Shown here piece by piece: positions 1-64,000 of a stretch of 64,000 nucleotides of DNA. The notes below the pieces were generated by a model. That model did no database searches. It had not been told where the DNA came from and saw nothing but the letters and a program-made list of their open reading frames with translations. The position numbers and the translations under genes are program-made. How positions within the stretch are numbered: the first letter of the stretch is position 1; each line of letters starts with the position of its first letter. The stretch is from Saccharothrix ecbatanensis (lineage in GTDB: Bacteria; Actinomycetota; Actinomycetes; Mycobacteriales; Pseudonocardiaceae): NCBI RefSeq assembly GCF_014205015.1, contig NZ_JACHMO010000001.1, forward strand, positions 5,208,001 to 5,272,000, read 5' to 3'.

Positions 1-413
1 CCGCGGAACGGACCGTGGCGGACGTCCTGGTGCCGTTGGACCGCATCACGTCGGTGTCCGGGCAGCCGACCATGGGCGAGGTCGAGGCCGCCGTGTCGGC
101 CACCGGCTTCTCCCGCTTCCCGGTCCGCGAGGACGACCGGCTGATCGGCTACCTGCACGTCAAGGACGTGCTGGACCTCTCGGACGCCGACCCGTCGACG
201 CGGGTGCCGCCGACCAGGGTGCGCGGGCTGCCGCAGGTGCCGGTGGACGCGAGCCTGGACGACGCGGTGGCGTCCCTGCGGCGTTCGCAGAGCCACCTCG
301 CGCAGGCCGTGTCGGCGGACGGCGTCGTGCACGGCGTGGTGGCGTTGGAGGACCTGGTCGAGGAGTACGTGGGCACCGTCCGCGACGGGACGCACGTCCG
401 GCGGGAGCTGTAG
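1..413 (+). CDS. CNNM/HlyC-type membrane protein, C-terminal CBS domain pair (partial)
   Basis: This is the 3' end of a gene that begins left of the window; the frame is open from base 3 (residues AERTVADVLVPLDRI). About 135 residues form two CBS motifs (roughly residues 20-60 and 75-115 of the visible part), preceded by the 'VADVxVPLDRI' strand that follows the DUF21/CNNM transmembrane domain in HlyC/CorC-like proteins. Such proteins are linked to divalent cation transport, with CBS domains sensing adenine nucleotides. The acidic C-terminal corC/HlyC domain is absent, as in many actinobacterial members. The transmembrane part is not visible, so the family call rests on the CBS pair and its lead-in. 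Confidence 0.75.
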   Translation, partial: AERTVADVLVPLDRITSVSGQPTMGEVEAAVSATGFSRFPVREDDRLIGYLHVKDVLDLSDADPSTRVPPTRVRGLPQVPVDASLDDAVASLRRSQSHLAQAVSADGVVHGVVALEDLVEEYVGTVRDGTHVRREL

Positions 414-417
414 CGGT

Positions 418-451
418 GGAGTGAGGCGGGCGGCGCTGACCGCCTCACTCC
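418..451. terminator. Bidirectional terminator hairpin
   Basis: A perfect 12-bp inverted repeat (418-429 with 440-451) with a 10-nt loop lies between the convergent CBS gene and the LmbU gene. No strong U tract follows, as usual in high-GC actinomycetes. Confidence 0.65.
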
Positions 452-467
452 TGGTTCATCGGCTAGT

Positions 468-1196
468 TCACGACGCCGGCCGCACCGCGGGCAGGCCGAT
501 CCGGTCCCGGCCCAGTTCGCGGTCGCGATCCCGGTCGTCGTCGGCCGACGGCTCCAGCGGCGGCACGCTCACCAACTCCAGGTCGTGGTCGGCGGCACGG
601 TCGAGCGCCGCCACGATCCACGCCTCGAAGTCCGCGTTGGCGGCCATCGCGGCACGACGCCACCGGTCCACCGCCTCGGTGCCCGCGCTCACCCGCGGCA
701 TCACCACGCGGTACGCCTTCGAGCCCGGGTCGCGGTTCTCCCGCAACGCCCGCCGCAGAGCGGTCCGCGACCAGCTCTCCCGCTCGGCCCGGTCCAGCCA
801 CTCGTCCTGCTCGGCCGGCGGCAGCGCCGCGACCTCCGCGTGGTGCTGGAACGGCAGCCCCGGCCGACGCCGGGACGGCTCGAACTTGCGCGCGATCCAC
901 GCGTAGTTGCGCAACGTCTGGTAGTCGAGCCCCACAGCTTCGACCGCGCGACGGTACCGGTCGGTGTACTTGTCCTGGCCGAAGACGAGCCAGTCGCCCA
1001 GGTACCACGCGGACGAGCTCGCGATGCGGGAGATGCGCTGCCCCGCCTGCTCCCACGTCTCGAACGTGACGTTCCGAGGGAACGCCAGCCCCACCGGAGT
1101 GGTGAGGATCCGGCCATCGACCCCGCCGACAGGCCGCCGGGGCTGCACTCCGTTCACCTTGTCCACTAGCTCCCCCTGATTTGCTTTGGACGTCAT
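468..1196 (-). CDS. LmbU-family transcriptional regulator
   Basis: The 242-residue protein carries the LmbU-family core 'SSAWYLGDWLVFGQDKY' followed by 'GLDYQTLRNYAWIARKFE', a helix-turn-helix-like region near residues 60-105. LmbU (lincomycin cluster) and NovE are pathway regulators of antibiotic clusters, but LmbU paralogues are widespread in actinomycete chromosomes and often orphan. No biosynthetic cluster is adjacent here, so the target is unknown. The start at 1196 is preferred over 1217 because GGAG lies 5 nt upstream. The C-terminal 25 residues are charged and low complexity. Confidence 0.8.
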   Translation of the reverse strand: MTSKANQGELVDKVNGVQPRRPVGGVDGRILTTPVGLAFPRNVTFETWEQAGQRISRIASSSAWYLGDWLVFGQDKYTDRYRRAVEAVGLDYQTLRNYAWIARKFEPSRRRPGLPFQHHAEVAALPPAEQDEWLDRAERESWSRTALRRALRENRDPGSKAYRVVMPRVSAGTEAVDRWRRAAMAANADFEAWIVAALDRAADHDLELVSVPPLEPSADDDRDRDRELGRDRIGLPAVRPAS

Positions 1197-1314
1197 TGCT
1201 ACTCCAGGGGTCCTCACACACCGGTCAACTTCCGCTCACACCGTGAACCCGATCGGGCCCGTCGGCGGATAGCAGGTGACCGCCCTTCACCGGGGAACAG
1301 CCGGAAAGGCCACC

Positions 1315-1893
1315 ATGACACCCACCGACGCCGAGATCATCGACCGGTCGCGGCACGAGCCGGACGCGTTCGCCGCGATCTTCGACCGGCACGCGCCGCA
1401 CATCCGGCGGTACCTGGCGCGCAGGCTCGGCACGCAGGTCGCGGACGACCTCGTGGCCGAGACGTTCCTCGCCGCGTTCGACAAGCGGGAGCGCTACGAC
1501 CAGGCCCGACCGGACGCCCAGCCCTGGCTGTACGGCATCGCGACGAACCTCGTCGGACGGCACCGCAGGCAGGAGGCTCGCCGCTACCAGGCCCGTTCGT
1601 CGGACCAGTCCGACGCCGCCGAGGCGGATCACGCCGACCGCGTCGCCGCCGAGGTCACCGCGCAGGCCATGCGGTCGATGCTGGCCGGCGCGCTGGGCGG
1701 GCTGTCCGACGAGGACCGGGACGTGCTGCTGCTGGTCGCGTGGGAACAGCTCGCCTACGAGGAGGTCGCGGCGGCGCTGGCGATCCCCGTCGGCACGGTG
1801 CGGTCCCGGTTGAACCGGGCGCGCCGCAAGGTCAGGCAGGCGCTGGGCGGCTCGAACCCCACCGAGATCGAGGAGTTGCTGAACAATGGATGA
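1315..1893 (+). CDS. ECF RNA polymerase sigma factor
   Basis: This 192-residue protein has sigma region 2 (residues 18-85, with 'DDLVAETFLAAFDKRERYD' and 'WLYGIATNLVGRHRRQ') and region 4 (residues 125-175, 'VGTVRSRLNRARRKVRQALG', the HTH that reads the -35 element). An upstream in-frame ATG at 1276 is less likely. The stop overlaps by 8 nt the start of a CU044_5270-type membrane protein, the standard partner arrangement for this ECF subgroup, implying translational coupling and regulation by that partner. Confidence 0.92.
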   Translation: MTPTDAEIIDRSRHEPDAFAAIFDRHAPHIRRYLARRLGTQVADDLVAETFLAAFDKRERYDQARPDAQPWLYGIATNLVGRHRRQEARRYQARSSDQSDAAEADHADRVAAEVTAQAMRSMLAGALGGLSDEDRDVLLLVAWEQLAYEEVAAALAIPVGTVRSRLNRARRKVRQALGGSNPTEIEELLNNG

Positions 1894-2848
1894 GCTCCAG
1901 CTGGTGCGCGAACTGGGCGACGAGACGCCGTTGCCGGACCAGGAGTCGTTGGCTCCCGCGCGGGCCGCGTTCATGGCGGGGATCGCCGAGCGGGGGTCGG
2001 TGCGGCTGCGGAAGCGGCGGTCCCGGTACGCGCTGGTCGGCACGTCGGCGATCGGGTTGGCGGCGGCCGTGGCGGCGACCATCGTGCTGATGCCGGCGGG
2101 CCAACCGGTCACCGGGGGGAACGCGGTGGCCACCTCGCCGTCGTCGGCCCAGTCATCGGCTACGTCGTCGGCTCCGTCGTCGGGCGAGGTGACGGACCCC
2201 GTGCGGCTGCTCGGCCACGCCGCCCGAGCGGCCCGTGACGACACGTCGACTCCGCCCCGACCGGACCAGTTCGTGTACGCGCGCAGCGCAGTGGACGACG
2301 GGCCCGAACGTGAGATCTGGCAGTCGGTCGACGGCACCCGTGACGGGCTGATCCACCAGCCCGACGGCACGAAGATCCCGCTGCCGGGCTGCCGGGACGG
2401 ACAGATGGCCGTGGACAAGGGGCCGGAACTGGTGCCCGGCATCACCCAGCCGTGCGAGCCGCGCCCGGCGTACCGGTCGGACCTGCCGACGGACGCCGAC
2501 GGCATGCTGGCGTACCTCGACGCGAACGCCAGCGGTAAGCCGGGCAGCGTCAACGCGCGGGGCAAGGACGTGCTCGGCCTGATCAACGAGTCCCTTCTGC
2601 CGCCGCTGTCCAGGGCGGCGCTGTACGAAGCGGCGGCGCGGGTTCCGGGGCTGTCCGTGGTGCCGGACGCGCGTGACGCGGCGGGCCGGCCGGGGGTCGG
2701 CATCACCTGGCCCGTGCCGCCGGGCTCGTCGGCCGAGGCGCAGGCGGTGGTGATCGTGTTCGACAAGGACACGTACGAACTGCTCGGCACGAACTTCCAC
2801 GCCATCAAGGCGCTGGCCGTGGTCGACCAGGTCGGGCAGCGGCCCTGA
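1886..2848 (+). CDS. CU044_5270 family membrane protein, putative sigma-factor regulator
   Basis: The 320-residue protein has an N-terminal cytoplasmic segment with the conserved 'Lxxaraafmagia' helix (about residues 22-40), one transmembrane helix near residues 53-75, a Ser/Ala/Thr-rich linker, and a long extracellular domain. The start ATG lies inside the last codons of the ECF sigma gene. Family members sit almost always next to this type of ECF factor and are presumed to control it; no anti-sigma zinc motif (HxxxCxxC) is visible, so the mode of control is unknown. Confidence 0.8.
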   Translation: MDELQLVRELGDETPLPDQESLAPARAAFMAGIAERGSVRLRKRRSRYALVGTSAIGLAAAVAATIVLMPAGQPVTGGNAVATSPSSAQSSATSSAPSSGEVTDPVRLLGHAARAARDDTSTPPRPDQFVYARSAVDDGPEREIWQSVDGTRDGLIHQPDGTKIPLPGCRDGQMAVDKGPELVPGITQPCEPRPAYRSDLPTDADGMLAYLDANASGKPGSVNARGKDVLGLINESLLPPLSRAALYEAAARVPGLSVVPDARDAAGRPGVGITWPVPPGSSAEAQAVVIVFDKDTYELLGTNFHAIKALAVVDQVGQRP

Positions 2849-2909
2849 CGGCCGGGGTGGGACCGGTCCGACGGGGCACGGCCGGTCCCACCCGACTACG
2901 GTTGGTCAC

Positions 2910-3194
2910 GTGGATCCGCGTGAGGAAGACGACGAGGACGACTTCGAGCCGGAAGAGGACGACGACGAGTTCGACGAGGACGGATTCGACGAAGACGACG
3001 TCGAAGACGAGGACGACCTGTTCGGCGTGACCTCCGAACCGCGCACCATCTGCCACCTGTGCGGCGGGGCGGGGTTCATCGCGAACCCGACGTCGGCCGT
3101 GATCGGCGGCGCGCCCCGGACGGTGGACAACGGCCGGGAATGCCCGCACTGCAAGGGCGCCCGCAAGTTCCCCGGCCTGGTCCCCCCGCTCTGA
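2910..3194 (+). CDS. Small acidic protein with paired CxxC zinc motifs
   Basis: This 94-residue protein starts with GTG. Residues 1-38 are almost entirely Asp/Glu, followed by 'CHLCGGAGF' and 'CPHCKGARK', a DnaJ-type half-zinc-finger pair that should bind one Zn. It stands alone between the ECF partner gene and the convergent MFS gene. I do not recognise a named family; the acidic tail plus zinc knuckle suggests a binding or scavenging role, which is inference only. Confidence 0.65.
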   Translation: MDPREEDDEDDFEPEEDDDEFDEDGFDEDDVEDEDDLFGVTSEPRTICHLCGGAGFIANPTSAVIGGAPRTVDNGRECPHCKGARKFPGLVPPL

Positions 3195-3264
3195 CCCCGG
3201 CTCGGCCCCGGCTCAGCTCTGACCCCGGCTGTCGACGGGCGGCAGGCTCTCGACGGCGGCGCTG

Positions 3265-4470
3265 TCAACGGGCGGCGGCGGTCTGCTCGGCCTCGCGGAA
3301 CGCCTGCGTCGACAACCCGTGCCAGGTGACGGCCAAGGCCCCGATCTGGATCAGCGCCGCCATCACCCACACCGCCCGCAGCCCGAACCCGGCGGCCACG
3401 AAACCACCGGCCAGCGCACCGAGCGGCGTCAGGCCCCAGGCCAGCGCGCGGTGGCTGGTCAGGACCCGGCCCAGCAGCGCGGGCGGGGTGAAGCGCTGCC
3501 GGCTGGACTGCGAGCAGACGTTCCACACCATCACGATTCCCGACAGCAAGAACCACACCACGCCGATCGCCCACGCCCACGGCGGCAGCACGGCGATCAG
3601 CGCCTGCAGCACCACCATGCCGACCTGTGCGAGCCGCATCGACCACGCGTAGCCGATCCGGTCCACGACCCGGCCCACCACGAACGACGACACGACCCAC
3701 CCGGCGGCCGAGCACGCCAGCATCACGCCGTAGCCGACAGCGCCGAGACCAAGCACCTCTTTGGCGTACAGCACGAACATCGTCATCACCGCGCTCGCCG
3801 CGAACGACCCGACCGCCACCGCGACCGTGATCGACAGCAGCAGCCGCGTGGCGATCAGGAACTTCAGCCCGTCGGCGATGTCGCGCAACGGGTGCTTCTC
3901 GGACGGTGTGGCCGGGGCCGAACGCAACCCTGGCACCAGGGCGAACGCGACCATCGCCGCCACGCACGCGACCCACGCGGGCGTGCCGAGGCCGTACGCG
4001 ACCAGGAAACCGGCCGCCGGCGGCACCACGAACTGCACCACGCCCCGGTCGATCAGGATCAGCCTGGTGTTGGCCCTGGCCAGCCGCTCCGGCGCCACCA
4101 CCTCGGGCACGAGCGCGCCGCTCGCGCCGTCACCGAGCACCTGCGCCGACGTGACCACGAACGCCACGACCACCAACAGCGGCAGGCTCAGCGCGTCCGT
4201 CACCCCCGCGACGGCGAGCGACAGCGCCGCGCACCCCTGCACCGCGTACGCCGACGCGAGCACCGTGCTGCGCCGAACCCGGTCGATCAACACACCCGCG
4301 AACAGCGAGAACAGCAGCCACGGCGACTGACCCACCACGTTCACCAGCGACAGCTGACGCGGGTCCGAGGTGATCGTCGCCGCGATCCACGGCAACACCG
4401 ACAACATCAGGCCTTCGGCCACCGAACCGGACACCGCGACGGCCTGAAGCCGCACCCACCCCCTGGACAT
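3265..4470 (-). CDS. MFS transporter (drug-efflux type)
   Basis: The 401-residue protein has roughly twelve hydrophobic stretches and the early loop 'AGVLIDRVRRSTVL', the MFS motif A region between helices 2 and 3. It resembles the enterobactin-exporter/macrolide-efflux (EntS/MefA-like) branch of actinobacterial MFS proteins. The start ATG at 4470 fits the N-terminal helix; longer frames upstream run into the divergent regulator. It is divergent from an ArsR/DUF5937 regulator with a shared 60-bp region containing a palindrome, so it is probably repressed by that protein. Substrate is unknown. Confidence 0.85.
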   Translation of the reverse strand: MSRGWVRLQAVAVSGSVAEGLMLSVLPWIAATITSDPRQLSLVNVVGQSPWLLFSLFAGVLIDRVRRSTVLASAYAVQGCAALSLAVAGVTDALSLPLLVVVAFVVTSAQVLGDGASGALVPEVVAPERLARANTRLILIDRGVVQFVVPPAAGFLVAYGLGTPAWVACVAAMVAFALVPGLRSAPATPSEKHPLRDIADGLKFLIATRLLLSITVAVAVGSFAASAVMTMFVLYAKEVLGLGAVGYGVMLACSAAGWVVSSFVVGRVVDRIGYAWSMRLAQVGMVVLQALIAVLPPWAWAIGVVWFLLSGIVMVWNVCSQSSRQRFTPPALLGRVLTSHRALAWGLTPLGALAGGFVAAGFGLRAVWVMAALIQIGALAVTWHGLSTQAFREAEQTAAAR

Positions 4471-4471
4471 G

Positions 4472-4492
4472 GTCAACACCTTGTCAACAAGG
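4472..4492. promoter_or_regulatory. Candidate operator between MFS and ArsR genes
   Basis: A direct repeat GTCAACA (4472-4478 and 4483-4489) overlaps a perfect palindrome CCTTGT-CA-ACAAGG (4479-4492). It lies just upstream of the MFS start codon and 38 nt before the regulator start, the expected place for an ArsR-type operator. Confidence 0.5.
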
Positions 4493-4529
4493 GCCGGCGG
4501 TGAACGACGTTTTAGCGTGGAGTGAACCA

Positions 4530-5429
4530 ATGGCCCTCCGCTTCGCCGTCTCACCGCTGTGGGAGACGATCGCCGGTCTCCGCGTGCTCGCCTCCCCCAC
4601 CCTGTCCCCGGTCCACCAGCGGTGGATCGCCTGGGCGGAGAAACGGCTGGTGGAGCTGGGTCCGGACCCGTCCCTGCTGCACCTGTTGGCGACCCGGCCG
4701 GTGGTGCCGGAGTTCCTGATCCCGACACCGGGCGTGCGATCGGTGGGCATCGACGTGGAGGTCGACGCGCTCGCCAGGGCCACGCCGGAGCGGATCGCGG
4801 CGGCCGTGGACGACCCCGGGCTGCGAGCCGACCCGACGAGCGCGATCGCCGCCATGCAGGAACGCCTGCACGCCGTCCACGACGCGATCATCGCGCCGGT
4901 CTGGCCCCGGCTGGAGGGTGTGCTGCAAGGCGACGTGGAGCGGCGCGGGCGGCGGCTGGTCGAGGCAGGTGGGCCGACCGTGCTGGCCGAACTCCACCCG
5001 GAAGTGTCGTTCCGCAACCCCGAGCTGACGGTCGCCGACCGGACCGTCGCCATCGGCGAGCGCGACCTGGTGCTGGTGCCGTCGGCGTTCACCTGGCCGC
5101 ACGCCTACCTGCGGGACAGCCCCGTCCGGCTGGGCCTGTGCTACCCGGCGCACGGCTTCGGCTCGTTGTGGGAGCGGTCGGACGCGCCGACGCACGACGC
5201 CCTCGCCCGCCTGGTCGGCGGCACCCGTGCCCGGCTGCTGTGCGAGCTGGAACGCCCCAGCACGGTGACGGAACTGGCGACCCGGCTCGGCGTGACGGTC
5301 GGCGCGGTGTCGCAGCACCTGGCTGTGCTGCGTGCGGCGGGTCTGGCGGTCAGCCGGCGTGAAGGGCGCGAGGTGGTGTCGCTGCGCACCGGTCTCGGGC
5401 TGGCACTGGTCCGAGGGGAAGTACCCTGA
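4530..5429 (+). CDS. ArsR/SmtB-family HTH regulator with N-terminal DUF5937-type domain
   Basis: The 299-residue protein has a winged HTH at its C-terminus (about residues 230-290: 'TVTELATRLGVTVGAVSQHL' then 'LRAAGLAVSRREGREV'). The N-terminal 220 residues form the actinobacterial DUF5937-type domain, beginning 'ALRFAVSPLWET', a typical opening for this family. Start 4530 is favoured over GTG 4500 because family members begin at this motif. It is divergent from the MFS exporter, suggesting it represses the exporter and itself. Confidence 0.8.
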   Translation: MALRFAVSPLWETIAGLRVLASPTLSPVHQRWIAWAEKRLVELGPDPSLLHLLATRPVVPEFLIPTPGVRSVGIDVEVDALARATPERIAAAVDDPGLRADPTSAIAAMQERLHAVHDAIIAPVWPRLEGVLQGDVERRGRRLVEAGGPTVLAELHPEVSFRNPELTVADRTVAIGERDLVLVPSAFTWPHAYLRDSPVRLGLCYPAHGFGSLWERSDAPTHDALARLVGGTRARLLCELERPSTVTELATRLGVTVGAVSQHLAVLRAAGLAVSRREGREVVSLRTGLGLALVRGEVP

Positions 5430-5435
5430 GGAGTT

Positions 5436-6092
5436 GTGGGGGTCGTTCTGTCCGAAGCCGAGTGGACCGCGCGCCGTGACGCGCACGCGGACCGGGTGCG
5501 GCAGTGGACCGGCCCGCACCACGAGCGCAAGGCCACCGGCAGCAAGCACCCGGTGCTGGACTTCCTCTTCTCGTACTACTCGCACCGCCCGTCCCGGCTG
5601 GAACGCTGGCACCCCGGCCCCGGCGTGGTGCTCGAAGGCGACGCGGCGCGCGCCTACCTCAAGTGGCCCGTCTACCGGCGCACCGACGACGGCGTGACGC
5701 TGGACGTCGAGGCGTTCGCGCGGGAACGGGCCAACACGATCGGGTTCGCCGGTCGCCTGCTGACCGCCACCGCCGGCCGCGCGCCCCGGCTGGGCTGCTT
5801 CGGCTTGCACGAGTGGGCGATGGTGTACCGGCAGCAGCCGGAGCAGGTGCGGCACAACGCGTGGCCGCTGCGCCTGGGCAGTGAGGGCACCGACGAGGTG
5901 GTCGAGTCGCAGCGGGTGCAGTGCGGGCACTTCGACGCGTTCCGCTTCTTCACGCCCCCGGCGAGGCCGCTCAACGCGCTCCAGCCGACCCGCGAGACCC
6001 AGGCGGAGCTGGAGCAGCCGGGCTGCCTGCACGCCAACATGGACATCTTACCTAACGTGTCACGTAGCGCTGACCAGGGCATACCTAGCTAG
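5436..6092 (+). pseudogene. 3-methyladenine DNA glycosylase-type gene, 5' fragment fused to phage codons
   Basis: The first 202 codons match the actinobacterial proteins annotated 3-methyladenine DNA glycosylase ('KHPVLDFLFSYYSHRP', 'GCFGLHEWAMVYRQ', 'CGHFDAFRFFTPPARP', 'LEQPGCLHANMD'). At 6043 the prophage begins and the frame reads 16 phage residues to a stop at 6090-6092. The missing end (LFKWAYKL...) is at 34540-34825. Joining 5436-6043 to 34540-34825 gives 894 nt, an intact 297-residue frame, which fixes the insertion point. The truncated 218-residue product lacks the conserved C-terminal third and is probably inactive. The enzymatic name comes from family annotation and is not established by sequence alone. 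Confidence 0.88.
6037..6043. other. attL: attL core of prophage
   Basis: The 7-bp core ACATGGA recurs at 34533-34539 (attR). Left of it the sequence is host glycosylase gene; right of it is AT-richer phage DNA starting with half of an inverted repeat (ACCTAACG, 6050-6057). Confidence 0.85.
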
Positions 6093-7000
6093 AGAAGATC
6101 ATCTAGCCGACGCTGGCAGGCTGCTACAGCGTTCGCCCGATCGGGACCGAACATCATCACTGCTAGCTCAAGTCGTTGACGTGCAAGCGGAATCGCCTTC
6201 ACAACACCATTGACGGCTAGAGCGTGGAACGCCCTTCCTGCCTCACGGTGTGCGTGTGCCTCATGACCAGAGGCGTAAGGACGGTTGACCTCTGGGAGGT
6301 TGACTAGATCCACACGTGACCAGGCATCGTCAGCTAGGCCAACGTGCCTCACGGTTCCTTCCCAATCTCCTAGGGCAGCGTGCGCGTGAGCCATCACCCC
6401 GTGAGCGGTGAACTGGTGAACATCCCTCTTGGGGTTCAACGACCGCAGTAGCTCTAGGGCGTTCTGTGCGCCGTTGCTCTCAACCATGAACTTTGCAAGA
6501 TCAATCGTCACAACCGCGTGCAACTCATGATCATGTGCCGAGAGATCAAGAGCAGTGCGGAACGCTCCCGTTGCTTGCTTCCCACGTCCCGACTCTGACA
6601 GGGACCATGCCAACCGATCGGCAAGCCTGCCTGCCTGCCATGACATAGCTAGACGGGTGCTGTCCGGCATCGTCTGCTTGAGCAGCGAGCTAGCCCACGT
6701 CCATTGAGCTTGAGCCATCGGCACCGACGCTTGACCACCATGCCGCAGACCAACGGCTGTAATGACGTCTGTGGCTTGAGACAGCAGCTCTACGTCTGGT
6801 GACCCCACCGACGTACGTTCGAACGCCAGAGACACGCCTAGGGCATCTTCGTACGCCTTCACGTGTTCGGGCCTTACTGCCCTGACCCCTGTCTCAAGTT
6901 GACCTAGGTGTGCCTTGCTGTAGTTGGTCCTGGTGCTCATCGCGGACAGCGAGAGACCAGCAGCCACGCGGGCTGTCCTCAACCTCTCGGGTAGCTCCAC
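6089..7000 (-). CDS. XRE-family HTH regulator with TPR-like C-terminal region
   Basis: This 303-residue protein starts with GTG at 7000, with GAGGTGAT just upstream. Residues 5-58 are an XRE-type HTH ('LRTARVAAGLSLSAMS...YSKAHLGQLETGVR'). The rest is a long helical region rich in Ala/Leu with 'ALGDWEGTVRHVGLADDAW'-like TPR helices, a common actinobacterial layout. It is the gene nearest attL and is divergent from three small plus-strand genes, the typical place for a phage immunity or decision regulator. Its GC content is higher than that of the structural genes, suggesting acquisition from an actinobacterial host. Confidence 0.85.
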   Translation of the reverse strand: MELPERLRTARVAAGLSLSAMSTRTNYSKAHLGQLETGVRAVRPEHVKAYEDALGVSLAFERTSVGSPDVELLSQATDVITAVGLRHGGQASVPMAQAQWTWASSLLKQTMPDSTRLAMSWQAGRLADRLAWSLSESGRGKQATGAFRTALDLSAHDHELHAVVTIDLAKFMVESNGAQNALELLRSLNPKRDVHQFTAHGVMAHAHAALGDWEGTVRHVGLADDAWSRVDLVNLPEVNRPYASGHEAHAHREAGRAFHALAVNGVVKAIPLARQRLELAVMMFGPDRANAVAACQRRLDDLL

Positions 7001-7013
7001 TGATCACCTCTGA

Positions 7014-7043
7014 TTGCAGACGCTTGCAGACGCGCTGATCAGC
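7014..7043. promoter_or_regulatory. Candidate operator of the XRE regulator
   Basis: A perfect 10-bp tandem repeat TTGCAGACGC (7014-7023 and 7024-7033) is followed directly by the palindrome GCTGATCAGC (7034-7043). It sits 14 nt upstream of the XRE start, in the divergent control region. Confidence 0.5.
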
Positions 7044-7156
7044 CTAAACCCCTGGTGCGGAGGTTGGAATAGAGGTAGGTCGCACCTGCTCGGTACTTCC
7101 CCCTTGATACCGGGTGGGTGTGGCTACCCAACTTCCCCCATCAATGGAGTACAGAG

Positions 7157-7411
7157 GTGACGCCACAACCGCGCTTGCAGTGGTCATGTCGTGACCGTGA
7201 AACCTATTGGGTTGAGTGGAACAACCGACGTTGGACCTTGCGAGCTACCCCGAAAGCTAAGTGTCCTTGGTTGCTGTCCAACGGCAATGAAACCACTCAA
7301 CCTATCGGTATGCCTGAGATTCATGATGCACAAGGCATGGCCGAATATTGGCTAGAGCTGAAAGATTTGATGGAAGGTCGCAACCTTCCCGCCCAAAGGA
7401 AGTCCAAGTAA
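7157..7411 (+). CDS. Hypothetical phage protein (84 aa)
   Basis: GTG at 7157 is chosen over GTG at 7118 because GGAG lies 8 nt upstream. The protein is Trp-rich ('LQWSCRDRETYWVEWNNRRW') with a helical C-terminal part and no recognised domain. It is the first of three closely spaced plus-strand genes divergent from the XRE regulator, so probably expressed under its control. Confidence 0.6.
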   Translation: MTPQPRLQWSCRDRETYWVEWNNRRWTLRATPKAKCPWLLSNGNETTQPIGMPEIHDAQGMAEYWLELKDLMEGRNLPAQRKSK

Positions 7412-7413
7412 CT

Positions 7414-7569
7414 ATGCCTACCCAAGTGTTCATAGCCACTTGCCTTGCCATACTGTCTGCAATCTTTGTTCTCGGCGTCTTATTTTGGGAACGAATTAAG
7501 AACCGTCGCCCCCTTAGATTCATGCGACACAAGAGCGCCAACTATCACCGAAGGGAAGTTAATAGCTAG
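7414..7569 (+). CDS. Small single-pass membrane protein (51 aa)
   Basis: The ATG lies 2 nt after the preceding stop, with AAAGGAAG upstream. Residues 4-24 form one hydrophobic helix, followed by a basic tail (R-rich 'NRRPLRFMRHKS'), predicting N-out/C-in topology. Size and placement would allow a superinfection-exclusion or lysis-related role, but nothing in the sequence decides this. Confidence 0.55.
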   Translation: MPTQVFIATCLAILSAIFVLGVLFWERIKNRRPLRFMRHKSANYHRREVNS

Positions 7570-7716
7570 ATGGCTTGCGATGGCAGCGGCAAGGTTATCC
7601 ATGTAAGTAGTGGCTCTGAAGCTTATGCGGTAGAAGGATGGATGAGCATTCGGCAATGTCCGGGTTGCATCAAATGTAACCCACCCAAAGAAGTGAAACC
7701 CGAACCAAAGAAGTGA
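7570..7716 (+). CDS. Small zinc-knuckle protein (48 aa)
   Basis: Its ATG directly follows the stop of the membrane-protein gene (TAGATG). It has 'ACDGSGKV' and 'CPGCIKC', a DnaJ-like CxGxGx half motif plus CxxCxxC cluster, and a Lys/Pro tail. It is the last gene before a strong terminator. Function unknown; probably binds one zinc. Confidence 0.55.
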   Translation: MACDGSGKVIHVSSGSEAYAVEGWMSIRQCPGCIKCNPPKEVKPEPKK

Positions 7717-7737
7717 GACACAAACAAGTAAACAAAA

Positions 7738-7786
7738 AAGACCCCCGATAGTCTTAGGTGTAAACCTTTGATCTATCGGGGGTCTT
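7738..7786. terminator. Bidirectional intrinsic terminator
   Basis: A perfect 14-bp inverted repeat (7738-7751 with 7773-7786) with A-rich flank on the left and T-rich flank on the right separates the convergent small plus-strand operon and the minus-strand tail genes. Confidence 0.85.
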
Positions 7787-7815
7787 ATGTTTCATCGGAG
7801 GAACCAATGAAAGTA

Positions 7816-8358
7816 TTATCCGTTGTTCCATGTGGCAAGCAATGAACAGCATCCGTCCACATCCGATATTAGAGATGTCAAAGATGTTGTTGCGTTATGC
7901 AACATATGTAGCGTCAGCAAATCACCGACGTTACAATAAGGTAGAGCGGCAAAGGTTAATCCTTGAGCAGTCGAGTTACCTATCGGACCTCGAATATCAT
8001 TGGTAACCAACGCGCCATTCTTAAGAATCTTTCCTTGTCGGTAATATCCTAATCCGGCGGCAGGCTCTGCCCAAATCAATGTACCAACCACTAGATAATA
8101 TCCCGCTGTACGGATTGTTATCTGAGTTGTACTTACTCCTAGATCAACCATGTCGTCATTATCAACGTTCACTTGGTCAAATACGATAGTTGTATTGGTG
8201 GTTAATGTCTGAGCAGTCAGCTTTCTACTAACCTTGGCAGTGGGTTTATTCTTATGGAAGTTGCCCACATCCCTGATGTTGGCGTTCATCTTTTCTGCGG
8301 TTGGTTTCTCCCCGGATTCCCAATCGTCCATAAATGGTACTGTTGCTATGTTAATCAA
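7816..8358 (-). CDS. Putative C1q-like tail/receptor-binding protein
   Basis: This 180-residue protein is the last gene of the structural operon, starting with TTG behind AGAAAGGA. The opening 'WESGEKPTAEKMNANIRDVGNFHKNKP' is common in actinophage tail-fibre-like proteins. The second half alternates beta strands ('TTQITIRTAGYYLVVGTLIWA', 'GQGK..KNGALV') in a C1q/TNF-like jelly-roll pattern. Such proteins trimerise at the tail tip and bind cell-surface carbohydrate. The fold assignment is from pattern only. Confidence 0.6.
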   Translation of the reverse strand: MINIATVPFMDDWESGEKPTAEKMNANIRDVGNFHKNKPTAKVSRKLTAQTLTTNTTIVFDQVNVDNDDMVDLGVSTTQITIRTAGYYLVVGTLIWAEPAAGLGYYRQGKILKNGALVTNDIRGPIGNSTAQGLTFAALPYCNVGDLLTLHMLHNATTSLTSLISDVDGCCSLLATWNNG

Positions 8359-8364
8359 TCCTTT

Positions 8365-11300
8365 CTAATAGGCTAATCTATTCCCTGAATCAAGGGCACC
8401 GTGAGTCGGATCTTCCAACTTCCATACCGTTTGATTCTGTGCTGGTGAAACCTCAATGGCTGTAGTCCATTCGAGCTTTGCACCGTTGATACTTATACTC
8501 TCTTCGATATACTCCACAAACCCGCTTAGTTCCCCGGCAACTAGGCCGTTCTCAAGAGCTAGCGAACCATGAAGATGATCCGAGATTCTTACTGCCTTGC
8601 AAAACTCTGCCGTAGCATCGTTGGCCGTATAGTTGAATATCAATTGATCAAACCTCGGGTAAGGTTTGCCATTGGTTGCAACCAACCATTGAGCTGTGTA
8701 ACGGCTGACGTCCGGATCAGCTGAAATAAATGTCGCGCTGTAAGTATACCTACCGTACTGATTGAGTGAGTCTGCATTAACAGCCCTACGGGTAGGCATT
8801 CCATCGTCAAGCTCATCAACATGAACAGACTGAATGATTGCCTCATTGATTATCTTGGTGGCATCGGGACCACCCTTTAATCCTTCATCCGTCTCAGGCT
8901 GTATGTCCTGACCAACACCTATCGACCATGATTGGTTACTATCGCCGCCGTTATTGAATCTCTGTTCCTTGTTCTCATAGATCATCTGACCATCATTACC
9001 GGCGAATATCTGACCGCTAATAGTTGTGGCAACATCACCCAACAATTCAATGGGTGTAACACCCCCTGACCATGAAGGAGTTTGTAACCTATGCAAAGAT
9101 TCAGGGGTATTGCCGTCTCTTGTTCTGACAATAGGAGGTATACCCGGCTGGTGAGCAAGGTCAAGGATATGTTCAATTCTTAGCTTCTCACTTTCCCGGC
9201 TACGTAATCCACTACCTGAGCGCCAATGTTCCAATATCTGACTGTCTGATAGTTGATAGTCGAACATCTCAAAGTGCCCTATGTGACCATTGAACGGATA
9301 CTGGACACCCCCGTTTATATTCATGTTGAACTGTCCGGCTTTGTATAAACCACCTATATGAGTCTCGTCAAAAGACCAGTCAAACAAGCTGAAGCTTTCG
9401 ACCAATGAGCCATCAAGGTAAATCCGGGTATTCTCACCATCAGTGGTTATTACTATGTAGTGCGGCTGATCATCCGTATCCAAGTCAGAGGGATTTGTGT
9501 AAATTCCATAGCTCCAAATACCTGCTTCAAATCCTCCCGAGGTCAGTCGAGCAAAGGCACCCCTTAATGAGTTTAGTTTGCTGTCCAGTTGTCCGAAGAT
9601 TATTTCGGCAGAACCTGACGATATGACTTCCGAATGCTTGAACCAAGCACCGATTGAAAAGCCACGTCCAGGACTCGGATTGATTGCGCTGTCTTTCAAT
9701 CTGATTATCTGACCAGAATAAATACTTCCCGATGGTGTGAACTTATAAGAACCACCTTCATTGTCTGATAGTCCGGCTAATGTCACACCCGAGTCATACT
9801 CTGCACCCCAACCATCAGGAGTGCCACGAGTGTAAATCTCAGGTTCCGTAGCGATTCGACCTGCATAGTCCGAAATAACATCGTCGTTAAGCGGAAGATA
9901 AACAAGCGGGTCATCTTTCAATACAGCAGCACGCATCGGCGTTTCCAATGTCGCCCTAGCTAATACTCCTAGATTGTCGTAGCAATCAAGATTGATTGAG
10001 TAGAAACGCATATCATCTATCGCCATACTTCTATAATCATCATTGCGCTTATCCACTCGACCGGTGAACCTGACATTCTCATATTCACCCGGCTCAAGTT
10101 CGTAACCATCCGGACCTATGTATTCATCAGAGAAGGTATATCCAATCTGATATGAACCATGATCCGGAAAGGTGAAGACCAGTGCGAATGTCCACGCACG
10201 CCAAGGAACATCCGGAGCAAGCATGTCAATCGAGATGGTCTCACCTGGCGCATTAGGCATGTCGAGTGTGATAGCGGTATCCCAAGCTATCAAGCCTTTG
10301 TATCCACGTGCGGAAAAGATATTCAATACCGAGTCACTGTCTACTGACGTGTCACGGCCATTGCTTCCAATCCATACACCCTGTACCTCAGTGCCAATCG
10401 GTAAGTCATATCCGGCATAGGTGATGTCAGCCAAGTATCTAGTTCTAGTTCTTCCCGAGTGCTGCCACCTGAAGACCCTACGAACATCATTCGTCTGATC
10501 ATTGCCATATGACAGGTAAATACTTGAGTTATCCTCAGGCACTTCAACGTCATAAACCGTTGTTCGTGTGAGCGTCGATTCATCTACCGTAGATACGGCA
10601 TTCAATCCAACCGGAACACGTCCAAAAGTGATGTCATCTATGTAGACAACACAGATGTCAGAGCTAGACCCCTGCACTCTGAGAGATAGCGCAATGGCGG
10701 TTGCATCGTCAGGAACATCAAGGTCCCAAGTGTATTCCGCCCAATCTTCTGATATAACCACCGGAGTAAATGCGGTATAACCCGCCGTTATCAACTCATG
10801 GTTGTACTTGTATGCGAGCTGAATATTTGTAGCTGAAGCATTGGCACGCTTAGCCATTATCGAGAATCTGAACACCCTTCCCGATTCAACCCATAAGGGA
10901 TATAGCGATGTACTCCTACTAAGAATCCAACTGCTTGACGTGAAGGTGGTTGCTTTCGTGACACTTGCGAATCTCATACCCGACGGCGCACCGGCTGTAT
11001 TATCCGTCTTGTGAACAACAGTCGCACCACTACCCACTGAAGTAATGTTCTTCAATGCCAGGTGGTCGATATCTTCCAATGTTCCCAAGCGCTCGAACTG
11101 ATTATATTCTCTTACATCCTCCGTTCCTGATGTTTGGTGAACAGCAAAGGCGTCCATAGACAAATCATATCCAGCAGCACCGAATGTCATAATGACCATT
11201 GCTCCATAAACATTCGTCGGCGCTGTCCACGTTCCTGAATACTTTGTCCACCCGGCGCTTGCGGCAATTACCGTTGTCCATATAGTCGTGGTTACTGAAA

Positions 11301-12474
11301 ACTCGTCCCTGACTAGCATGTTGACAGTGGATGCTGTAGCAATCCTATTCCTTATGTAGACAGAAAAGTTATAGGTAAAGCCGGGCTCAACGGGAATATT
11401 GAAGTGCGTTCCCGATGCACCGAAGTACAGCGCATGTGTTCCCGATCCTGCCACTTCTGTTTGCACTCTTATACATTGAGCACCATTGATCGACTCGGTA
11501 GTAATAACCGAGGGATTGATTCGCACATCAAACATGTGATTAGGAATCGTCGCAGTGGTAAATGTATCCATGTTGTATATTCCCGGCGCTCTAATCAAGC
11601 TAGCCTGATCACGTAGGACAGTGTCAGAGCCGATGGTGTTCTGTGGATAATCCTTGATTTTGAACTGGTTACCCGGCAATGCCACACGTACCGGTGTAGC
11701 GGCATCTGGCGCACGTGAATACAAGTCGTCAACCGCAAACGGCTTCAATGCTGTTCCATTGGCAAGTTCATATGCCTCATCATAAGCGTGAAGCATGAAC
11801 TTGGAAAACCTTATTGTCTTCACAAAACCTGAGAGTGGAACAAATATGTCAGAGCCGATAGAGGCATAAGCAGCATTTGCCGGTGCCTGAACAATCCCAT
11901 GAACCCTTTGTTCCGTAGTCGGGTTGATGACAAAGTCGTTATGGAATTCGTCAGAGCTGATGAATCCACCCGACTTTGTAAGCCAATAGATTTTACCGAT
12001 CATAGGATAGTTCGAGTCATGTGCGGTAATCTCTTGGACAGCCATGCTCGCAACATATTGTTTATGTGGCGTGACCTTTGCGCAGTATTCGAGGTCCGGC
12101 CCTAATCGCCAATCCATGATATGAGTGTCATATGACTGATCAAATTCGACTCGACCTATCCCAGTAGGGCCGACAAAAGTCATGTCAACTTCAGGGAAGA
12201 TTGTCAATGACTTTTCATCTTCATGCAAGTAATCCAGGCAAGCCCTAGAGAATCCGTTGACATAATCCGAATCGTCATAGTTTAAAACATATGAAATGTC
12301 ATCGCGGTCAATATCAATATCAATCGCCGCACTGCCCGGAGTAAACTCCGCGCGTTCTGAATCCCTACCGCGAGATATTCTTATGTTCCTGACATTGTCT
12401 ACAGACCCGTATGCAGGGAAGGCCCATACCGCCGAATTCTGCTTATCTATTTCCACCCTTAAATCATCGCTCAT
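8365..12474 (-). CDS. Large minor tail protein with carbohydrate-binding and LamG domains
   Basis: ATG 12474 (GGAGGAGCA upstream) is preferred to GTG 12501, giving 1369 residues. The N-terminal 250 residues resemble the tail-hub (Tal-like) region of siphoviruses. Two CBM-type jelly rolls follow at about residues 308-445 and 475-620 (each ending in 'DDITFG' or 'MDAFAV'-like strands), then a LamG/concanavalin-like module near 855-1085 ('LVYLPLNDDV', 'GFSIGAWFKH', 'RIYLDGSLVESF', 'GHIGHFEMFDYQLSD'). The last part is hub-like again. It probably forms the tail tip and binds host wall glycans. It lies 30 bp after the tape measure gene, where Dit and Tal would normally be; no separate Dit was seen. 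Confidence 0.8.
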   Translation of the reverse strand: MSDDLRVEIDKQNSAVWAFPAYGSVDNVRNIRISRGRDSERAEFTPGSAAIDIDIDRDDISYVLNYDDSDYVNGFSRACLDYLHEDEKSLTIFPEVDMTFVGPTGIGRVEFDQSYDTHIMDWRLGPDLEYCAKVTPHKQYVASMAVQEITAHDSNYPMIGKIYWLTKSGGFISSDEFHNDFVINPTTEQRVHGIVQAPANAAYASIGSDIFVPLSGFVKTIRFSKFMLHAYDEAYELANGTALKPFAVDDLYSRAPDAATPVRVALPGNQFKIKDYPQNTIGSDTVLRDQASLIRAPGIYNMDTFTTATIPNHMFDVRINPSVITTESINGAQCIRVQTEVAGSGTHALYFGASGTHFNIPVEPGFTYNFSVYIRNRIATASTVNMLVRDEFSVTTTIWTTVIAASAGWTKYSGTWTAPTNVYGAMVIMTFGAAGYDLSMDAFAVHQTSGTEDVREYNQFERLGTLEDIDHLALKNITSVGSGATVVHKTDNTAGAPSGMRFASVTKATTFTSSSWILSRSTSLYPLWVESGRVFRFSIMAKRANASATNIQLAYKYNHELITAGYTAFTPVVISEDWAEYTWDLDVPDDATAIALSLRVQGSSSDICVVYIDDITFGRVPVGLNAVSTVDESTLTRTTVYDVEVPEDNSSIYLSYGNDQTNDVRRVFRWQHSGRTRTRYLADITYAGYDLPIGTEVQGVWIGSNGRDTSVDSDSVLNIFSARGYKGLIAWDTAITLDMPNAPGETISIDMLAPDVPWRAWTFALVFTFPDHGSYQIGYTFSDEYIGPDGYELEPGEYENVRFTGRVDKRNDDYRSMAIDDMRFYSINLDCYDNLGVLARATLETPMRAAVLKDDPLVYLPLNDDVISDYAGRIATEPEIYTRGTPDGWGAEYDSGVTLAGLSDNEGGSYKFTPSGSIYSGQIIRLKDSAINPSPGRGFSIGAWFKHSEVISSGSAEIIFGQLDSKLNSLRGAFARLTSGGFEAGIWSYGIYTNPSDLDTDDQPHYIVITTDGENTRIYLDGSLVESFSLFDWSFDETHIGGLYKAGQFNMNINGGVQYPFNGHIGHFEMFDYQLSDSQILEHWRSGSGLRSRESEKLRIEHILDLAHQPGIPPIVRTRDGNTPESLHRLQTPSWSGGVTPIELLGDVATTISGQIFAGNDGQMIYENKEQRFNNGGDSNQSWSIGVGQDIQPETDEGLKGGPDATKIINEAIIQSVHVDELDDGMPTRRAVNADSLNQYGRYTYSATFISADPDVSRYTAQWLVATNGKPYPRFDQLIFNYTANDATAEFCKAVRISDHLHGSLALENGLVAGELSGFVEYIEESISINGAKLEWTTAIEVSPAQNQTVWKLEDPTHGALDSGNRLAY

Positions 12475-12504
12475 TGCTCCTCCTTCAATAGGGTAGGGCA
12501 CCCC

Positions 12505-15045
12505 TTATGAGATGCCCCGTCCGCCCGTTCTAATATTCGTTCTTCTAACTAACTTCTGTTCAATCTTTCTGATGACGCTATCCGATATGTCTTCAGGGCT
12601 ACTCGAACTGCTATTGATGGTGATGTTGATTGACCCAACACTTGTTGAGCTAGAGCCAGCATTCATCGGAACATCCGACAATGTGGGCACGCTCGACATA
12701 GCAAGTGGCCCAACACTGCGCATCATCCCGAGGAAGTCTTTTACTTCGTCGGCTGTTTGCACATAACCACTCTTGCTAGGCCAGATCATTTCCATACCTT
12801 CTTCACCAACGACAGTCGGCATATTGGGTTTCATGTGTCCACCCTTGGCTTTAAACTGCATACCCGTTGGCCTACCTCCATAGTAAGAGGTATAGACATC
12901 GTTGTTTACCCGTACCGTAACCGTCTTGCTGTGGATGTTCTGCAATTTATTGATTGCCTCTTGTAGAGGCCAGTTAGCATAATCATTCATACCAAGAACA
13001 ACAGTCTTGCCACCCGGTAAATTAATAACCGCTTGACCTGTCTCATTGATGCGTGCTGTCACACCTGCTGCTTGCAGTTGCGTTGCATTCATGTTCCTTA
13101 CCGCATTGAGCAGTGAAGGTGAAAGGTTGCCGTTGTTGGCCGCTGCAAGATTCAACGTCTCTCGTGTTGCTGCTTGCATTGCCAATTCACCGCGCTTGGT
13201 TTCATTGGTGCCTGTGTATGTCGCTGCTGCCAGTTGAGCCGCAGAATTGATCTGATTTAGTTGTGCTCTTTCCAATGCCCTAGTTGCGTCTGCCGCTTCC
13301 TCTGACGTAGCGCCATTGGTAGCGATAGTTTCCGCCAACTTCTTTTGAGCATCGGCTGTTGCATTGACTGAATCTCGATAAGCAAGATCAGAACCAAGCA
13401 TTGCCATCTGTTGATTGAACTGCTCAATCAACCTTTGCGTTGTTGTCTTGATTGCTTCCGCTGCCAGTCTTTGAGACTCGGCTGACTTATCAGTCTCGGC
13501 ACGTAAAGCCGCACCTGCAATCTGAGCCTCTACTGAGGTAGCGCCATGTTTTTCTATGGCTTCATTGAGATTGACATGAGCCAACTGCACACCAGTCAAA
13601 GAGCCTTTGATCTCGTCATAGCTCTTACGTGATGCGTCAATGGTTGCATTGTTGGTGTCGATCTTCTCATGCAAATCCCTGATCTCTTTTGCAAAAGTAC
13701 CGGCTGCTTTACCGGCTCCCTTTTGTTGACGCTCAAGCTCATTCAATTGAGTCTGGTATTTAGTGTTCTCTGCAACGAGGTCATTAATTTTCTTCCTCGC
13801 GTTGTCAGCTTCGTTACCACCTTTAATCAAAGACTCGGCTAGGGTTCCACCTCTCTTAGAGGCTTCTTCCATGCTCTTTGATGACTGTTCCCAAGCAAGG
13901 GCAAAGACGGTAACGGCAATACCGACAATCGGTAGTGACTTGCCTAGACCCGTAAGGATCGTTCCGACTTTACTACCCGCCGTAGCCACCTTCTCACCAG
14001 CATTAGCCGAACCTGTCAAAGACTCGGTTAGTACACCAGCGGATAGAGCTACGTTTGACACTCGGGTTGAGACACCCTGCAAGCTTGCCGCTATCGCGCC
14101 ACCTGCTGACATGAATGCCCAAGCTGCGCCTAGCGCTTTACCAGCGGTAGCCGCTACCAGCATGGATGCCGCAACGGTGCCTAGGACGCCCGCGAACGGC
14201 TCAAAAGCCTTAAGCAGTGAACTCACTACGCTCAGAGCTGCTGTGACGGCTGTGCCTAGTACGGGCAACGCTCCATCAGCGAGTGATGAGAGCGAACTAG
14301 TGACTTGAGAAATGATCTCTCGAATCTGACCAAAGTTGCCCTCAAAGGCATTCGCCAATTTGGCAAGGATTGATCCGGCAAAACCAAGCACCGTTTGTAT
14401 GATTCGACCTAGTTCGGTAATGAGGGTGGCGCTGCTCTTTGAGCCTGCACTGATGTTGGTAAAGAAGTCATTAAACCCTTCACCCGTATCGCCCATGAGA
14501 CTGCGCATTGCCTTAAGCGGATCATAAGAACTTTCGACCGCTTTACGGAAACCAGGCATAGCGTTCTTGATGAAGTCAGAGACACCTGAACCAAGTTCTC
14601 TCAATCCGGGTTCAGCCGCTAAGAACATAGCTTCTAGATCCGGCTTGATTTCTCGTGCCGTACTTCCTAGTTCTTTTGCTATGCTTACAAAGGTATCCGC
14701 TAAAGGCGCAACTGCATCTTGCGCGATTACCTTTACATCATCCCAGAGGTCAGAGTAGGCAGACCTGACTTCTTCGTTGTTACTTAATACCGCTGCTGCT
14801 ACTACACCTAAAGCAACAGGGATAGCCATTAATCCTGCTGCCACCCCTGCCCCGGCTGCCATACCTAATGCAGGCATTGCACCAAGTATCTTGGCACTTG
14901 TCTTTCCGTAAGAGCTTAATGTAGCACTAAGCTTGTCATGCGCATCTTCTGTTTCTTTGACCGATTGGGCATACTCACGCATTGCCCGTTGTCCATCTTT
15001 GGAGTCTCCAAGTATGCCAATCCTGATCCTTGCATCTTTAGCCAA
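12505..15045 (-). CDS. Tail tape measure protein
   Basis: The 846-residue protein starts with TTG at 15045. It is Ala/Lys/Glu-rich and mostly helical, with a hydrophobic segment near residues 52-90, long coiled coil around 400-640 ('ARKKINDLVAENTKYQTQLN'), and a C-terminal 'KAKGGHMKPNMPTVVGEEGMEM'-like motif seen in many actinophage tape measures ('GEeGpE'). It follows the overlapping tail chaperone pair, the invariant position for this gene. Length predicts a tail of about 120-130 nm by the usual 0.15 nm per residue rule. Confidence 0.92.
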   Translation of the reverse strand: MAKDARIRIGILGDSKDGQRAMREYAQSVKETEDAHDKLSATLSSYGKTSAKILGAMPALGMAAGAGVAAGLMAIPVALGVVAAAVLSNNEEVRSAYSDLWDDVKVIAQDAVAPLADTFVSIAKELGSTAREIKPDLEAMFLAAEPGLRELGSGVSDFIKNAMPGFRKAVESSYDPLKAMRSLMGDTGEGFNDFFTNISAGSKSSATLITELGRIIQTVLGFAGSILAKLANAFEGNFGQIREIISQVTSSLSSLADGALPVLGTAVTAALSVVSSLLKAFEPFAGVLGTVAASMLVAATAGKALGAAWAFMSAGGAIAASLQGVSTRVSNVALSAGVLTESLTGSANAGEKVATAGSKVGTILTGLGKSLPIVGIAVTVFALAWEQSSKSMEEASKRGGTLAESLIKGGNEADNARKKINDLVAENTKYQTQLNELERQQKGAGKAAGTFAKEIRDLHEKIDTNNATIDASRKSYDEIKGSLTGVQLAHVNLNEAIEKHGATSVEAQIAGAALRAETDKSAESQRLAAEAIKTTTQRLIEQFNQQMAMLGSDLAYRDSVNATADAQKKLAETIATNGATSEEAADATRALERAQLNQINSAAQLAAATYTGTNETKRGELAMQAATRETLNLAAANNGNLSPSLLNAVRNMNATQLQAAGVTARINETGQAVINLPGGKTVVLGMNDYANWPLQEAINKLQNIHSKTVTVRVNNDVYTSYYGGRPTGMQFKAKGGHMKPNMPTVVGEEGMEMIWPSKSGYVQTADEVKDFLGMMRSVGPLAMSSVPTLSDVPMNAGSSSTSVGSINITINSSSSSPEDISDSVIRKIEQKLVRRTNIRTGGRGIS

Positions 15046-15051
15046 GTTACA

Positions 15052-15285
15052 TTAGGCCCCCTTTCCTCGGGATTTCTTCATTTGCTTTTGCTGCTCTTCG
15101 ACTTGCTCTTTCATCTCGTCTATGTAGACGTTGAACTCAAAAGACGTCAAGTCGTAGATATCCCTTAAGTTGAACCCAAAGAATTGGGCTGCTCTAACCA
15201 AACCCTTAAGCCTTTCCGTCTGTATCGCTTTCAGGCTTTTTACGTGGGTTTCTCTTTTTCTTCTCGCCGTCTTTGGACGGCTCAC
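15052..15285 (-). CDS. Tail assembly chaperone, frameshift extension (gpT-like)
   Basis: A 77-codon frame overlaps the end of the upstream chaperone gene (15206-15661) by 80 nt and ends 7 nt before the tape measure start. It is offset +1 (equivalent to -2) from that gene, and no good ribosome binding site precedes it. Its 'FFGFNLRDIYDLTSFEFNVY' region resembles phage tail chaperone second ORFs. By analogy with lambda G/G-T, it is most likely translated as a fusion after programmed frameshifting, possibly at the A7 run 15286-15292, where AAA can re-pair perfectly one base forward. Confidence 0.75.
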   Translation of the reverse strand: MSRPKTARRKRETHVKSLKAIQTERLKGLVRAAQFFGFNLRDIYDLTSFEFNVYIDEMKEQVEEQQKQMKKSRGKGA

Positions 15286-15661
15286 TTTTTTTGTCTTCCT
15301 CCATAGCCTCTAGTTGTCTCTTGGCTAGTTCGGCAAACAACTTGTAAAGCACTAAACCGGGTAGAGCTAAAGTCTGGTCATAGGTCCAAGACTTGTCCTG
15401 TGTTCGTGCAAGAATCCAGATGAATTCCGCAGATAGTTCTTTGGTGTGTTCTCGCACGATGTTTCCGAACTCATCGGTTACATAACTCCAAGAACCATCG
15501 TCCTTGACTTCCTTCTTAGGGATTCCGGTAAATAGATCGTCATACGGATGGTTACGCACTTTCTCAAAGTGGATAATGTCACCGATGGTTACTAGGTCAC
15601 CCCAACCAAAACTGAAGTTGAACCCGTTGTCAAACTCATATACTTCATGTCCTTCTGTCAT
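15206..15661 (-). CDS. Tail assembly chaperone (gpG-like)
   Basis: The 151-residue protein lies directly upstream of the tape measure gene. It has an acidic, compact N-terminal region and a Lys/Glu-rich tail ('EEDKKSEPSKDGEKKKRNPR') that spans several A-rich slip candidates. Position, size and the overlapping second frame identify it as the gpG-type chaperone that coats the tape measure during tail assembly. Confidence 0.8.
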   Translation of the reverse strand: MTEGHEVYEFDNGFNFSFGWGDLVTIGDIIHFEKVRNHPYDDLFTGIPKKEVKDDGSWSYVTDEFGNIVREHTKELSAEFIWILARTQDKSWTYDQTLALPGLVLYKLFAELAKRQLEAMEEDKKSEPSKDGEKKKRNPRKKPESDTDGKA

Positions 15662-15677
15662 TGTTCCTCCAATAAAG

Positions 15678-15704
15678 TAGCCCCCTATTGTGAGCCGGGG
15701 GCTA
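15678..15704 (-). terminator. Intergenic hairpin within the structural operon
   Basis: A perfect 8-bp stem (TAGCCCCC 15678-15685 with GGGGGCTA 15697-15704) lies between the gp10-like gene and the chaperone gene, with T-rich sequence after it on the minus strand. It may reduce transcription into the chaperone and tape measure genes. Confidence 0.6.
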
Positions 15705-15709
15705 GGGCT

Positions 15710-16150
15710 TTAATACTGTGACTGTATGGTTTCGAGAAGCTTGTTTACTGCCTCTAACCATTTCTGTTCTATCTCCGATTTGTTAGCCCGGATAGTAGGA
15801 AATAGGAAGTAACCGGGTCCGCCTTCAAAGGCATCACTGCTGTTGTTCCCTCTCCACGGTTTGAACTGCTTGTATTTCTTAGACCCAAACTCAGCACCAA
15901 ACGCATATGGTCTTGTTGTCTTCTTTAAGAAGACTGCTACTGATGATCCCGAACCACTTGCAGATAAGGCGGGAGCAGCTTTATTAGCCACTCCCCCCAA
16001 ACTTGACGCCTTGGCTTTGGCAAGCTCGACAACATGTTGAGCAATGCTCTTGTTGACTTTTGCCAATTGCTTCGGTGCCTTGTCGTCCATCTGCTTTAGG
16101 TCTTTACGCAATCTGCGAAAACCATTCGCACCTATAACATAGGCAGGCAT
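15710..16150 (-). CDS. HK97 gp10-like tail/neck protein
   Basis: The 146-residue protein opens 'GANGFRRLRKDLKQMDDKAPKQLAKVNKSIAQ' as in HK97 gp10-like proteins and has 'RPYAFGAEFGSKK' and 'GGPGYFLFPTIR' in the middle, also typical. Its ATG overlaps the tail tube stop (TAATG). In most siphoviruses this gene precedes the tail tube gene; here it follows it. It probably helps join tail to head. Confidence 0.7.
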   Translation of the reverse strand: MPAYVIGANGFRRLRKDLKQMDDKAPKQLAKVNKSIAQHVVELAKAKASSLGGVANKAAPALSASGSGSSVAVFLKKTTRPYAFGAEFGSKKYKQFKPWRGNNSSDAFEGGPGYFLFPTIRANKSEIEQKWLEAVNKLLETIQSQY

Positions 16151-17169
16151 TACGCGGTTGTATCCGGAGTCAAGAGCACTACGGTAATCGGGTTGTCACC
16201 CTGACCTGAGTTTGCAGGCCAAAGAACATTACCGCTTACTGTCTGTTCCAACATCTGAATACCATCAATAGTTGTTGATGCGCTGGTGAAAGAAACTACC
16301 GGCAGAGTGATTGTCAAGGTAGACAATCCGCCACCCGCTTCAGCTTCGGTAGCAGTCCAAGTTAGGACTACTTCCGCTTGTGCGTCCGATTCCCCTGCTG
16401 CTGCAACACGTAGTTGGTCATCAAGGTCTTCAAACTGTGCAGTAAACTCAATGGTCAATTCATCGTGACCGTTCTGCTTTGGTTCTTTCTTCAAGCCGGT
16501 ACCGTTGATGTAATAACGGTCTGTCTTGAGGTTCTTGTTTCCCTTTAGGCTTACGTCAATAATTTCTCTTGTCGAACCACCTACGGTTACTGAGCCTTCA
16601 AAGAACTTGAATGTTTTGACGCCCGTTGGGTAAGTCGGTGTCTGCGCTGCCAGAGGTCCGGCACCCGCACCAACATTCTCTTTCTGGAAATCAAGACCTA
16701 AGTTAAGCATTAGGAAGTTATCAACTGAGTTAGATAGTTCCCACTCGGTTACCTTTCCACCTTGATAGGTCATGATATGTGCGTTACCTTCGGAGTCATG
16801 CAACTTCTTCTGAAGTGTGAATGACTTACCGGCAGTGTCGCCCAGTTTGAATGTATGTTCTGTTACACCTAGTGCCGTCGCGCCTGTTGTTACCGAACCG
16901 AGCATGTGCTTTAGCCAGAATGCGAAACCTTGGTTATCGAATTCCAGTTCTAAGTTTCCACTTGCGCCTTTAGGATTTCTTGCAACTCTTTCAGAATTGA
17001 CTGTGTATTCTCCAGCTTTGAGACCGGCTGACATGATGACATTGCTATAGTCTCCTTCAACTGTTTCACTGTTGAATACATAGAACTTGTTTACAGCTAC
17101 GGGGGTTCCATAAGTTACTTCGTCTTTAGTACCCACATAGCCATCAATGATGTTTGCTATTTCAAACAT
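16150..17169 (-). CDS. Major tail tube protein
   Basis: The 339-residue protein shows the beta-rich composition of tail tube proteins ('GYVGTKDEVTYGTPVAVNKF' start, 'MTYQGGKVTEWELSNSVDNFLMLNL' middle), matching the 'phage tail tube protein' family of actinophages. It is followed at once by a gp10-like protein and chaperones. It should polymerise into the tail tube around the tape measure. Confidence 0.82.
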   Translation of the reverse strand: MFEIANIIDGYVGTKDEVTYGTPVAVNKFYVFNSETVEGDYSNVIMSAGLKAGEYTVNSERVARNPKGASGNLELEFDNQGFAFWLKHMLGSVTTGATALGVTEHTFKLGDTAGKSFTLQKKLHDSEGNAHIMTYQGGKVTEWELSNSVDNFLMLNLGLDFQKENVGAGAGPLAAQTPTYPTGVKTFKFFEGSVTVGGSTREIIDVSLKGNKNLKTDRYYINGTGLKKEPKQNGHDELTIEFTAQFEDLDDQLRVAAAGESDAQAEVVLTWTATEAEAGGGLSTLTITLPVVSFTSASTTIDGIQMLEQTVSGNVLWPANSGQGDNPITVVLLTPDTTA

Positions 17170-17198
17170 CCCCTTTCTTGGTGACTTATCACCATGTC

Positions 17199-17357
17199 TT
17201 ATTTTTCGAACATCTCTAACACGTTTCCGTCAAACCTCGCCCGACGTTGTTTGATGAGCAAGGTTGCGAAAGCTCTTGGCAGACTTACTGTCTGACCTCT
17301 CTTAAGCCATACATATTCAGGTGGTCCCCAATCGGTCAACATGGTTATTGTCAACAT
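17199..17357 (-). CDS. Small hypothetical protein (52 aa) in the head-tail joining region
   Basis: A 52-residue frame (starts MLTITMLTDWGPPEYVWLKR) fills the gap between the tail terminator-like gene and the tail tube gene, with AAGGTG upstream of ATG 17357. It has a short beta-rich N-terminus and a basic C-terminal helix. Its position suggests a structural or assembly role. Not recognised as a family. Confidence 0.55.
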   Translation of the reverse strand: MLTITMLTDWGPPEYVWLKRGQTVSLPRAFATLLIKQRRARFDGNVLEMFEK

Positions 17358-17361
17358 GGGA

Positions 17362-17814
17362 TCACCTTAGATTCTTTCGGCACTCGACATTAAATAGCAG
17401 TGCACATACGGCACCACCATTAACACCCGGCGCTGATTGAACCGATTGAAGCTTGCAGGTTACGAAGTCAACGGTATTACCGAGTGTGGGATTATCCCTG
17501 ACTTCCGCCTCTATTACCGCATAGAGGTCAAAGGCTGTCTGTTCTACGTCATAGTTATTGCCGTCTTGCTGTGCAATAACTACTGCGCATTCAATGTTGT
17601 AGACCTCATTGATGTTGATGCGCCTACCGATTGAGGCAGTATCGACAGACTCATAATTAATGTCGCCAATCATAATGGTATTGGCTAGATTGTCTTCCGC
17701 CGGTGGACCATAGATTGCCGCTATGTTTGCGTCATAGTCGGTAAGCAAAGCATCTAATCTTTCATGAAGATATGCTTTGGCCTGTCTTGAAGATGTTGGT
17801 ATTGGGGCAGTCAT
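17362..17814 (-). CDS. Putative tail terminator / neck protein
   Basis: This 150-residue protein has an N-terminal helix ('SRQAKAYLHERLDALL') and mixed alpha/beta content ('YNIECAVVIAQQDGNNYDVEQTAFDLYAVIEAEVRDN'), the usual pattern of siphovirus tail terminator proteins (gpU-like). It sits between the connector and tail tube genes, as expected. Its start abuts the stop of the connector gene. Confidence 0.6.
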   Translation of the reverse strand: MTAPIPTSSRQAKAYLHERLDALLTDYDANIAAIYGPPAEDNLANTIMIGDINYESVDTASIGRRININEVYNIECAVVIAQQDGNNYDVEQTAFDLYAVIEAEVRDNPTLGNTVDFVTCKLQSVQSAPGVNGGAVCALLFNVECRKNLR

Positions 17815-18597
17815 TTAAGCTACCCCCGGCATTTGAAATGCTTTGTTCTTCAAGAAAACATCTACTTCAGGCACCGGTGATAGAACACCCCTGATACCCG
17901 CCACTGTTACGCGGTAGGTGTTGCCGTTCCCATCGGTCAAGCTCTCTGTGTTGGCTGGTGTCTTGTTGGTCTTGGCACCGACCACGTACACAGCAAGCGC
18001 TAGGGCTGCTGCTCTGCTGTCCGCAGTCACGTCTAGGCCGTAGTCATAGACAACGGTCGCTGTAGGGCCTGTGAGGCCGGTAAGCACCCCGTCAGGTGTC
18101 CAGTCATCCGAGTAGCTAGAGCCATCCACAGTGACCACCTGGCGCACGTCCACCCGGCTTAGGGCTGCTGTGCCTCCCCTGACAGACACCAGCTCGCTAC
18201 GGCGTCTAGGGACAAAGCCCCGGTTGGTCGCTGTCTCGAACGTTTCCGTTATCTCGTCACGTACCGCCCTCAAAATCTCGGGCGTGTAGGTCTTGGTTAG
18301 ACCTCTCAAAGTCATTAGCGCTTGAAGCTCTGATACTTCAAATAGATGGGCACCAACTATCTCGTCATAAGTAGTCTCGTCATGGATAGTTCCATTCCAT
18401 TCAATACTTATAACTCCTAATGTCGATTGGGAAGGTAATGTGAATGAATAGACATTGCCCAACTTAATAGTTGAGCCTGAATGGATAGCGTCGCCATCGG
18501 CATTTAATACCGTCACTGTTACTGTTCCGGCATCGGCCACAACATCGTTAACATAGAAGGTATGACTTACGGTTTCACTCTTACCCTTCTTAATCAT
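17815..18597 (-). CDS. Head-tail connector protein
   Basis: The 260-residue protein has a beta-rich N-terminal domain (residues 1-95) and a C-terminal helical region with 'ILRAVRDEITETFETATNRGFVPRR', typical of phage head-tail adaptors of the gp6/gp15 type. Bases about 17990-18250 are clearly richer in GC than both ends of the gene, as if the connector domain came from another phage or host background. It overlaps the upstream small gene by 4 nt (ATGA). Confidence 0.65.
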   Translation of the reverse strand: MIKKGKSETVSHTFYVNDVVADAGTVTVTVLNADGDAIHSGSTIKLGNVYSFTLPSQSTLGVISIEWNGTIHDETTYDEIVGAHLFEVSELQALMTLRGLTKTYTPEILRAVRDEITETFETATNRGFVPRRRSELVSVRGGTAALSRVDVRQVVTVDGSSYSDDWTPDGVLTGLTGPTATVVYDYGLDVTADSRAAALALAVYVVGAKTNKTPANTESLTDGNGNTYRVTVAGIRGVLSPVPEVDVFLKNKAFQMPGVA

Positions 18598-18842
18598 TCA
18601 TTCACCTTCTTTCTTCGTGTTCTCTTTTCGGGTGTCTTGACGGTAGCGGTTTCTTTGTTGCTTCCATCAAAAAGCTGGTCAGCCTGATAACCCGGCGCTA
18701 GTTCAGCTCTGTTGTTGGCAATCAAAGAGACTGCTTCCGCATGACTTATGCCCATTTCATCGGTGTCTATGACCTCACCTTTTGGCAACCACGGTTTAGC
18801 TTCCACTGTCACGCCATAGTTTCTTTTCATTAATAACTTCAT
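18594..18842 (-). CDS. Small phage head-region protein (82 aa)
   Basis: It lies between capsid and connector genes with a strong AAGGAGG ribosome binding site. It contains 'EVIDTDEMGISHAEAVSLIANNRAELAP', reminiscent of small 'head-fibre or head-completion' genes at this position, and a Lys/Arg-rich tail ('PEKRTRRKKVNE'). No confident family. Confidence 0.6.
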   Translation of the reverse strand: MKLLMKRNYGVTVEAKPWLPKGEVIDTDEMGISHAEAVSLIANNRAELAPGYQADQLFDGSNKETATVKTPEKRTRRKKVNE

Positions 18843-18862
18843 CTGACCTCCTTCACAAAGGA

Positions 18863-18885
18863 ACCCCGGCCATATTGACCGGGGT
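18863..18885 (-). terminator. Hairpin after the capsid gene
   Basis: ACCCCGG (18863-18869) pairs perfectly with CCGGGGT (18879-18885), about 40 nt past the capsid stop on the minus strand. A terminator after the most highly expressed gene is common. Confidence 0.6.
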
Positions 18886-18925
18886 ATTCCTCATTGTTTT
18901 TCTCTTAGCCTTTAGCTAGCTTCTC

Positions 18926-20086
18926 TTATGATGCAGCGTGCTTGATTACCTGTACTAGCTGAGGGTCAGTTACGACACCATCAACACGAGTAACAACCTT
19001 GATACCTGTCTGGTTGTATTCGGCGTAACGCTCAACTAGAACTTGAGTATCAATACCACCGGCAACTCTTAGGTAATAACCGTTGGCAAAGTCACCTAGA
19101 ACAACTGACTTGTTGTTGGCACCAATGTTAGGCATGTTCTCATCGAAGATAACCGGAACACCCAATAGAGTTGTAACGCTCTTGGTTGGGTCAACCGCCC
19201 ATAGACCATTAGTGTCAAGGCTCATGATTGCAGCAAAAGTTGTGCTGTTCATAACCCAAGCAGTCGGGTTAACTACCTTTCCACGTAGAACATAAAGGTT
19301 GGCTGCTGTTAGAGCTGAAGCACCAGCGGTAACACCTACTGCCGCACCGCCTGTTGTTGCAAGAACACCAGTCGGCTCATTAGTACCCGTACCGGTTAGA
19401 AGCTTTTCCTGAACTTCGTTGGCGATAGTTACACCAGCTTTGTTGGCGATTAGGCCAACTAGGTCAGAAGCAGAATCTTGGATTTGCTGGTTGTCAACTC
19501 GAACAATTCCACCTACTAGGTAGGCTGAAAGTTCCTTGACTGTGCCAGTTGTGGTGTCAGGTAGAGCGTCACCTCTAGCAGTCCAAGCGGTATCAATTGT
19601 GTCTACCGCAACCGCAGATAGTTTGTTACCTGACTGGTCGTTTCTTATTACAGCACCAGCATTAGTTAGGGTTGCACGGTTGGCAAAGTTGCTCATTACC
19701 GCGTCACCGAAAGTCTTGCTTGTGTAGTTACCATCAGCAGAACCTAGAACCGCACGGAATTCTCTTGCAGTAGTGCTGAAGTTTCTTGAACCTCTTGAAG
19801 CGAACAATGAACGTAGTTCGTCATTGTCGTTCTTTGCACGGTCGTTGGTTACTACGCGAGGAACGAACAAAGGTGACTTTGCTCTTGCTTCCTCAATTGC
19901 TCTTTCTTCTTCTGCCTTAGCAGAAAGGTTGCTAACCTCGGCGGCTAGCTCAGTCATACGGGTTTCTACTTCAGAAACCTTTGTGCGTACTTCCTCGGTA
20001 ACTTCTGCACCAACTAGCGCAGAACGTTCTTCCTTAGCTGCATCGTATGCCTGTAGAGCTACCTCCAATTCGTCTTTAAAAGACAT
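18926..20086 (-). CDS. Major capsid protein, HK97 fold
   Basis: The 386-residue protein has an N-terminal coiled-coil scaffold (delta) region of about 95 residues, rich in Glu/Ala/Lys, that ends near 'ARAKSPLFVPR', the probable protease cleavage zone. The remaining HK97-type capsid domain includes 'TDPQLVQVIKHAAS' at the end and 'NEPTGVLATTGGAAV' in the middle, typical of phage major capsid proteins. It follows portal and protease genes. Confidence 0.92.
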   Translation of the reverse strand: MSFKDELEVALQAYDAAKEERSALVGAEVTEEVRTKVSEVETRMTELAAEVSNLSAKAEEERAIEEARAKSPLFVPRVVTNDRAKNDNDELRSLFASRGSRNFSTTAREFRAVLGSADGNYTSKTFGDAVMSNFANRATLTNAGAVIRNDQSGNKLSAVAVDTIDTAWTARGDALPDTTTGTVKELSAYLVGGIVRVDNQQIQDSASDLVGLIANKAGVTIANEVQEKLLTGTGTNEPTGVLATTGGAAVGVTAGASALTAANLYVLRGKVVNPTAWVMNSTTFAAIMSLDTNGLWAVDPTKSVTTLLGVPVIFDENMPNIGANNKSVVLGDFANGYYLRVAGGIDTQVLVERYAEYNQTGIKVVTRVDGVVTDPQLVQVIKHAAS

Positions 20087-20140
20087 GGATAAATCATCTC
20101 CTGTGTTTTATTTAGTTGTCCTTTCTATACGATTGGACGG

Positions 20141-20809
20141 TTAGGCTTTAAGCCCTTTCATTCTCCCCCGGATTACTAGAATCTCTGAGGGGTCAAAGTA
20201 AGACCCAACGGCATACGTGGTTTTGACCGGCGCAGTGTTGTTGCCTCTAACAGCGGATACTAGATCATTCTGTGCGTCCGCTAAATCTATGTTTCTCATT
20301 TCCGCTAGTCGCTCGATGGCTCTTACACCAATGCTTGCGTCTAGGTACGCGGGATAGGTAACCGGGGATACGTCATAGAGAACTACCTCTTTGAGCGTTC
20401 TCACCGGGAAGTCATCTTCTGTCAAACCCCAACCATCTTCGATAGTCGAGAATCCGAAGGATGATTGAGTCACGTCACCACGTTGGATTGATTCGTAAAT
20501 GTCTCTACCTGTTTGCGTGTCAGGTAAGTCAACTTCGTAAAACAGCCCTGTTGAATCCTCGGACATTCTCAACGTACCGGCTTTATTTCTACCTAGCACA
20601 TGATCAGCGTTGTGATTCCATAAGGCTCTAACGTCTGATTCATTGATAGTCTTGGAGAAAGCTCCACCTTGGACTATCTCGACAAACCCACCGAGGTTCT
20701 GACTTCTCTTGTCGAATACCGATGCGTACCCACCTATTCGGAAACCTTTGCCTTCTGCTCTGGTTTCGAACTGTGAATCTATGGTATATCGGATTTCTTT
20801 ATTATGCAT
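20141..20809 (-). CDS. HK97-family prohead protease
   Basis: The ATG at 20809 has GGAGGT 5 nt upstream and gives 222 residues. Motifs of the U35/S78 prohead protease family are clear: 'RIGGYASVFDKRSQNLGGF', catalytic His in 'RALWNHNADHVLGR', and catalytic Ser in 'VTQSSFGFS'. It matures the capsid by removing the delta domain. It overlaps the 3' end of the portal gene. Confidence 0.9.
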   Translation of the reverse strand: MHNKEIRYTIDSQFETRAEGKGFRIGGYASVFDKRSQNLGGFVEIVQGGAFSKTINESDVRALWNHNADHVLGRNKAGTLRMSEDSTGLFYEVDLPDTQTGRDIYESIQRGDVTQSSFGFSTIEDGWGLTEDDFPVRTLKEVVLYDVSPVTYPAYLDASIGVRAIERLAEMRNIDLADAQNDLVSAVRGNNTAPVKTTYAVGSYFDPSEILVIRGRMKGLKA

Positions 20810-22043
20810 TTTCACCTCCCGGCGAGTCGTCGCCTATTTCATCTATCTCTTTTTGTAACTTTTCTTGTGTCAGATCCGCTTGCGCAGCCTGATCACTCGC
20901 ATTGAACATCCACTGAGGAACGATCGGTTCGTCAAGACCATTAATAGGCTTGAGACCTTCCAATGCTCTTACTTCGTTACGAGTGCGCCAACCGGCATTG
21001 ATTGCCTTTGTGTGAGCGTCATAGCGTTCATTGGTTGAACTACGTAATATCGCGTCAAGGTTGAACTTCATTCTCAACCCGGCTGAAAGTAAGAACGTGC
21101 TGAATGCGTCTTCAATACGTCTGACCCAAGGTTGCAATGATCTCTGCTGATACCAGAGATTCATTACCTGCAAACCTCTACCGGCCCAAGAACCTGCACT
21201 AGCGTCAACCATGAATGCGGGAACATTCAGTAAGGTTGCGAACTTCTGTGCGCTCCACTGGTCGGACTCGATTAGCTGTGCTTGTTGTGGAGTCAAGCTA
21301 ATAGGCTTGAATGTTGCTCCACCACCAAGAACACCGATCGGCGTTCCACCCTCGGCACTAGGCTTATGGGAATCAGCAAATACCTTACCGATTCGCGCTG
21401 CTTCGTCCGGCGATAAATCTTTGCCTGCCTTCTGCGGAATCTCGATCACACCAGCAAGGTTCAAGTTGTGGTCATAAAGACCAGCCGAGTAATCCTGTGC
21501 TGATGATGCGGAGCTGACAAACGTAGCTGCTGCCTGTACCGGGGAAATGCCGTAAAGGCTGTCTGGTCCCCCGTAGGCTTTAATATGCAAGATATCGTCT
21601 TTAGTCAGCTCACCATCAAACCCTTGCACCGTATACGTTCTAGGGCCGAACCTGACTTCTTGCTTGACCTCTATGTCATCCGGGTGCAATACGTGAAGCT
21701 CTAGTATCTTGTTGCCTGACCTCAGTTTGTAGATGTAGGCATTTCCGTAATAGAGCATTGACTGAACTACTTGTTCCCAGAATTCATATGGCGTTTGATC
21801 GGCGTTCGGTCTGTCAATCCACTTGGGTCTACTGGTTACTTCAACGTCAACACCGTTGGTTTTTCTATATATGTCAACGGGACTTTGAGCGATGCTGTCA
21901 GAGATCGAGTTGAACACACCAATAACTAACGGGATACTCTTTGCTGTTTCTCCCCCGGCTTTCTGTGTTCGACCGTTGCCCCAAAAGTTAAGCCATGACG
22001 CTACCGGCCTAGCCCTTGATTCTTTCTTCTTAAATAAGCTCAC
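20802..22043 (-). CDS. Phage portal protein (HK97 type)
   Basis: The 413-residue protein starts with GTG and has portal-family landmarks: 'SIPLVIGVFNSISDSIAQSP', 'YYGNAYIYKLRSG', 'FATLLNVPAFMVDASAGSW' and a C-terminal 'GWRTRNEVRALEGLKPI'. It should form the dodecameric DNA gateway at the capsid vertex. Its start overlaps the preceding small membrane gene by 4 nt. Confidence 0.92.
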   Translation of the reverse strand: MSLFKKKESRARPVASWLNFWGNGRTQKAGGETAKSIPLVIGVFNSISDSIAQSPVDIYRKTNGVDVEVTSRPKWIDRPNADQTPYEFWEQVVQSMLYYGNAYIYKLRSGNKILELHVLHPDDIEVKQEVRFGPRTYTVQGFDGELTKDDILHIKAYGGPDSLYGISPVQAAATFVSSASSAQDYSAGLYDHNLNLAGVIEIPQKAGKDLSPDEAARIGKVFADSHKPSAEGGTPIGVLGGGATFKPISLTPQQAQLIESDQWSAQKFATLLNVPAFMVDASAGSWAGRGLQVMNLWYQQRSLQPWVRRIEDAFSTFLLSAGLRMKFNLDAILRSSTNERYDAHTKAINAGWRTRNEVRALEGLKPINGLDEPIVPQWMFNASDQAAQADLTQEKLQKEIDEIGDDSPGGENA

Positions 22044-22183
22044 TCTTCATTGACACCCCCGTCTAATAGATGCCCTAGGACAACCATTGAGAGGCCAGTC
22101 AACATAAGTCCAAGCCATAGCGTAATCAGGAAAGCACCAGTGCAGAACGCAGCGACGCCAACCAATTGCAATGCTGTAGTCAT
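22040..22183 (-). CDS. Small membrane protein (47 aa) coupled to portal
   Basis: The frame from ATG 22183 (AGGAAAC upstream) encodes a protein whose residues 5-40 form one long or two short hydrophobic helices. Its stop overlaps the portal GTG (GTGA), suggesting translational coupling. Tiny membrane proteins here are seen in some actinophages; function is unknown. Given that no other lysis gene was found, a holin-like role cannot be excluded. Confidence 0.6.
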   Translation of the reverse strand: MTTALQLVGVAAFCTGAFLITLWLGLMLTGLSMVVLGHLLDGGVNEE

Positions 22184-22210
22184 GTTTCCTCTTTTCTGCC
22201 TCTTGGGAGG

Positions 22211-23857
22211 CTATTTCATAAACTGAGAAGCAGGGATAAAGAACGCTGATTGTTCTTCTTCCTCGGGTTCATACGCGACATAGACCGCATTAATTAATGC
22301 TGCTAGTCCATCGATCTTGCCTTGCGACTTTCCTTTATGGATCATCACCCGGTCAAAGTTGTCACGGGTTAATACGGCATTCTCTACGTTCCACTTCAAT
22401 ACAGGATTCATGCCGTGATATAGGCGCTTGTCCAATACCCATGTCTCAAGCTGAGACGTAGGTTCAGACAGGTTTTTGTAACCCTGCTTGATGTCGATTA
22501 GGTCTTGCCCTGTTGCCTTCTCGATACGTTGTGAAAGGTCTCTTGCCCCCCACTTGTCGATACCGATTAGCTCGACATTGAAGTCCTGGCAATCCATGAC
22601 TACTTGATCAATAACCGCGTCATACTGGATTTCTTCACCATCGAATATGGTCAAGAATCCTTCTGCCTGCCACTCAAGCAATTGATCTGCTGTGACGTTC
22701 TTTGGGTTCTCAAGACTCCATTGAGTCATGAAAGCTCTCAGAACTACGGTATAACCGGGGTCATCTGCATTCTCTGGACTACCAGGGAATAGCAAAGCCC
22801 AACCTGTCAGGTCTTTCTTTGAAGACAAGTCAAGGCCACCATAAGCCATACGACCATGTAACAACTCTTCTATTACCGGTCCCCCGGACATTCCCGAGTC
22901 ATACCAACGCGTCTCGTCAAGCCATGATCCACCTTCATTACCCCAAATATTCAGGTAATAGGCTTTGAACCACGGTATCAAGTGAGGCTTTTTCTTAGCC
23001 TTGACGTACTCGCCTCTAAGGAACTCGATCGAGTTTGCCTCACCGATAGACGGGTTTGCTTGCTTCCAAACTTCTTCGTTTTCCCAATCGGCATCTTCGT
23101 CAAGAGGTCGCATGAAAACCAAGTGCTGTTTGTTCTTTGACTGGTCTTCAAATACCTCTTTGTCTGCCTGCCATTCTTGATATCCGAACTTGTGTCGGTT
23201 CTTGTAACCGGCAGTAGAGATACCAATGAACAAAGGTTCGGCTGTAGAGCCCTGACCACCAACCAGTGAGTTGATAAAGTCGGAACTCTTTTGAACGGCC
23301 AACTCATCAATAATGATGGTGGTCGGTTCGCTACCAAGTTTTACGTCATCACCTTGGGCCACAACCTTCAAGATGCTTCCCGTTGGCACGTGCTCAATCT
23401 GTCGCCAACCATTACGGATCTTGAATATCTTCGGGTTGTTCAGCCACTTGTTAGCCTTAATAAACCCCTTGGCTTGGGTGAATATCTGTTCCGCTTGACC
23501 ACCGGTCAAAGCACCACAAAGGATGGTGGCCTTACCCGGCATGTCCATAGACAGCAAGTAGATTGCCAACGCTGCTATAAGCGTGGTCTTACCGTTCTTA
23601 CGCGGAATCCATATGTGCGTACTGCGGTACTGTCTTACGTGTCTTCGAAGTTCCTCGGAATAACGAACGGTCCCGAACAACTTCGTAATGTGCTCTTGTT
23701 GCCATTCAAGCAACGTCATTTGTTTACCCTGGTTGAATCCAGAGCTTAAGATCATTGCGTTCTGTAGGAAGTCGGTTACCTGTTGCGCCCTTGACTCATC
23801 GAAAAGGTATTCGGTGTCATGTGCGTTGTCCGGTCTCCAAGGTGCGTAGGTTAACAA
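22211..23857 (-). CDS. Terminase large subunit
   Basis: The 548-residue protein has the ATPase Walker A-type loop 'PRKNGKTT' (about residue 85), Walker B 'TIIIDELA' (about residue 185), and a C-terminal nuclease domain with 'AYGGLDLSSKKDLTGW', whose Asp is the first metal ligand of the RNase H-like fold, and later 'ELIGIDKWGA'. It belongs to the Terminase_1 (HK97/phiC31-like) group. It cuts and pumps phage DNA through the portal. Confidence 0.95.
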   Translation of the reverse strand: MLTYAPWRPDNAHDTEYLFDESRAQQVTDFLQNAMILSSGFNQGKQMTLLEWQQEHITKLFGTVRYSEELRRHVRQYRSTHIWIPRKNGKTTLIAALAIYLLSMDMPGKATILCGALTGGQAEQIFTQAKGFIKANKWLNNPKIFKIRNGWRQIEHVPTGSILKVVAQGDDVKLGSEPTTIIIDELAVQKSSDFINSLVGGQGSTAEPLFIGISTAGYKNRHKFGYQEWQADKEVFEDQSKNKQHLVFMRPLDEDADWENEEVWKQANPSIGEANSIEFLRGEYVKAKKKPHLIPWFKAYYLNIWGNEGGSWLDETRWYDSGMSGGPVIEELLHGRMAYGGLDLSSKKDLTGWALLFPGSPENADDPGYTVVLRAFMTQWSLENPKNVTADQLLEWQAEGFLTIFDGEEIQYDAVIDQVVMDCQDFNVELIGIDKWGARDLSQRIEKATGQDLIDIKQGYKNLSEPTSQLETWVLDKRLYHGMNPVLKWNVENAVLTRDNFDRVMIHKGKSQGKIDGLAALINAVYVAYEPEEEEQSAFFIPASQFMK

Positions 23858-23863
23858 TCATGG

Positions 23864-24238
23864 TCACTTCCTCAACAGCGCACGCATGTAATCAGGGACT
23901 TCTTCAGTCTCTTCTGACTTGTCCTCTTGCGCTAAAGCTTTCTTGTCAGCGGGAGTGAATCCGAATCTCTTGGAGATTTCCAATATGGTTTGATTGCAGC
24001 CCTGTTGAATCAAGGTCGCTGGATTTCTCGCGTATGTATCCTGGCGAGAATCAACGAGTAAGCCTTGCTCATCTATCGCGGTTTCACACTCGTCACGTCT
24101 CTTTACCGCAATACAATATGATGCATACGGTTGCACATTCTGCGCTACGTCGTATTCATTCTCTTTCATGTACGGCAATAATCGGTTCCATTCATCAAGT
24201 GCTTTTCCTATTACTGAATCTGGCGCATCAAAGGCCAT
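23864..24238 (-). CDS. Terminase small subunit (P27 family)
   Basis: The ATG at 24238 is favoured because AAGGGGTG lies upstream; a longer frame from 24271 is possible. The protein of 124 residues is helical, with 'YCIAVKRRDECETAIDEQGLLV' as in P27-type small terminases and an acidic C-terminal tail. It sits 6 bp before the large subunit gene. It should recognise the packaging site, which may lie in the upstream non-coding stretch. Confidence 0.8.
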   Translation of the reverse strand: MAFDAPDSVIGKALDEWNRLLPYMKENEYDVAQNVQPYASYCIAVKRRDECETAIDEQGLLVDSRQDTYARNPATLIQQGCNQTILEISKRFGFTPADKKALAQEDKSEETEEVPDYMRALLRK

Positions 24239-24607
24239 ATCATTCACCCCTTCCCGGCATGTTTTATTCATTCATCGTGCATACCCATACATGACCCGTG
24301 TTTGTATCAACTTTTGTTTATGCAGGTCAGTTTTTTCACAGAACCAAATGACGCGGGTCTAGACATAGGTACCCTCTAGACTTTTTTGGACTGCATGGGG
24401 GTACCCTATGTATGATTATGCATTGTATGTGCATAGTGTTTTATTCATTTATTTTCTATTTCAAATCAAAGAATGAATGATAGTAGGACCATGTGTGTCT
24501 ATATATATGTCATTGGTATTGCTTACTACTCATCTCCTACCCCTTCCCCGCCGTACTACCTACCGTCTATACCTGGTTACTCTGTGTATAAGTTGGAGTG
24601 GATTAGG
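24239..24607. other. Non-coding divergent region upstream of terminase and Lsr2-like genes
   Basis: No gene is supported in these 369 bp. It holds an imperfect inverted repeat (ACATAGGTACCC 24363-24374 with GGGTACCCTATGT near 24399-24411, one bulged base), a palindromic GTCTAGAC at 24356-24363, AT-rich tracts (24420-24515), and a possible -10 TATAAG at 24587-24592 for the Lsr2-like gene. It may contain the minus-strand late promoter and the packaging start site. Confidence 0.5.
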
Positions 24608-24666
24608 TATGTGTGCTAGCTTGCTCGCAAGCAAGACGAACTAGCCGCCGAGTAACCGCACACATA
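24608..24666 (+). promoter_or_regulatory. Structured 5' leader of the Lsr2-like gene
   Basis: Three nested perfect stems are visible: TATGTGTGC (24608-24616) with GCACACATA (24658-24666), GCTAG (24615-24619) with CTAGC (24641-24645), and CTTGC (24620-24624) with GCAAG (24627-24631). The outer stem ends just where the ribosome binding site begins (AGGGGATGAC before ATG 24676). The fold could control translation or stabilise the mRNA. Confidence 0.6.
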
Positions 24667-24675
24667 GGGGATGAC

Positions 24676-25254
24676 ATGGGTAAGCGCATCATCTGGACGT
24701 CTGACCTTCCGGACGCCAAGGGCAACTACAACGAGGTTGGCGACCCTGACGAACTTCAGAAGGTGTTCATCGGCATCGGCGGTGACGTGCACCAGCTCGA
24801 CCTGACCGAAGGTGAGGCACAAGCCTTCCTCAAGTCAGTTCAGAAGTACGTGGATGCTTCGAAGAAGGCTCACGCTGAAGATGATGTGAAGGTGTTCGAA
24901 GATGTCTTTGACACCAAGCAGGGCTACCGCAAGGCTGCCTTCTCCTCTGGCGCTGCCCGTACTGCTGGCACGGCCGGTACTGCTACCAAGCCGAGCATGA
25001 CCGGCGCTGAGATTGCCGCCAAGGTTGACGGCCTGGTCTGGCGCAAGGCTGCCAAGTTCGGCAAGAAGGATGGTGACGCGGTTCCCGAGTCTTCCAAGGG
25101 CTTGAAGGACTTCGTCATTGCGATGGGCCAGGACGCGGGCAGCACTCGCATTCCCAACGAGTCCTACGCTGCTGCCATTGATGCAGCCATTGAGCAAGGC
25201 ATCATTGGCAAGGCCGGTGACGACGAAGGTTCTGACGACAAGTCGGACGACTGA
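24676..25254 (+). CDS. Lsr2-like nucleoid-associated protein (putative)
   Basis: The 192-residue protein begins at ATG 24676 (AGGGG upstream). Residues 31-65 ('VFIGIGGDVHQLDLTEGEAQ' then 'FLKSVQKYVDASKK') align by eye with the Lsr2 dimerisation domain (beta hairpin, 'IDLS', then a long helix). The C-terminal region ('LKDFVIAMGQDAGSTRIPNE') is spaced like the Lsr2 DNA-binding helices, but the RGR minor-groove hook is not present. A low-complexity linker and acidic tail (GDDEGSDDKSDD) are extra. The gene is single, plus-strand, GC-richer than all its phage neighbours, and uses host-like codons, consistent with high expression or recent host origin. It lies between a structured leader and a strong terminator. 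Lsr2 homology is probable but not proven. Confidence 0.5.
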   Translation: MGKRIIWTSDLPDAKGNYNEVGDPDELQKVFIGIGGDVHQLDLTEGEAQAFLKSVQKYVDASKKAHAEDDVKVFEDVFDTKQGYRKAAFSSGAARTAGTAGTATKPSMTGAEIAAKVDGLVWRKAAKFGKKDGDAVPESSKGLKDFVIAMGQDAGSTRIPNESYAAAIDAAIEQGIIGKAGDDEGSDDKSDD

Positions 25255-25260
25255 CACCTA

Positions 25261-25323
25261 GCTGACTGCGGTCAGCAGCTCGACACTCAAGCCCCCCGGT
25301 GCCTGTCTGGTGCCGGGGGGCTT
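25261..25323 (+). terminator. Tandem terminator after the Lsr2-like gene
   Basis: A first hairpin GCTGAC-TGCG-GTCAGC (25261-25276) is followed by a perfect 11-bp stem AAGCCCCCCGG (25289-25299) with CCGGGGGGCTT (25313-25323). Together they isolate this gene from the convergent minus-strand genes. Confidence 0.85.
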
Positions 25324-25417
25324 GCCGTATGTGCCTTAAACCACGATCGCTGTATTGGCCTCTGAGAGCGTCTGTGAGCCACTAGAACCCCTCTCGGGTG
25401 TACTGACCCTACCTAGG

Positions 25418-25615
25418 TCAGTCTGTTTCGTCTGTGTCCCTCTGGGAGCCCTTGTTTCTGGCCTCATCTATGGCTTCATTAATAGGTCTCAATGATTCGA
25501 AGTAATCTCGCATCTGTCCCTTAACAACATCGTCACTATCGCCAATAACCCTTACAACGACTTGCTTGACTCGATCAGATGAATCTTTGTTATCTAGTCT
25601 GCGATCTTCTCTCAT
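25418..25615 (-). CDS. Small hypothetical protein (65 aa)
   Basis: ATG 25615 overlaps the stop of the upstream gene (25612). The protein is charged and helical ('GQMRDYFESLRPINEAIDEARNKG'), with 'VKQVVVRVIGDSDDVVK' at the start. Not recognised. It ends the minus-strand small-gene cluster before the Lsr2-like gene. Confidence 0.5.
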   Translation of the reverse strand: MREDRRLDNKDSSDRVKQVVVRVIGDSDDVVKGQMRDYFESLRPINEAIDEARNKGSQRDTDETD

Positions 25616-25989
25616 TCTTCCTCCCCGAGAAAAGCGCCTAGCATTGTTTGGCGCTTAGGCTTATCATTATCTTTCAACTGATCAGTATTGACTCTTACTG
25701 TCACTGTCTTACTTTCTTTTATCAAGCTAGGGTCTAGCGCGCTAGCCATCTGCAATAGTAATTGCACTACTTGTTGTTTATCTCTTTCGTCAAAGGTCAG
25801 GGATACTTTGCCTTCTCCCCCGGCTATTTGAAAACCTTTAAGTGTTGGTATCATAGTGCACGAACCATATTTATTGAACAGTCTAATACTTTCGGCATCA
25901 TCTTGTACGTCTTCTAGTGTCTGGTCTCTCTGCTCTTCATACTCGAATGTCTCGGTAATCTTTGCTGCATTATACTTTCTAATAATCAT
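25612..25989 (-). CDS. Hypothetical phage protein (125 aa)
   Basis: Start 25989 (MIIRKYNAAKITETFEYEEQ) is chosen because upstream codons are occupied by another small gene (26045-26191) in a different frame. The protein has beta-strand segments ('KVSLTFDERDKQQVVQLLLQMA', 'SKTVTVRVNTDQL') and a basic 'KPKRQTMLGAFLG' C-terminus. Not a known family. It is translationally coupled to the 65-residue protein downstream. Confidence 0.55.
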   Translation of the reverse strand: MIIRKYNAAKITETFEYEEQRDQTLEDVQDDAESIRLFNKYGSCTMIPTLKGFQIAGGEGKVSLTFDERDKQQVVQLLLQMASALDPSLIKESKTVTVRVNTDQLKDNDKPKRQTMLGAFLGEEE

Positions 25990-26044
25990 TGCTATTCCAT
26001 TCCGGCCACCACTGGCCTTCTTTATTTTCTCCCCTTGGAGAATC

Positions 26045-26191
26045 CTATATACCAAACATGTATCTGTATGGCTTACCTGCTTTGCTTCGGAGAAAGGCTC
26101 TAAGCTCTTTCTCTGTTGTCTGTCCGTATGGCTTCTTAGTGAACTTCTCAACTTCTCTTCGATAGCCCCCCGTTAAATTTTCAACGCTCAT
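26045..26191 (-). CDS. Small basic hypothetical protein (48 aa)
   Basis: ATG 26191 overlaps the HNH stop (ATGA) and has AAGGA upstream. Sequence starts MSVENLTGGYRREVEKFTKKP and is basic and helical. Coupling to the HNH gene suggests a packaging-related or regulatory accessory role; no family recognised. Confidence 0.5.
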   Translation of the reverse strand: MSVENLTGGYRREVEKFTKKPYGQTTEKELRAFLRSKAGKPYRYMFGI

Positions 26192-26496
26192 AGTTCCTTA
26201 TTCCCTCTTGCATAGTTGCAATGGGAATGTGCCGGAGCGAGATTATCAATTGAATGATCTCCTCCCATACTTCTCGGGATGATGTGATCCGCAGTATCAG
26301 CGCCGGACAGTCCGCATAAGTGGCATATATCGCTCATGCCTAATACCACTGCCCTATTCTTCTGATACTCGTAACCAAGCCCTCTTTGTGTAGATGATCC
26401 ACGTTGGTGCTCATAGTGTCGTTTGCATTCAGCACAACGACCACGGATTACTATTCTTCTGCAACCCCCCGCACATAATCTCTTGACTGCGATCAC
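26188..26496 (-). CDS. HNH endonuclease (terminase-associated type)
   Basis: The 102-residue protein starts with GTG. It has N-terminal cysteines ('CAGGCRR', 'GRCAECKRHYE'), a second CxxC ('ICHLCG'), and the HNH core 'ADHIIPRSMGGDHSIDNLAP' ending 'HSHCNYARG'. Small HNH proteins near terminase genes nick or cut DNA during packaging in many long-tailed phages. Here it is about 2 kb upstream of the terminase genes on the same strand. Confidence 0.88.
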   Translation of the reverse strand: MIAVKRLCAGGCRRIVIRGRCAECKRHYEHQRGSSTQRGLGYEYQKNRAVVLGMSDICHLCGLSGADTADHIIPRSMGGDHSIDNLAPAHSHCNYARGNKEL

Positions 26497-26497
26497 C

Positions 26498-26623
26498 TTA
26501 CTTCTTCGACTTTCCTATAGATTTGAGACGCTTACCGCATTTAGGGCAATTGCCTTTGTTCTTGCTGCTGTAGCGCTTATAAATGCACTTAAAGCAGACC
26601 AGTATGTAATCACCTGGTGACAT
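26498..26623 (-). CDS. Small zinc-ribbon protein (41 aa)
   Basis: The frame from ATG 26623 encodes 41 residues with 'CFKC' and 'CPKCGKRLK', a classic four-cysteine zinc ribbon. Its stop is 2 nt before the HNH start, and its end supplies the AGG of that start, so the two are co-translated. Probably a nucleic-acid-binding accessory protein. Confidence 0.65.
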   Translation of the reverse strand: MSPGDYILVCFKCIYKRYSSKNKGNCPKCGKRLKSIGKSKK

Positions 26624-26624
26624 G

Positions 26625-26972
26625 TCAAATCTTCTCGATTCTAATAATGAGCCTATCCAGCTCGTCGTCTGTTGTAATCATTTCGATTACCTTCGGAGGA
26701 ACGTTATGTTCCGCCGCAATATGAAATAGTCGCAAGCGATATTCCTTGATTCCGAATACAAGATCGAAATACTTTTCTTTCCATGTATCTGCTTCGTCTT
26801 CAAGCGATTGAACCTTACTTGAAAGCTTGTCGATTAATTGTTGATGTTTGGATACTTGTTCTCTAAGTTCTCTTCTATAGGATCTACCGCCATTACTCCA
26901 GACGGCTATTAATCCTGCTAATCCCCCGCCGGATATAACACCTATGATTGCGAGGATAATTTCTACGCCCAT
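26625..26972 (-). CDS. Membrane-anchored coiled-coil protein (115 aa)
   Basis: Residues 3-25 form one transmembrane helix rich in Gly ('IGVISGGGLAGLIAVW'), followed by a basic patch and a coiled coil of about 45 residues ('QQLIDKLSSKVQSLEDEADTWKEKY'). The pattern resembles small phage proteins near holin genes (DUF2746-like), so a lysis role is possible but not shown. It begins a tight minus-strand cluster with zinc ribbon and HNH genes. Confidence 0.6.
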   Translation of the reverse strand: MGVEIILAIIGVISGGGLAGLIAVWSNGGRSYRRELREQVSKHQQLIDKLSSKVQSLEDEADTWKEKYFDLVFGIKEYRLRLFHIAAEHNVPPKVIEMITTDDELDRLIIRIEKI

Positions 26973-27382
26973 TCATAGGCACATCCTTTCGGTTAATTTG
27001 ACTAACCCTCGGTATGGGGAACCGTTTGCGCCACCGAAAAGGAATTTGAATAAAAAGTGGCAGAAACGAAAGCAAAGGCTCAACCCATACCGAGGGTTAA
27101 TATTGATGGGATCTTTTTGTAATACTTCTGATCCCTCAAATCCAGAAAGCCCGATCGGTAAGGAGAGGAGCGTTAGCTTAAGACTTCTGGATACCGGGGA
27201 ATTATTTTCCCCTCTACTTATTAATAAGAGGGTGCACCCCGTAGAGTGCACCCACCTTTTGAAACTTTCTTCAGATTATTTATTGCTACCCCTCAGAACG
27301 GCCCTGAGAGCTTATTACCTTATTAATGGGGTGGTTGTACCCTAATCCCTATTCATTAAGCCGTAGGGCTGATCTAGACCCC
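26973..27382. other. Non-coding region with multiple strong hairpins
   Basis: No convincing gene lies in these 410 bp. It contains a perfect 16-bp inverted repeat (27003-27018 with 27084-27099, 65 nt apart), a palindrome CTTATTAATAAG (27217-27228), a perfect 8-bp hairpin GGGTGCAC (27230-27237) with GTGCACCC (27246-27253), and smaller hairpins near 27292-27311 and 27360-27372. Possibilities are a structured RNA, serial terminators after the replication gene, or a replication site. Confidence 0.55.
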
Positions 27383-28309
27383 TTACCAGTCAAAGCCTGA
27401 CGGCTCGACCAGTCCAGTTCTCACTAACGCTTGCTCTGCGATTTCATCGGCGGTACCCGTAAAAGCGCCATCTCTTACCGAGGTCATAGCGACGCTCATT
27501 GCATTGACGATTCTTGAATCACTGATTCTTGACTTAGCTGATTCTTCCTTTAAGCGACTGCGGATCTTTGTTCTGATATCCGCATAGTAACCTTCGGACC
27601 CCGGTAGATTCTCTGAACTCACCCCGTTTATTTCACTCACTGACCCTATGTTCTCAGAACACACCCCCTCTTTCTTTGCTGGCACTTTAAGTACTCCATT
27701 AGAATCAAGGATATATGTATCAGTCAAGGAATAAGTAGGGGGTACGCTAGTCGCTCTGCGACTAGCCCCAAACATTTCTTTTCCTTTGGAGTCAAGGAGG
27801 TTCATTGAAATAACAATGCCGCCCGGCTTTGCCGGGCTTACTTCTTTATTCTCTTCTTTGATCATTAGTAGTTCCTTAGTTGTTTGTGTGTTGTCAGAAC
27901 ATACCTCCTGTGTTGTCAGAACATAGGGGGTGTGTTGTGAGGACATACCCCCTATGTCGTCAGAACATAGGGTAGGCATTGCGAGGTCGTAGTATTTACG
28001 ACCGTCTTGCTTATCCTTTGATGAATCGTGAGTCATTAAGCCAAGCTCTTCTAGTAATTGGAAGACCTGACCTACGGTTTTATTCGACATATTGAAGTCT
28101 TTTGCGAGCTTAATTTGAGAGCAGTAAATGCCCTCTCCTGTTGTCCAATCAGCGTACTTTTGTGACAGGTGATAGGCGATAAATCCAAACGAAGTACTCG
28201 CCTTTAATACAACCGGCTTACCGGTGGCAGTGGTTACCTTGACTTCTGTTTGCTCACTAACGTGAGTATCAATTATCAAAAGCCATTCTCTTTTACTGTA
28301 TTCAATCAT
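27383..28309 (-). CDS. Replication-initiator-like winged-helix protein
   Basis: The start at ATG 28309 gives 308 residues. The N-terminal part ('FGFIAYHLSQKYADWTTGEG', 'IKLAKDFNMSNKTVGQVFQL', 'LEELGLMTHDSSKDKQDGRK') is a wHTH typical of phage/plasmid replication organisers. The middle is a low-complexity Ser/Thr/Cys linker in which 'CS(D/E)N' recurs three times, and the C-terminus is helical ('IRTKIRSRLKEESAKSRI'). No helicase or polymerase is encoded, so it would recruit host machinery. A very strong leader hairpin lies upstream. A transcriptional regulator is the main alternative. Confidence 0.65.
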   Translation of the reverse strand: MIEYSKREWLLIIDTHVSEQTEVKVTTATGKPVVLKASTSFGFIAYHLSQKYADWTTGEGIYCSQIKLAKDFNMSNKTVGQVFQLLEELGLMTHDSSKDKQDGRKYYDLAMPTLCSDDIGGMSSQHTPYVLTTQEVCSDNTQTTKELLMIKEENKEVSPAKPGGIVISMNLLDSKGKEMFGASRRATSVPPTYSLTDTYILDSNGVLKVPAKKEGVCSENIGSVSEINGVSSENLPGSEGYYADIRTKIRSRLKEESAKSRISDSRIVNAMSVAMTSVRDGAFTGTADEIAEQALVRTGLVEPSGFDW

Positions 28310-28310
28310 T

Positions 28311-28428
28311 GTGGTTGTCTCTTTCTCGACATATAAAAGACCCCAAGTGCGGACAACCACGAACGCACTTGGGGTCTTCAAGTCTTTATTTGAAGTAAGC
28401 TGAAATGTTCCTTTCGGAGGTGGTTGTC
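28311..28428 (-). promoter_or_regulatory. Leader hairpin with loop complementary to the start region of the replication gene
   Basis: On the minus strand a perfect 15-bp stem (28364-28378 with 28337-28351) encloses a 12-nt loop holding GTGGTTGTC (complement of 28352-28360) and is followed by TTTTATAT. The same loop is complementary to GACAACCAC next to the start codon (28311-28319) and to a second GACAACCAC at 28420-28428. This has the look of an attenuator or loop-to-leader RNA switch. Confidence 0.6.
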
Positions 28429-28961
28429 TTTCGCTTCTACTTCTATTATCCGGATATTCTTCTATTTGTCAAATCGCCGGATGATTATTAGGAACGTTTA
28501 TGGTTGGACTAAAGTCCTCTTTATCCGGGCCTAAAAGGCTTCACCGGTAATTCTCTCTGACCTATCCATTGTATCATTGTTGACCGGGGATACCTAGCCA
28601 CATTCGCCGTATGACCCCCTAGCAGGGCCGTAGAGCCTCCCTGACCCCTCTTGGGTACAGGCATATAGGCAAGGGCTTAAAAGTCCTTCTATGAAGTTTC
28701 CGCAGGTCAAACTATGTTACTTATAGTCGCACGCATAGATACCATGATCATGTCAAGGGCCGTTACCCATACTTGATTAGATGCTCCTTGATTGCATTAG
28801 TGCTGCTCTTTGCATTGCTTATGCCCGGTCAAACCATAGCGTTTATTAATGTAACGGGGTATACAATCACCCCACCCGCTATTTTTAATAACGCAGAATC
28901 GCTATAGGTAACGATGTGATCTCGGTAACACTTTCCTAGAATAGCCCATAATAGCCACATT
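28429..28961. other. Non-coding intergenic region between divergent early operons
   Basis: No gene is supported here. The stretch contains the motif GGTCAAAC(T/C)AT twice (about 28704 and 28828), several GTAAC-like repeats at 28851-28930, and a small hairpin GGGGT/ACCCC near 28856-28873. It is a plausible place for a replication origin and operators, but no clear iteron array is visible. Confidence 0.4.
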
Positions 28962-28993
28962 TTTACACAAACAATGGAAATATATGATATACT
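28962..28993 (+). promoter_or_regulatory. Candidate promoter of the plus-strand early operon
   Basis: TTTACA at 28962-28967 is followed by AT-rich sequence with TATGAT (28983-28988) and TATACT (28988-28993). It lies 44 nt before the HNH gene start, which has AGGAGA upstream. Spacer lengths of 15 or 20 are not ideal. Confidence 0.45.
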
Positions 28994-29036
28994 ATATATA
29001 GATGGTCGGTAAGGACCACAAATAGGAGAAAAACAA

Positions 29037-29720
29037 ATGAGAGAAGTAAGCTATTCATTACTAGCAAAGAAGTACGGGGATTATGACATCCTTTCTGATG
29101 GTCGCATTTACTCTTGGAAAAGACGTAAGTTTCTATCGGATAGAGCCTCAACCACATATCAAGAAGTTTGCTTGATGATTGAAGGCAAACGAGAACAATG
29201 GAAAGTTCATCGATTAGTGACAGCGGCTTTCTACGGACCATTACCCGAGGGGATGCAAACAAGACATCTCAATGGAAACAGTCGGGACAATAGACTTAGT
29301 AACTTGGCTTATGGAACACCAGCAGAAAACATTGCAGACAAAGAACGTCACGGAACAATGTTGAGAGGAACGGATACGCCAATGGCATTATTCAACAAAG
29401 AGCAAGTATTAGAGATCAAAGAGGCCCTATCAAACGGTGTCCACTATACAGAAGTAGCAAAGCAGTACGGCGTAAGCGAATCGGTTGTTTACTGTATCGC
29501 CAGAGGAAAGACCTATAAGAATGTCGGACCATCACTCTTCATTTCATCTCCGGACAGAATGACCAAAGAGCAAGAAGCAAAGCTAGTCGAGTTGGTTTAT
29601 GATGGTAAGACAATCAGTGAGATAGCGGAAGCAATCGGTTATAACGTAGGTGCCGTATCACGCAAGTTCAAGAGACTAAAGGGAAAATCAATCAGAGAGT
29701 TTAGGAAGGTAGCAGCATGA
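29037..29720 (+). CDS. HNH homing-type endonuclease with HTH modules
   Basis: The 227-residue protein has an N-terminal NUMOD4/AP2-like segment ('[18 protein letters not shown]'), an HNH core ('[20 protein letters not shown]', '[20 protein letters not shown]', '[10 protein letters not shown]'), then two HTH units ('[20 protein letters not shown]' and '[20 protein letters not shown]'). This layout is typical of free-standing homing endonucleases in phages. Being first in the early operon could also make it a phage regulator. Its stop overlaps the next ATG. Confidence 0.85.
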
Positions 29721-29875
29721 GCGAAATAAGGATTACTTCTGTAGCGGCGGAAGATAAAGAGAGAATTGAAAGATGGGCAAGAGCGCAGAACTTGCGATTG
29801 ACAACGGCGGTAAAGAAAGCACTTTTAGATACCGTAGATCAATGGGAAAGGGGAGAGAATGTTGACAATGGCTGA
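29717..29875 (+). CDS. Small ribbon-helix-helix-like protein (52 aa)
   Basis: The short frame begins with a beta-strand-like SEIRITSVA followed by two helices ('[20 protein letters not shown]', '[16 protein letters not shown]'), resembling CopG/Arc-type DNA binders. It overlaps the HNH gene (ATGA) and the next sigma-like gene by 17 nt, so it is co-translated. Family assignment is tentative. Confidence 0.5.
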
Positions 29876-30443
29876 TCAGTTCACCTTTGACTTCATGCGA
29901 GCTAGCGCAGATGTCGACAAGATCGCCCGTAAGATTATTATTACATCCGGGTTTGATCCATCTAGATATTTGGAAGACATCGCACAAGATGTGCGACTGT
30001 ATATGTACGAGAGAATAGATAGACTGAAAGAACTAGTAGTATCCAAGAGCTATCAGAATGCGGTTATCAAGCACGCTACATTGAATGCCTTGCTTCCATT
30101 GAAGCGGGAAAGAGAAATGCAAGTAGAGTCAACGTACCCACGTTGGTGGATTAAAGACAACCTGGATGACCTGTTAGACGGATTGTCAACACCGACTTAT
30201 GCGTACGTAGAAGATAAGCTAACAGATGCCAAAGTGAAACAGATAGTAATCAACGGTCATGATGAACAAGACCTAGCAATACAGGTTGATTTCAACCGTG
30301 CCTTTACTTCCTTGACCGATAAGCAACAGGAAGCATTATCAAAGGACAGAGAGACTGCAAGCGATAGATCAGCATTCAGTAAGGCACTAGACAGGCTTCA
30401 CCTGGCAATGAATAAGCCGGGGAAAATCAAGGAGGAACAATGA
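29859..30443 (+). CDS. Sigma-factor-like phage protein
   Basis: The 194-residue protein starts at ATG 29859 behind GGGGAG. Residues 18-55 ('DKIARKIIITSGFDPSRYLE', 'DIAQDVRLYMYERI') resemble sigma region 2 ('dlxQevflkxye'), and residues 145-185 ('FTSLTDKQQEALSKDRETAS', 'DRSAFSKALDRLHLAMN') resemble a reduced region 4. It could redirect host RNA polymerase to late phage promoters. Homology is remote, so this is a hypothesis. Confidence 0.45.
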   Translation: MLTMADQFTFDFMRASADVDKIARKIIITSGFDPSRYLEDIAQDVRLYMYERIDRLKELVVSKSYQNAVIKHATLNALLPLKREREMQVESTYPRWWIKDNLDDLLDGLSTPTYAYVEDKLTDAKVKQIVINGHDEQDLAIQVDFNRAFTSLTDKQQEALSKDRETASDRSAFSKALDRLHLAMNKPGKIKEEQ

Positions 30444-30595
30444 GAATAGTAAGAGAGTACGAACTAGCACACAGGAGAGCACTACGGGCAAAGATGGGTA
30501 TTGACTCCGACCCTTTCGCAAAGATTAAAGAAATGATTGCAAAAGTGGATGAGCTTCTAGACCAGTTTGAATCGGCAGTGAATCACTTAAGATGA
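30440..30595 (+). CDS. Small helical hypothetical protein (51 aa)
   Basis: GGAGGAA precedes ATG 30440, which overlaps the end of the sigma-like gene. The protein is a basic-acidic coiled-coil-like helix pair ('FAKIKEMIAKVDELLDQFES'). Unknown function. Confidence 0.5.
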   Translation: MRIVREYELAHRRALRAKMGIDSDPFAKIKEMIAKVDELLDQFESAVNHLR

Positions 30596-30732
30596 CACGA
30601 ATTACAGATTGGAACCAACGACCGGCAATCGAATTACCCGGATGGTTCAAGCAAGTACAGAAAGATAGCAAGACCATCACAGTATGTGGTGAAACGTTCA
30701 AAACTAAGGAGAATGAAAATGGGCAAGATTGA
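30592..30732 (+). CDS. Small hypothetical protein (46 aa)
   Basis: ATG 30592 overlaps the preceding stop (ATGA). The protein has 'WNQRPAIELPGWFKQVQKDS' and one Cys; no family recognised. It overlaps the next gene's start by 14 nt, in keeping with the tightly coupled operon. Confidence 0.45.
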   Translation: MTRITDWNQRPAIELPGWFKQVQKDSKTITVCGETFKTKENENGQD

Positions 30733-30964
30733 GCAAGTAAGAGCCGAGGTTGATAAAGGTAACCAGGGAAACCTAGACCTTAGCTTAGTCATTAAGTTAA
30801 AAGATGGTGAGCCATGCAGTCACGGATATGCAAGAGGCACCATCAATGGAGTTGATATATCCGATTTAGTGAGAGTGGATGTGAACCGACTTAGTGCAAG
30901 TGACTTACTCGGAGAAGTCCGAATAGTATTCTTCCTTGACTATGGGGACTATGAAAATGAGTGA
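30719..30964 (+). CDS. Hypothetical phage protein (81 aa)
   Basis: The start at ATG 30719 is chosen because AAGGAG is 8 nt upstream. The sequence alternates strands and short helices ('LDLSLVIKLKDGEPCSHGYA', 'VDISDLVRVDVNRLSASDLL'), with an acidic C-terminus (DYGDYENE). Not recognised. Confidence 0.5.
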   Translation: MGKIEQVRAEVDKGNQGNLDLSLVIKLKDGEPCSHGYARGTINGVDISDLVRVDVNRLSASDLLGEVRIVFFLDYGDYENE

Positions 30965-31121
30965 GAATGGATGGAAGGCGGTAGCCGATTTGGTAAACGG
31001 TGGGTTTGCGGTTGGTTTCGAAGTAGATTCAGGCATGAACCCGGTGAATGTAGTTGCATTAGATGACACTACAGTAAGAAGATTCTCAATTGAGATGGAA
31101 GTAGCAGAAGAAAAAGAATAG
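30957..31121 (+). CDS. Small hypothetical protein (54 aa)
   Basis: ATG 30957 lies 9 nt after GGGG and overlaps the previous stop; an alternative ATG is at 30951. The compact sequence ('WKAVADLVNGGFAVGFEVDS') ends acidic. Unknown function. Confidence 0.45.
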   Translation: MSENGWKAVADLVNGGFAVGFEVDSGMNPVNVVALDDTTVRRFSIEMEVAEEKE

Positions 31122-31127
31122 GGAATG

Positions 31128-31145
31128 GGCAGCCTTAGGGCTGCC
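31128..31145 (+). terminator. Hairpin within the early operon
   Basis: GGCAGCC (31128-31134) pairs with GGCTGCC (31139-31145), loop TTAG, just after the 54-residue protein stop. It may be an attenuator in the operon. Confidence 0.5.
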
Positions 31146-31165
31146 TCCCTCTAGGAGAAAGGTAA

Positions 31166-31306
31166 ATGGATGACGTAGACAAGCTAGCGGAGCTAGCCGA
31201 GAAGATGAAAGCAATTGAGCAAGGGCTAGGCAAGAGAGCGACTAGAGAAGAAACTCTAGAGGCATTCATTCAAGCTCTAACCAAAGAAGCTGAAGACGAT
31301 GAATGA
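31166..31306 (+). CDS. Small acidic coiled-coil protein (46 aa)
   Basis: AGGAGAAAGG precedes ATG 31166. The protein is nearly all helix ('DKLAELAEKMKAIEQGLGKR') with an acidic end (EAEDDE). Its last codons overlap the next small gene. Unknown function. Confidence 0.45.
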   Translation: MDDVDKLAELAEKMKAIEQGLGKRATREETLEAFIQALTKEAEDDE

Positions 31307-31463
31307 TTGCCACTGCTGGCACAGCTTATACGGTAATCACCAGTGTAGCGGAGGCTTAGACTTAATAAGCCTGTCCCCCGGAATCACTATTAACGTATGT
31401 CAACAATGCAGAACAAGAATAACACAGCAGAGCGAAACAATGAAGAGGTACCGCTCTCAATAA
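31299..31463 (+). CDS. Small zinc-binding candidate protein (54 aa)
   Basis: The frame from ATG 31299 encodes 'DCHCWHSLYGNHQCSGG' and 'NVCQQCRTR': two clusters of Cys/His typical of a treble-clef or zinc-knuckle fold found in actinophage early genes. It overlaps the preceding gene by 8 nt. Confidence 0.5.
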   Translation: MNDCHCWHSLYGNHQCSGGLDLISLSPGITINVCQQCRTRITQQSETMKRYRSQ

Positions 31464-31516
31464 TGATACAATAAGGGTGGACACCAATAGTGCCCACTCC
31501 CTTTTTGGGAGATATT

Positions 31517-31909
31517 ATGAAGAATAGAAAGGAAAAGAACAAAATGGATGACAAGAAAGCAAAAGATGGGGAGCTTGAAACTCAATCGACACCCTATGAC
31601 CAGTGGGATTATAGGATTGAAACCAGAGGTCTAATCTATAAACAATTCACTATGGGTTACATGCAAGGTCTCGGAGTATTCCCCGCGATATTGATAGACA
31701 ACTACGGCAGTCAAGATGAGTCATATGAAAGACTTCAGGTATGGGTTACAAAGCAAGTAGACGAGACATTGGTAAGTGACTTTCAGGCTATGGCCGATGC
31801 ACTACCCGAGGATTCACCGCGTAAAGCTACATTCGCCTATATAGCAAATATGGTCGCATCGGTTTACGACTCATACGTTAATCCGCCCGACTGGTCAGAC
31901 TTGCCATAA
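31517..31909 (+). CDS. Hypothetical phage protein (130 aa)
   Basis: ATG 31517 (GGGAG upstream) is favoured; ATG 31544 with AAAGGA is an alternative. Basic N-terminal tail (KNRKEKNKMDDKKAK), then 'DYRIETRGLIYKQFTMGYMQ' and an alpha-helical acidic C-terminus. No family recognised. A small hairpin near the start (ACTCCC..GGGAG) may affect translation. Confidence 0.5.
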   Translation: MKNRKEKNKMDDKKAKDGELETQSTPYDQWDYRIETRGLIYKQFTMGYMQGLGVFPAILIDNYGSQDESYERLQVWVTKQVDETLVSDFQAMADALPEDSPRKATFAYIANMVASVYDSYVNPPDWSDLP

Positions 31910-31974
31910 AGTGGACACTTTAGCCAACGTAACGACCATTGCTAGAACAGACCGAACGTGATTGGATGCGCGAC

Positions 31975-32328
31975 ATGAAAAAGAGCCACAAGATAGCAGC
32001 ATGGATCACCGGTGCGATTCTCGTTGCCGTACCTCTCACACTCGGCTTGACCGGCTATGAGCCTGAATTCAGTGCTGACGAAGAGAGAGCTTATGACAGA
32101 GTTGTCAAGCTCTACACCGGGAAAGAAGCTATTAATACTTTTCCTAAGGCAGATGTGGTCAATGATATTAATGAGTTTTGCGGAAATCTCACCAAGCACG
32201 AATACCGGTCGGATGCTGCACAGGCTACCGACTTTGTGACTGATGAGTTGAGCTATGAACTTTCTCTGATCTATGGCGTAGAGGTTATTTGCCCCGATGA
32301 TTGGAGTAAGGCAAAGAAGATGGAATAG
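31975..32328 (+). CDS. DUF732-like secreted protein
   Basis: From ATG 31975 the protein (117 aa) has a signal peptide or anchor ('HKIAAWITGAILVAVPLTLG') and a mature region with two cysteines ('INEFCGNL' and 'VEVICPDDW') spaced as in DUF732, a secreted actinobacterial family. An ATG at 31966 is possible. In a prophage, a secreted protein at the operon end could alter the lysogen surface; that is inference. Confidence 0.6.
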   Translation: MKKSHKIAAWITGAILVAVPLTLGLTGYEPEFSADEERAYDRVVKLYTGKEAINTFPKADVVNDINEFCGNLTKHEYRSDAAQATDFVTDELSYELSLIYGVEVICPDDWSKAKKME

Positions 32329-32337
32329 TGAGGATGG

Positions 32338-32445
32338 ATGGAACCTACAGAAGGGATATGGGTTGACGAGATAGACGCGATACTGTCAAGGATGGTATTC
32401 GATGACAAGACAGCCCGAGATATCAAGACCATATTGCAGCAATAG
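32338..32445 (+). CDS. Very small hypothetical protein (35 aa)
   Basis: GAGG precedes ATG 32338. 'WVDEIDAILSRMVFDDKTAR' is a helical segment. The gene ends 1 nt before a perfect terminator, suggesting it is a real last gene of the operon. Confidence 0.4.
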   Translation: MEPTEGIWVDEIDAILSRMVFDDKTARDIKTILQQ

Positions 32446-32483
32446 AAAACCCCCGTGAGCAGACTTACACTCACGGGGGTTTT
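32446..32483. terminator. Bidirectional intrinsic terminator
   Basis: A perfect 14-bp stem (32446-32459 with 32470-32483), A-run on one side and T-run on the other, separates the plus-strand early operon from the convergent integrase gene. Confidence 0.9.
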
Positions 32484-32503
32484 GCTTAGGCATTACCTAG
32501 TGG

Positions 32504-33859
32504 CTAGTCAGGAAACACAAGCTGATCGGGATGGAACCTAGTTCCCTTTGCCCCCGTAGGCTTGACACCAACCACCGGGAACAAACGCTTGATAGTTGCT
32601 CGCTGCTGGTCAACACTCGCGTTGAAGAAAGCTTGAGCGTCATCTACAGGCAACTTGGCTTGCTTGGCAGAGGTCTTACGCAATGCCTTGATTTTGTTCT
32701 CGGCATCCTGGCGAACGTCAACGAAGTCGGCAAGAGTAATCATCTCTGCCTTCCATGCGTTGCGTGCCTCATCAATCTTGCGTTCTAGCCTTTCAATCTC
32801 CTTTGCATTGTCATCGTCTAGCGGTACGTCCTTGACTGCCGGAAGCATCTTGATTGCTTTGTAGGTCAGGGAGATCATGAATTCGTCAACAGCCTTCATG
32901 TTGCGGACAATCTTTCCACAACCACCACGACTGACATTGCAGTAGTAACTAGGTGCCTTACCCCCTAGTCCCTTACCGCAGAGGTCACAGACAAGAATGC
33001 TGGTAAGCAAGTGCTTACGGGCAGTGTTGCGGGAATACGGTTCATTGTTCTCAACCGCAGTCAGGATCTCGGCGTGCTCTTCGACAGTGAAAATCTTCTC
33101 CCACTTGCCTACTCCGACAACCTCACCTTTGAATGCCCTCAATCCAGCGTGCGTAGGGTTGGTAACCATCTTGATGAGGTTCTGACTTTTCCACGGCTTA
33201 CCCGAGTAGGGCAATCTGCCAGCAGCATTGAACTCTTTGCACAAGGCATAGGCAGATTCACCCGCAATCATTCGCTTGCGTGCCTCTTGCAAGAGCTTCT
33301 TTTCCTCGGGAACCGTAGCCGAGAAGTCATAGACATAACCATAGGTGCGGTTCTTTGAGATCGGGGGTTCCCCCGCTTCCGCACGTTCGAGCTTCTGCCT
33401 TGATACCCGTCTGGCAGTATCGGCAGATGATTTGTTTGCAATGCTTACCAGGATACGGGCAACCATCTTCCCGTTGTCCGTACTCAAGTCGATCTCACCG
33501 GTTACAACAGCATTGGGAATCCCAGTTTCCTCAACAATGTCAATGAGGTTTTCAAGGTCTCGGTTCTGCCTTGCAACACGGTCAAGGTCATAGGCAATGA
33601 TGCCATCAATGACCCCTGACTTTAGATCAGTGAGAAGCTTCTCCCACTCATCGCGCACAACATCTTTCTTGTACGCGGATACATCATTGTCACAGTAGAT
33701 GTGACTAGAGGTTCCCCACCTTTTAAGGTCAGCAACCTTCAAACAGTCTTTCGTTTGCCTATCGACACCCGCAGTCTCATCTACCGTACCAGGTAGAATC
33801 TCCGAGATACGTACATAGACACCCGCATTCTTGGGTATATAGCCCTTTGGGTATCGCAT
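32504..33859 (-). CDS. Large serine integrase
   Basis: The 451-residue protein has the resolvase catalytic domain at residues 10-150: nucleophile Ser19 in 'GVYVRIS', 'DNDVSAYKKD', and 'AYDLDRVARQNRDLENLIDI' with the active-site Arg pair. A Recombinase domain ('KNRTYGYVYD', 'NPTHAGLRAFKG') and a zinc ribbon ('CDLCGKG', 'YYCNVSRGGCG') follow, then a coiled coil near 355-410 typical of integrases that need a directionality factor for excision. It is convergent to the early operon and adjacent to attR, as usual. Confidence 0.95.
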   Translation of the reverse strand: MRYPKGYIPKNAGVYVRISEILPGTVDETAGVDRQTKDCLKVADLKRWGTSSHIYCDNDVSAYKKDVVRDEWEKLLTDLKSGVIDGIIAYDLDRVARQNRDLENLIDIVEETGIPNAVVTGEIDLSTDNGKMVARILVSIANKSSADTARRVSRQKLERAEAGEPPISKNRTYGYVYDFSATVPEEKKLLQEARKRMIAGESAYALCKEFNAAGRLPYSGKPWKSQNLIKMVTNPTHAGLRAFKGEVVGVGKWEKIFTVEEHAEILTAVENNEPYSRNTARKHLLTSILVCDLCGKGLGGKAPSYYCNVSRGGCGKIVRNMKAVDEFMISLTYKAIKMLPAVKDVPLDDDNAKEIERLERKIDEARNAWKAEMITLADFVDVRQDAENKIKALRKTSAKQAKLPVDDAQAFFNASVDQQRATIKRLFPVVGVKPTGAKGTRFHPDQLVFPD

Positions 33860-33872
33860 CTATCTTACCTTT

Positions 33873-33908
33873 CTTGTTAGTACCATTATAACAAGATATG
33901 TGGTACTA
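33873..33908. promoter_or_regulatory. Integrase promoter with overlapping operators
   Basis: On the minus strand a consensus -10 TATAAT (33890-33885) lies 25 nt before the integrase start. Two overlapping perfect inverted repeats cover it: CTTGTTA/TAACAAG (33873-33879, 33889-33895) and TAGTACCA/TGGTACTA (33878-33885, 33901-33908). The divergent endonuclease gene starts at 33941, so both could be controlled here. Confidence 0.65.
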
Positions 33909-33940
33909 TGGAAGTATTCTAAGAAAAGGATTGATGTAAA

Positions 33941-34825
33941 TTGAAGAAGTGTAATAAGTGCTTAGTTGAAAAGGAGTTGGTTGATTTCTCTCCCTCTAGA
34001 ACACATAGCCAAGGTGTAAAAGGAACCTGCAAAGCTTGTATAGCGAAAGAACGCAAAGAGGCTAGAGAGACAAAGAGGGTTGCAGAGGGTAGAAAGAAAG
34101 TTAACCGCGCTCCCTATATCGCCCCCGATGGTTTCAAATGGTGCGGCTCATGCTCCAATTTCAAGCCTTTAGACGGGTTTCATAAAGCAGCCACAATCTG
34201 TGCCTCTTGCGCCTCCAATCAAGCGTGGCTACTGAGATTGAAGTTATATTCAATTACCAAAGAGCAATACGACCAGCTATTAGCTAGCCAAGGTGGGGTT
34301 TGTAAGATTTGTAAGGAACCCGAAACTAGACGCTCTCCCAATGGCGTTGTTCACAGGTTGTCGATTGATCACAACCACTCATGCTGTGCAGATATCGCCA
34401 CTTCCTGTGGCAAGTGCATTCGTGGTTTGCTGTGCCATCGCTGTAACCTGATGATCGGTCGGGTTGCCGACAGTCCAGACCTCCTACTAGCTATGAGGGA
34501 CTACCTGATGGAAGACCCCCACTCGTTAGGTGACATGGATCTGTTCAAGTGGGCCTACAAGCTCGACCCGGCCACGCCGTCCGAGCTGGTCGCGGACTGC
34601 TTCGAGCTGGCATTGCGGATTCGCGAACTGGACATGCGGGCGAGCCCGTACGACCTGTCCGAGTTGGGCTACCGTCCGGTGCCGATCGAAACGGTCGACG
34701 GCCGGGCCGAGTACGTGCGGCAGCAGAGCGCGTTCGCCGAGGCCGCCGCCCCGTTGAGAGCCCGGCTGATCGACCTCACGCGGGTGTTGTCGCACTTCAC
34801 CCGTTCCGCGGATGTCACCTGTTAG
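33941..34825 (+). CDS. Endonuclease VII-like HNH protein fused in frame to host C-terminus
   Basis: TTG 33941 opens a 294-residue frame. Residues 1-195 are phage: N-terminal Cys clusters ('CNKCLVEKELVDFSPSRTH', 'WCGSCSNFKPLDGFHKAA'), then the recombination-endonuclease VII core ('GVCKICKEP', 'LSIDHNHSCC', 'RGLLCHRCNLMIG'). At 34539 the prophage ends and the frame continues through the host glycosylase gene's last 95 codons. In the excised circle, 33941-34539 joins 6044-6092 and gives a 215-residue protein ending ILPNVSRSADQGIPS. So the lysogen makes a chimera. The enzyme family resolves branched DNA or cuts at packaging; the effect of the extra domain is unknown. Confidence 0.85.
   Translation: MKKCNKCLVEKELVDFSPSRTHSQGVKGTCKACIAKERKEARETKRVAEGRKKVNRAPYIAPDGFKWCGSCSNFKPLDGFHKAATICASCASNQAWLLRLKLYSITKEQYDQLLASQGGVCKICKEPETRRSPNGVVHRLSIDHNHSCCADIATSCGKCIRGLLCHRCNLMIGRVADSPDLLLAMRDYLMEDPHSLGDMDLFKWAYKLDPATPSELVADCFELALRIRELDMRASPYDLSELGYRPVPIETVDGRAEYVRQQSAFAEAAAPLRARLIDLTRVLSHFTRSADVTC
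34533..34539. other. attR: attR core of prophage
   Basis: ACATGGA is identical to attL (6037-6043). Just left is CGTTAGGT (34524-34531), which in the excised circle pairs as a perfect inverted repeat with ACCTAACG (6050-6057), 14 nt apart and centred on the core. Confidence 0.85.
34540..34825 (+). pseudogene. 3-methyladenine DNA glycosylase-type gene, 3' fragment
   Basis: These 95 codons ('LFKWAYKLDPATPSELVADC', 'LRIRELDMRASPYDLSELGY') are the conserved C-terminal part of the host gene whose 5' part is at 5436-6043. The fragment has no start of its own and is read through from the phage endonuclease gene. Excision should restore the gene exactly. Confidence 0.88.
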
Positions 34826-34878
34826 CGTGGCGCCGGTCGGGATTCGCCAGCCGTAGTCGGACGCTGAGAGGGAAGACG

Positions 34879-36657
34879 ATGTCTCGACACCGCGCGCTGC
34901 GGACGAAGGTGCGGCGCGGCATCGCGACGTGGCCGGTCGCCATCGTCGGCCTGGTCGCCCTGCTCGTGCTCGGCTGGCTGGGCTGGACCTGGGTCGGCGG
35001 CCTCGTGGAACGCCGTGCCGCGGCCCAGGCGGGCGACTGCGACGAGGGTCAGGCGCTGCTCCGGATCGCGTCGACGCCGAGCATCGCCGAGGCGGTCAAG
35101 CAGGTCGCCGAGGCGTGGAGCATGCAGCGGCCCGTCGTCTACGACCACTGCATCCAGATCGAGGTGCAGTCGATCGGCTCCGAGGTCGTGCTGGAGGGCC
35201 TCACCCAGGGCTGGGACGAGGCCGCGCTCGGCGCGCGCCCGCACGCCTGGGTCACCGACTCGATGCTGTGGGCGAACCGGCTCGGCGCGCAGGACGCGAG
35301 CCTGCTCGGCGCGGCGCCCGAGTCCATCGCGACGAGCCCCGTGGTGCTGGCGATGCACCAGGAACCGGCGCAGGCGGTGCAGTCCGGGGCCGGTTTCCGC
35401 TGGACCGACCTGCCGGACCTGGCCGGCGCGGCGGACGGCTGGGGCAGGTTCGGCAAGCCCGAGTGGGGCGCGTTCACGGTCGCCATGCCCGATCCCGCGA
35501 CGAACGCCGCCACCGCGATGGCCTTGCAGTCGGCGTTGGCGGGCGCGAGCCCCGAGGCCAAGGGCCCGGTGACCACCGAGATGCTGGCGCTGGACCCGGT
35601 GAAGACCACCATGACCAAGCTGACGGCCGCCAAGCCGGAGCAGACGCCCGTGAGCACGTTGGAGGCGTTGACGCTGCTGGCCGCCGACCCCGCGGTGAAC
35701 GCGGCCGGGTTCGGCGCGGCGCCCGTGTTCGAGGTGGACCTGTACCGGCACAACACCGGCAAGGACGGAGCCACGCCCGCCCACCCCCTGTACGGGGTGG
35801 CGACGGGCGGGCCCACGCCGATCGCGGACTTCCCGTTCGTGCCGTTGGCCGGCGACTGGGTCGGTGAGGCCCAGGTGCGCGCGGCGCAGGCGTTCCGGGA
35901 GTTCCTCCAGGGCGACGACCAGCAGAAGACCCTGGCCGTCGCGGGCCTGCGGGTCGACGCCACCACCGAGCGGCCCAAGCCGTCGCCCGGGGTCCGGTGG
36001 GCCGCCGTGGCGGACACGCTGACGCCCGCGGACGCCAACACCACCCAGCAGATCTCGGCCGCGTGGGCGACCGCGGACAACGGCCAGGTCGTCACCGTGC
36101 TGGTGGACACGTCGAAGTCGATGGAGGAACCCGGCGGCGACGGCCGCAGCCGGATGGAGTGGGTGAAGCAGGCGCTGTCCGGGCAGGTCAACCGGTCGGT
36201 GTCCGGGTCGCTCGGGCTGTGGGAGTTCTCCATGCAGCTCGACGGCGACAAGCCGTACCGGCAGCTCGTGACCACCGGGCCGGTCGCCGGGCAGCGGCAG
36301 GCCCTGCTGGACGGGGTGGGGAAGCTGGAGCCGCGCAGCGCGACCCAGCTGTACACCAGCGTGCTCGCGCTGTACGAGCGGATGCTGGCCGACTACCAGG
36401 ACGGCAAGCGGAACCGGATCGTGGTGCTCACCGACGGGGTGAACGACGGCGGGCTGACGTTCGAGGAGCTGACGTCGCGGCTCGCGTCGGTGAAGCAGCC
36501 GGGCAAGGACATCGTGATCAGCGTCATCGCGATCGGCCCGGACCCGGAACGGGAGCCGCTGACCGAACTGGCCCGCTCCACCGGCGGCACGCTGTCGGTG
36601 GCCGAGGACGGTCGCGGTGTGGACGCCGCCCTCGCCCAGCTCCTCTCGGCCGCCTAG
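34879..36657 (+). CDS. Membrane-anchored solute-binding-like protein with VWA domain
   Basis: ATG 34879 (GAGAGGGAAG upstream) gives 592 residues. A transmembrane helix spans about residues 18-40. Residues 55-380 resemble extracellular solute-binding domains, and residues 400-590 form a von Willebrand A domain with MIDAS 'DTSKSM' and 'VLTDGVNDGG'. Such actinobacterial fusion proteins are surface-exposed with unknown ligands. It lies downstream of the disrupted glycosylase gene and is a separate transcription unit. Confidence 0.85.
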   Translation: MSRHRALRTKVRRGIATWPVAIVGLVALLVLGWLGWTWVGGLVERRAAAQAGDCDEGQALLRIASTPSIAEAVKQVAEAWSMQRPVVYDHCIQIEVQSIGSEVVLEGLTQGWDEAALGARPHAWVTDSMLWANRLGAQDASLLGAAPESIATSPVVLAMHQEPAQAVQSGAGFRWTDLPDLAGAADGWGRFGKPEWGAFTVAMPDPATNAATAMALQSALAGASPEAKGPVTTEMLALDPVKTTMTKLTAAKPEQTPVSTLEALTLLAADPAVNAAGFGAAPVFEVDLYRHNTGKDGATPAHPLYGVATGGPTPIADFPFVPLAGDWVGEAQVRAAQAFREFLQGDDQQKTLAVAGLRVDATTERPKPSPGVRWAAVADTLTPADANTTQQISAAWATADNGQVVTVLVDTSKSMEEPGGDGRSRMEWVKQALSGQVNRSVSGSLGLWEFSMQLDGDKPYRQLVTTGPVAGQRQALLDGVGKLEPRSATQLYTSVLALYERMLADYQDGKRNRIVVLTDGVNDGGLTFEELTSRLASVKQPGKDIVISVIAIGPDPEREPLTELARSTGGTLSVAEDGRGVDAALAQLLSAA

Positions 36658-36676
36658 GTCGTTCGGGGCCTTTCGG

Positions 36677-37645
36677 CTAGGCGGTCACCACGACCTTGCC
36701 CCGCGCGTGGCCGTCGGCGACGTGCTGGAGGGCCCGCCCGGCGTCGCTCAACGGCCAGGTGCGGCCGACGACGGTCCTGAGGTGCCCGGACTCCACCATG
36801 CGGGCCAGTTCCTCCAGGTCGGCACGCGTGGTCCGGGCGAGCACCGGCGCGATCCGGCGACGGGTGAACGGCTTGACCAGCTCGGCCTTGATCCGGTGCC
36901 GGCCGCCACCCATCCACTTGCCGCCGTTGCCGCTGTTCGGCATGAACACACCGCGGGGCGTGAGGAGCCCCAGCAGCGCGGAGAACGGGTGGTTCATGAT
37001 GTGGTCGAGGATCGCGTCGTACCGCTCGGACGTGCGGGTGAAGTCCTCGCGGGAGTAGTCCACGACGTGGTCCGCGCCCAGTTCCCGCACCAGGTCGACG
37101 TTGTGCGGGCCGCACACCGCGGTCACCTCCGCGCCCATCGACTTCGCGATCTGCACCGCGTACGTGCCGATGCCGCCGGACGAACCGTTGACCAGCAGCC
37201 GCTGCCCCTCGGTGAGCCGTGCGCCGTCACGCAGGATCTGCAACGCGGTGAGCCCGGCCAGCGGCAGGCCCGCGGCCTCCTCGAACGTCGCGCCCGCCGG
37301 CTTGGCGACCAGGTTGTCCTCGTCGGCGCAGGCGTACTCGGCAAACGTCGCCCGACCCTCGCCGAACACCTCGTCACCGGGCTTGAACCGGGTGACCCCG
37401 GCGCCGACGGCGACCACTTCGCCGGCGACGTCCGTGCCCGGCGTGGTGCGTTTCGGGGTGCGCAGCCCGAAACCTGCCAGGCGCAGGACGTACGGGGTGC
37501 CGGTCGAGATGAACCAGTCGGCGATGTTCACCCCCGCCGCGCGCACTCGCAGCAGCACCTCCCGTTCGCCCGGCTCGGGCTGCTCGACGTCCCGGAGTTC
37601 CAGCACGTCCGGCGTGCCGTAGCTGTCCTGCACGATCGCCTTCAT
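36677..37645 (-). CDS. NAD(P)-dependent MDR-family alcohol dehydrogenase/quinone reductase
   Basis: The 322-residue protein has the GroES-like N-terminal half ('VLLRVRAAGVNIADWFISTG', 'TPGTDVAGEVVAVG') and a Rossmann half ('LLVNGSSGGIGTYAVQIAKS' with 'GADHVVDYSREDF'). Catalytic zinc ligands are not evident, pointing to the quinone oxidoreductase-like branch. It is the last gene of a minus-strand cluster led by an ArsR regulator with a clear operator, so it may be the regulated target. Confidence 0.85.
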   Translation of the reverse strand: MKAIVQDSYGTPDVLELRDVEQPEPGEREVLLRVRAAGVNIADWFISTGTPYVLRLAGFGLRTPKRTTPGTDVAGEVVAVGAGVTRFKPGDEVFGEGRATFAEYACADEDNLVAKPAGATFEEAAGLPLAGLTALQILRDGARLTEGQRLLVNGSSGGIGTYAVQIAKSMGAEVTAVCGPHNVDLVRELGADHVVDYSREDFTRTSERYDAILDHIMNHPFSALLGLLTPRGVFMPNSGNGGKWMGGGRHRIKAELVKPFTRRRIAPVLARTTRADLEELARMVESGHLRTVVGRTWPLSDAGRALQHVADGHARGKVVVTA

Positions 37646-37647
37646 GG

Positions 37648-37923
37648 TCAGTCCACCGATCTGAGGATGTGTTCGACGGACGCGGTGCGGGTGCGCAGGT
37701 CGGCCAGGTCCGCCGCGGTTCGCTGCTGCACGTCGAGGGTGTTCTCGGCCAACTGCTCGTAGCGGCGGACGAGTTGGCGCAGCCCTTCGGCCTGCTCGGC
37801 GCCGATCTTCGCCTTGCGGATGTCCAGGAAGCTGCTGAGCAGGAACATCACGAAAACCAGGACCAGGAACAGGACGCCGACCGTGAGGATCGCGCCGGGC
37901 CAGGTCGTCTCGCTGAAATCCAT
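37648..37923 (-). CDS. Small membrane protein with C-terminal coiled coil
   Basis: ATG 37923 overlaps the ArsR stop (TGATG). One transmembrane helix (about residues 10-32, 'AILTVGVLFLVLVFVMFLLS') is followed by a long helix with heptad character ('LRQLVRRYEQLAENTLDVQQ'). Its two-nt gap from the oxidoreductase gene and overlap with the regulator gene mark an operon. Function unknown. Confidence 0.75.
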   Translation of the reverse strand: MDFSETTWPGAILTVGVLFLVLVFVMFLLSSFLDIRKAKIGAEQAEGLRQLVRRYEQLAENTLDVQQRTAADLADLRTRTASVEHILRSVD

Positions 37924-38273
37924 CACGAACGCTCCTCGCGAGCCGGACCGCGCGTCGGGTCCGGTGTGGTCAGGGTCGGGACCGCCGCGGCCAGCGCCGC
38001 CGGGGTCAGGGTGAAGTCGAAGTCCGCGACCTCGAAGTACTTCATGGCCTTGCCGTCGTCGGACAGCTCCAGGCTGCCGACGACCAGCCCGGCCGCTTCC
38101 AGCCGTTGCAGGTGCATGTGGAGCAGTGGCCGGCTCACGCCGATCACGCGGGCGAGGTTGCTCACGTAGTCCCGGCCGCCCGCCAGCGTGGCGACGATGC
38201 GCAGGCGCAGCGGGTTGGCCAGCGCGGCCAGCACCTCGACCAGCTCGTCACCGGTCGGCCGGGTGCCCGTCAT
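37923..38273 (-). CDS. ArsR/SmtB-type winged-helix regulator
   Basis: The 116-residue protein has an HTH at residues 10-75 ('EVLAALANPLRLRIVATLAG', 'YVSNLARVIGVSRPLLHMHL', 'QRLEAAGLV'), without metal-site cysteines. It is first in an operon with a membrane protein and oxidoreductase. A perfect inverted repeat lies just upstream of its start, so it is probably autoregulated. Confidence 0.85.
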   Translation of the reverse strand: MTGTRPTGDELVEVLAALANPLRLRIVATLAGGRDYVSNLARVIGVSRPLLHMHLQRLEAAGLVVGSLELSDDGKAMKYFEVADFDFTLTPAALAAAVPTLTTPDPTRGPAREERS

Positions 38274-38283
38274 GTCACTCCTT

Positions 38284-38309
38284 CACGTGTAAGAATTCTC
38301 TTACACGTG
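38284..38309. promoter_or_regulatory. Operator of the ArsR-type regulator
   Basis: A perfect 11-bp inverted repeat CACGTGTAAGA (38284-38294) and TCTTACACGTG (38299-38309) with a 4-bp spacer lies 10 nt upstream of the ArsR start. Confidence 0.75.
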
Positions 38310-38324
38310 TCAGGCTAGCACGGA

Positions 38325-39392
38325 TTATTTCCGATAGACGGCGGTCATCGCGGCGAGCCGGGCGATGACGCGTTCGCGCAGCTCCGGCGGTTCCAGCACC
38401 TCCGCGTCGGGGCCGAGCCGGACCAGGTCGACCAGGGCGTGGTCCAGCGACTCGACCGGCACCCGCACGGTCGTCCACTCGCCCTGCGGCTCGACGTCCT
38501 TCAGCTCACGCGCGGCGACGAGGCTCAGCAGGACGCGGGCGGTCTTGAGCCCGTTCGGTGTCAGCCGGACCGTCACGCGCATCGGGTAAAGGCGCTCCTC
38601 GAACCGCTCCGACCAGCCCTGCCAGTACTTGGCGAGGTCGAACCCGTCGGGGCGGTCGAACGGCTCGTCCAGCGGGGTCAGCTCCAGCACGCGGGACACG
38701 CGGTACGTGCGCAGGTCGTCGTCCATCCGCGCGTCGTCCGTCCGCGCTTCGTCCGTCCGCGCGTCGTCCGTCCGCGCGTCGTCCGTCCGCGCGTCGTCCG
38801 TCCGCGCGTCGTCCGTCCGCGCGTCGTCCGTCCGCGCGACGAGGTACCAGGTGCCGGCCTTGAGCACGAGCCCCAGCGGCTCGACCGTCCGCTCCACCTC
38901 GACCTGCGCCCACCGGACGTACCGGATGCGGAGGCGGCGTTGCTGCCACACGGCCTCCGCGATCGTGGCGACGTGCGGCGTGCCCTCGTTGCCGCGGAAC
39001 CAGCCGGGCGCGTCCAGGTGGAACCTCTCCCCCACCCGCGCGGCACGCGACCGCAACTCCGGAGGAAGGGCGGCGAGCACCTTCAGCTGGACCGCCGCCA
39101 CGACCGCGCCCAACCCGAGTTCGGCGGCCGGTCCCGGTAGGCCGGCCAGGAACAGCGAGTCGGCTTCCTCGGTGGTCAGGCCGGTGAGCCGGGTGCGGTA
39201 GCCGTCGACCAGCTGGTAGCCGCCCGTCGGGCCGCGGTCGGCGTAGACCGGGACGCCGGAGGCGCTGAGCGCGTCGACGTCGCGGTAGACGGTGCGGATC
39301 GAGACTTCCAGCTCGTCCGCCAACTCCCGCGCCGTCATCCGGCCGCGTGACTGGAGCAGGAGGAGCAGGGACAACAAGCGGCTCGCGCGCAT
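38325..39392 (-). CDS. YafY/DeoR-type HTH regulator with WYL domain and repeat insertion
   Basis: The 355-residue protein has an N-terminal HTH_11 ('RLLSLLLLLQSRGRMTAREL', 'SIRTVYRDVDALSASGVPVY'), a WYL domain ('RLRIRYVRWAQ...LGLVLKAGTWYLVA'), and a C-terminal WCX extension. Within the WYL domain, seven to eight copies of the pentapeptide TDDAR (or close variants) are inserted just after 'WYLVAR', coded by a 15-bp tandem repeat. It is divergent from a DUF3224 gene with a palindrome between them, a common pair. Confidence 0.9.
   Translation of the reverse strand: MRASRLLSLLLLLQSRGRMTARELADELEVSIRTVYRDVDALSASGVPVYADRGPTGGYQLVDGYRTRLTGLTTEEADSLFLAGLPGPAAELGLGAVVAAVQLKVLAALPPELRSRAARVGERFHLDAPGWFRGNEGTPHVATIAEAVWQQRRLRIRYVRWAQVEVERTVEPLGLVLKAGTWYLVARTDDARTDDARTDDARTDDARTDDARTDEARTDDARMDDDLRTYRVSRVLELTPLDEPFDRPDGFDLAKYWQGWSERFEERLYPMRVTVRLTPNGLKTARVLLSLVAARELKDVEPQGEWTTVRVPVESLDHALVDLVRLGPDAEVLEPPELRERVIARLAAMTAVYRK
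38731..38835. repeat. 15-bp in-frame tandem repeat (7 copies)
   Basis: Seven tandem units of GCGTCGTCCGTCCGC (one unit with a single change) lie inside the WYL regulator gene, preceded by a degenerate unit at 38716-38730. Length in multiples of three keeps the frame, so copy number can vary without killing the gene. Confidence 0.92.
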
Positions 39393-39404
39393 CCCGCCAT
39401 CCTT

Positions 39405-39423
39405 CCTGACAGCACGTGTCAGG
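39405..39423. promoter_or_regulatory. Candidate operator between WYL regulator and DUF3224 gene
   Basis: CCTGACA (39405-39411) and TGTCAGG (39417-39423) form a perfect inverted repeat with 5-bp spacer in the 53-bp divergent intergenic region. Confidence 0.65.
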
Positions 39424-39445
39424 TATGCCCGGCACGATTCCCGGC

Positions 39446-39847
39446 ATGACGACAGTTATCGCGCACGCGGAAATGAAGAGCTGGGACGAGACCACCTGGG
39501 ACGGGAAGCGGTACGACGAGGTGAGCGGCCCGAAGCAGACGGCGGGCGGCATGACCGTCGAGTACAGCGGCGCCCTGGAGGCGACCGGCGACATGCGGTT
39601 CGTCATGTCGTACCCGGACGACAAGTCGTGCGTGTCGACCGGGTACGAGGTCGTCACCGGTGCTCTGGACGGCCGCCAGGGCACCTTCGTCCTGCACCAC
39701 GTCGGCGGCTTCCGTGACGGCGTAGCGGACGCCACCGTCACCATCGTCTCCGCCACCGACGCCCTGGCCGGCCTCACCGGCAGCGGGCGGATCACGTGGG
39801 CGCAGGGCGAACCGGGGCGGTTGGAGCTGGACTACGACATCACCTGA
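39446..39847 (+). CDS. DUF3224 domain protein
   Basis: ATG 39446 gives 133 residues. 'SWDETTWDGK' near the start, 'EYSGALEATGDM', 'GTFVLHHVGGF' and 'VTIVSATDALAGLTGSG' match the DUF3224 (allene oxide cyclase-like barrel) family, whose members often lie opposite WYL regulators as here. Biochemical role unknown. Confidence 0.88.
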   Translation: MTTVIAHAEMKSWDETTWDGKRYDEVSGPKQTAGGMTVEYSGALEATGDMRFVMSYPDDKSCVSTGYEVVTGALDGRQGTFVLHHVGGFRDGVADATVTIVSATDALAGLTGSGRITWAQGEPGRLELDYDIT

Positions 39848-39848
39848 T

Positions 39849-39872
39849 CGAGGCGTCGATTTCGACGCCTCG
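39849..39872 (+). terminator. Terminator of the DUF3224 gene
   Basis: CGAGGCGTCGA (39849-39859) pairs perfectly with TCGACGCCTCG (39862-39872), 2-nt apparent loop, 2 nt after the stop codon. Confidence 0.75.
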
Positions 39873-39962
39873 GTAGGAGGACGAGGGCTTGGTGCAGGGG
39901 GTTTCGGTGCGCGGGTAGTGGGGTCTGGCAAGAGGTTCGACCTCACCGGCACCGGCCGCGTC

Positions 39963-40004
39963 ACGTGAACCCATCGTCAGACTGTGGTGTCGATGGGTTC
40001 ACGT
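39963..40004 (-). terminator. Terminator of the beta-propeller-like gene
   Basis: A perfect 14-bp inverted repeat (39963-39976 with 39991-40004) directly abuts the stop codon of the minus-strand gene ending at 40005. Confidence 0.75.
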
Positions 40005-40838
40005 TCAGGCGAGGGTCCACCGGGTCGGGCGTCCGTGCTCGTCACGGTTGATCCAGCTGCCGTCGCCAGGGAGCTCGATGTCGTAGTTGTCCTCGTGGAT
40101 GTCGAGTTGCCCGAGCACGGAACCGGTCGAGAGGTCCAGGAGGTGAAAGGCGCGCCCCTCCTCATCGTCGGATTGCCATTCGACGATGACGACGGCGGTG
40201 GTGGCGTCGAGGTAGCCGCCGCCCCAGCCGACCATGACCTCAAGGTCCTCGTCATCGACCTCGGGCTGCGGCAACCGGTCGATGTCCACGACGTACGTCC
40301 GCTCGCCGGCGGGAAAGGTGTGGAACGCGACGTCGGCCTGGCTGTGGTCGACGGTCATGAACGCGTTGCCGTCGGGGGAGAAACCGATGAGCACGCGGTC
40401 GTTCCACGGGTAGGCGTGCACGTCCAGTGCGGTCCCGTCGAGGCGACCGCGGAACAGGAGGCTGCCGTCCTGACCTTCGCCGACGTCGAGCAGCATGTGC
40501 ACCCCGTCCGGATGCGGGACGTGACCGGCGCCCTGGCCGGCCGTCGGCAGCGTCTCCTCGGCGACGAGTCGCCCATCGGCTGCGCGGAGCACGAGCCAGC
40601 CATCGCCTTCCCCGCGACCGAGCATCGCGTCCGGGCGGTAGACCCACACGTGCTCACCGTCCGGGAAGAACCCGGCGCTGCCACGGGCGATCGACTTCTC
40701 GGCCGGCGCGGCGAAGAGGTGCCGCCATCGGACTGTGCCGGAGGGTTCGACGTACATCGCTTCGGTCGTCGTGACCTGCACGTTCGGCTCGGCCTTGGGT
40801 TCGACCGGGTCCACAGCTCGCTTGTCCAGTAATGCCAC
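40005..40838 (-). CDS. Hypothetical WD40/beta-propeller-like protein
   Basis: GTG 40838 (TTG 40844 also possible) gives 277 residues. Repeated strands of the type 'GDGWLVLRAADGRLVAEETL', 'SLLFRGRLDGTALDVHAYPW', 'RVLIGFSPDGNAFMTVDHSQ' suggest a small beta-propeller. No signal peptide. Single gene with its own terminator. Function unknown. Confidence 0.65.
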   Translation of the reverse strand: MALLDKRAVDPVEPKAEPNVQVTTTEAMYVEPSGTVRWRHLFAAPAEKSIARGSAGFFPDGEHVWVYRPDAMLGRGEGDGWLVLRAADGRLVAEETLPTAGQGAGHVPHPDGVHMLLDVGEGQDGSLLFRGRLDGTALDVHAYPWNDRVLIGFSPDGNAFMTVDHSQADVAFHTFPAGERTYVVDIDRLPQPEVDDEDLEVMVGWGGGYLDATTAVVIVEWQSDDEEGRAFHLLDLSTGSVLGQLDIHEDNYDIELPGDGSWINRDEHGRPTRWTLA

Positions 40839-40947
40839 GCACAAATGCTACGGCGGGCACGACAGCCAGTTCGACCGCGTCAACGTGCCTGCGGCCGCCC
40901 CGCCCTGACTGCGAGGGACGGCCTCGCAGCCAGGACCGAACGAGTGA

Positions 40948-43836
40948 TCAGCCGCCGTACGCGGAGATCGGAGGGCAGGAGCAGACCAGGTTGCGGTCGC
41001 CCTTGGCGCCGTCGATGCGGCGCACCGGCGGCCACACCTTGGGCGCCGACGTGCCCGCCGGGAACACCGCCACCTCACGGCTGTACGGGTGGTTCCACTC
41101 GGCGGTGATAGAGGCGGCGGTGTGGGGGGCGTTGCGGAGCGGGTTGTCGTCCGCCGACCACTCGCCCGAGCCGACGCGGTCGATCTCGTGCCGGATCGCG
41201 ATCATCGCGTCGACGAACCGGTCGATCTCGGCCAGGTCCTCGCTCTCCGTCGGCTCCACCATCAGCGTGCCCGCCACCGGGAACGACATGGTCGGCGCGT
41301 GCAGCCCGTAGTCCGCCAGACGCTTCGCCACGTCGTCCACTGTCACACCGGTCGCCTTGGTGATCGGCCGCAGGTCGAGGATGCACTCGTGGGCCACGAA
41401 ACCGCCCTCGCCGGTGTAAAGCACCGGGAAGTGCTCGTCCAACCGCCGCGCCACGTAGTTCGCCGCCGCCACCGCGGTCAGCGTCGCCCGCCGCAGGCCG
41501 TCCGCGCCCATCATCCGCACGTACGCCCAGGAGATCGGCAGGATCGACGCCGAACCCCACGGCGCGGCGCTGATCGGCCCGACACCGGTCGCCGGACCCG
41601 CGGTGGGCTGCAACGGGTGGTTCGGCAGGAACGGCGCGAGGTGGGACCGCACGCCGATCGGGCCGACGCCCGGACCGCCGCCGCCGTGCGGGATGCAGAA
41701 CGTCTTGTGCAGGTTCAGGTGCGACACGTCCGACCCGAACTTGCCGTACTGCGCCAGCCCGATCAGGGCGTTGAGGTTCGCGCCGTCCACGTACACCTGG
41801 CCACCGGCGTCGTGCACCAGCCCGCACACCTCGCGCACGGTGTCCTCGTACACGCCGTGCGTCGACGGGTAGGTGATCATGATCGCGGCCAGGTCGTCCC
41901 GGTGCGCCTCGACCGTCGCGCGCAGGTGCTCGATGTCCACGTTGCCGCGCTCGTCGCACTTGACGACCACGACCCGCATCCCGGCCATCACGGCCGACGC
42001 GGCGTTGGTGCCGTGCGCGCTGGACGGGATCAGGCACACGTCACGGTGGGCGTCGCCGTTGGCGCGGTGGTAGGCGCGGATCGCCAGCAGACCGGCGAAC
42101 TCGCCCTGGCTGCCCGCGTTGGGCTGCAACGACACCGCGTCGTACCCGGTGATCTCGGCCATCCACCGCTCCAGGTCGCCGACGATGGTCAGCAGCCCTT
42201 CGGCGTCCGACGCGGGCGCGAACGGGTGGAGGTCGGCGAACTCCGGCCAGGTGATGGGCTCCATCTCGGCCGTGGCGTTGAGCTTCATCGTGCAGGAGCC
42301 CAACGGGATCATGCTGCGGTCCAGCGCCACGTCCTTGTCCGACAACGCGCGCATGTAGCGCAGCAGCGCCGTCTCGGAGCGGTGCGTGTGGAACACCGGG
42401 TGGGTCAGGTAGTCGCTGGTGCGGCGCAAGTCGGCGGGGATGCCGTCGGCGGTGTCGGCGTCCAGGCCGTCCACGTCGGCGACGGTCGCGCCGAACGCCT
42501 GCCACACCAGTTCCAGGTGGGCACGGGTGGTCGTCTCGTCGCACGCGATCGAGACGACGTCGGCGTCCACCTGCCACAGGTTCACGCCCAGCTCGCGCGC
42601 GGCGGAGACGATATCGGCCGCACGGCCCTCGACACGCGCCTGCACGGTGTCGAAGAACTCGCCGTGCACGACCTCGACACCCGCCTCGACCAGGCCCGAC
42701 GCCAGCACGGTCGCCATCCGGTGGGCGCGGGTCGCGATCGCCCGCAGCCCTTCCGGACCGTGGTACACCGCGTACATGGAGGCGATCACCGCGAGCAGGA
42801 CCTGCGCGGTGCAGATGTTGCTGGTCGCCTTCTCCCGGCGGATGTGCTGCTCACGGGTCTGGAGCGCGAGGCGGTAGGCGAGGGAGCCGTCGGCGTCGAC
42901 GGACACGCCGACGAGCCGTCCCGGAAGCTGCCGCTCCAAGCCCTGGCGCACGGCCATGTAACCGGCGTGGGGGCCGCCGAACCCGATCGGCACGCCGAAC
43001 CGCTGGGTCGTGCCCACGACGACGTCCGCGCCGATCTCGCCGGGCGGGCGCAGCAGCGTCAACGACAGCAGGTCGGCGACGACGACGGCCTGCGCCCCCG
43101 CCTTGTGGATCTCCGCGATCACCCCCGCGTGGTCGCGGACCACGCCGGACGCGCCGGGGTACGACAGCAGCACGCCGAAGTAGTCGCCGCCGAGGCCGAG
43201 CCCTTCGAGGCCCTGGGAGAGGTCGGCGGTGACGATCTCGATGCCCAGCGGCTCGGCGCGGGTCTCGATGACGGCGAGGGTCTGCGGGAGCGTGTCGACG
43301 TCCACCACGAACTTGGCCGACTTCGACCGGCCCGCGCGGCGGACCAGGGTCATGGCCTCGGCGGCGGCGGTGGACTCGTCCAGCATCGAGGCGTTGGCCA
43401 GCGGCAGGCCGGTCAGGTCGCCGACCATGGTCTGGAAGTTGAGCAGCGCTTCGAGCCGTCCCTGCGAGATCTCCGGCTGGTAGGGCGTGTACGCGGTGTA
43501 CCAGGCCGGGTTCTCCAGCACGTTGCGGCGGATCACCGGCGGGGTGGTGGTGCCGTAGTAGCCGAGGCCGATCATCTGGGTCATCGGCCGGTTCCGGGCG
43601 GCGAGGGCGCGCAGTTCGGCCAGCGCCTCGGTCTCGGTGGCGGGCGCCGGCAGGTCCAGCACGAGGTCGCGTTCGCGGATCGACGACGGCACGGCGCTCT
43701 GCGCCAGTTCCTCCAGCGAGCCGACGCCGATGACGTCGAGGATGCGGGCCAGCTCCACGGGCCGCGGGCCCACGTGCCGGTCGGCGAAGGGCGTGCCGTG
43801 CTCCAGAGCGGCCAGGGGAATGCGGTCCTGCGTCAT
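40948..43836 (-). CDS. gcvP: Glycine dehydrogenase (aminomethyl-transferring), P-protein
   Basis: The 962-residue single-chain P-protein decarboxylates glycine and loads the aminomethyl group on GcvH lipoate. It has the N-terminal half with '[20 protein letters not shown]' and '[20 protein letters not shown]', and the C-terminal PLP half with the Schiff-base Lys in '[18 protein letters not shown]'. ATG 43836 has GGAGG upstream. A tandem glycine riboswitch precedes it. Partner gcvH is 4 kb downstream along the same strand order, separated by regulators, as in mycobacteria; gcvT is not in the window. Confidence 0.97.
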
Positions 43837-43881
43837 GTGATGCGCCTCCAGGATGGCTACGGACACACTTCTGCCGTTGCC

Positions 43882-44078
43882 CTCCCCCTCTGTCTCTGCC
43901 CGGTGTGCGGGCGCCTGAGAGCTTCACCCGGTTCGCGGGCTTGCACCGTCGGCGGGGTCGACCGGAAGGGCCGACCCGCTTTCCAGAGGCGTCTCACCCG
44001 CGCGGTCCTTGCGCCTGAGAGGTTCCGGGGAGGATTTGCTCCTTCGGCGCCGAGACTGGCTCGGACTCTCCCGCGCGG
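43882..44078 (-). promoter_or_regulatory. Tandem glycine riboswitch
   Basis: Reading the minus strand from 44078: GCGGGAGAGTCC opens aptamer 1, followed by GGCGCCGAAGGAGCAA, CTCTCAGGCGCAAGGACCG and a GCCTCTGGAAAG linker (about 43994). Aptamer 2 then has GGGTGAAGCTCTCAGGCGCC and ends GACAGAGGGGGAGGG. These are the conserved glycine aptamer blocks (gcvT motif), 46 nt before the gcvP start. Glycine binding should turn gcvP on. Confidence 0.95.
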
Positions 44079-44141
44079 GTTGAAGCGACTACGCGCGAAA
44101 CGATACCTCGCGGTCGCGCCCGTGGTATCGCCGCGCGACGT

Positions 44142-44413
44142 GGATCTCAGCTGGAGCTCAGCGGGTTCCGGCAGGTGGACTGGGCTGCGGGTCCAGGCAG
44201 CAGGTCCGGCAAGGTCTCGGCCAGGTGGTCCCGGCAGCGGTTCCGGCAGGGTCCCGGCCACGTGTGCCGCCAGCGGGTCCGGCACAGGGTCCCGGCCAGG
44301 TGGTCTCGGCGGTGGTTCCGGGCAGCGGGGTCCGGCAGGCTCCCAGCCAAGTAGTACCGGCAGCAGGTCCGGCAGGGTCCCGCCCAGGTGGTGGCAGCGG
44401 TTTCGGGCAGGGC
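44142..44413. repeat. Degenerate GC-rich repeat region, non-coding
   Basis: About 270 bp of imperfect repeats around GGTCCGGCAGGGTCCCGGCCAG and its variants fill the space between the gcvP leader and the MerR gene. No gene is supported in either strand. Confidence 0.6.
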
Positions 44414-44980
44414 TCAGCCGATGGCGCGGGTGCGGCGGCGGCGGGACAGCTCGTCGTCGGCCGCGTCCACGATCTCGCCGCCGTCCGCGCGTTCGGCGGG
44501 GAAGTCGTGGATCGTGCCGCTGATCTCCCGCATCGCGCCGCTCACCGCGATGCCGAACACGCCCTGGCCACCTTGGAGCAGGTCCACCACCTCCTCCGGC
44601 GAGGTGCACTCGTAGACGGTGGTGCCGTCGCTGAACAGCGTGATCCGGGCCAGGTCCTGCACGCCGCGGCGGCGGAGGTGGTCGACCGCGACCCGGATGT
44701 TCTGCAACGAGACACCGGTGTCCAGGAGTCTCTTGACGACCTTGAGGACCAGGATGTCCTTGAACGAGTAGAGCCGTTGGCTCCCCGAGCCGTGGGCGCT
44801 CCTTATGGTCGGGTTGACCAGCCCCGTGCGTGCCCAGTAGTCCAGCTGGCGGTAGGTGATTCCCGCGATCTGGCACGCGGCGGGGCCGCGGTACCCGACG
44901 AGTTCGTCCGGCAGCGAGGAGTCCGGGAACAGCTCGCCCTGTTCACCGGTTCCGGCCCGGATGGGCGCTTCCTCGACCAC
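44414..44980 (-). CDS. MerR-family regulator, Rv1830/McdR type
   Basis: The 188-residue protein has a MerR-type HTH at residues 28-100 ('GYRGPAACQIAGITYRQLDY', 'WARTGLVNPTIR', 'GSQRLYSFKDILVLKVVKRL') and a C-terminal effector-like region. Start GTG has GGAGG upstream. Position beside the bifunctional nuclease, FtsR, GarA and GcvH genes matches Rv1826-Rv1832 of M. tuberculosis, where Rv1830 controls cell-division genes. Confidence 0.88.
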   Translation of the reverse strand: MVEEAPIRAGTGEQGELFPDSSLPDELVGYRGPAACQIAGITYRQLDYWARTGLVNPTIRSAHGSGSQRLYSFKDILVLKVVKRLLDTGVSLQNIRVAVDHLRRRGVQDLARITLFSDGTTVYECTSPEEVVDLLQGGQGVFGIAVSGAMREISGTIHDFPAERADGGEIVDAADDELSRRRRTRAIG

Positions 44981-45128
44981 GCCTGCCTCCCCTCGGTCCG
45001 GTCACGACGACCGGCGACCAACGTGAAGCCGCCGCGGTGCCGAATCACACCGTGGCAATTCACCTGAGTTCGACGGTAAGACCGCCTAGGGGGCAGGTCA
45101 ACGCGACGCGCGGGACGTGTCTGCCCTA

Positions 45129-45213
45129 AACCTCAGGTTGAGGTTGAGAGAGCCGCCTGACGTAAGCCATTCGAGTGACGTTTAGTGATCGTTTAGCCGA
45201 TGATCGCTGACGT
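45129..45213 (-). promoter_or_regulatory. Candidate control region of the MerR gene
   Basis: AACCTCA-GGT-TGAGGTT (45129-45145) is a perfect inverted repeat of MerR-operator shape. TGACGT recurs three times nearby (45158, 45176, 45208). They lie 150-230 bp upstream of the MerR-type gene. Confidence 0.45.
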
Positions 45214-45403
45214 TGTGTAACCCGACGGTGTTCCACGAACGAGTGAGACCCGAGGTTGATCCACAACGCACCGCACACGCGGTTATCCACAGGCTCGGGC
45301 CGACGGCCCGGAATTGTCGGACCCGCCTGGAAAGATCGAAAACAGGGATCCCCTGGGCGGGGACCCCTGCGAGAGCGTGTGCGCGTGGGGTGTGCCGGTG
45401 GCA

Positions 45404-45451
45404 TGTGCCGTGTGCCGTGCCGTGTGCCGTGTGCCGTGCCGTGTGCCGTGG
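45404..45451. repeat. 19-bp tandem repeat, about 2.5 copies
   Basis: The unit TGTGCCGTGTGCCGTGCCG occurs twice plus a partial third copy. It is part of an 800-bp gene-free stretch (about 45064-45874). Confidence 0.8.
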
Positions 45452-45599
45452 TGTGTGCGGGTGGGACGCGAGGAGAGGCGAGGGCGAGCGAGAACCGTGC
45501 GGGGGCGGCCGAGTGGGCGGCGCGGGCGCGGGCGGCCCGAAGCGGTGGCGCTGATACCGGTGTGCGCTGGCGGGGGCGGCCTTGGCGGGGTGTGCCCTT

Positions 45600-45745
45600 G
45601 CGCCGGTGGCCCGGCGGTGGCGCGGGCGGCCGGAGGTGGTGACGGCAGGAGGCGGTGGCGGCCGGAGGCGGTGGCGCGGGCGGCCAGAGGCGGTGGCGCG
45701 GGCAGCCAAAGGCGGTGGCGCGGGCGCTCGTGGCGGGGGCGCGCG
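45600..45745. repeat. Imperfect GGCGGTGGCGCGGGC repeat region
   Basis: Roughly four units of about 21 bp (AGGCGGTGGCGCGGGCNGCCA) occur here. Apparent long frames over this region in several phases have repeat composition and no start signals, so no gene is called. Confidence 0.65.
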
Positions 45746-45874
45746 TGGCGGTGTGCCCTGGCGGCATGGCGCTGAATGGTGGCCCGGGTGTCGGTGACCG
45801 AGGCTATGTGTCCGCGGTCTCTGCGACCGTGCCTGCGACCGTGGCGATGTGGACCGTGGCTACGTGGACCGTGG

Positions 45875-46348
45875 CTACGTGTCGGCGCCGCGGAAGTCTT
45901 CGGGGGAGACGGAGTCGAGGAACTCGCGGAACTTCTCGACCTCGTCCTCCTGCTCGTCCGGGATGATCAGTCCGGCCTCGGCGAGCACGGACTCCTCGGC
46001 GTGGATCGGCACACCGATCCGCAGCGCGAGCGCCACCGAGTCACTGGGCCGCGCGGACACTCGGATGTCGCCGTCGAACACCAGCTCGGCGAAGTAAGTG
46101 CCCTCTTGCAAATCGGTGATCCGGACCTGCTCCAGCTGCCGGCCGAGGGCGCCGATGACGTCCTTGAGCAGGTCGTGCGTCAACGGCCGCGCGGGCCGGA
46201 CGCCTTGCTGCTCCAACGCGATCGCCGTGGCCTCGACCGATCCGATCCAGATCGGCAGGTACCGCTCGCCCTCGGTTTCGCGCAGCAGCAGGATCGGCTG
46301 GTTGGCGGGCAGTTCCACCCGCACGCCGACGACGCGCATTTCGCTCAT
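45875..46348 (-). CDS. Bifunctional nuclease-domain protein (DUF151, Rv1829-like)
   Basis: The 157-residue protein starts 'MSEMRVVGVRVELPANQPIL', continues 'LRETEGERYLPIWIGSVEAT' and 'ALEQQGVRPARPLTHDLLKD', and ends with the acidic tail typical of the actinobacterial DUF151 family. It is always found between the two MerR regulators in this conserved locus. Nuclease activity is known for plant relatives; the bacterial role is unclear. Confidence 0.92.
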   Translation of the reverse strand: MSEMRVVGVRVELPANQPILLLRETEGERYLPIWIGSVEATAIALEQQGVRPARPLTHDLLKDVIGALGRQLEQVRITDLQEGTYFAELVFDGDIRVSARPSDSVALALRIGVPIHAEESVLAEAGLIIPDEQEDEVEKFREFLDSVSPEDFRGADT

Positions 46349-46499
46349 CGGGTCTCGCCTCCCTCAGCGCGCTGAAATTCTGGCGTCCCCGTTACCCACG
46401 AGGATCCCCCACGTACTCGTTCGACGCTACCCGCCAAGCGGGCCTTGTGCGCAACCGTCGGCGGGCTCCGGATCACGATGCGGACACACCACATCCCGG

Positions 46500-47174
46500 T
46501 CAGATGCGGTTACCCGGCACGTCGCGCAAGCCAACCTTCACGAGCAGTGTGTGCAGGGTCACCGACAGTGCCGCCAGCTCGCGCACGACCTCTTCGACCC
46601 TCGCCCGGTCACGCTGCCGGTGCACCGTCGTCAGCACCTGTTCGACCAGGCCGATCTCACGGTCCGCGGCGGCGCGGAAGGGGCGCAGGTGGCGCGCCTC
46701 CAACCCGTGCTCCACCATCGCCCGCACGGTCGACGCGATCTGCACCGCCTCGTGGTCGTAGAACCCGCCCGCACCCGCCTTGATCAGGCCGTGCTGCTCC
46801 AGGTCCGCCAGCACACCGGGCTCGATGCCCGCCCTTGCCAGCAGGTCCTCGCGGGTCACCCGGTGCCCGGCCGCCGGCGCCGGGTCGGCCGTGCGCAACG
46901 CCTTCGAAGCGCCCTGGTCGGCCGCCTCCAACTGCTCCTTGATGACCTTCAGCGGCAGGTACCGGTCCCGCTGCGCGGCCAGGATGAACCGCAGGCGCTC
47001 GACGTCCGCCGTGGTGAACTGGCGGTACCCCGAGGCCGTGCGCGCCGGGCGGACCAACCCCTCCGACTCCAGGAACCGGATCTTGGAGATGGTGACGTCG
47101 GGGAAGTCCGACCGGAGCTGCGCCAACACGGCCCCGATGCTCAACCCCCCGCGTGACCGCCCGGCCGCCGTCAC
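46500..47174 (-). CDS. ftsR: MerR-family transcriptional regulator FtsR
   Basis: The 224-residue protein has an N-terminal MerR HTH ('LSIGAVLAQLRSDFPDVTIS', 'KIRFLESEGLVRPARTASGY', 'RQFTTADVERLRFI') and a second helical region. It is the orthologue of Rv1828 and corynebacterial FtsR, the activator of ftsZ, by sequence pattern and by its place after garA. Start is GTG 47174. Confidence 0.93.
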   Translation of the reverse strand: MTAAGRSRGGLSIGAVLAQLRSDFPDVTISKIRFLESEGLVRPARTASGYRQFTTADVERLRFILAAQRDRYLPLKVIKEQLEAADQGASKALRTADPAPAAGHRVTREDLLARAGIEPGVLADLEQHGLIKAGAGGFYDHEAVQIASTVRAMVEHGLEARHLRPFRAAADREIGLVEQVLTTVHRQRDRARVEEVVRELAALSVTLHTLLVKVGLRDVPGNRI

Positions 47175-47188
47175 CGGAGCCCCATCGC

Positions 47189-47650
47189 TCAGGCCCCCTG
47201 GCCCCCGGCGCCCGGACCGGTCAGGAACACCAGGCGGAACTTGCCGATCTGCACCTCGTCGCCGTTCGCCAGCACCGCCTGGTCGACGGGCTCGCGGTTG
47301 ACGTAGGTGCCGTTGAGGCTGCCCACGTCGATCACCACGAACTCGCCGCCCTCACGGCGGAACTCGGCGTGGCGGCGGGACACCGTCACGTCGTCGAGGA
47401 AGATGTCGCTGTCGGGATGCCTGCCCGCGCTGGTCGTGTCGCGGTCCAGCAAGAACCTGGAACCCGCGTTCGGACCCCGCTTGACCACGAGCAGGGCCGA
47501 CCCGGCCGGCAGCGCGTCGACACCGGCGACGGCCGGCTCCTGGGCGGGCGCCTCGGCGCCCTCTACCTCGGCGAGGAAGTCGGCCCGGAAAACGGAGGTC
47601 CGCTCCGGGGACTGCTCGGGCGGAACGCCTGGCCCGTCGTTCGTGCTCAC
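47189..47650 (-). CDS. garA: FHA-domain metabolic switch protein GarA
   Basis: GTG 47650 (GGAG upstream) gives 153 residues. The FHA domain is at about residues 62-135 ('SAGRHPDSDIFLDDVTVSRR', 'HAEFRREGGEFVVIDVGSLN', 'GTYVN'), with the pThr-binding Arg, Ser and Asn. The N-terminal phospho-motif reads 'PERTSVFRADFL'; the mycobacterial form is ETTSVF, in which the first Thr is the PknG site and the second the PknB site. Here the first Thr is Arg. GarA controls 2-oxoglutarate and glutamate flux. It lies between gcvH and ftsR. Confidence 0.95.
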   Translation of the reverse strand: MSTNDGPGVPPEQSPERTSVFRADFLAEVEGAEAPAQEPAVAGVDALPAGSALLVVKRGPNAGSRFLLDRDTTSAGRHPDSDIFLDDVTVSRRHAEFRREGGEFVVIDVGSLNGTYVNREPVDQAVLANGDEVQIGKFRLVFLTGPGAGGQGA

Positions 47651-47763
47651 CTGAGCTCTCCTCCTGCTGCTGGAAGCGTCGAGACCGCTAGAACCTATCG
47701 TGCCCGAACCCTTGTCTGAGGAGCGGCTCCCCCACCGACCGAAGAGCCGCCGGAAGATCGACG

Positions 47764-48147
47764 TCACTCCGAGGCCGCCAGCTCCTGGTACGCGGCGGCG
47801 TCGAGCAGGTCGTCGACCGCGGTCGGGTCCTCCAGCCGCAGCTCCACCATCCACCCCTCGCCGTACGGGTCGGAGTTCACCAGGTCGGGCTGCTGGTCCA
47901 ACGAGTCGTTCCGGGCGACGACCTCACCGCCGAGCGGCGCGTAGATGTCCGAGACGCTCTTGGTGGACTCCACCTCGCCCAGCGTCTGGCCGGCCGCGAC
48001 CTGCTCACCCAACTCGGGGAGTTGGACGAACACGACGTCGCCGAGTTGCTCCTGAGCGTAGTCGGTGATGCCCACACGCACGGTGTCCTCACCTGTGCGC
48101 AGCACCCACTCATGTTCCTCGGTGTACTTGAGCTCCTCGGGAATCAC
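47764..48147 (-). CDS. gcvH: Glycine cleavage system H protein
   Basis: GTG 48147 (AAGGAG upstream) gives 127 residues, the usual length. The lipoyl-lysine motif is 'GEVESTKSVSDIYAPL'. GcvH carries the aminomethyl group between P- and T-proteins. It lies downstream of pgsA and upstream of garA, as in mycobacteria. Confidence 0.96.
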   Translation of the reverse strand: MIPEELKYTEEHEWVLRTGEDTVRVGITDYAQEQLGDVVFVQLPELGEQVAAGQTLGEVESTKSVSDIYAPLGGEVVARNDSLDQQPDLVNSDPYGEGWMVELRLEDPTAVDDLLDAAAYQELAASE

Positions 48148-48206
48148 CGCGGTGTGCTCCTTCAATGACGGTGGATCTTCGCTGCCGGATCTTCCCACGT
48201 CGCCGT

Positions 48207-48794
48207 TCAGAGGGGCGCGACCCCCGGCTGTCTGCGCAGCGCGAGGCCGAATTGGTAGACGTACAGCGCCCCCGACCAGAGGTAGAGGGCACAGCCCCAG
48301 ACCATGAACGCGTAGGCCACCGGCCGGGCGATCTGGGCGGCGGTGGACGTTCCCTGCGCGAGCAACAGCATCGGGAACGCGTACAGCAGGTTGAACGTGG
48401 CGGCCTTGCCCAGATAATTGACCTCGAACGGGCCGTAGCCGCGCACGCGCAGCACGGCCAGGCAGGCGCCGACCACCACTTCGCGGCCGACCAGCACCAC
48501 GGCCACCCACCACGGCACGATGTCGCGCACGACGAACGCGACGAGGGTGGCGAGGATGTAGAGCCGGTCGGCCGCCGGGTCGAGCAGGGCGCCGAGCCTG
48601 CTTGTCTGGTCGAGCCAGCGGGCGATCTTGCCGTCGAGCCAGTCGGAGAGGCCCGCCGCGACCAGCACGACGAGCGCCCAGCCGTCCGCGTGGGGCCCGA
48701 GCAGCAGGTACAGGAACAGGGGCACGCCGAGCAGCCGCAGCACGCTGAGCGCGTTGGGGATGGTCAGGAGCCTGTCGGCCGGATCGTGCGACAC
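48207..48794 (-). CDS. CDP-alcohol phosphatidyltransferase (PgsA2-like)
   Basis: GTG 48794 gives 195 residues. The family signature D-G-x2-A-R-x8-G-x3-D-x3-D is present from 'DWLDGKIARW' to 'LDPAADR'. About five hydrophobic helices are visible. It makes a phospholipid head-group transfer, probably phosphatidylglycerophosphate or a cardiolipin precursor; M. tuberculosis pgsA2 holds the same place before gcvH. Confidence 0.9.
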   Translation of the reverse strand: MSHDPADRLLTIPNALSVLRLLGVPLFLYLLLGPHADGWALVVLVAAGLSDWLDGKIARWLDQTSRLGALLDPAADRLYILATLVAFVVRDIVPWWVAVVLVGREVVVGACLAVLRVRGYGPFEVNYLGKAATFNLLYAFPMLLLAQGTSTAAQIARPVAYAFMVWGCALYLWSGALYVYQFGLALRRQPGVAPL

Positions 48795-48807
48795 GCACGC
48801 ACTGTAG

Positions 48808-49047
48808 TCACTGGCCGCGCGTGCGGCTCCAGCCGCGGCGTTGCAGTTCGTCACCGCTGAGCGCCTGCGGACGACCGCGGTCGTCGACGCCGACCCAGCG
48901 GGCCCGGAAACCTTCGAGCACGTAGGCGTGGCCTTGACTCCAGACCACGCTGCACGGGGCTGTGGGCAGCGATCCCGTCCCGGTGGTGCCGGGACGCGCC
49001 GCCTTGCGCTTCGCGGGCTCGGACTCGGTTTCCGTTCTGGTGCTCAT
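48808..49047 (-). CDS. Hypothetical protein (79 aa)
   Basis: ATG 49047 has GGAGGG upstream. The basic N-terminal 30 residues are disordered, then 'CSVVWSQGHAYVLEGFRARW' and 'GVDDRGRPQALSGDELQRRG' suggest a small beta domain. Homologues seem confined to actinomycetes; function unknown. Confidence 0.65.
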   Translation of the reverse strand: MSTRTETESEPAKRKAARPGTTGTGSLPTAPCSVVWSQGHAYVLEGFRARWVGVDDRGRPQALSGDELQRRGWSRTRGQ

Positions 49048-49495
49048 GTGAAATCCCTCCATCAGGGTTGTCGCTCACGGCCTTCGTGGCGTTATCCCCG
49101 ATACGGAATTCTGCGCGACTGTGGTCGGGACCACTCCGCTTCCGGGCCCGGCCGCGCCGGGAGGCGGGTTTCGGTCGCCGAGTTGTGCAGATCCCGAAGT
49201 ACGCCTTCCTTCGAGGTGTAACCGGCATCGGCCGGATCAAACCGCTCACCGTGCGTGGCACGCCGCACACCGAAAAGCGCACTACACTGGCACCCGTCAT
49301 GTCGCCGCCCACGCGCTTGTGGTGTCGCCACGGGCTCCGTAACGTGGGTGGCGCAGCGGTTGAGCCAACAGCCGCGCCGGGAAGTCCGGCTAGCGGGCAC
49401 GTTTCCGCCACGCTGCTGTTCAGTGTTGCGCACCCTGTCGTGCGACCGGGCTTCCCACCAAGGCGGTTCCAGCTGAAGCTGAAGAGGAGAGCCTC
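49048..49495. other. Intergenic region upstream of the STAS gene
   Basis: No gene supported in these 448 bp; open frames on both strands lack start signals. It should hold divergent promoters for the 79-residue protein and the STAS protein, but no clear -35/-10 or operator was seen. Confidence 0.5.
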
Positions 49496-49915
49496 GTGAC
49501 GGTTCAGGATCCGGACGTCGTGGCGACGAGCGGAGCCGAGTCCGCCGCAGCCGCAGGCCCGCGGGCCGGGCAGATCTGGCTCACCGTTCGCACGGTGTCC
49601 GAAGGGGTCACCGTGGTCGCGGTGAGCGGTGAGGTCGACATGCTCACCGCTCCGCAGTTGCGCGCGGACGTGCTGCCCCACCTCGACGAGAGCAGCACCC
49701 TGGTGCTCGACATGTCCGGCGTGAGCTTCCTCGGCTCGGCCGGTCTGGCGGTGCTGGTGGAGGCGTCCCAGCACGCCAAGCGCCGTGGCGCGGCGTTCCG
49801 CGTCGTGGCCGTCGAGCGCGCGGTGACCCGCCCGTTGGCCGCGACCGGCCTGGGTGAGGTGTTCAGCGTGTTCGAGTCGGTCGAGCGCGCGTTGGAGGCC
49901 GACGAACCCCGTTGA
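49496..49915 (+). CDS. STAS-domain anti-sigma factor antagonist
   Basis: GTG 49496 (GAGGAGA upstream) gives 139 residues. The STAS domain (about residues 30-130) has the phospho-Ser motif 'LVLDMSGVSFLGSAGLAVLV'. Unphosphorylated STAS proteins sequester RsbW-like kinases and free the sigma factor. It lies next to an HATPase/STAS fusion gene and close to the rsbW-sigF pair, probably one stress-signalling module. Confidence 0.92.
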   Translation: MTVQDPDVVATSGAESAAAAGPRAGQIWLTVRTVSEGVTVVAVSGEVDMLTAPQLRADVLPHLDESSTLVLDMSGVSFLGSAGLAVLVEASQHAKRRGAAFRVVAVERAVTRPLAATGLGEVFSVFESVERALEADEPR

Positions 49916-49929
49916 GACCGAGTGCCGGT

Positions 49930-50685
49930 CTAGCCGTGCGGAACCAGGTCGATGACTTGATCCACGCCCGCCGCGACGAGTGCGCGGCGGGCGTGGCCGT
50001 CTTCGGGTGCTCGCACGACGACCCGGTTGCCCGCCGCGGCGGCCGCGTCGGCGACGGCTCTCAGGCTCCGGATCAGGCCTTCGTTGCGTTCGCCGACGTC
50101 ACGCAGGTCGACCACGACGGGCACGGTGCCGCCGCGGGCCGCGGTGAGGATGCGGCGGCGGACGGCGGGCGCGGCGTGGGCCGGCACGTCCCCGAGCACG
50201 ACCACCTCCACCCAGCCGTCACGTGCGGCGACCTGCACGGGATCCGGCGGCGTGGACGGCGCCAGGAACGTGCCGCGCGATCTGCGCCCGGGGGTGAGGA
50301 CGAGGGTGACGGTGGTGCCGTCCGGCTGCCGGTCGACCAGCACCTCGTCGACGTTCTCGCGCATCAGCAGCAGGCCGCGGCCTCGGGTGGACAGGGTGGG
50401 CGCCGGCACGTGCCAGCAGCCGTGGTCGGCGACGACGACCACGACGCGGCCGTCGGGCCGTGCCTCGGCGTCGATGTGCACGGTGCCGGCCGAGGCGGAG
50501 GCGTACGCGTGCTCGACGGCGTTGCTCGCCGCCTCGTTCACCGCGATGAGCAGGTCGTACCGGTCGTCCTCGGACAGGCCTTCGCGGGCCAGCCAGGAAT
50601 CGAGTCGGGCGCGGACCGCCGCGAGTTCCCCGGGCCGGGCCGGGAACTCCACTCCCCAGTGGTGGTCCGCGAGTTGATCGGTCAA
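49930..50685 (-). CDS. RsbW-like histidine kinase-fold protein fused to STAS-like domain
   Basis: TTG 50685 (GGAGG upstream) gives 251 residues. Residues 15-130 are an HATPase_c domain ('LLIAVNEAASNAVEHAY' N-box, 'VVVADHGCW' G1, 'GRGLLLM' G2), and residues 150-245 form a STAS-like domain ('TVPVVVDLRDVGE', 'AGNRVVVRAPEDGHA'). A single chain holding both partner-switch folds could be self-regulated. It is convergent with the STAS gene at 49915. Confidence 0.88.
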   Translation of the reverse strand: MTDQLADHHWGVEFPARPGELAAVRARLDSWLAREGLSEDDRYDLLIAVNEAASNAVEHAYASASAGTVHIDAEARPDGRVVVVVADHGCWHVPAPTLSTRGRGLLLMRENVDEVLVDRQPDGTTVTLVLTPGRRSRGTFLAPSTPPDPVQVAARDGWVEVVVLGDVPAHAAPAVRRRILTAARGGTVPVVVDLRDVGERNEGLIRSLRAVADAAAAAGNRVVVRAPEDGHARRALVAAGVDQVIDLVPHG

Positions 50686-50803
50686 AAGGCCTCCTGTCGC
50701 ACCAGTCAGTCTTCCCGGACCGCGCGTCGCCTACACGTGTGAGCGACGATCAGTTCGGGTACCGATAGCTTCAGCAGCACAACAAGACAGAACGGACGAC
50801 GAG

Positions 50804-51241
50804 GTGAGCGTGTCGCACACTGAGCCGCGCAGCGGTGAGTCGGAGAACGCCCTGGCCGGGGTCGAGTTGCGGATGGCTGCGGATCCCACGCAGCTGTCCA
50901 TCGTCCGCGCCGTGGCCGCCGATATCGCCATGCGGCAGGATTTCGACCTGGACTCCATCGAGGACTTGAAGCTGGCGGTGGACGAGGCGTGCTCGACCCT
51001 CATCTCGCTGGCCACGACGGACGCCGTGCTCAGCGCCCGGTTCATCGTGGTCGACGGCGCGGTGCAGGTGTTCACGGAGGTGGGTTCGGAGCGGTCGGCG
51101 CCGCCGGACCGGGACAGCTTCGGCTGGCGGGTGCTGAGCGCGCTGGTCGACTCGGTCACGACGTGGGTCGCGCCGCGGGCCGACGCGTTCGAGGTGCACA
51201 TCGACCTGGTCAAGCGGTCACTGGGGACGGTGGATGCGTGA
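50804..51241 (+). CDS. Anti-sigma factor (RsbW/UsfX-type)
   Basis: The 145-residue protein (GTG 50804, or 50810) has an HATPase_c fold: N-box 'LKLAVDEACSTLISLA', and 'RDSFGWRVLSALVDSVTTWV'. It overlaps by 4 nt the sigma-F gene, which is the standard rsbW/usfX-sigF arrangement; it should hold SigF inactive and phosphorylate a STAS antagonist. Confidence 0.92.
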   Translation: MSVSHTEPRSGESENALAGVELRMAADPTQLSIVRAVAADIAMRQDFDLDSIEDLKLAVDEACSTLISLATTDAVLSARFIVVDGAVQVFTEVGSERSAPPDRDSFGWRVLSALVDSVTTWVAPRADAFEVHIDLVKRSLGTVDA

Positions 51242-52029
51242 CGGGGTCCGACGGGGGCACGACACGGTCCGGCACCCAGGGGGACTACGACCACCTGGCG
51301 CCGCTGTTCGTCCGGCTCGCCGCGACCGCCAAGGACGACCCGGAGCGGGAGCGGCTGCGCGACGAGTTGGTGACCGAGCACCTGCCCGTGGCCAAGCACA
51401 TCGCGCGGCGGTTCGGGCACCGCGGTGAGCCGTACGACGACCTGGTGCAGGTCGCCACGGTCGGTCTGATCAACGCGGTGGACCGGTTCGACCCGGAGCG
51501 GGGCAGCGACTTCCTGTCGTTCGCGGTGCCCACGATCATGGGCGAGGTCCGCAAGTACTTCCGGGACTCCAGCTGGTCGGTGCGGATGCCGCGGCGGCTC
51601 AAGGAGCTGCACCTGGCGATCAACGCGGGGTCCGCGCGGCTGTCGCAGGAGCTGGGCCGGGCGCCGACGCCGAGCGAGCTGGCGCAGCACCTCGGGCTGA
51701 GCCGGGAGGAGATCCACGAGGGGCTGGCGGCGGGCAACGCCTACCACAGCGCGTCGCTGGACGACCTGCTCGTGGCGGACGACAGCTCGATCTCGCTGGG
51801 CAGCACGCTGGGCGAGGAGGACCCGGAGCTGGAGGCGATCGAGCAGCGGGAGGCGTTGCACCCGTTGCTGGAGAAACTGCCGGAGCGGGAGCGGAAGATC
51901 GTCGTGATGCGGTTCTTCGGGAACATGACGCAGACGCAGATCGCGCAGAAGGTCGGGATCTCGCAGATGCACGTGTCGCGGTTGCTGGCGAAGACGCTGC
52001 GGCAGCTGCGCGAGGGTCTGACCGAATAG
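51238..52029 (+). CDS. sigF: RNA polymerase sigma factor, SigB/SigF subfamily
   Basis: GTG 51238 overlaps the anti-sigma stop (GTGA). 263 residues with regions 2 ('EPYDDLVQVATVGLINAVDR', 'FDPERGSDFLSFAVPTIMGE'), 3 ('RMPRRLKELHLAINAGSARL') and 4 ('ERERKIVVMRFFGNMTQTQI', 'AQKVGISQMHVSRLL'). It is the general-stress/sporulation-type sigma factor of actinobacteria. Confidence 0.95.
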   Translation: MTGSDGGTTRSGTQGDYDHLAPLFVRLAATAKDDPERERLRDELVTEHLPVAKHIARRFGHRGEPYDDLVQVATVGLINAVDRFDPERGSDFLSFAVPTIMGEVRKYFRDSSWSVRMPRRLKELHLAINAGSARLSQELGRAPTPSELAQHLGLSREEIHEGLAAGNAYHSASLDDLLVADDSSISLGSTLGEEDPELEAIEQREALHPLLEKLPERERKIVVMRFFGNMTQTQIAQKVGISQMHVSRLLAKTLRQLREGLTE

Positions 52030-52123
52030 GACTCCTCCGGACAGCGCTCCGCCGGAGTGGACTGTTCCGGCGAGGACTGTGCCGCGGGGGACTGTCGCGC
52101 CGAGGACGGTCGCGCCGAACATT

Positions 52124-52157
52124 CGAGGCCGCCTGACTTCCGGGTCAGGCGGCCTCG
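52124..52157 (+). terminator. Terminator of the sigF operon
   Basis: A perfect 14-bp stem (52124-52137 with 52144-52157), 6-nt loop, about 95 nt after the sigF stop. Confidence 0.8.
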
Positions 52158-52178
52158 GCGTGTTCAGAGGGGTGTCGG

Positions 52179-52215
52179 ATTGCGTGTCGGGTTGCGTGTC
52201 GGGTTGCGTGTTCGG
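52179..52215. repeat. 12-bp tandem repeat, three copies
   Basis: GTTGCGTGTCGG recurs at 52179, 52191 and 52203 with minor variation between the sigF terminator and whiB. Confidence 0.75.
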
Positions 52216-52256
52216 CCTCGGCATTCGGGGGTCGGAACGGGAGGCTCGCCGGACGG

Positions 52257-52547
52257 TCAGGCGGCGGAGCGGCGGCGGTTCGCGATGATGCGGCGGCGCT
52301 CGTCCTCCCCCATACCGCCCCAGACGCCGTATGGCTCCTGCACCGCCAACGCGTGCTCGCGGCACGGGTCCACGACCGGACAACGGGCGCAGAGTTGCTT
52401 GGCCTTCTCCTCCCGGGCCGCACGGGCGGAACCCCGTTCGTTGTCCGGGTGGAAGAACACGGCACTGTCACGGCCTCGGCACAACCCCTCCTTCTGCCAG
52501 TCCCAGACGTCGGTCACGGGCTTGGGCAAGCGCGCGGTGCTGGTCAT
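52257..52547 (-). CDS. WhiB-family iron-sulfur regulator (WhiB3/WhiD-like)
   Basis: The 96-residue protein has the four [4Fe-4S] cysteines C23, C53, C56, C62 ('CRGRDSAVFFHPD', 'LCARCPVVDPCREHAL') and the turn 'EPYGVWGGMGEDER', then a basic tail for DNA binding. 'AVFFHPDNERGSARAAREEK' resembles WhiB3/WhiD. It is single and convergent with the sigF operon. Confidence 0.93.
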   Translation of the reverse strand: MTSTARLPKPVTDVWDWQKEGLCRGRDSAVFFHPDNERGSARAAREEKAKQLCARCPVVDPCREHALAVQEPYGVWGGMGEDERRRIIANRRRSAA

Positions 52548-52667
52548 CGGATGAACCCCCTAGCGGTGTCACATGTCCTTGATCACGGCGTACCCGCTGG
52601 TCCGGGGAGGGCAAACGTGGTGCGCCTCATCGGATTACCCGAGGGCCCGATTCGTTCGGGCTCCTGA

Positions 52668-52862
52668 TCACTCCGGTTCCTCCTGCGCGAGCCGCTCGTC
52701 GAGGGTTTCGCCCTCGCGCAGCTCACGCTTCGTGGTGCCGTGGCGGTCGGCGCCGCTCCAGTGCTCGGGCGGCTCGACGCCCTGCTCCAGCGGGTCGACG
52801 TCGAGTTCGTCCTCGTCCAGCTGTTCGGTCTCGTCCAGCGGACGTTCGTTCGGATCGGTCAT
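52668..52862 (-). CDS. DUF5709 small acidic protein
   Basis: ATG 52862 gives 64 residues with 'LDEDELDVDPLEQGVEPPEH', 'WSGADRHGTTKRELREGETL' and 'DERLAQEEPE', the DUF5709 consensus. It overlaps the stop of the LLM gene by 4 nt (ATGA) and is therefore co-translated. Function unknown. Confidence 0.8.
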   Translation of the reverse strand: MTDPNERPLDETEQLDEDELDVDPLEQGVEPPEHWSGADRHGTTKRELREGETLDERLAQEEPE

Positions 52863-53851
52863 CGCGCACCTCCGGGTGATCGGCTCGCGGGTGACTGGGC
52901 GGTGAGCGCGGGCGCCACCGTCTCGGCCCAGAACGAGAAGAACCGCTCCTGGTCCGGGCCGATCTGCTGGACGTAGATCTCGTCGTAGCCGGCGTCGGCG
53001 TACTCGCGGACCGCGTCCACGTACGGCTGCGGATCGGGGCCGACGGGCAGCGCGGACGCCACCATCTCCTCGGTGACCAGCGTCGAGGCCTGCTCGAAGT
53101 GCCGCGGCGTGGGCAGCACCTGTGCCAGTTCGCCGGGCAGCTGCTCGTTGGCCCACAACCGGTGCGCGGTCTTCACACCGGCCTCGGCGGAGTCCGCGTG
53201 GCACACCTTGAACCCGGCCTGGGTCGGCTTGCCCTCGCCGCCGGCGGACCGGAACTTCGAGATCAACGAGGAGTCCGGCATGGTCGAGCACAGTCCGTCG
53301 CCGATCCGCCCGGCGAGGTCCGCCGCCTTCGGCCCGAACGCCGACACGTACACCGGAACGGGTGACGGCGGCAGCGTGTAGAGCCGGGCGTTCTCGACCG
53401 TGTAGTGCCGGCCGCGGTGGCTGACCTCGTCGCCCGTCCACAGTGCCCGCATGACCTCGACGGCCTCTTCCAGCATCTCCAGCCGTTCCGGCGCGGACGG
53501 CCACGGGTCGCCGAAGATGTGCTCGTTCAGCGCCTCACCGCTGCCCACACCGAGGGTGAACCCGCCGCGGCACTGGACGGCGGCCGTCGCGGCGGCCTGG
53601 GCCACCACGGCCGGGTGAATCCGGACTGTCGGACAGGTGACGGCGGTCGTCACGGGCAGCGAGGTGACCTCGGACAGCGCGCCGATGACGGACCACACGA
53701 ACGGGCTGTTGCCCTGCTCGGCGTTCCACGGGTGGTAGTGGTCGGAGATCCACAGCCGCTCGAAACCGGCCTGTTCCGCCCACCGCGCCTGCCGCACCAG
53801 CTCACGCGGTCCGGACTCCTCGCTGGAGAGGAAGTAACCCATCGAGACCAT
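52859..53851 (-). CDS. F420-dependent LLM-class oxidoreductase (TIGR03557-like)
   Basis: The 330-residue protein has LLM/F420 barrel landmarks: 'ELVRQARWAEQAGFERLWIS', 'DHYHPWNAEQGNSPFVWSVI', 'GFTLGVGSGEALNEHIFG' and 'VYVSAFGPKAADLAGRIGDG'. It resembles F420-dependent glucose-6-phosphate dehydrogenase-like enzymes. Substrate is unknown. It is translationally coupled to a DUF5709 gene. Confidence 0.9.
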   Translation of the reverse strand: MVSMGYFLSSEESGPRELVRQARWAEQAGFERLWISDHYHPWNAEQGNSPFVWSVIGALSEVTSLPVTTAVTCPTVRIHPAVVAQAAATAAVQCRGGFTLGVGSGEALNEHIFGDPWPSAPERLEMLEEAVEVMRALWTGDEVSHRGRHYTVENARLYTLPPSPVPVYVSAFGPKAADLAGRIGDGLCSTMPDSSLISKFRSAGGEGKPTQAGFKVCHADSAEAGVKTAHRLWANEQLPGELAQVLPTPRHFEQASTLVTEEMVASALPVGPDPQPYVDAVREYADAGYDEIYVQQIGPDQERFFSFWAETVAPALTAQSPASRSPGGAR

Positions 53852-53860
53852 GGCCGACGG

Positions 53861-55645
53861 TTACCCGCGCAGGAATTCCTGAACCTTGGTCCGCACGCCG
53901 CGCCGCACCACGTCCCACGCGTCCGGGTCGCCCCTCAGCATCGCCTCGACGGTGGCCTTGGTCTGGTCGAACGTCGTGTGCGGCGGGATCGGCGGCACGT
54001 TCGGGTCGCACCGGACGTCCAGCACGACGGGCTTGGTCGCGGTCAGCGCCCGGTCCCACGCCGCGCCGAGGTCCGCCGGGTCGTCCACGTCGACGCCCTC
54101 CAGCCCGATCGACCGGGCGAACGCGGCGTAGCCGACGTCGGGCAGCACCTGGGACTGCTCGAACTTGGGTTCGCCGCCCATGGCCCGCAGCTCCCACGTC
54201 ACCTGGTTGAGATCGTTGTTGTGCAGCACGCACACCACGCAGCGCGGGTCGGCCCACTCCTCGTGGTAGCGGGCGATGGTGATCAGCTCGGCGAGCCCGT
54301 TCATCTGCATCGCGCCGTCGCCGACGAGCGCCACGGCGGGCCGGTCGGGGTGGGCGAACTTCGCGCCGATCGCGTACGGGACGCCGGCGCCCATGGTGGC
54401 GAGCGTGCCCGACAGCGATCCGCGCATCCGGCCGCGCAGCTTCACCAGCCGTGCGTACCAGTTGGCCGCGCTGCCGGAGTCGGCGGTGACGATCGCGTCC
54501 TCGGGGAGCCGGGGCGACAGCTCCCACATGATCCGCATCGGGTTCACCGGCTCGGCGTCCACAAAGGACTGTCGGCGCAAGGTCTCCCACCAGTCGGCCA
54601 CGTTGCGCTCGACGGTCTCCCGCCACGACCGGTCCTCCTTGCGCCGCACCGCTCGCAACACCGCCCGCAACGTCGCGGAGGCGTCACCGACGAGGTTGAC
54701 CTCGGTCGGGTAGCGCATGCCGATCATCCGACCGTCGACGTCGACCTGAACGGCACGCGCGGCGTCGAACGCGGGCAGGAACTGCGAGTAGGGGAAGCTG
54801 GAGCCGACGATCAGCAACGTGTCGCAGTCGCGCATCAGCTCGTAGCTGGGCCGGGTGCCGAGCAGTCCGATCGACCCGGTCACCCACGGCTCGTCGTCGG
54901 GCAGCACGTCCTTGCCCAGCAACGCCTTCGCCACGCCCGCGCCGAGCACGTCGGCGAGTTCGCGCACCTCGTCGGCGGCTCCGCGGGCGCCCTGGCCGAC
55001 GAGGATCGCCACCCGCTCCCCCGCGTTCAGCACCTCCACCGCGCGCCGCACGTCCTCCTCCGACGGCACGGCGGTGGCCCACGAATGGCTCGGCGCGCTC
55101 GACGGCACGTGCTTGAACGCGTGTTCCGGCGGCGAGTACTCCAGCTCCTGCACGTCCGCCGGGATGATCAACGCGGTGGGCGCGCGCTGCGACTCGGCGG
55201 TGCGGATGGCCCGGTCCAGCGCGTTGGGCAGCTGCTCGGGCACCGTCACGTCGACCAGGTACTCGGAGGCGACGTCCTTGAACAGCGAGTGCAGGTCGAC
55301 TTCCTGCTGGTAGCTGCTCCCCATAGCGGTGCGGGCGGTCTGGCCGACGATCGCGACCACCGGCACGTGGTCGAGCTTGGCGTCGTACAGGCCGTTGAGC
55401 AGGTGGATCGCGCCGGGCCCTGACGTGGCCAGGCACACCCCGACCCGGCCGCTGAACTTCGCGTAGCCGACGGCTTCGAGCGCGGACATCTCCTCGTGCC
55501 GGGACTGGATGAACCGCGGCTGGTCGTCGTGGCGCCCGAAGGCCGCGACCAGCCCGTTGATGCCGTCACCCGGATAGGCGAAGACGTGCTCGACACCCCA
55601 GTCGCGGAGGCGGCGCAGCATGTAGTCGGCGACGGTGGTGGTCAT
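53861..55645 (-). CDS. Thiamine pyrophosphate-requiring enzyme, pyruvate oxidase/dehydrogenase (quinone)-like
   Basis: The 594-residue protein has an N-terminal Pyr domain with the catalytic Glu in 'QSRHEEMSALEAVGYAKFSG', a middle NAD/FAD-like domain, and the PP domain with the TPP motif 'ALVGDGAMQMNGLAELITIA' continuing to 'HNNDLNQVTWE'. It resembles PoxB and related actinobacterial enzymes that decarboxylate pyruvate and pass electrons to quinone; acetolactate synthase-like activity cannot be excluded. Ends 10 bp upstream of the LLM gene. Confidence 0.88.
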   Translation of the reverse strand: MTTTVADYMLRRLRDWGVEHVFAYPGDGINGLVAAFGRHDDQPRFIQSRHEEMSALEAVGYAKFSGRVGVCLATSGPGAIHLLNGLYDAKLDHVPVVAIVGQTARTAMGSSYQQEVDLHSLFKDVASEYLVDVTVPEQLPNALDRAIRTAESQRAPTALIIPADVQELEYSPPEHAFKHVPSSAPSHSWATAVPSEEDVRRAVEVLNAGERVAILVGQGARGAADEVRELADVLGAGVAKALLGKDVLPDDEPWVTGSIGLLGTRPSYELMRDCDTLLIVGSSFPYSQFLPAFDAARAVQVDVDGRMIGMRYPTEVNLVGDASATLRAVLRAVRRKEDRSWRETVERNVADWWETLRRQSFVDAEPVNPMRIMWELSPRLPEDAIVTADSGSAANWYARLVKLRGRMRGSLSGTLATMGAGVPYAIGAKFAHPDRPAVALVGDGAMQMNGLAELITIARYHEEWADPRCVVCVLHNNDLNQVTWELRAMGGEPKFEQSQVLPDVGYAAFARSIGLEGVDVDDPADLGAAWDRALTATKPVVLDVRCDPNVPPIPPHTTFDQTKATVEAMLRGDPDAWDVVRRGVRTKVQEFLRG

Positions 55646-55690
55646 GGCGTCCTCCCTCGAAAGGAAGGGGTTACCCGACCAGCCGCCCGG

Positions 55691-56347
55691 CTAAAGCGGG
55701 AGCAGCATCCGGCCGCCCACCAGGAGGGTGCCGATCGTGACGACGGCGAACAGCATCACCCACATCAGGCCGGGCACGCGGGTGATCCGGGCCAGCTGGT
55801 CCGCGTCGGACTGCGGCGCGCGCCCGCGCCGCCGCCTGCGCTGCAACTCGCCCACCGGCCGCACACCGCCCAGGAGCAGGAACCACGTCACGAACAGCGC
55901 GAACGACGCCTGCCACTCGGTCGTGGCGTACCAGGACACGGCGAACATCACCCCGCCGGTCAGCACGACCGACAGCACGCCGAACGCGTTGCGGATCATG
56001 ACCAGCATCCCGGCGAGCAGCACCACCGTGGCCCACAGCAGGGGCCTGACCTGCTCGGACGTCACCAGCGCCGCCGCGCCCAGGCCGAGCAGGGACGGCG
56101 TCACGTACCCGGCGAAGTACATCAGCACCACGGCGAGCCCGGTGGGCCGTCCGCGCGACACCGTGACCCCGGACGTGTCCGAGTTCAGCTTGATGCCCTC
56201 CAGCCGGCGGCCGGTGAGCAGCGCGACGAGGGCGTGCCCGGCCTCGTGCGCGATGGTGATGACGTGCCTGCTGTACCGCCACACGCCGGGGCTGGCCACC
56301 AACACCAGCGCCAGCACGGCGGGAGCCCATTTCGTCAGAGTCGACAT
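55691..56347 (-). CDS. M50-type membrane metallopeptidase-like protein
   Basis: ATG 56347 gives 218 residues. The zinc motif 'HEAGH' is at about residue 34 inside a membrane helix, and five to six hydrophobic segments follow. A second ligand of the NPDG type is not obvious, so it is assigned to the M50B-like group of actinobacterial proteins. It is directly upstream of the TPP enzyme gene on the same strand. Confidence 0.82.
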   Translation of the reverse strand: MSTLTKWAPAVLALVLVASPGVWRYSRHVITIAHEAGHALVALLTGRRLEGIKLNSDTSGVTVSRGRPTGLAVVLMYFAGYVTPSLLGLGAAALVTSEQVRPLLWATVVLLAGMLVMIRNAFGVLSVVLTGGVMFAVSWYATTEWQASFALFVTWFLLLGGVRPVGELQRRRRRGRAPQSDADQLARITRVPGLMWVMLFAVVTIGTLLVGGRMLLPL

Positions 56348-56415
56348 CACCGACCAGCATGCCAGGGGCTTGCACCGCTGGTCCGCGCCGGCACCTTGAA
56401 CGTGAGGGCATGCAG

Positions 56416-56444
56416 CAGTGCACGGTCCGCGGGACCGTGCACTG
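56416..56444 (-). terminator. Terminator downstream of the DUF4383 gene
   Basis: CAGTGCACGGTCC (56416-56428) pairs perfectly with GGACCGTGCACTG (56432-56444), 3-nt loop, after the stop of the minus-strand gene ending at 56457. Confidence 0.85.
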
Positions 56445-56456
56445 TTGCCTCATGTG

Positions 56457-57152
56457 TCAGTGGCCGCGCCGTGCCCTGTGCTGTTCGACGGCCGGGTCGA
56501 CCGGCTGGACCGGCCGCGGCTGCACGGTCGGGTCCATCGACTCGATCCGGTCGTTCGGGTGCACGCCCGAACGCTGGGTCGGCATCTCCTGGGTGGTCGG
56601 ATCCATCTGCGCCTGCGGATCCCGGATGCTCGCGCGCTGGTCCGCCACCGGGCGCTCGTCGATCGGGCGTTCGGCGACCGGCTGCTCGACCACCGGCTCC
56701 GTCACCAGCTTGCGCCGGGCCGGGAGCACCGCGATCAGCAGACCCACGGCGGCGAGGCCGAGGTGCAGCCAGTTGTCGTTGGTGTTCAACGCCAACGGGT
56801 TGCCCAGCCCCGAAACCGGGTTGGTGGCGAAGACACCGGCCAGAGCGAGGCCCCAAAGCGCTACCAAGCCATAGCCGAGGAACAGCAGCCAGCCGTAGAG
56901 CCTGGCCAGACCGGACGTGCTCGCCATCACCAGGCCGAGCACACCGAACACCAGGTGGACCACGTTGTGCAGCGGGTTGAGCGCGAACCCGAGCAGCGTC
57001 GCGTGCTGATCACCCGCGAAATCGCCGAACCCGGTCCGCACGAAGCCCAGCACACCCAACGCGAGGAAGACCAGGCCGACCAGGCCCGCCAACACCTGGG
57101 CGGGCTGGAGACCCGCGACCTTGACACGACCGGCGGTCGAGTGGTGGGTCAT
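56457..57152 (-). CDS. DUF4383 membrane protein
   Basis: ATG 57152 (GGAGGGCGAG upstream) gives 231 residues. Four transmembrane helices occur in the first 145 residues, with the family motif 'NPLHNVVHLVFGVLGL' and 'LNTNDNWLHLGLAAVGLL'. The C-terminal 85 residues are Pro/Gln/Arg/Glu-rich and probably cytoplasmic. Function unknown. Confidence 0.88.
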   Translation of the reverse strand: MTHHSTAGRVKVAGLQPAQVLAGLVGLVFLALGVLGFVRTGFGDFAGDQHATLLGFALNPLHNVVHLVFGVLGLVMASTSGLARLYGWLLFLGYGLVALWGLALAGVFATNPVSGLGNPLALNTNDNWLHLGLAAVGLLIAVLPARRKLVTEPVVEQPVAERPIDERPVADQRASIRDPQAQMDPTTQEMPTQRSGVHPNDRIESMDPTVQPRPVQPVDPAVEQHRARRGH

Positions 57153-57694
57153 CTCGCCCTCCAACTGAGGACCACGAGCCCGTCTTGCACGGGCTCCGGA
57201 CGACCACCGACTACCCCCGCGCCCCGAACGGCAAACCAATGACAGACCCGGTGGAGGCGGGCGCACGAGCCCGCCCCCGTTCCCGACAGGAGTCCCACAC
57301 CCCGTCGTGCCGGGGTTTTCTTCCGTCCCGACCCACCCCATGAAGGCCGGGCCGGCGTGCCGCGCGAATCACCATTCCGACACCGCGACCGAATAGGCCG
57401 GACCAGTTATCGGAACAATTCCGCGCCGTCTCGCCGGATCACCGTGCGCACAGGTCAGGAGCGTGCGCCCGCATTACCGGAGACGCGCGTCGCCGAGCCG
57501 TTCCACTCGGTTTCCCTGCTCTCCACGATGATCCCCTCCGATTGGCCGGACACCACTGCGGTGTCCATACGACTATCCCGCCGGAGAGGTGTTGTGGTCA
57601 AAGGAATTACCGCTCCCCGCCGGGTTCGCTTGACCTCCAGTTAGCTCGAACTCCTAGCGTTGCGGGCAGACCACAGGCAGAGGGGACTACGAAG
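57153..57694. other. Intergenic region, divergent promoters
   Basis: No gene is supported in these 542 bp. A perfect 7-bp hairpin GGCGGGC/GCCCGCC lies at 57256-57275. The rest is GC-moderate and should hold promoters for DUF4383 and the MDR enzyme; no motif is decisive. Confidence 0.45.
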
Positions 57695-58651
57695 ATGCGC
57701 GCCATCCGCCAGCACGAGTTCGGTCCGGCCGAGAACCTGCGCTACGAGGAGACGCCCGACCCGGAGCCGGGGCCCGGCCAAGTCCGGATCACGGTGTCCG
57801 CGGCGGGGGTGCACCTGCTCGACACGACCATCCGCCGCGGTGAGGGCGGCGGGCCGTTCCCGCTGCCGTCACTGCCCATGACGCCGGGCCGGGAGGTCGC
57901 CGGCGTCGTCACGCGAGTGGGTGACGGGGTCGAGGCGCACTGGCTGGGCAAGCGGGTCACCGCCCACCTCGGGCAGGCGAGCGGCGGTTATGCCGAGTTG
58001 GCGGTGGCGAACGCGGCGTCGCTGCACGAGCTGCCGGACCACGTGTCGGACGAGGCGGCGGTGGCCATGATCGGCACCGGCCGGACCGCTGTCGGGGTGC
58101 TGCGGATCGCGGAGATCACCTCGGACGACGTGGTGCTGGTGACGTCGGCCGCGGGCGGGTTGGGCGCGTTGTTCGTGCAGGAGGCCAAGGCGGTCGGGGC
58201 CAAGGTGGTCGGTGTCGCGAGCACCGCCAAGCTGGACCTGGTCCGGGAGTTGGGCGCGGACGTGGTGGCCGACTACACCCGACCCGGCTGGTCGGAGGGG
58301 ATCGGCGAGGTGACCGTCGTGCTCGACGGCGTCGGCGGCGCACCCGGCCGCGAGGCGCTGGACCTGCTGGGCGTCGGCGGCCGGATCGTGCTGTTCGGCT
58401 GGTCCGCCGGCGAGCCCACGCGCATCGAGACCGCCGACCTCTACCGCCTCGGCATCACCGCCACGGTCGCGGTCGGGCCGCGGATGATGAAGGGCACCAA
58501 CCTGCGCGGGCTGGAGGAACTGTCGCTGCGCGCTCTGGCCGACCAGCGCCTCACGCCGCTGACCACGGTGTTCCCGCTCAGCGAGGCCGCCAAGGCGCAC
58601 GCCGCGCTGGAAGGCCGCGCCACCGTGGGCAAGGTCGTGCTCAAGCCCTGA
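57695..58651 (+). CDS. Zinc-independent quinone oxidoreductase-like MDR protein
   Basis: ATG 57695 gives 318 residues. GroES-like half ('VRITVSAAGVHLLDTTIRRG', 'MTPGREVAGVVTRVGDGV') and NADPH-binding half ('VLVTSAAGGLGALFVQEAKA', 'GADVVADYTRPGW'). Catalytic zinc cysteines are missing, as in zeta-crystallin-type reductases. A separate transcription unit with its own terminator. Confidence 0.88.
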   Translation: MRAIRQHEFGPAENLRYEETPDPEPGPGQVRITVSAAGVHLLDTTIRRGEGGGPFPLPSLPMTPGREVAGVVTRVGDGVEAHWLGKRVTAHLGQASGGYAELAVANAASLHELPDHVSDEAAVAMIGTGRTAVGVLRIAEITSDDVVLVTSAAGGLGALFVQEAKAVGAKVVGVASTAKLDLVRELGADVVADYTRPGWSEGIGEVTVVLDGVGGAPGREALDLLGVGGRIVLFGWSAGEPTRIETADLYRLGITATVAVGPRMMKGTNLRGLEELSLRALADQRLTPLTTVFPLSEAAKAHAALEGRATVGKVVLKP

Positions 58652-58656
58652 ACGGG

Positions 58657-58693
58657 TGAATGCCCCCGTGCGACGTGCGCACGGGGGCATTCA
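58657..58693. terminator. Bidirectional terminator
   Basis: A perfect 16-bp stem (58657-58672 with 58678-58693) with a 5-nt loop lies between the convergent MDR and anti-sigma genes. Confidence 0.9.
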
Positions 58694-58697
58694 GTAC

Positions 58698-59399
58698 CTA
58701 GACGGGAACCGTGACGATCCGCTCCCCCTCGAAGTTGCGGACCTCGACCGCGGCGACGTCCTCGGGCGCGATGAGCGCCGAGCCGTCCAGGTTGGTGCCG
58801 TCCTTCTCGCCGGCCGGGGAGACGAGCCAGCTGCCGGCCTCGTGGCTGCTGCCGTCCTTGGCGACGACGAACAGCTTGCACTTCTCGCCCTTCGCGACGC
58901 CCGCGACGGACGCGTTCACCCGCACCCACCCGGCGGCGGGCCTGACCTGCGCGGTCATCCGGGCGCCGGTCACCGGGTCGGTGGCCGACCCGAGCCTGGT
59001 CCCGGCCGGCGGCGCGGGCAGCGTGGTGTGCTGCTGGGCCTGGCCGCCGTCGGGCGCGGTGCCCCGGCCGACCGCGAAACCGCCGCCCAGCACGATCGCG
59101 GCCACCGCCGCCGCGGCCAACCCCATGCCGATCCTCCGACGGACCACCCGGCTGTCGCGTTCGGACCGCACCTGCCGCAGCGTCCGCTGCAACAGCAGGT
59201 CACCGCCGTCGGGCGGGCCGTCGAGCAGCGCCTCGGGGGGCACCTCGCCCATCACCTCCTCCATCACCCGCAGCCCGTCCACCTCGGCGCGGCACCGCGG
59301 GCAGGACGCCAAGTGGTCCTCCACGGCACGCGCCTCCCGCTCGTCGAGCACGCCGAGCACATAGGCGCCCAGCAGCTGTGGATCGTGGTTCGTGGTCAT
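58698..59399 (-). CDS. Zinc-binding anti-sigma factor (RskA/ZAS type)
   Basis: The 233-residue protein has an N-terminal ZAS motif ('VEDHLASCPRCRAEVDGL', HxxxCxxC), one transmembrane helix near residues 95-115, and an extracellular RskA-like beta domain. It overlaps by 4 nt the ECF sigma gene and should bind and inhibit that factor. Confidence 0.9.
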   Translation of the reverse strand: MTTNHDPQLLGAYVLGVLDEREARAVEDHLASCPRCRAEVDGLRVMEEVMGEVPPEALLDGPPDGGDLLLQRTLRQVRSERDSRVVRRRIGMGLAAAAVAAIVLGGGFAVGRGTAPDGGQAQQHTTLPAPPAGTRLGSATDPVTGARMTAQVRPAAGWVRVNASVAGVAKGEKCKLFVVAKDGSSHEAGSWLVSPAGEKDGTNLDGSALIAPEDVAAVEVRNFEGERIVTVPV

Positions 59400-59947
59400 C
59401 CGGCCACCCCCTTCAGCGCGACCTGTTGCCCGACGAACGTCTCTCTCAGGGCCCGCAGCGCGTAGTGCGATCTCGATTTCACCGTGCCCGGCGGCACCCC
59501 CAGCGCCTCGGCCGCCTCGGTCACGCTCCGGCCCCGGAAGTAGATCTCCATCAGCACGTCGCGGTGGTCGGACGACAACCGGTCCAGGGCCTCGAGCACC
59601 ACCATCGAGTCCACCACGGAATCGGCGTGGTCGCGCTGCACCGGCGGGGCCTCGGGCGTCTCGGCCACCTCCCGCGGTCTCGCCGCCTTCGCCCTGATCC
59701 GGTCGGTGACGATGTTGCGCGTCACGGTGAGCAGCCAGCCGCGGACCGAGCCCTTGCCGTTGACCAGGGCGTCCGGGTGCCGCCAGGCGCGCACGAGGGT
59801 TTCCTGGACGACGTCCTCGGCCGCCGCCCGGTCACCGGTCAACCGCGTCGCGTACGCGAGCAGCGCCCGGCCGTGTTCCTCGTAGAGGGACCGGACCAGT
59901 GCCTCGTCGGCCGCGGCCTCCCGTTTCCGGGACCACAGAGCCGCCAT
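59396..59947 (-). CDS. ECF RNA polymerase sigma factor (SigK/SigL-like)
   Basis: ATG 59947 (GAGGAG upstream) gives 183 residues; longer frames upstream are unlikely. Region 2 ('AAEDVVQETLVRAWRHPD', 'RGWLLTVTRNIVTDRIRAK') and region 4 ('SVTEAAEALGVPPGTVKSRS', 'HYALRALRE') are clear. Paired with a transmembrane anti-sigma factor downstream, so activated by an extracytoplasmic signal. Confidence 0.93.
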   Translation of the reverse strand: MAALWSRKREAAADEALVRSLYEEHGRALLAYATRLTGDRAAAEDVVQETLVRAWRHPDALVNGKGSVRGWLLTVTRNIVTDRIRAKAARPREVAETPEAPPVQRDHADSVVDSMVVLEALDRLSSDHRDVLMEIYFRGRSVTEAAEALGVPPGTVKSRSHYALRALRETFVGQQVALKGVAG

Positions 59948-60025
59948 CCACCCACTCCTCTCGTCAACTCCCTCCCCGGACACGGATGTCGGACCGGTTC
60001 GGTTCACCGTGGGCGGAAGAAGTTC

Positions 60026-60934
60026 CTAGGAGCAGTTCTCGCCGGTGTTCAAGCAGGCCGTGACGCGGTCCATCAGCGGCACTGGCATGACGTTGACGAA
60101 CATGGCGTGGTCGGTGCCGGGATCGCGCAACTGCTCGGGGAAGCTGTCGATGGCGTACGGGGCGCCGTCGGGCACGTCGTAGGCGACCCGGACGCGCAGC
60201 TTCGGCACCGGGAACGTCCCGGTCCGGCACACCCCGTTGGCGGCCGGGAACTCGACGTGCGCCCGGTGGCTCGGGCTGTCGGTGTTGCGGCCGTCCCAGC
60301 AGCTGGGGAACTCGAACGTGCGCAGGACCTTGCCGCCGGGCGCGCATTCGGGGTAGCGGTCGGTGTGCCGGTCCTCGAACCCGGTGCAGCTCCACCGCGC
60401 CCGGCCGCGTCCGGTGTTCAGCGCGGCCGGGTCGCCGGTGATCATGCGCAGGAACCGGGGCATCGCCACGACCCGGCTGACCGGGCTGCCGGCGAACGTG
60501 ATGTCCACGTCCGCCGGCGGCAGCACCTCACCGGTGTTGCCGTGCACCCCGCCGCCGGGCTCGTGCTCGTCGTGGCCGGTGCGGTCGGTCAGCCGCAGCA
60601 CCGGCCAGTAGTAGGTGGACGGGTCGCCGGCCCGGCAGGTGGTCCCGGCCGCGGCCAGCGACTCGTCCGTGGAGCCGGCGTTCGTGCTGGTGTTGCCGAC
60701 GTACTCGTGGGTGTGGTGCGCGCCGAACGGCTGCCCCGGCGCGATGACCATGTTGTCCGCGTTGAGGTGACGCGACTCGTTGCGCCCGCAGTCGACGGCG
60801 AACGTGCCGGTCGAGGCGTCCTCGGTGGTGATCGCCGAGTCCACCGCCACCGGCACTTCGTCAATGGCCACGGTGCGGCTGTCCGCGCAGCCGGCGACCA
60901 GCACGAGCACCAGCGACAAGGACGCCCATCTCAC
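60026..60934 (-). CDS. DUF1996 secreted lipoprotein
   Basis: GTG 60934 gives 302 residues with signal peptide and lipobox 'LVLVAGC' (Cys at about 16). DUF1996 landmarks: 'DNMVIAPGQPFGAHHTHEYV', 'TYYWPVLRL', and cysteine pairs near the C-terminus. The family is linked to secreted carbohydrate-related proteins in fungi and actinomycetes. Adjacent to a secreted sugar dehydrogenase gene on the same strand. Confidence 0.88.
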   Translation of the reverse strand: MRWASLSLVLVLVAGCADSRTVAIDEVPVAVDSAITTEDASTGTFAVDCGRNESRHLNADNMVIAPGQPFGAHHTHEYVGNTSTNAGSTDESLAAAGTTCRAGDPSTYYWPVLRLTDRTGHDEHEPGGGVHGNTGEVLPPADVDITFAGSPVSRVVAMPRFLRMITGDPAALNTGRGRARWSCTGFEDRHTDRYPECAPGGKVLRTFEFPSCWDGRNTDSPSHRAHVEFPAANGVCRTGTFPVPKLRVRVAYDVPDGAPYAIDSFPEQLRDPGTDHAMFVNVMPVPLMDRVTACLNTGENCS

Positions 60935-60948
60935 GGACGACAGCCTAT

Positions 60949-63111
60949 TCAGTTCAGCTGCACGCGGAGGATGCGGGTGTTGGAGTTGTTGGGAGTGCTG
61001 TCCTTGTCACCGTCGCTGGTCGTCAGCCACAGACTGCCGTCCGGCGCCGGTTCGACCGTGCGCAGCCGGCCGTAGGTGCCCTGGAAGTGGGTCGTCTCGG
61101 AACCGACCGACGTGCCACTGATCTCCAGCCGGTAGAGCCTGCTGCCGCGCAAAGCCGCGACGTACAGGGCGTTGTTGACGATGGCGATGCCGCTGGGCGA
61201 GGCGCTGGCCGTGGTCCACGTCCGTTTCGGCGCCACGTAACCGGAGCAGTTGCCGGACGTGCCCTCACAGGCGGGCCAGCCGTAGTTGCCGCCCTTCTGG
61301 GACAGGTTCAGCTCGTCCATCACGCTGTTGCCGAATTCGGCCTGCCACAACCGGCCCTGGCCGTCGAACGCCAGGCCCTGCACGTTGCGGTGGCCGTAGG
61401 TCCACACGTACCGGGCGTTGCCGCCGTTGCCGTAGAACGGGTTGTCGGTCGGCGCGGAGCCGTCGGTGTTGAGCCGCAACACCTTTCCGCCCAGGTTGGC
61501 GAGGTCCTGCGCCCAGTTCGCGTTCTGGCCGTCGCCGGTGCCCGCGTACAGCTTGCCGTCCGGGCCGAACCGCAGCCGGCCGCCGTTGTGGTAGCGGTTG
61601 CGCGGGATGCCGGTGAGCAGCACCTGGAGCGAACTCGCCACCAACGCGTTGTTCTGCACCTTGATCCGCACGATCCGGTTGTCGTTCGCGGCGGTGTGGT
61701 AGACGTACAGGTAGTTGTCGGCGGCGAAGGTCGGCGAGACCTCCACGCCGAGCAGGCCGCCTTCTCCGCTCGTGCCCGCGACGCCCGGCACGGCGCCCAG
61801 GTTCGTCTTCACGCCGGACGGCGACAGCTTGACGATGTCGAACGCGTCGCGCCTGGTGTAGACGCCGGAGCCGTCAGGCAGGAAGTCCAAGCCCCACGGG
61901 AGATCCGTCTCGGTGGCGAGCTGCGTGACCGTGCCGACCTGGTCGCCGCCGGACGGCGTGGTGGCGGTGACCGGCGTGCTCGGGTCGGAGGCGTTGCCGA
62001 CCGCGTCGAACGCCCGGACGGTGAACGTGTACGCGGTGTTCGGGCTGCGCCCGCCGATGGTGGCCGACGTGCCGGTGGCGTCACCGACCTTCGCGCCGCC
62101 GGCGTGCACCTCGTAGCGGGTCACGCCGATGTTGTCGGTGGAAGCGTTCCACGCCAGGGACACCGAGTTCGCCGTGACGCCGGTGGCGCGCAGGCCGGTC
62201 GGCGCGGTGGGCTTCTCCGTGTCGGCCTGCGCGGGCGGTGTGCGCACCTCGGTGTTGTTGCTGGCCTGGGAGATGTTGCCGGCGGCGTCCTTGGCGTTGA
62301 CGTAGAAGATGTAGGTGCCGTTGGGGTTCAGGCCGGTGACGGTGGTGGACGTGCCGGTGACCGACTTGACGAACTGGCCCTGCTGGTAGACCTCGTAGGA
62401 CGTGACGCCGACGTTGTCGGTGGCCGGGTCCCAGGCCAGGTCGACGGACGTGGACGTGATGTTGGCGGAACGCAGGTTCGGCGGCGGGGACGGCGGCACG
62501 GTGTCCGCCTGGCCGGTCTCGCCGAAGACCTGGAACTCCTGCAAGGAGTAGCCGTAGTACGACGCCGTGCGGCACCGCGTGGTGCCGTACACCCGGACGT
62601 ACCGGCCCCGGCCGCTGACCACCAGGTCTTCGACACCGCCCTGGCCGGCGGCGGTCGAGTGGATGCTCGTCCACGTGGTCGCGTCGGCCGACGTCTCGAC
62701 CCGGTACGCGCGGGCGCAGGACAGGTCCCACTGGAGCCGGACCCTCGTGATGGTCGCGGTGACGCCGAGGTCGACGTAGATCCACGACGGGTCGATGCCG
62801 CCCACGCTGGCCCAGCGGGTGGACGACGTGCCGTCCACCGCCAGACCGGCCGCGAAGCCCTGGCCGGCCGAGGAGGCGACCGCCCGTTTTCCCTGGGACA
62901 GCAGGACGGGGGCCGCGCTCGCCGGCGCGGCGGACACCAAGGTGGCCGCGAGCACGGCCAAGGTGGTGGCAAAGGTCGTCGACAGACGCCGGGTGCGGGA
63001 CGCTGAGCGTCGGTTGGGTACGCCTCGGTTCGGTACGCCTGGGCTGGGCGCCACAGAAGCCTCCACGGGTCGTTGTCGTGCGCTGACCTGGGCGGAGGCA
63101 GGTCGGGTCAT
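60949..63111 (-). CDS. Secreted PQQ-type sugar dehydrogenase with F5/8C and two FN3 domains
   Basis: The 720-residue protein has a long signal peptide (about residues 1-66, ending 'APASAAP'), a discoidin/F5-8C carbohydrate-binding domain (about 70-200, 'VDGTSSTRWASVGGIDPSWI'), two fibronectin III domains (about 208-388), and a six-bladed glucose/sorbosone dehydrogenase domain (395-720, 'LPWGLDFLPDGSGVY', 'HNGGRLRFGPDGKLYAGTGD'). It probably binds cell-wall or plant glycan and oxidises sugars. Confidence 0.92.
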   Translation of the reverse strand: MTRPASAQVSARQRPVEASVAPSPGVPNRGVPNRRSASRTRRLSTTFATTLAVLAATLVSAAPASAAPVLLSQGKRAVASSAGQGFAAGLAVDGTSSTRWASVGGIDPSWIYVDLGVTATITRVRLQWDLSCARAYRVETSADATTWTSIHSTAAGQGGVEDLVVSGRGRYVRVYGTTRCRTASYYGYSLQEFQVFGETGQADTVPPSPPPNLRSANITSTSVDLAWDPATDNVGVTSYEVYQQGQFVKSVTGTSTTVTGLNPNGTYIFYVNAKDAAGNISQASNNTEVRTPPAQADTEKPTAPTGLRATGVTANSVSLAWNASTDNIGVTRYEVHAGGAKVGDATGTSATIGGRSPNTAYTFTVRAFDAVGNASDPSTPVTATTPSGGDQVGTVTQLATETDLPWGLDFLPDGSGVYTRRDAFDIVKLSPSGVKTNLGAVPGVAGTSGEGGLLGVEVSPTFAADNYLYVYHTAANDNRIVRIKVQNNALVASSLQVLLTGIPRNRYHNGGRLRFGPDGKLYAGTGDGQNANWAQDLANLGGKVLRLNTDGSAPTDNPFYGNGGNARYVWTYGHRNVQGLAFDGQGRLWQAEFGNSVMDELNLSQKGGNYGWPACEGTSGNCSGYVAPKRTWTTASASPSGIAIVNNALYVAALRGSRLYRLEISGTSVGSETTHFQGTYGRLRTVEPAPDGSLWLTTSDGDKDSTPNNSNTRILRVQLN

Positions 63112-63177
63112 CGTCTGTGACCTAAAACGGTAAAGGCTTTCCCCGGTGGCGTCCAGTCTGTGGCGTCCAGTGGGCCG

Positions 63178-64000
63178 TTACGCGTACAGCTCGTTGTACC
63201 GCTCGGCGTGGGTGCTGTGGACGACCCTGCGCTTGACCTTCAACGTCGGCGTCAGCTCGCCGTCGTCCTGGCTCAGGTCCCGGTCCAGGATCGTGAAGCG
63301 CTTGACCTGGGAGAGGTGGGAGAAGTGGGAGTTCGCCTCGTCCACGACCTGCTGGATCAACGCCTGGACCTCGGGTGTCCGGGCCAGGGTCGGGAGGTCG
63401 GCGGGCAGGCCCTGCGCGGTGGCCCAGGGGACGACCTCGTCCTGGTCCAGGGTGATCAGGGCGACCAGGTACGGCTTGCGGTCGCCGTACACGACGGCGT
63501 GGGAGATCCAGCGGGACTGGCGGAGCTGGTTCTCGACGTTGGCCGGGGCGATGTTCTTGCCGCCCGCGGTGATGATGATGTCCTTCTTGCGGCCGGTAAT
63601 GGTGACGAAGCCGTCGTCGTCGACCTCGCCCAGGTCACCCGTGTGCAGCCAGCCGTCGGTGAGCACTTCGGCGGTGGCGGCGGGGTTGTTCCAGTAGCCC
63701 GCGAACACGTGCGGGCCGTTCATCAGGATCTCGCCGTCCTCATCCACCTTGAGCTGGAGGCCCGCCATGCCGAACGTGCCGACGGAGCCCAACTTGTGCC
63801 GTGTCAACGTGTTCACCGTGCCCACGCCGGTGGACTCGCTCATCCCGTACCCCTCCAGCACGGGCACGCCGGCGGCGGTGAAGAACTCCAGCACCTCGAC
63901 CGAGATCGGCGCCGCGCCGGACAGCGCCTGGCGCAGCCGGCCGCCGAAGATCGCCCGCACCTTGGCGAACACCGGGTCCACGGTGGCGAACGCGGCGGCC
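63178..64000 (-). CDS. Long-chain acyl-CoA synthetase (AMP-binding), C-terminal part
   Basis: The frame runs off the right edge, so about 275 C-terminal residues are seen. Motifs of the ANL superfamily are present: 'VLEGYGMSESTGVGTVN' (A5), 'TGDLGEVDDDGFVTITGRKK' with 'DIIITAGGKNIAP' (A7-A8), and 'LTPTLKVKRR' with the catalytic A10 Lys. It activates a fatty acid with ATP and CoA. The N-terminal half is outside the window. Confidence 0.93.
   Translation of the reverse strand, partial: AAAFATVDPVFAKVRAIFGGRLRQALSGAAPISVEVLEFFTAAGVPVLEGYGMSESTGVGTVNTLTRHKLGSVGTFGMAGLQLKVDEDGEILMNGPHVFAGYWNNPAATAEVLTDGWLHTGDLGEVDDDGFVTITGRKKDIIITAGGKNIAPANVENQLRQSRWISHAVVYGDRKPYLVALITLDQDEVVPWATAQGLPADLPTLARTPEVQALIQQVVDEANSHFSHLSQVKRFTILDRDLSQDDGELTPTLKVKRRVVHSTHAERYNELYA

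Follow-up and report, generated by a model that had tools for sequence, protein, structure and literature searches.

A serine-integrase prophage at a recurrent integration site within a conserved actinobacterial gene of Saccharothrix ecbatanensis

Organization of the prophage and its junctions

The window, a 64,000-nucleotide stretch of contig NZ_JACHMO010000001.1 of Saccharothrix ecbatanensis, contains a 28.5-kb prophage that sits inside an 894-nt host gene. The 5′ part of this gene, encoding residues 1–203 of a conserved actinobacterial protein of 297 residues, lies at 5436–6043 on the forward strand, and the 3′ part, from codon 203, is found on the same strand at 34540–34825, fused in frame to a phage endonuclease gene. 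Most of the recognizable prophage genes are on the reverse strand: those for a minor tail protein, a tape-measure protein and a large protein, likely a tail fibre, that matches CBM and laminin-G (8365–17169); portal, head maturation protease, major head protein and head-tail adaptor (17815–22043); the large and small terminase subunits (22211–24271); and a large serine integrase of 451 aa (32504–33859), starting ∼670 bp from the attR core, with matches to Resolvase (PF00239, E 5e-21) and Recombinase (PF07508, E 6.4e-9). A 303-aa XRE-type regulator with an HTH match over its N terminus is encoded beside attL (6089–7000, reverse strand), the 3′ end of its gene being 45 bp from the attL core. On the forward strand, the endonuclease VII-like gene (33941–34539, start codon TTG) occupies the prophage side of attR. 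Searching phage records with the leftmost 8 kb of prophage sequence yielded no DNA relative.

The common core at both junctions is the 7-bp sequence ACATGGA, placed by the junction sequence and the empty sites at 6037–6043 (attL) and 34533–34539 (attR) on the forward strand, within an imperfect palindrome and near the integrase gene. All eight of the closest family matches (L003–L010) have an empty attB when aligned to the window: their alignment blocks end at 6044–6049, restart at 34533 and include both flanks, which shows the empty site directly. These features, with the integrase domains near the junction, identify the element as a large serine recombinase prophage within a coding gene, and chance certainly cannot explain its insertion at this site. 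In the circular phage, the attP arms ACCTAACG (6050–6057) and CGTTAGGT (34524–34531), both given for the forward strand, form an inverted repeat; 15 of 26 dyad pairs match, a value reached by 39 of 2000 random prophage windows, and the dyad is thus unusual to a moderate degree only. Insertion of an IS or transposon was ruled out by the phage structural genes and the serine-integrase junction, and an assembly artefact by the single-contig genome (completeness 98.05) and by similarly placed breaks in other genomes. An earlier note on this DNA had placed attB in the host gene and attP in the 3′ end of the endonuclease VII-like gene, and the junctions and the eight empty sites bear this out.

Joining 5436–6043 to 34540–34825 gives an open host frame of 894 nt (297 aa), and joining 33941–34539 to 6044–6092 an open phage frame of 648 nt (215 aa), both as originally claimed. 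The chimeric frames of the lysogen, 218 aa (host-derived) and 294 aa (endonuclease-derived), are also open. The proposed exchange of coding ends therefore stands, but its figures of 95 and 16 residues become 94 and 15, because the crossover codon specifies Asp (GAC or GAT) in all four versions. The host protein loses 94 residues and gains 15, the latter a phage-encoded tail beyond the shared Asp codon (6044–6092, forward strand); for the endonuclease the figures are 94 gained and 15 lost. Finding both joins in frame is no more than chance would give; equal phase places both junctions in frame, and a single phase condition is satisfied in 1 of 3 cases (1 of 6 counting orientation), making one coincidence and not two.

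Consequences for the host protein and the endonuclease

The host protein is named “3-methyladenine DNA glycosylase” by many sources, a name taken from source labels only, and the earlier note accordingly treated its gene as a repair gene. The protein matched 0 families in Pfam and NCBIfam at E 0.01 and so does not group by sequence with the Tag, Mpg, AlkA or AlkD glycosylases; its top match among PDB sequences was a glucanase (E 0.69). Structure searches gave nothing at E ≤ 0.001 in Foldseek and no glycosylase among the 50 matches listed by VIA-align, and despite these outcomes the protein may have a glycosylase fold. Tag- and Mpg-type family matches are present elsewhere in the same genome. 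On these comparisons, the glycosylase name finds no support here.

A search of the genome with the host gene returned only the two split pieces, making it a single-copy gene. The uninterrupted gene exists elsewhere, in the eight empty sites and in an intact relative 94% identical (P0001), and matches were found in 353 of 390 family genomes and 205 of 394 class genomes. The gene is not always needed, since the remaining 37 family genomes have no match. The residues lost in the lysogen include 21 of the 56 invariant positions (conserved alignment columns) and, on a predicted model (pLDDT 95), the last two long helices and part of a third. With 94 residues and these elements gone, the host protein is probably inactivated in the lysogen.

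The Endonuclease_7 domain of the phage protein (PF02945, residues 100–189, E 2.2e-19) is encoded in full on the prophage side of attR. Positions invariant among the aligned relatives include C4, C7, C30, C33, C121, C124, D143, H144, C165, and N169, and the domain with these Cys and His positions places the protein in the Recombination endonuclease VII family. The exchanged tail is poorly conserved, and 20 of 23 aligned relatives terminate within approximately ten residues of residue 190, near the start of that tail. Judged from these relatives, the endonuclease is probably unaffected by integration, which leaves the altered endonuclease activity that had been suggested for lysogens unsupported.

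Recurrent integration at codons 202–206

In four other genomes (G233, G135, G312, and G359), the two pieces of the host gene lie on a single contig, separated by other sequence, with the break at nearly the same residues. Across elements the integration codons are 202–206, with the present attB at codons 202–203. Integrases with Resolvase and Recombinase domains adjoin a junction in G233, G135, and G312, and also in the restorer-like G467 described below; in G359 neither of two tested ORFs was seen to encode an integrase, and a clear core was not found. The integrases of the four gene-breaking elements that have one, including the present prophage, are 20–29% identical pairwise, and the range becomes 20–38% when that of G467 is added. 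Placed on a tree with 116 integrases in all, these five require five label changes, of which the starred branches force at least two; this was a quick tree with long branches for G233, G135, and G467, and fewer than five origins are possible because G312 and G467 share one open group of seven. As elements with very different serine integrases strike nearly the same codons of homologous genes, codons 202–206 are, on sequence comparison, a recurrent integration site, or intragenic hot spot. A literature search covering one open library found nothing on this gene as an attB.

The count of split genes leaves out adjacent overlapping pieces with no insert (G321 and G300), contig ends (G292 and G033), a frame break (G432), a weak match (G648), an intact gene with a stray 5′ piece (G051) or with a piece on another contig (G508), two matches within one frame (G434, G589, G608, and G732), overlapping contig ends (G739) and genes whose start close to the site merely coincides with the end of a contig (G318, G314, and G700). 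Also left out is G339, probably a further insertion, where the pieces lie on two contigs with 0.8–0.9 kb of other sequence past the break on each. G287 keeps the host gene only from residue 229 onward.

A second layout, an intact gene with a downstream 3′ fragment, was found in G467 (48 kb), G645, and G555, and the G467 element matches terminase, portal, protease, and tape-measure proteins. Compared with 14 other copies of the gene, the displaced 3′ end is a closer fit than the current one in G467 and G555; in G645 the displaced end reaches at most 65% with these genes versus 70% for the end in use, and is not clearly the native end. On sequence, two of these layouts resemble restorers that bring in a replacement 3′ end, an arrangement suggesting that losing the host gene carries a cost. 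Such a restoring role was rejected for the present prophage, as its 15-residue tail is unlike the host C terminus and the genome holds only the two split pieces; neither a replacement 3′ end nor a complementing tRNA was found in it.

Among 385 other family genomes, three have relatives of the XRE-type regulator, in every case next to the same host gene, broken or cut short; searches of phage records, plasmid records and viral contigs gave none. The regulator is the top candidate for the prophage repressor. The layout is not that of integration-dependent immunity, with attP in the repressor gene, as attP here lies in the endonuclease gene and the regulator is separate. It is shared between a phage and an AICE-like element whose integrases are 20% identical. 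It is conceivable, if unlikely, that the regulator is a dedicated partner of the attachment site, passed among dissimilar elements, that senses or answers loss of the host gene and times excision; the gene-breaking elements would then run a one-gene switch built from a common regulator and interchangeable integrases.

Interpretation and relation to known systems

We consider it probable, at roughly 80%, that a temperate phage, using its large serine integrase, integrated at a hot spot, with loss of host protein function, retention of the endonuclease domain, and in-frame joins that are coincidental. The sequence shows insertion at the 7-bp core in attB, codons 202–203 of a conserved single-copy actinobacterial gene, with the site empty in relatives, and comparison shows that other elements with very different integrases strike codons 202–206. 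The integrases may converge on this site because the DNA encoding the nearly invariant motif GCLHxxMDLxK varies little between hosts. The lysogen's host protein would be truncated and inactive, and the endonuclease domain would be kept in both states with only its poorly conserved tail exchanged. Some other elements may bring a replacement 3′ end, in keeping with a cost of losing the gene.

Hot spots at which divergent large serine recombinases target a single gene were described by Durrant et al. in 2022. Distantly related recombinases of this type converge on single conserved coding sites, among them a prolyl isomerase gene targeted by 33 of them and a magnesium chelatase/protease gene (PMC10083194). 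The present site is of the same kind, with divergent serine integrases meeting at one conserved coding site, but the target gene differs (“glycosylase” occurs 0 times in the main text of that source), and gene-breaking and apparently restoring elements are found here together with a linked regulator. Similarly, the Samy prophage of Streptomyces has its attB within a conserved coding gene of an actinobacterium, there a radical SAM gene whose DNA-repair label its authors call speculative (PMC12924846). In tRNA-dependent lysogeny, as presented in PMC10865867, integration likewise disrupts a host gene, with compensation possibly carried by the element itself; a separate phage tRNA complements the loss there, whereas the restorer-like layouts replace the 3′ end itself.

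Regulated excision under particular conditions, controlling the host gene only, has a precedent in SPbeta of Bacillus subtilis, a serine-integrase (SprA) prophage that splits spsM and restores it on excision (PMC8270828). The precise insertion, open integrase frame and main structural genes of the present prophage, and the wide distribution of the host gene, are compatible with such a role, but the sequence gives no sign of regulated or developmental excision, no recombination directionality factor was identified in the prophage, and the gene is unmatched in 37 family genomes. We regard this explanation as improbable.

The earlier note went further and proposed a switch, akin to active lysogeny, in which integration and excision control both an alkylation-repair enzyme and the phage endonuclease. 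Both joined frames are indeed open, the restorer-like elements hint that an intact host gene matters, and excision switches exist, in spsM and for SpyCIM1, a mobile element interrupting mutL in Streptococcus pyogenes (PMC4689407). In the mutL system, unlike the present one, the target is a known repair gene and excision is measured. The host protein lacks a glycosylase family match in a genome with Tag and Mpg matches of its own, integration leaves the endonuclease domain untouched, one 1-in-3 phase condition accounts for both frames, and the 110 loci compared outside the window's own yielded no relative of endonuclease VII at E ≤ 1e-6. A two-gene switch as a designed trait is thus unsupported, and very unlikely. 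Least probable of all is control of endonuclease stability by its new C terminus: attP does lie within a coding 3′ end, as in mycobacteriophage BPs, where integration alters a phage protein's C terminus (PMC4557955), but there a repressor loses a degradation tag, and here an endonuclease with a complete domain exchanges a poorly conserved tail with no ssrA-like ending visible by eye, the repressor candidate being a separate gene.

The present case is another intragenic serine-integrase hot spot, of an already known kind, with a regulator linked to it, and this testable reading replaces an attractive but weak one of a two-gene switch. Phages, an AICE-like element and a defence-type island all land in one conserved actinobacterial gene. 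Elements that break the gene and others that apparently mend it at one site form a natural experiment on its importance, and the linked regulator could reveal how control of a site comes to be common to elements whose integrases differ. Genetic tools for Saccharothrix and its relatives might also use the site as a landing pad.

Prophage boundaries and exchanged gene ends

The 28.5-kb block at 6044–34539 of the window (G000:C1:5208001-5272000 of a 9.69-Mb, single-contig genome) is a prophage that retains the main structural genes, with matches to terminase, portal, protease, head, adaptor, tape-measure, and minor tail proteins, and has a GC content of 47% versus 71–73% in the flanks. Domain matches place a large serine integrase at 32504–33859 and an XRE-type regulator at 6089–7000, both on the minus strand, and no lysis or directionality-factor genes were identified among the prophage genes. 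Two HNH endonuclease genes (26188–26496 and 29037–29720) are present beyond the endonuclease VII-like gene (33941–34539, plus strand). Among phage records, the prophage proteins have distant relatives only, the best for terminase and integrase being at ∼32–33%, and a 66% identical integrase (P0241) sits in one unnamed protein cluster.

The core ACATGGA is present at both prophage ends (attL, 6037–6043; attR, 34533–34539), and the two joins proposed in the earlier note, which restore the 297-residue host protein (5436–6043 plus 34540–34825) and the phage endonuclease, proved exact when re-derived from the sequence. The uninterrupted host gene expected in related genomes was found, with the same flanks, in all eight of the best family matches fetched; in each, the alignment to the window ends at 6044–6049 and restarts at 34533. 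The host protein is most similar to P0001 from Saccharothrix sp. NRRL B-16314 (94% identity). As the crossover codon encodes Asp in every arrangement, integration costs the host protein 94 residues and adds 15; the figures of 95 and 16 in the earlier note had counted the Asp codon as changed. In the circular phage form the core is flanked by CGTTAGGT and ACCTAACG, where a dyad scoring 15 of 26 pairs is only suggestive, because 39 of 2000 random prophage windows reach the same score.

The Endonuclease_7 match spans residues 100–189, and the domain is complete on the prophage side, integrated or excised. In an alignment of 23 of the 120 listed relatives, picked mainly for coverage, 20 terminate within ∼10 residues of residue 190, so the exchanged tail is not a conserved part of the protein; the longer tails of P0129, P0132, and P0154 are dissimilar. 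The endonuclease of the lysogen may have altered activity, as had been suggested, but no observation indicates this.

Breakers and apparent restorers at one site

A host-gene match was found in 353 of 390 family genomes, the other 37 belonging to a set that includes incomplete genomes, and at least 11, our own included, have two matches. Inspection of the remaining ten, together with six additional genomes, revealed at least four in which the gene is split at residues ∼200–210 with the insert on one contig: G233 and G135 (13 kb each), G312 (11 kb), and G359 (2.7 kb). Left out of this count were G339, probably a further split case but on two contigs, and G318 and G314, which start at contig ends. 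A serine integrase with both Resolvase and Recombinase domains adjoins a junction in G233, G135, and G312.

Among class genomes, 205 of 394 have a match and at least ten besides our own have two. Those ten and two more were inspected, and in three of them an intact host gene is followed downstream by a duplicate 3′ part, starting at residues 196–202 and displaced by 48 kb (G467), 5 kb (G645), or 0.3 kb (G555). The G467 element (L101, L102, L115, and L116) is a 48-kb prophage with terminase, portal, protease, and tape-measure matches and a serine integrase adjoining the far junction, and it appears to supply a substitute 3′ end, so that the host gene stays full length after integration. The 3′ ends were compared with 14 chosen genes: 13 come from the genus to which G467 and G555 belong, the remaining one from the genus of G645. 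The displaced end gave the higher top value in G467 (84 versus 78 for the end in use) and G555 (89 versus 78), a pattern that would follow if the end in use had arrived with the element. In G645 the top value favors the end in use (70 versus 65), whereas other values mostly favor the displaced end. No integrase was found in the G645 insert; these 5 kb, within locus L103 (G645:C1:102500-110500), hold SIR2-, AAA/IetA-like, and DUF6414 genes, likely an anti-phage defense cargo.

The in-frame state of both chimeras, which the earlier note had read as a two-gene switch, is a single coincidence. When two co-oriented genes exchange ends reciprocally, equal cut phase alone puts both chimeras in frame, so the double exchange is unremarkable; by reasoning, the odds are 1 in 3, or 1 in 6 counting orientation. 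At the four other splits the open frame ahead of the host 3′ part covers 1 codon (G359), ∼19 (G233), or ∼36 codons (G312), and in G135 a long open frame, its nature not identified, reads into it. Endonuclease relatives (E ≤ 1e-6) among 110 loci compared came from the window's own loci only. The observation was confirmed, but its interpretation as a two-gene switch mostly was not.

Integrases at the host-gene site

Pairwise BLAST identity among the four breaker integrases (our own, G233, G135, and G312) is 20–29%, and 20–38% with that of G467 included. When placed on a quick tree built from 116 integrases, these five require five label changes, the maximum possible; permuted labels fare no worse (mean 4.9). 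At least two of the changes are forced by starred branches. How many of the origins are independent is uncertain, since G233, G135, and G467 lie on long branches and G312 and G467 share one open group of seven. The common cores, read by eye, fall at slightly differing codons within 202–206. The attachment-site DNA varies little in 16 of 18 relatives, those in which the site pattern matched, probably owing to the encoded motif GCLHxxMDLxK. In PMC10083194, distant serine integrases converge on single coding-gene sites, in a prolyl isomerase gene and another gene; the host-gene site described here is a further instance of this known type.

The regulator beside the site

Relatives of the XRE-type regulator were found in 4 of 386 family genomes at E ≤ 1e-25 (our own, G233 at 68% identity, G359 at 50%, and G287 at 45%), and none in 24 other genus genomes (E ≤ 1e-20) or 373 other class genomes (E ≤ 1e-15); the family and class searches scored the best six candidates per genome and may miss weaker relatives. 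The copies lie at window 6089–7000 (minus strand) and in loci L064 (13221–14108), L067 (1676–2565), and L072 (4018–4897). All three relatives adjoin this host gene, which is either broken or reduced to a remnant: G233 and G359 carry the regulator beside the host 5′ part, as in our prophage, and G287 ∼0.3 kb from a host 3′ remnant starting at residue 229. The G359 and G287 copies look frame-shifted, because their matches fall in two frames.

The elements bearing the regulator have dissimilar integrases, or none seen. That of G233 holds a DUF2637 gene, of a kind found in actinomycete conjugative elements (AICEs), and neither of the two ORFs searched had a PHROGs match; this AICE-like element and the phage thus appear to share regulator and site, not integrase. 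A tRNA-Leu(taa) gene lies between its attL and regulator (L064 14175–14249). We favor a reading in which the regulator was left behind by an ancestral element and integrases were exchanged when elements stacked at one site recombined; alternatively, the regulator may serve the attachment site itself. In the phage contig L019, an HTH-type regulator lies, by eye, next to an integrase 41% identical to ours, and a repressor close to attP may be a common architecture.

The insertion is precise, with a core and an integrase, and the site has been used repeatedly. The integrase would join attB to attP, which lies between the genes for the endonuclease and the regulator. The host protein would then be truncated and presumably inactive, whereas the endonuclease would work whether the phage is integrated or excised; lysogeny would be held by the XRE protein. 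The affected family (P0001–P0120) is widespread and strongly conserved in actinobacteria, with a confident, mostly helical model; the query had no match in Pfam, and the database name 3-methyladenine DNA glycosylase looks unsupported. The 37 family genomes lacking a match suggest that the gene is dispensable in places, and the restorer-like layouts suggest that keeping it is worth something. The interest of the locus lies in a hot spot where some elements break the gene and others appear to restore it, and in a regulator linked to the site.
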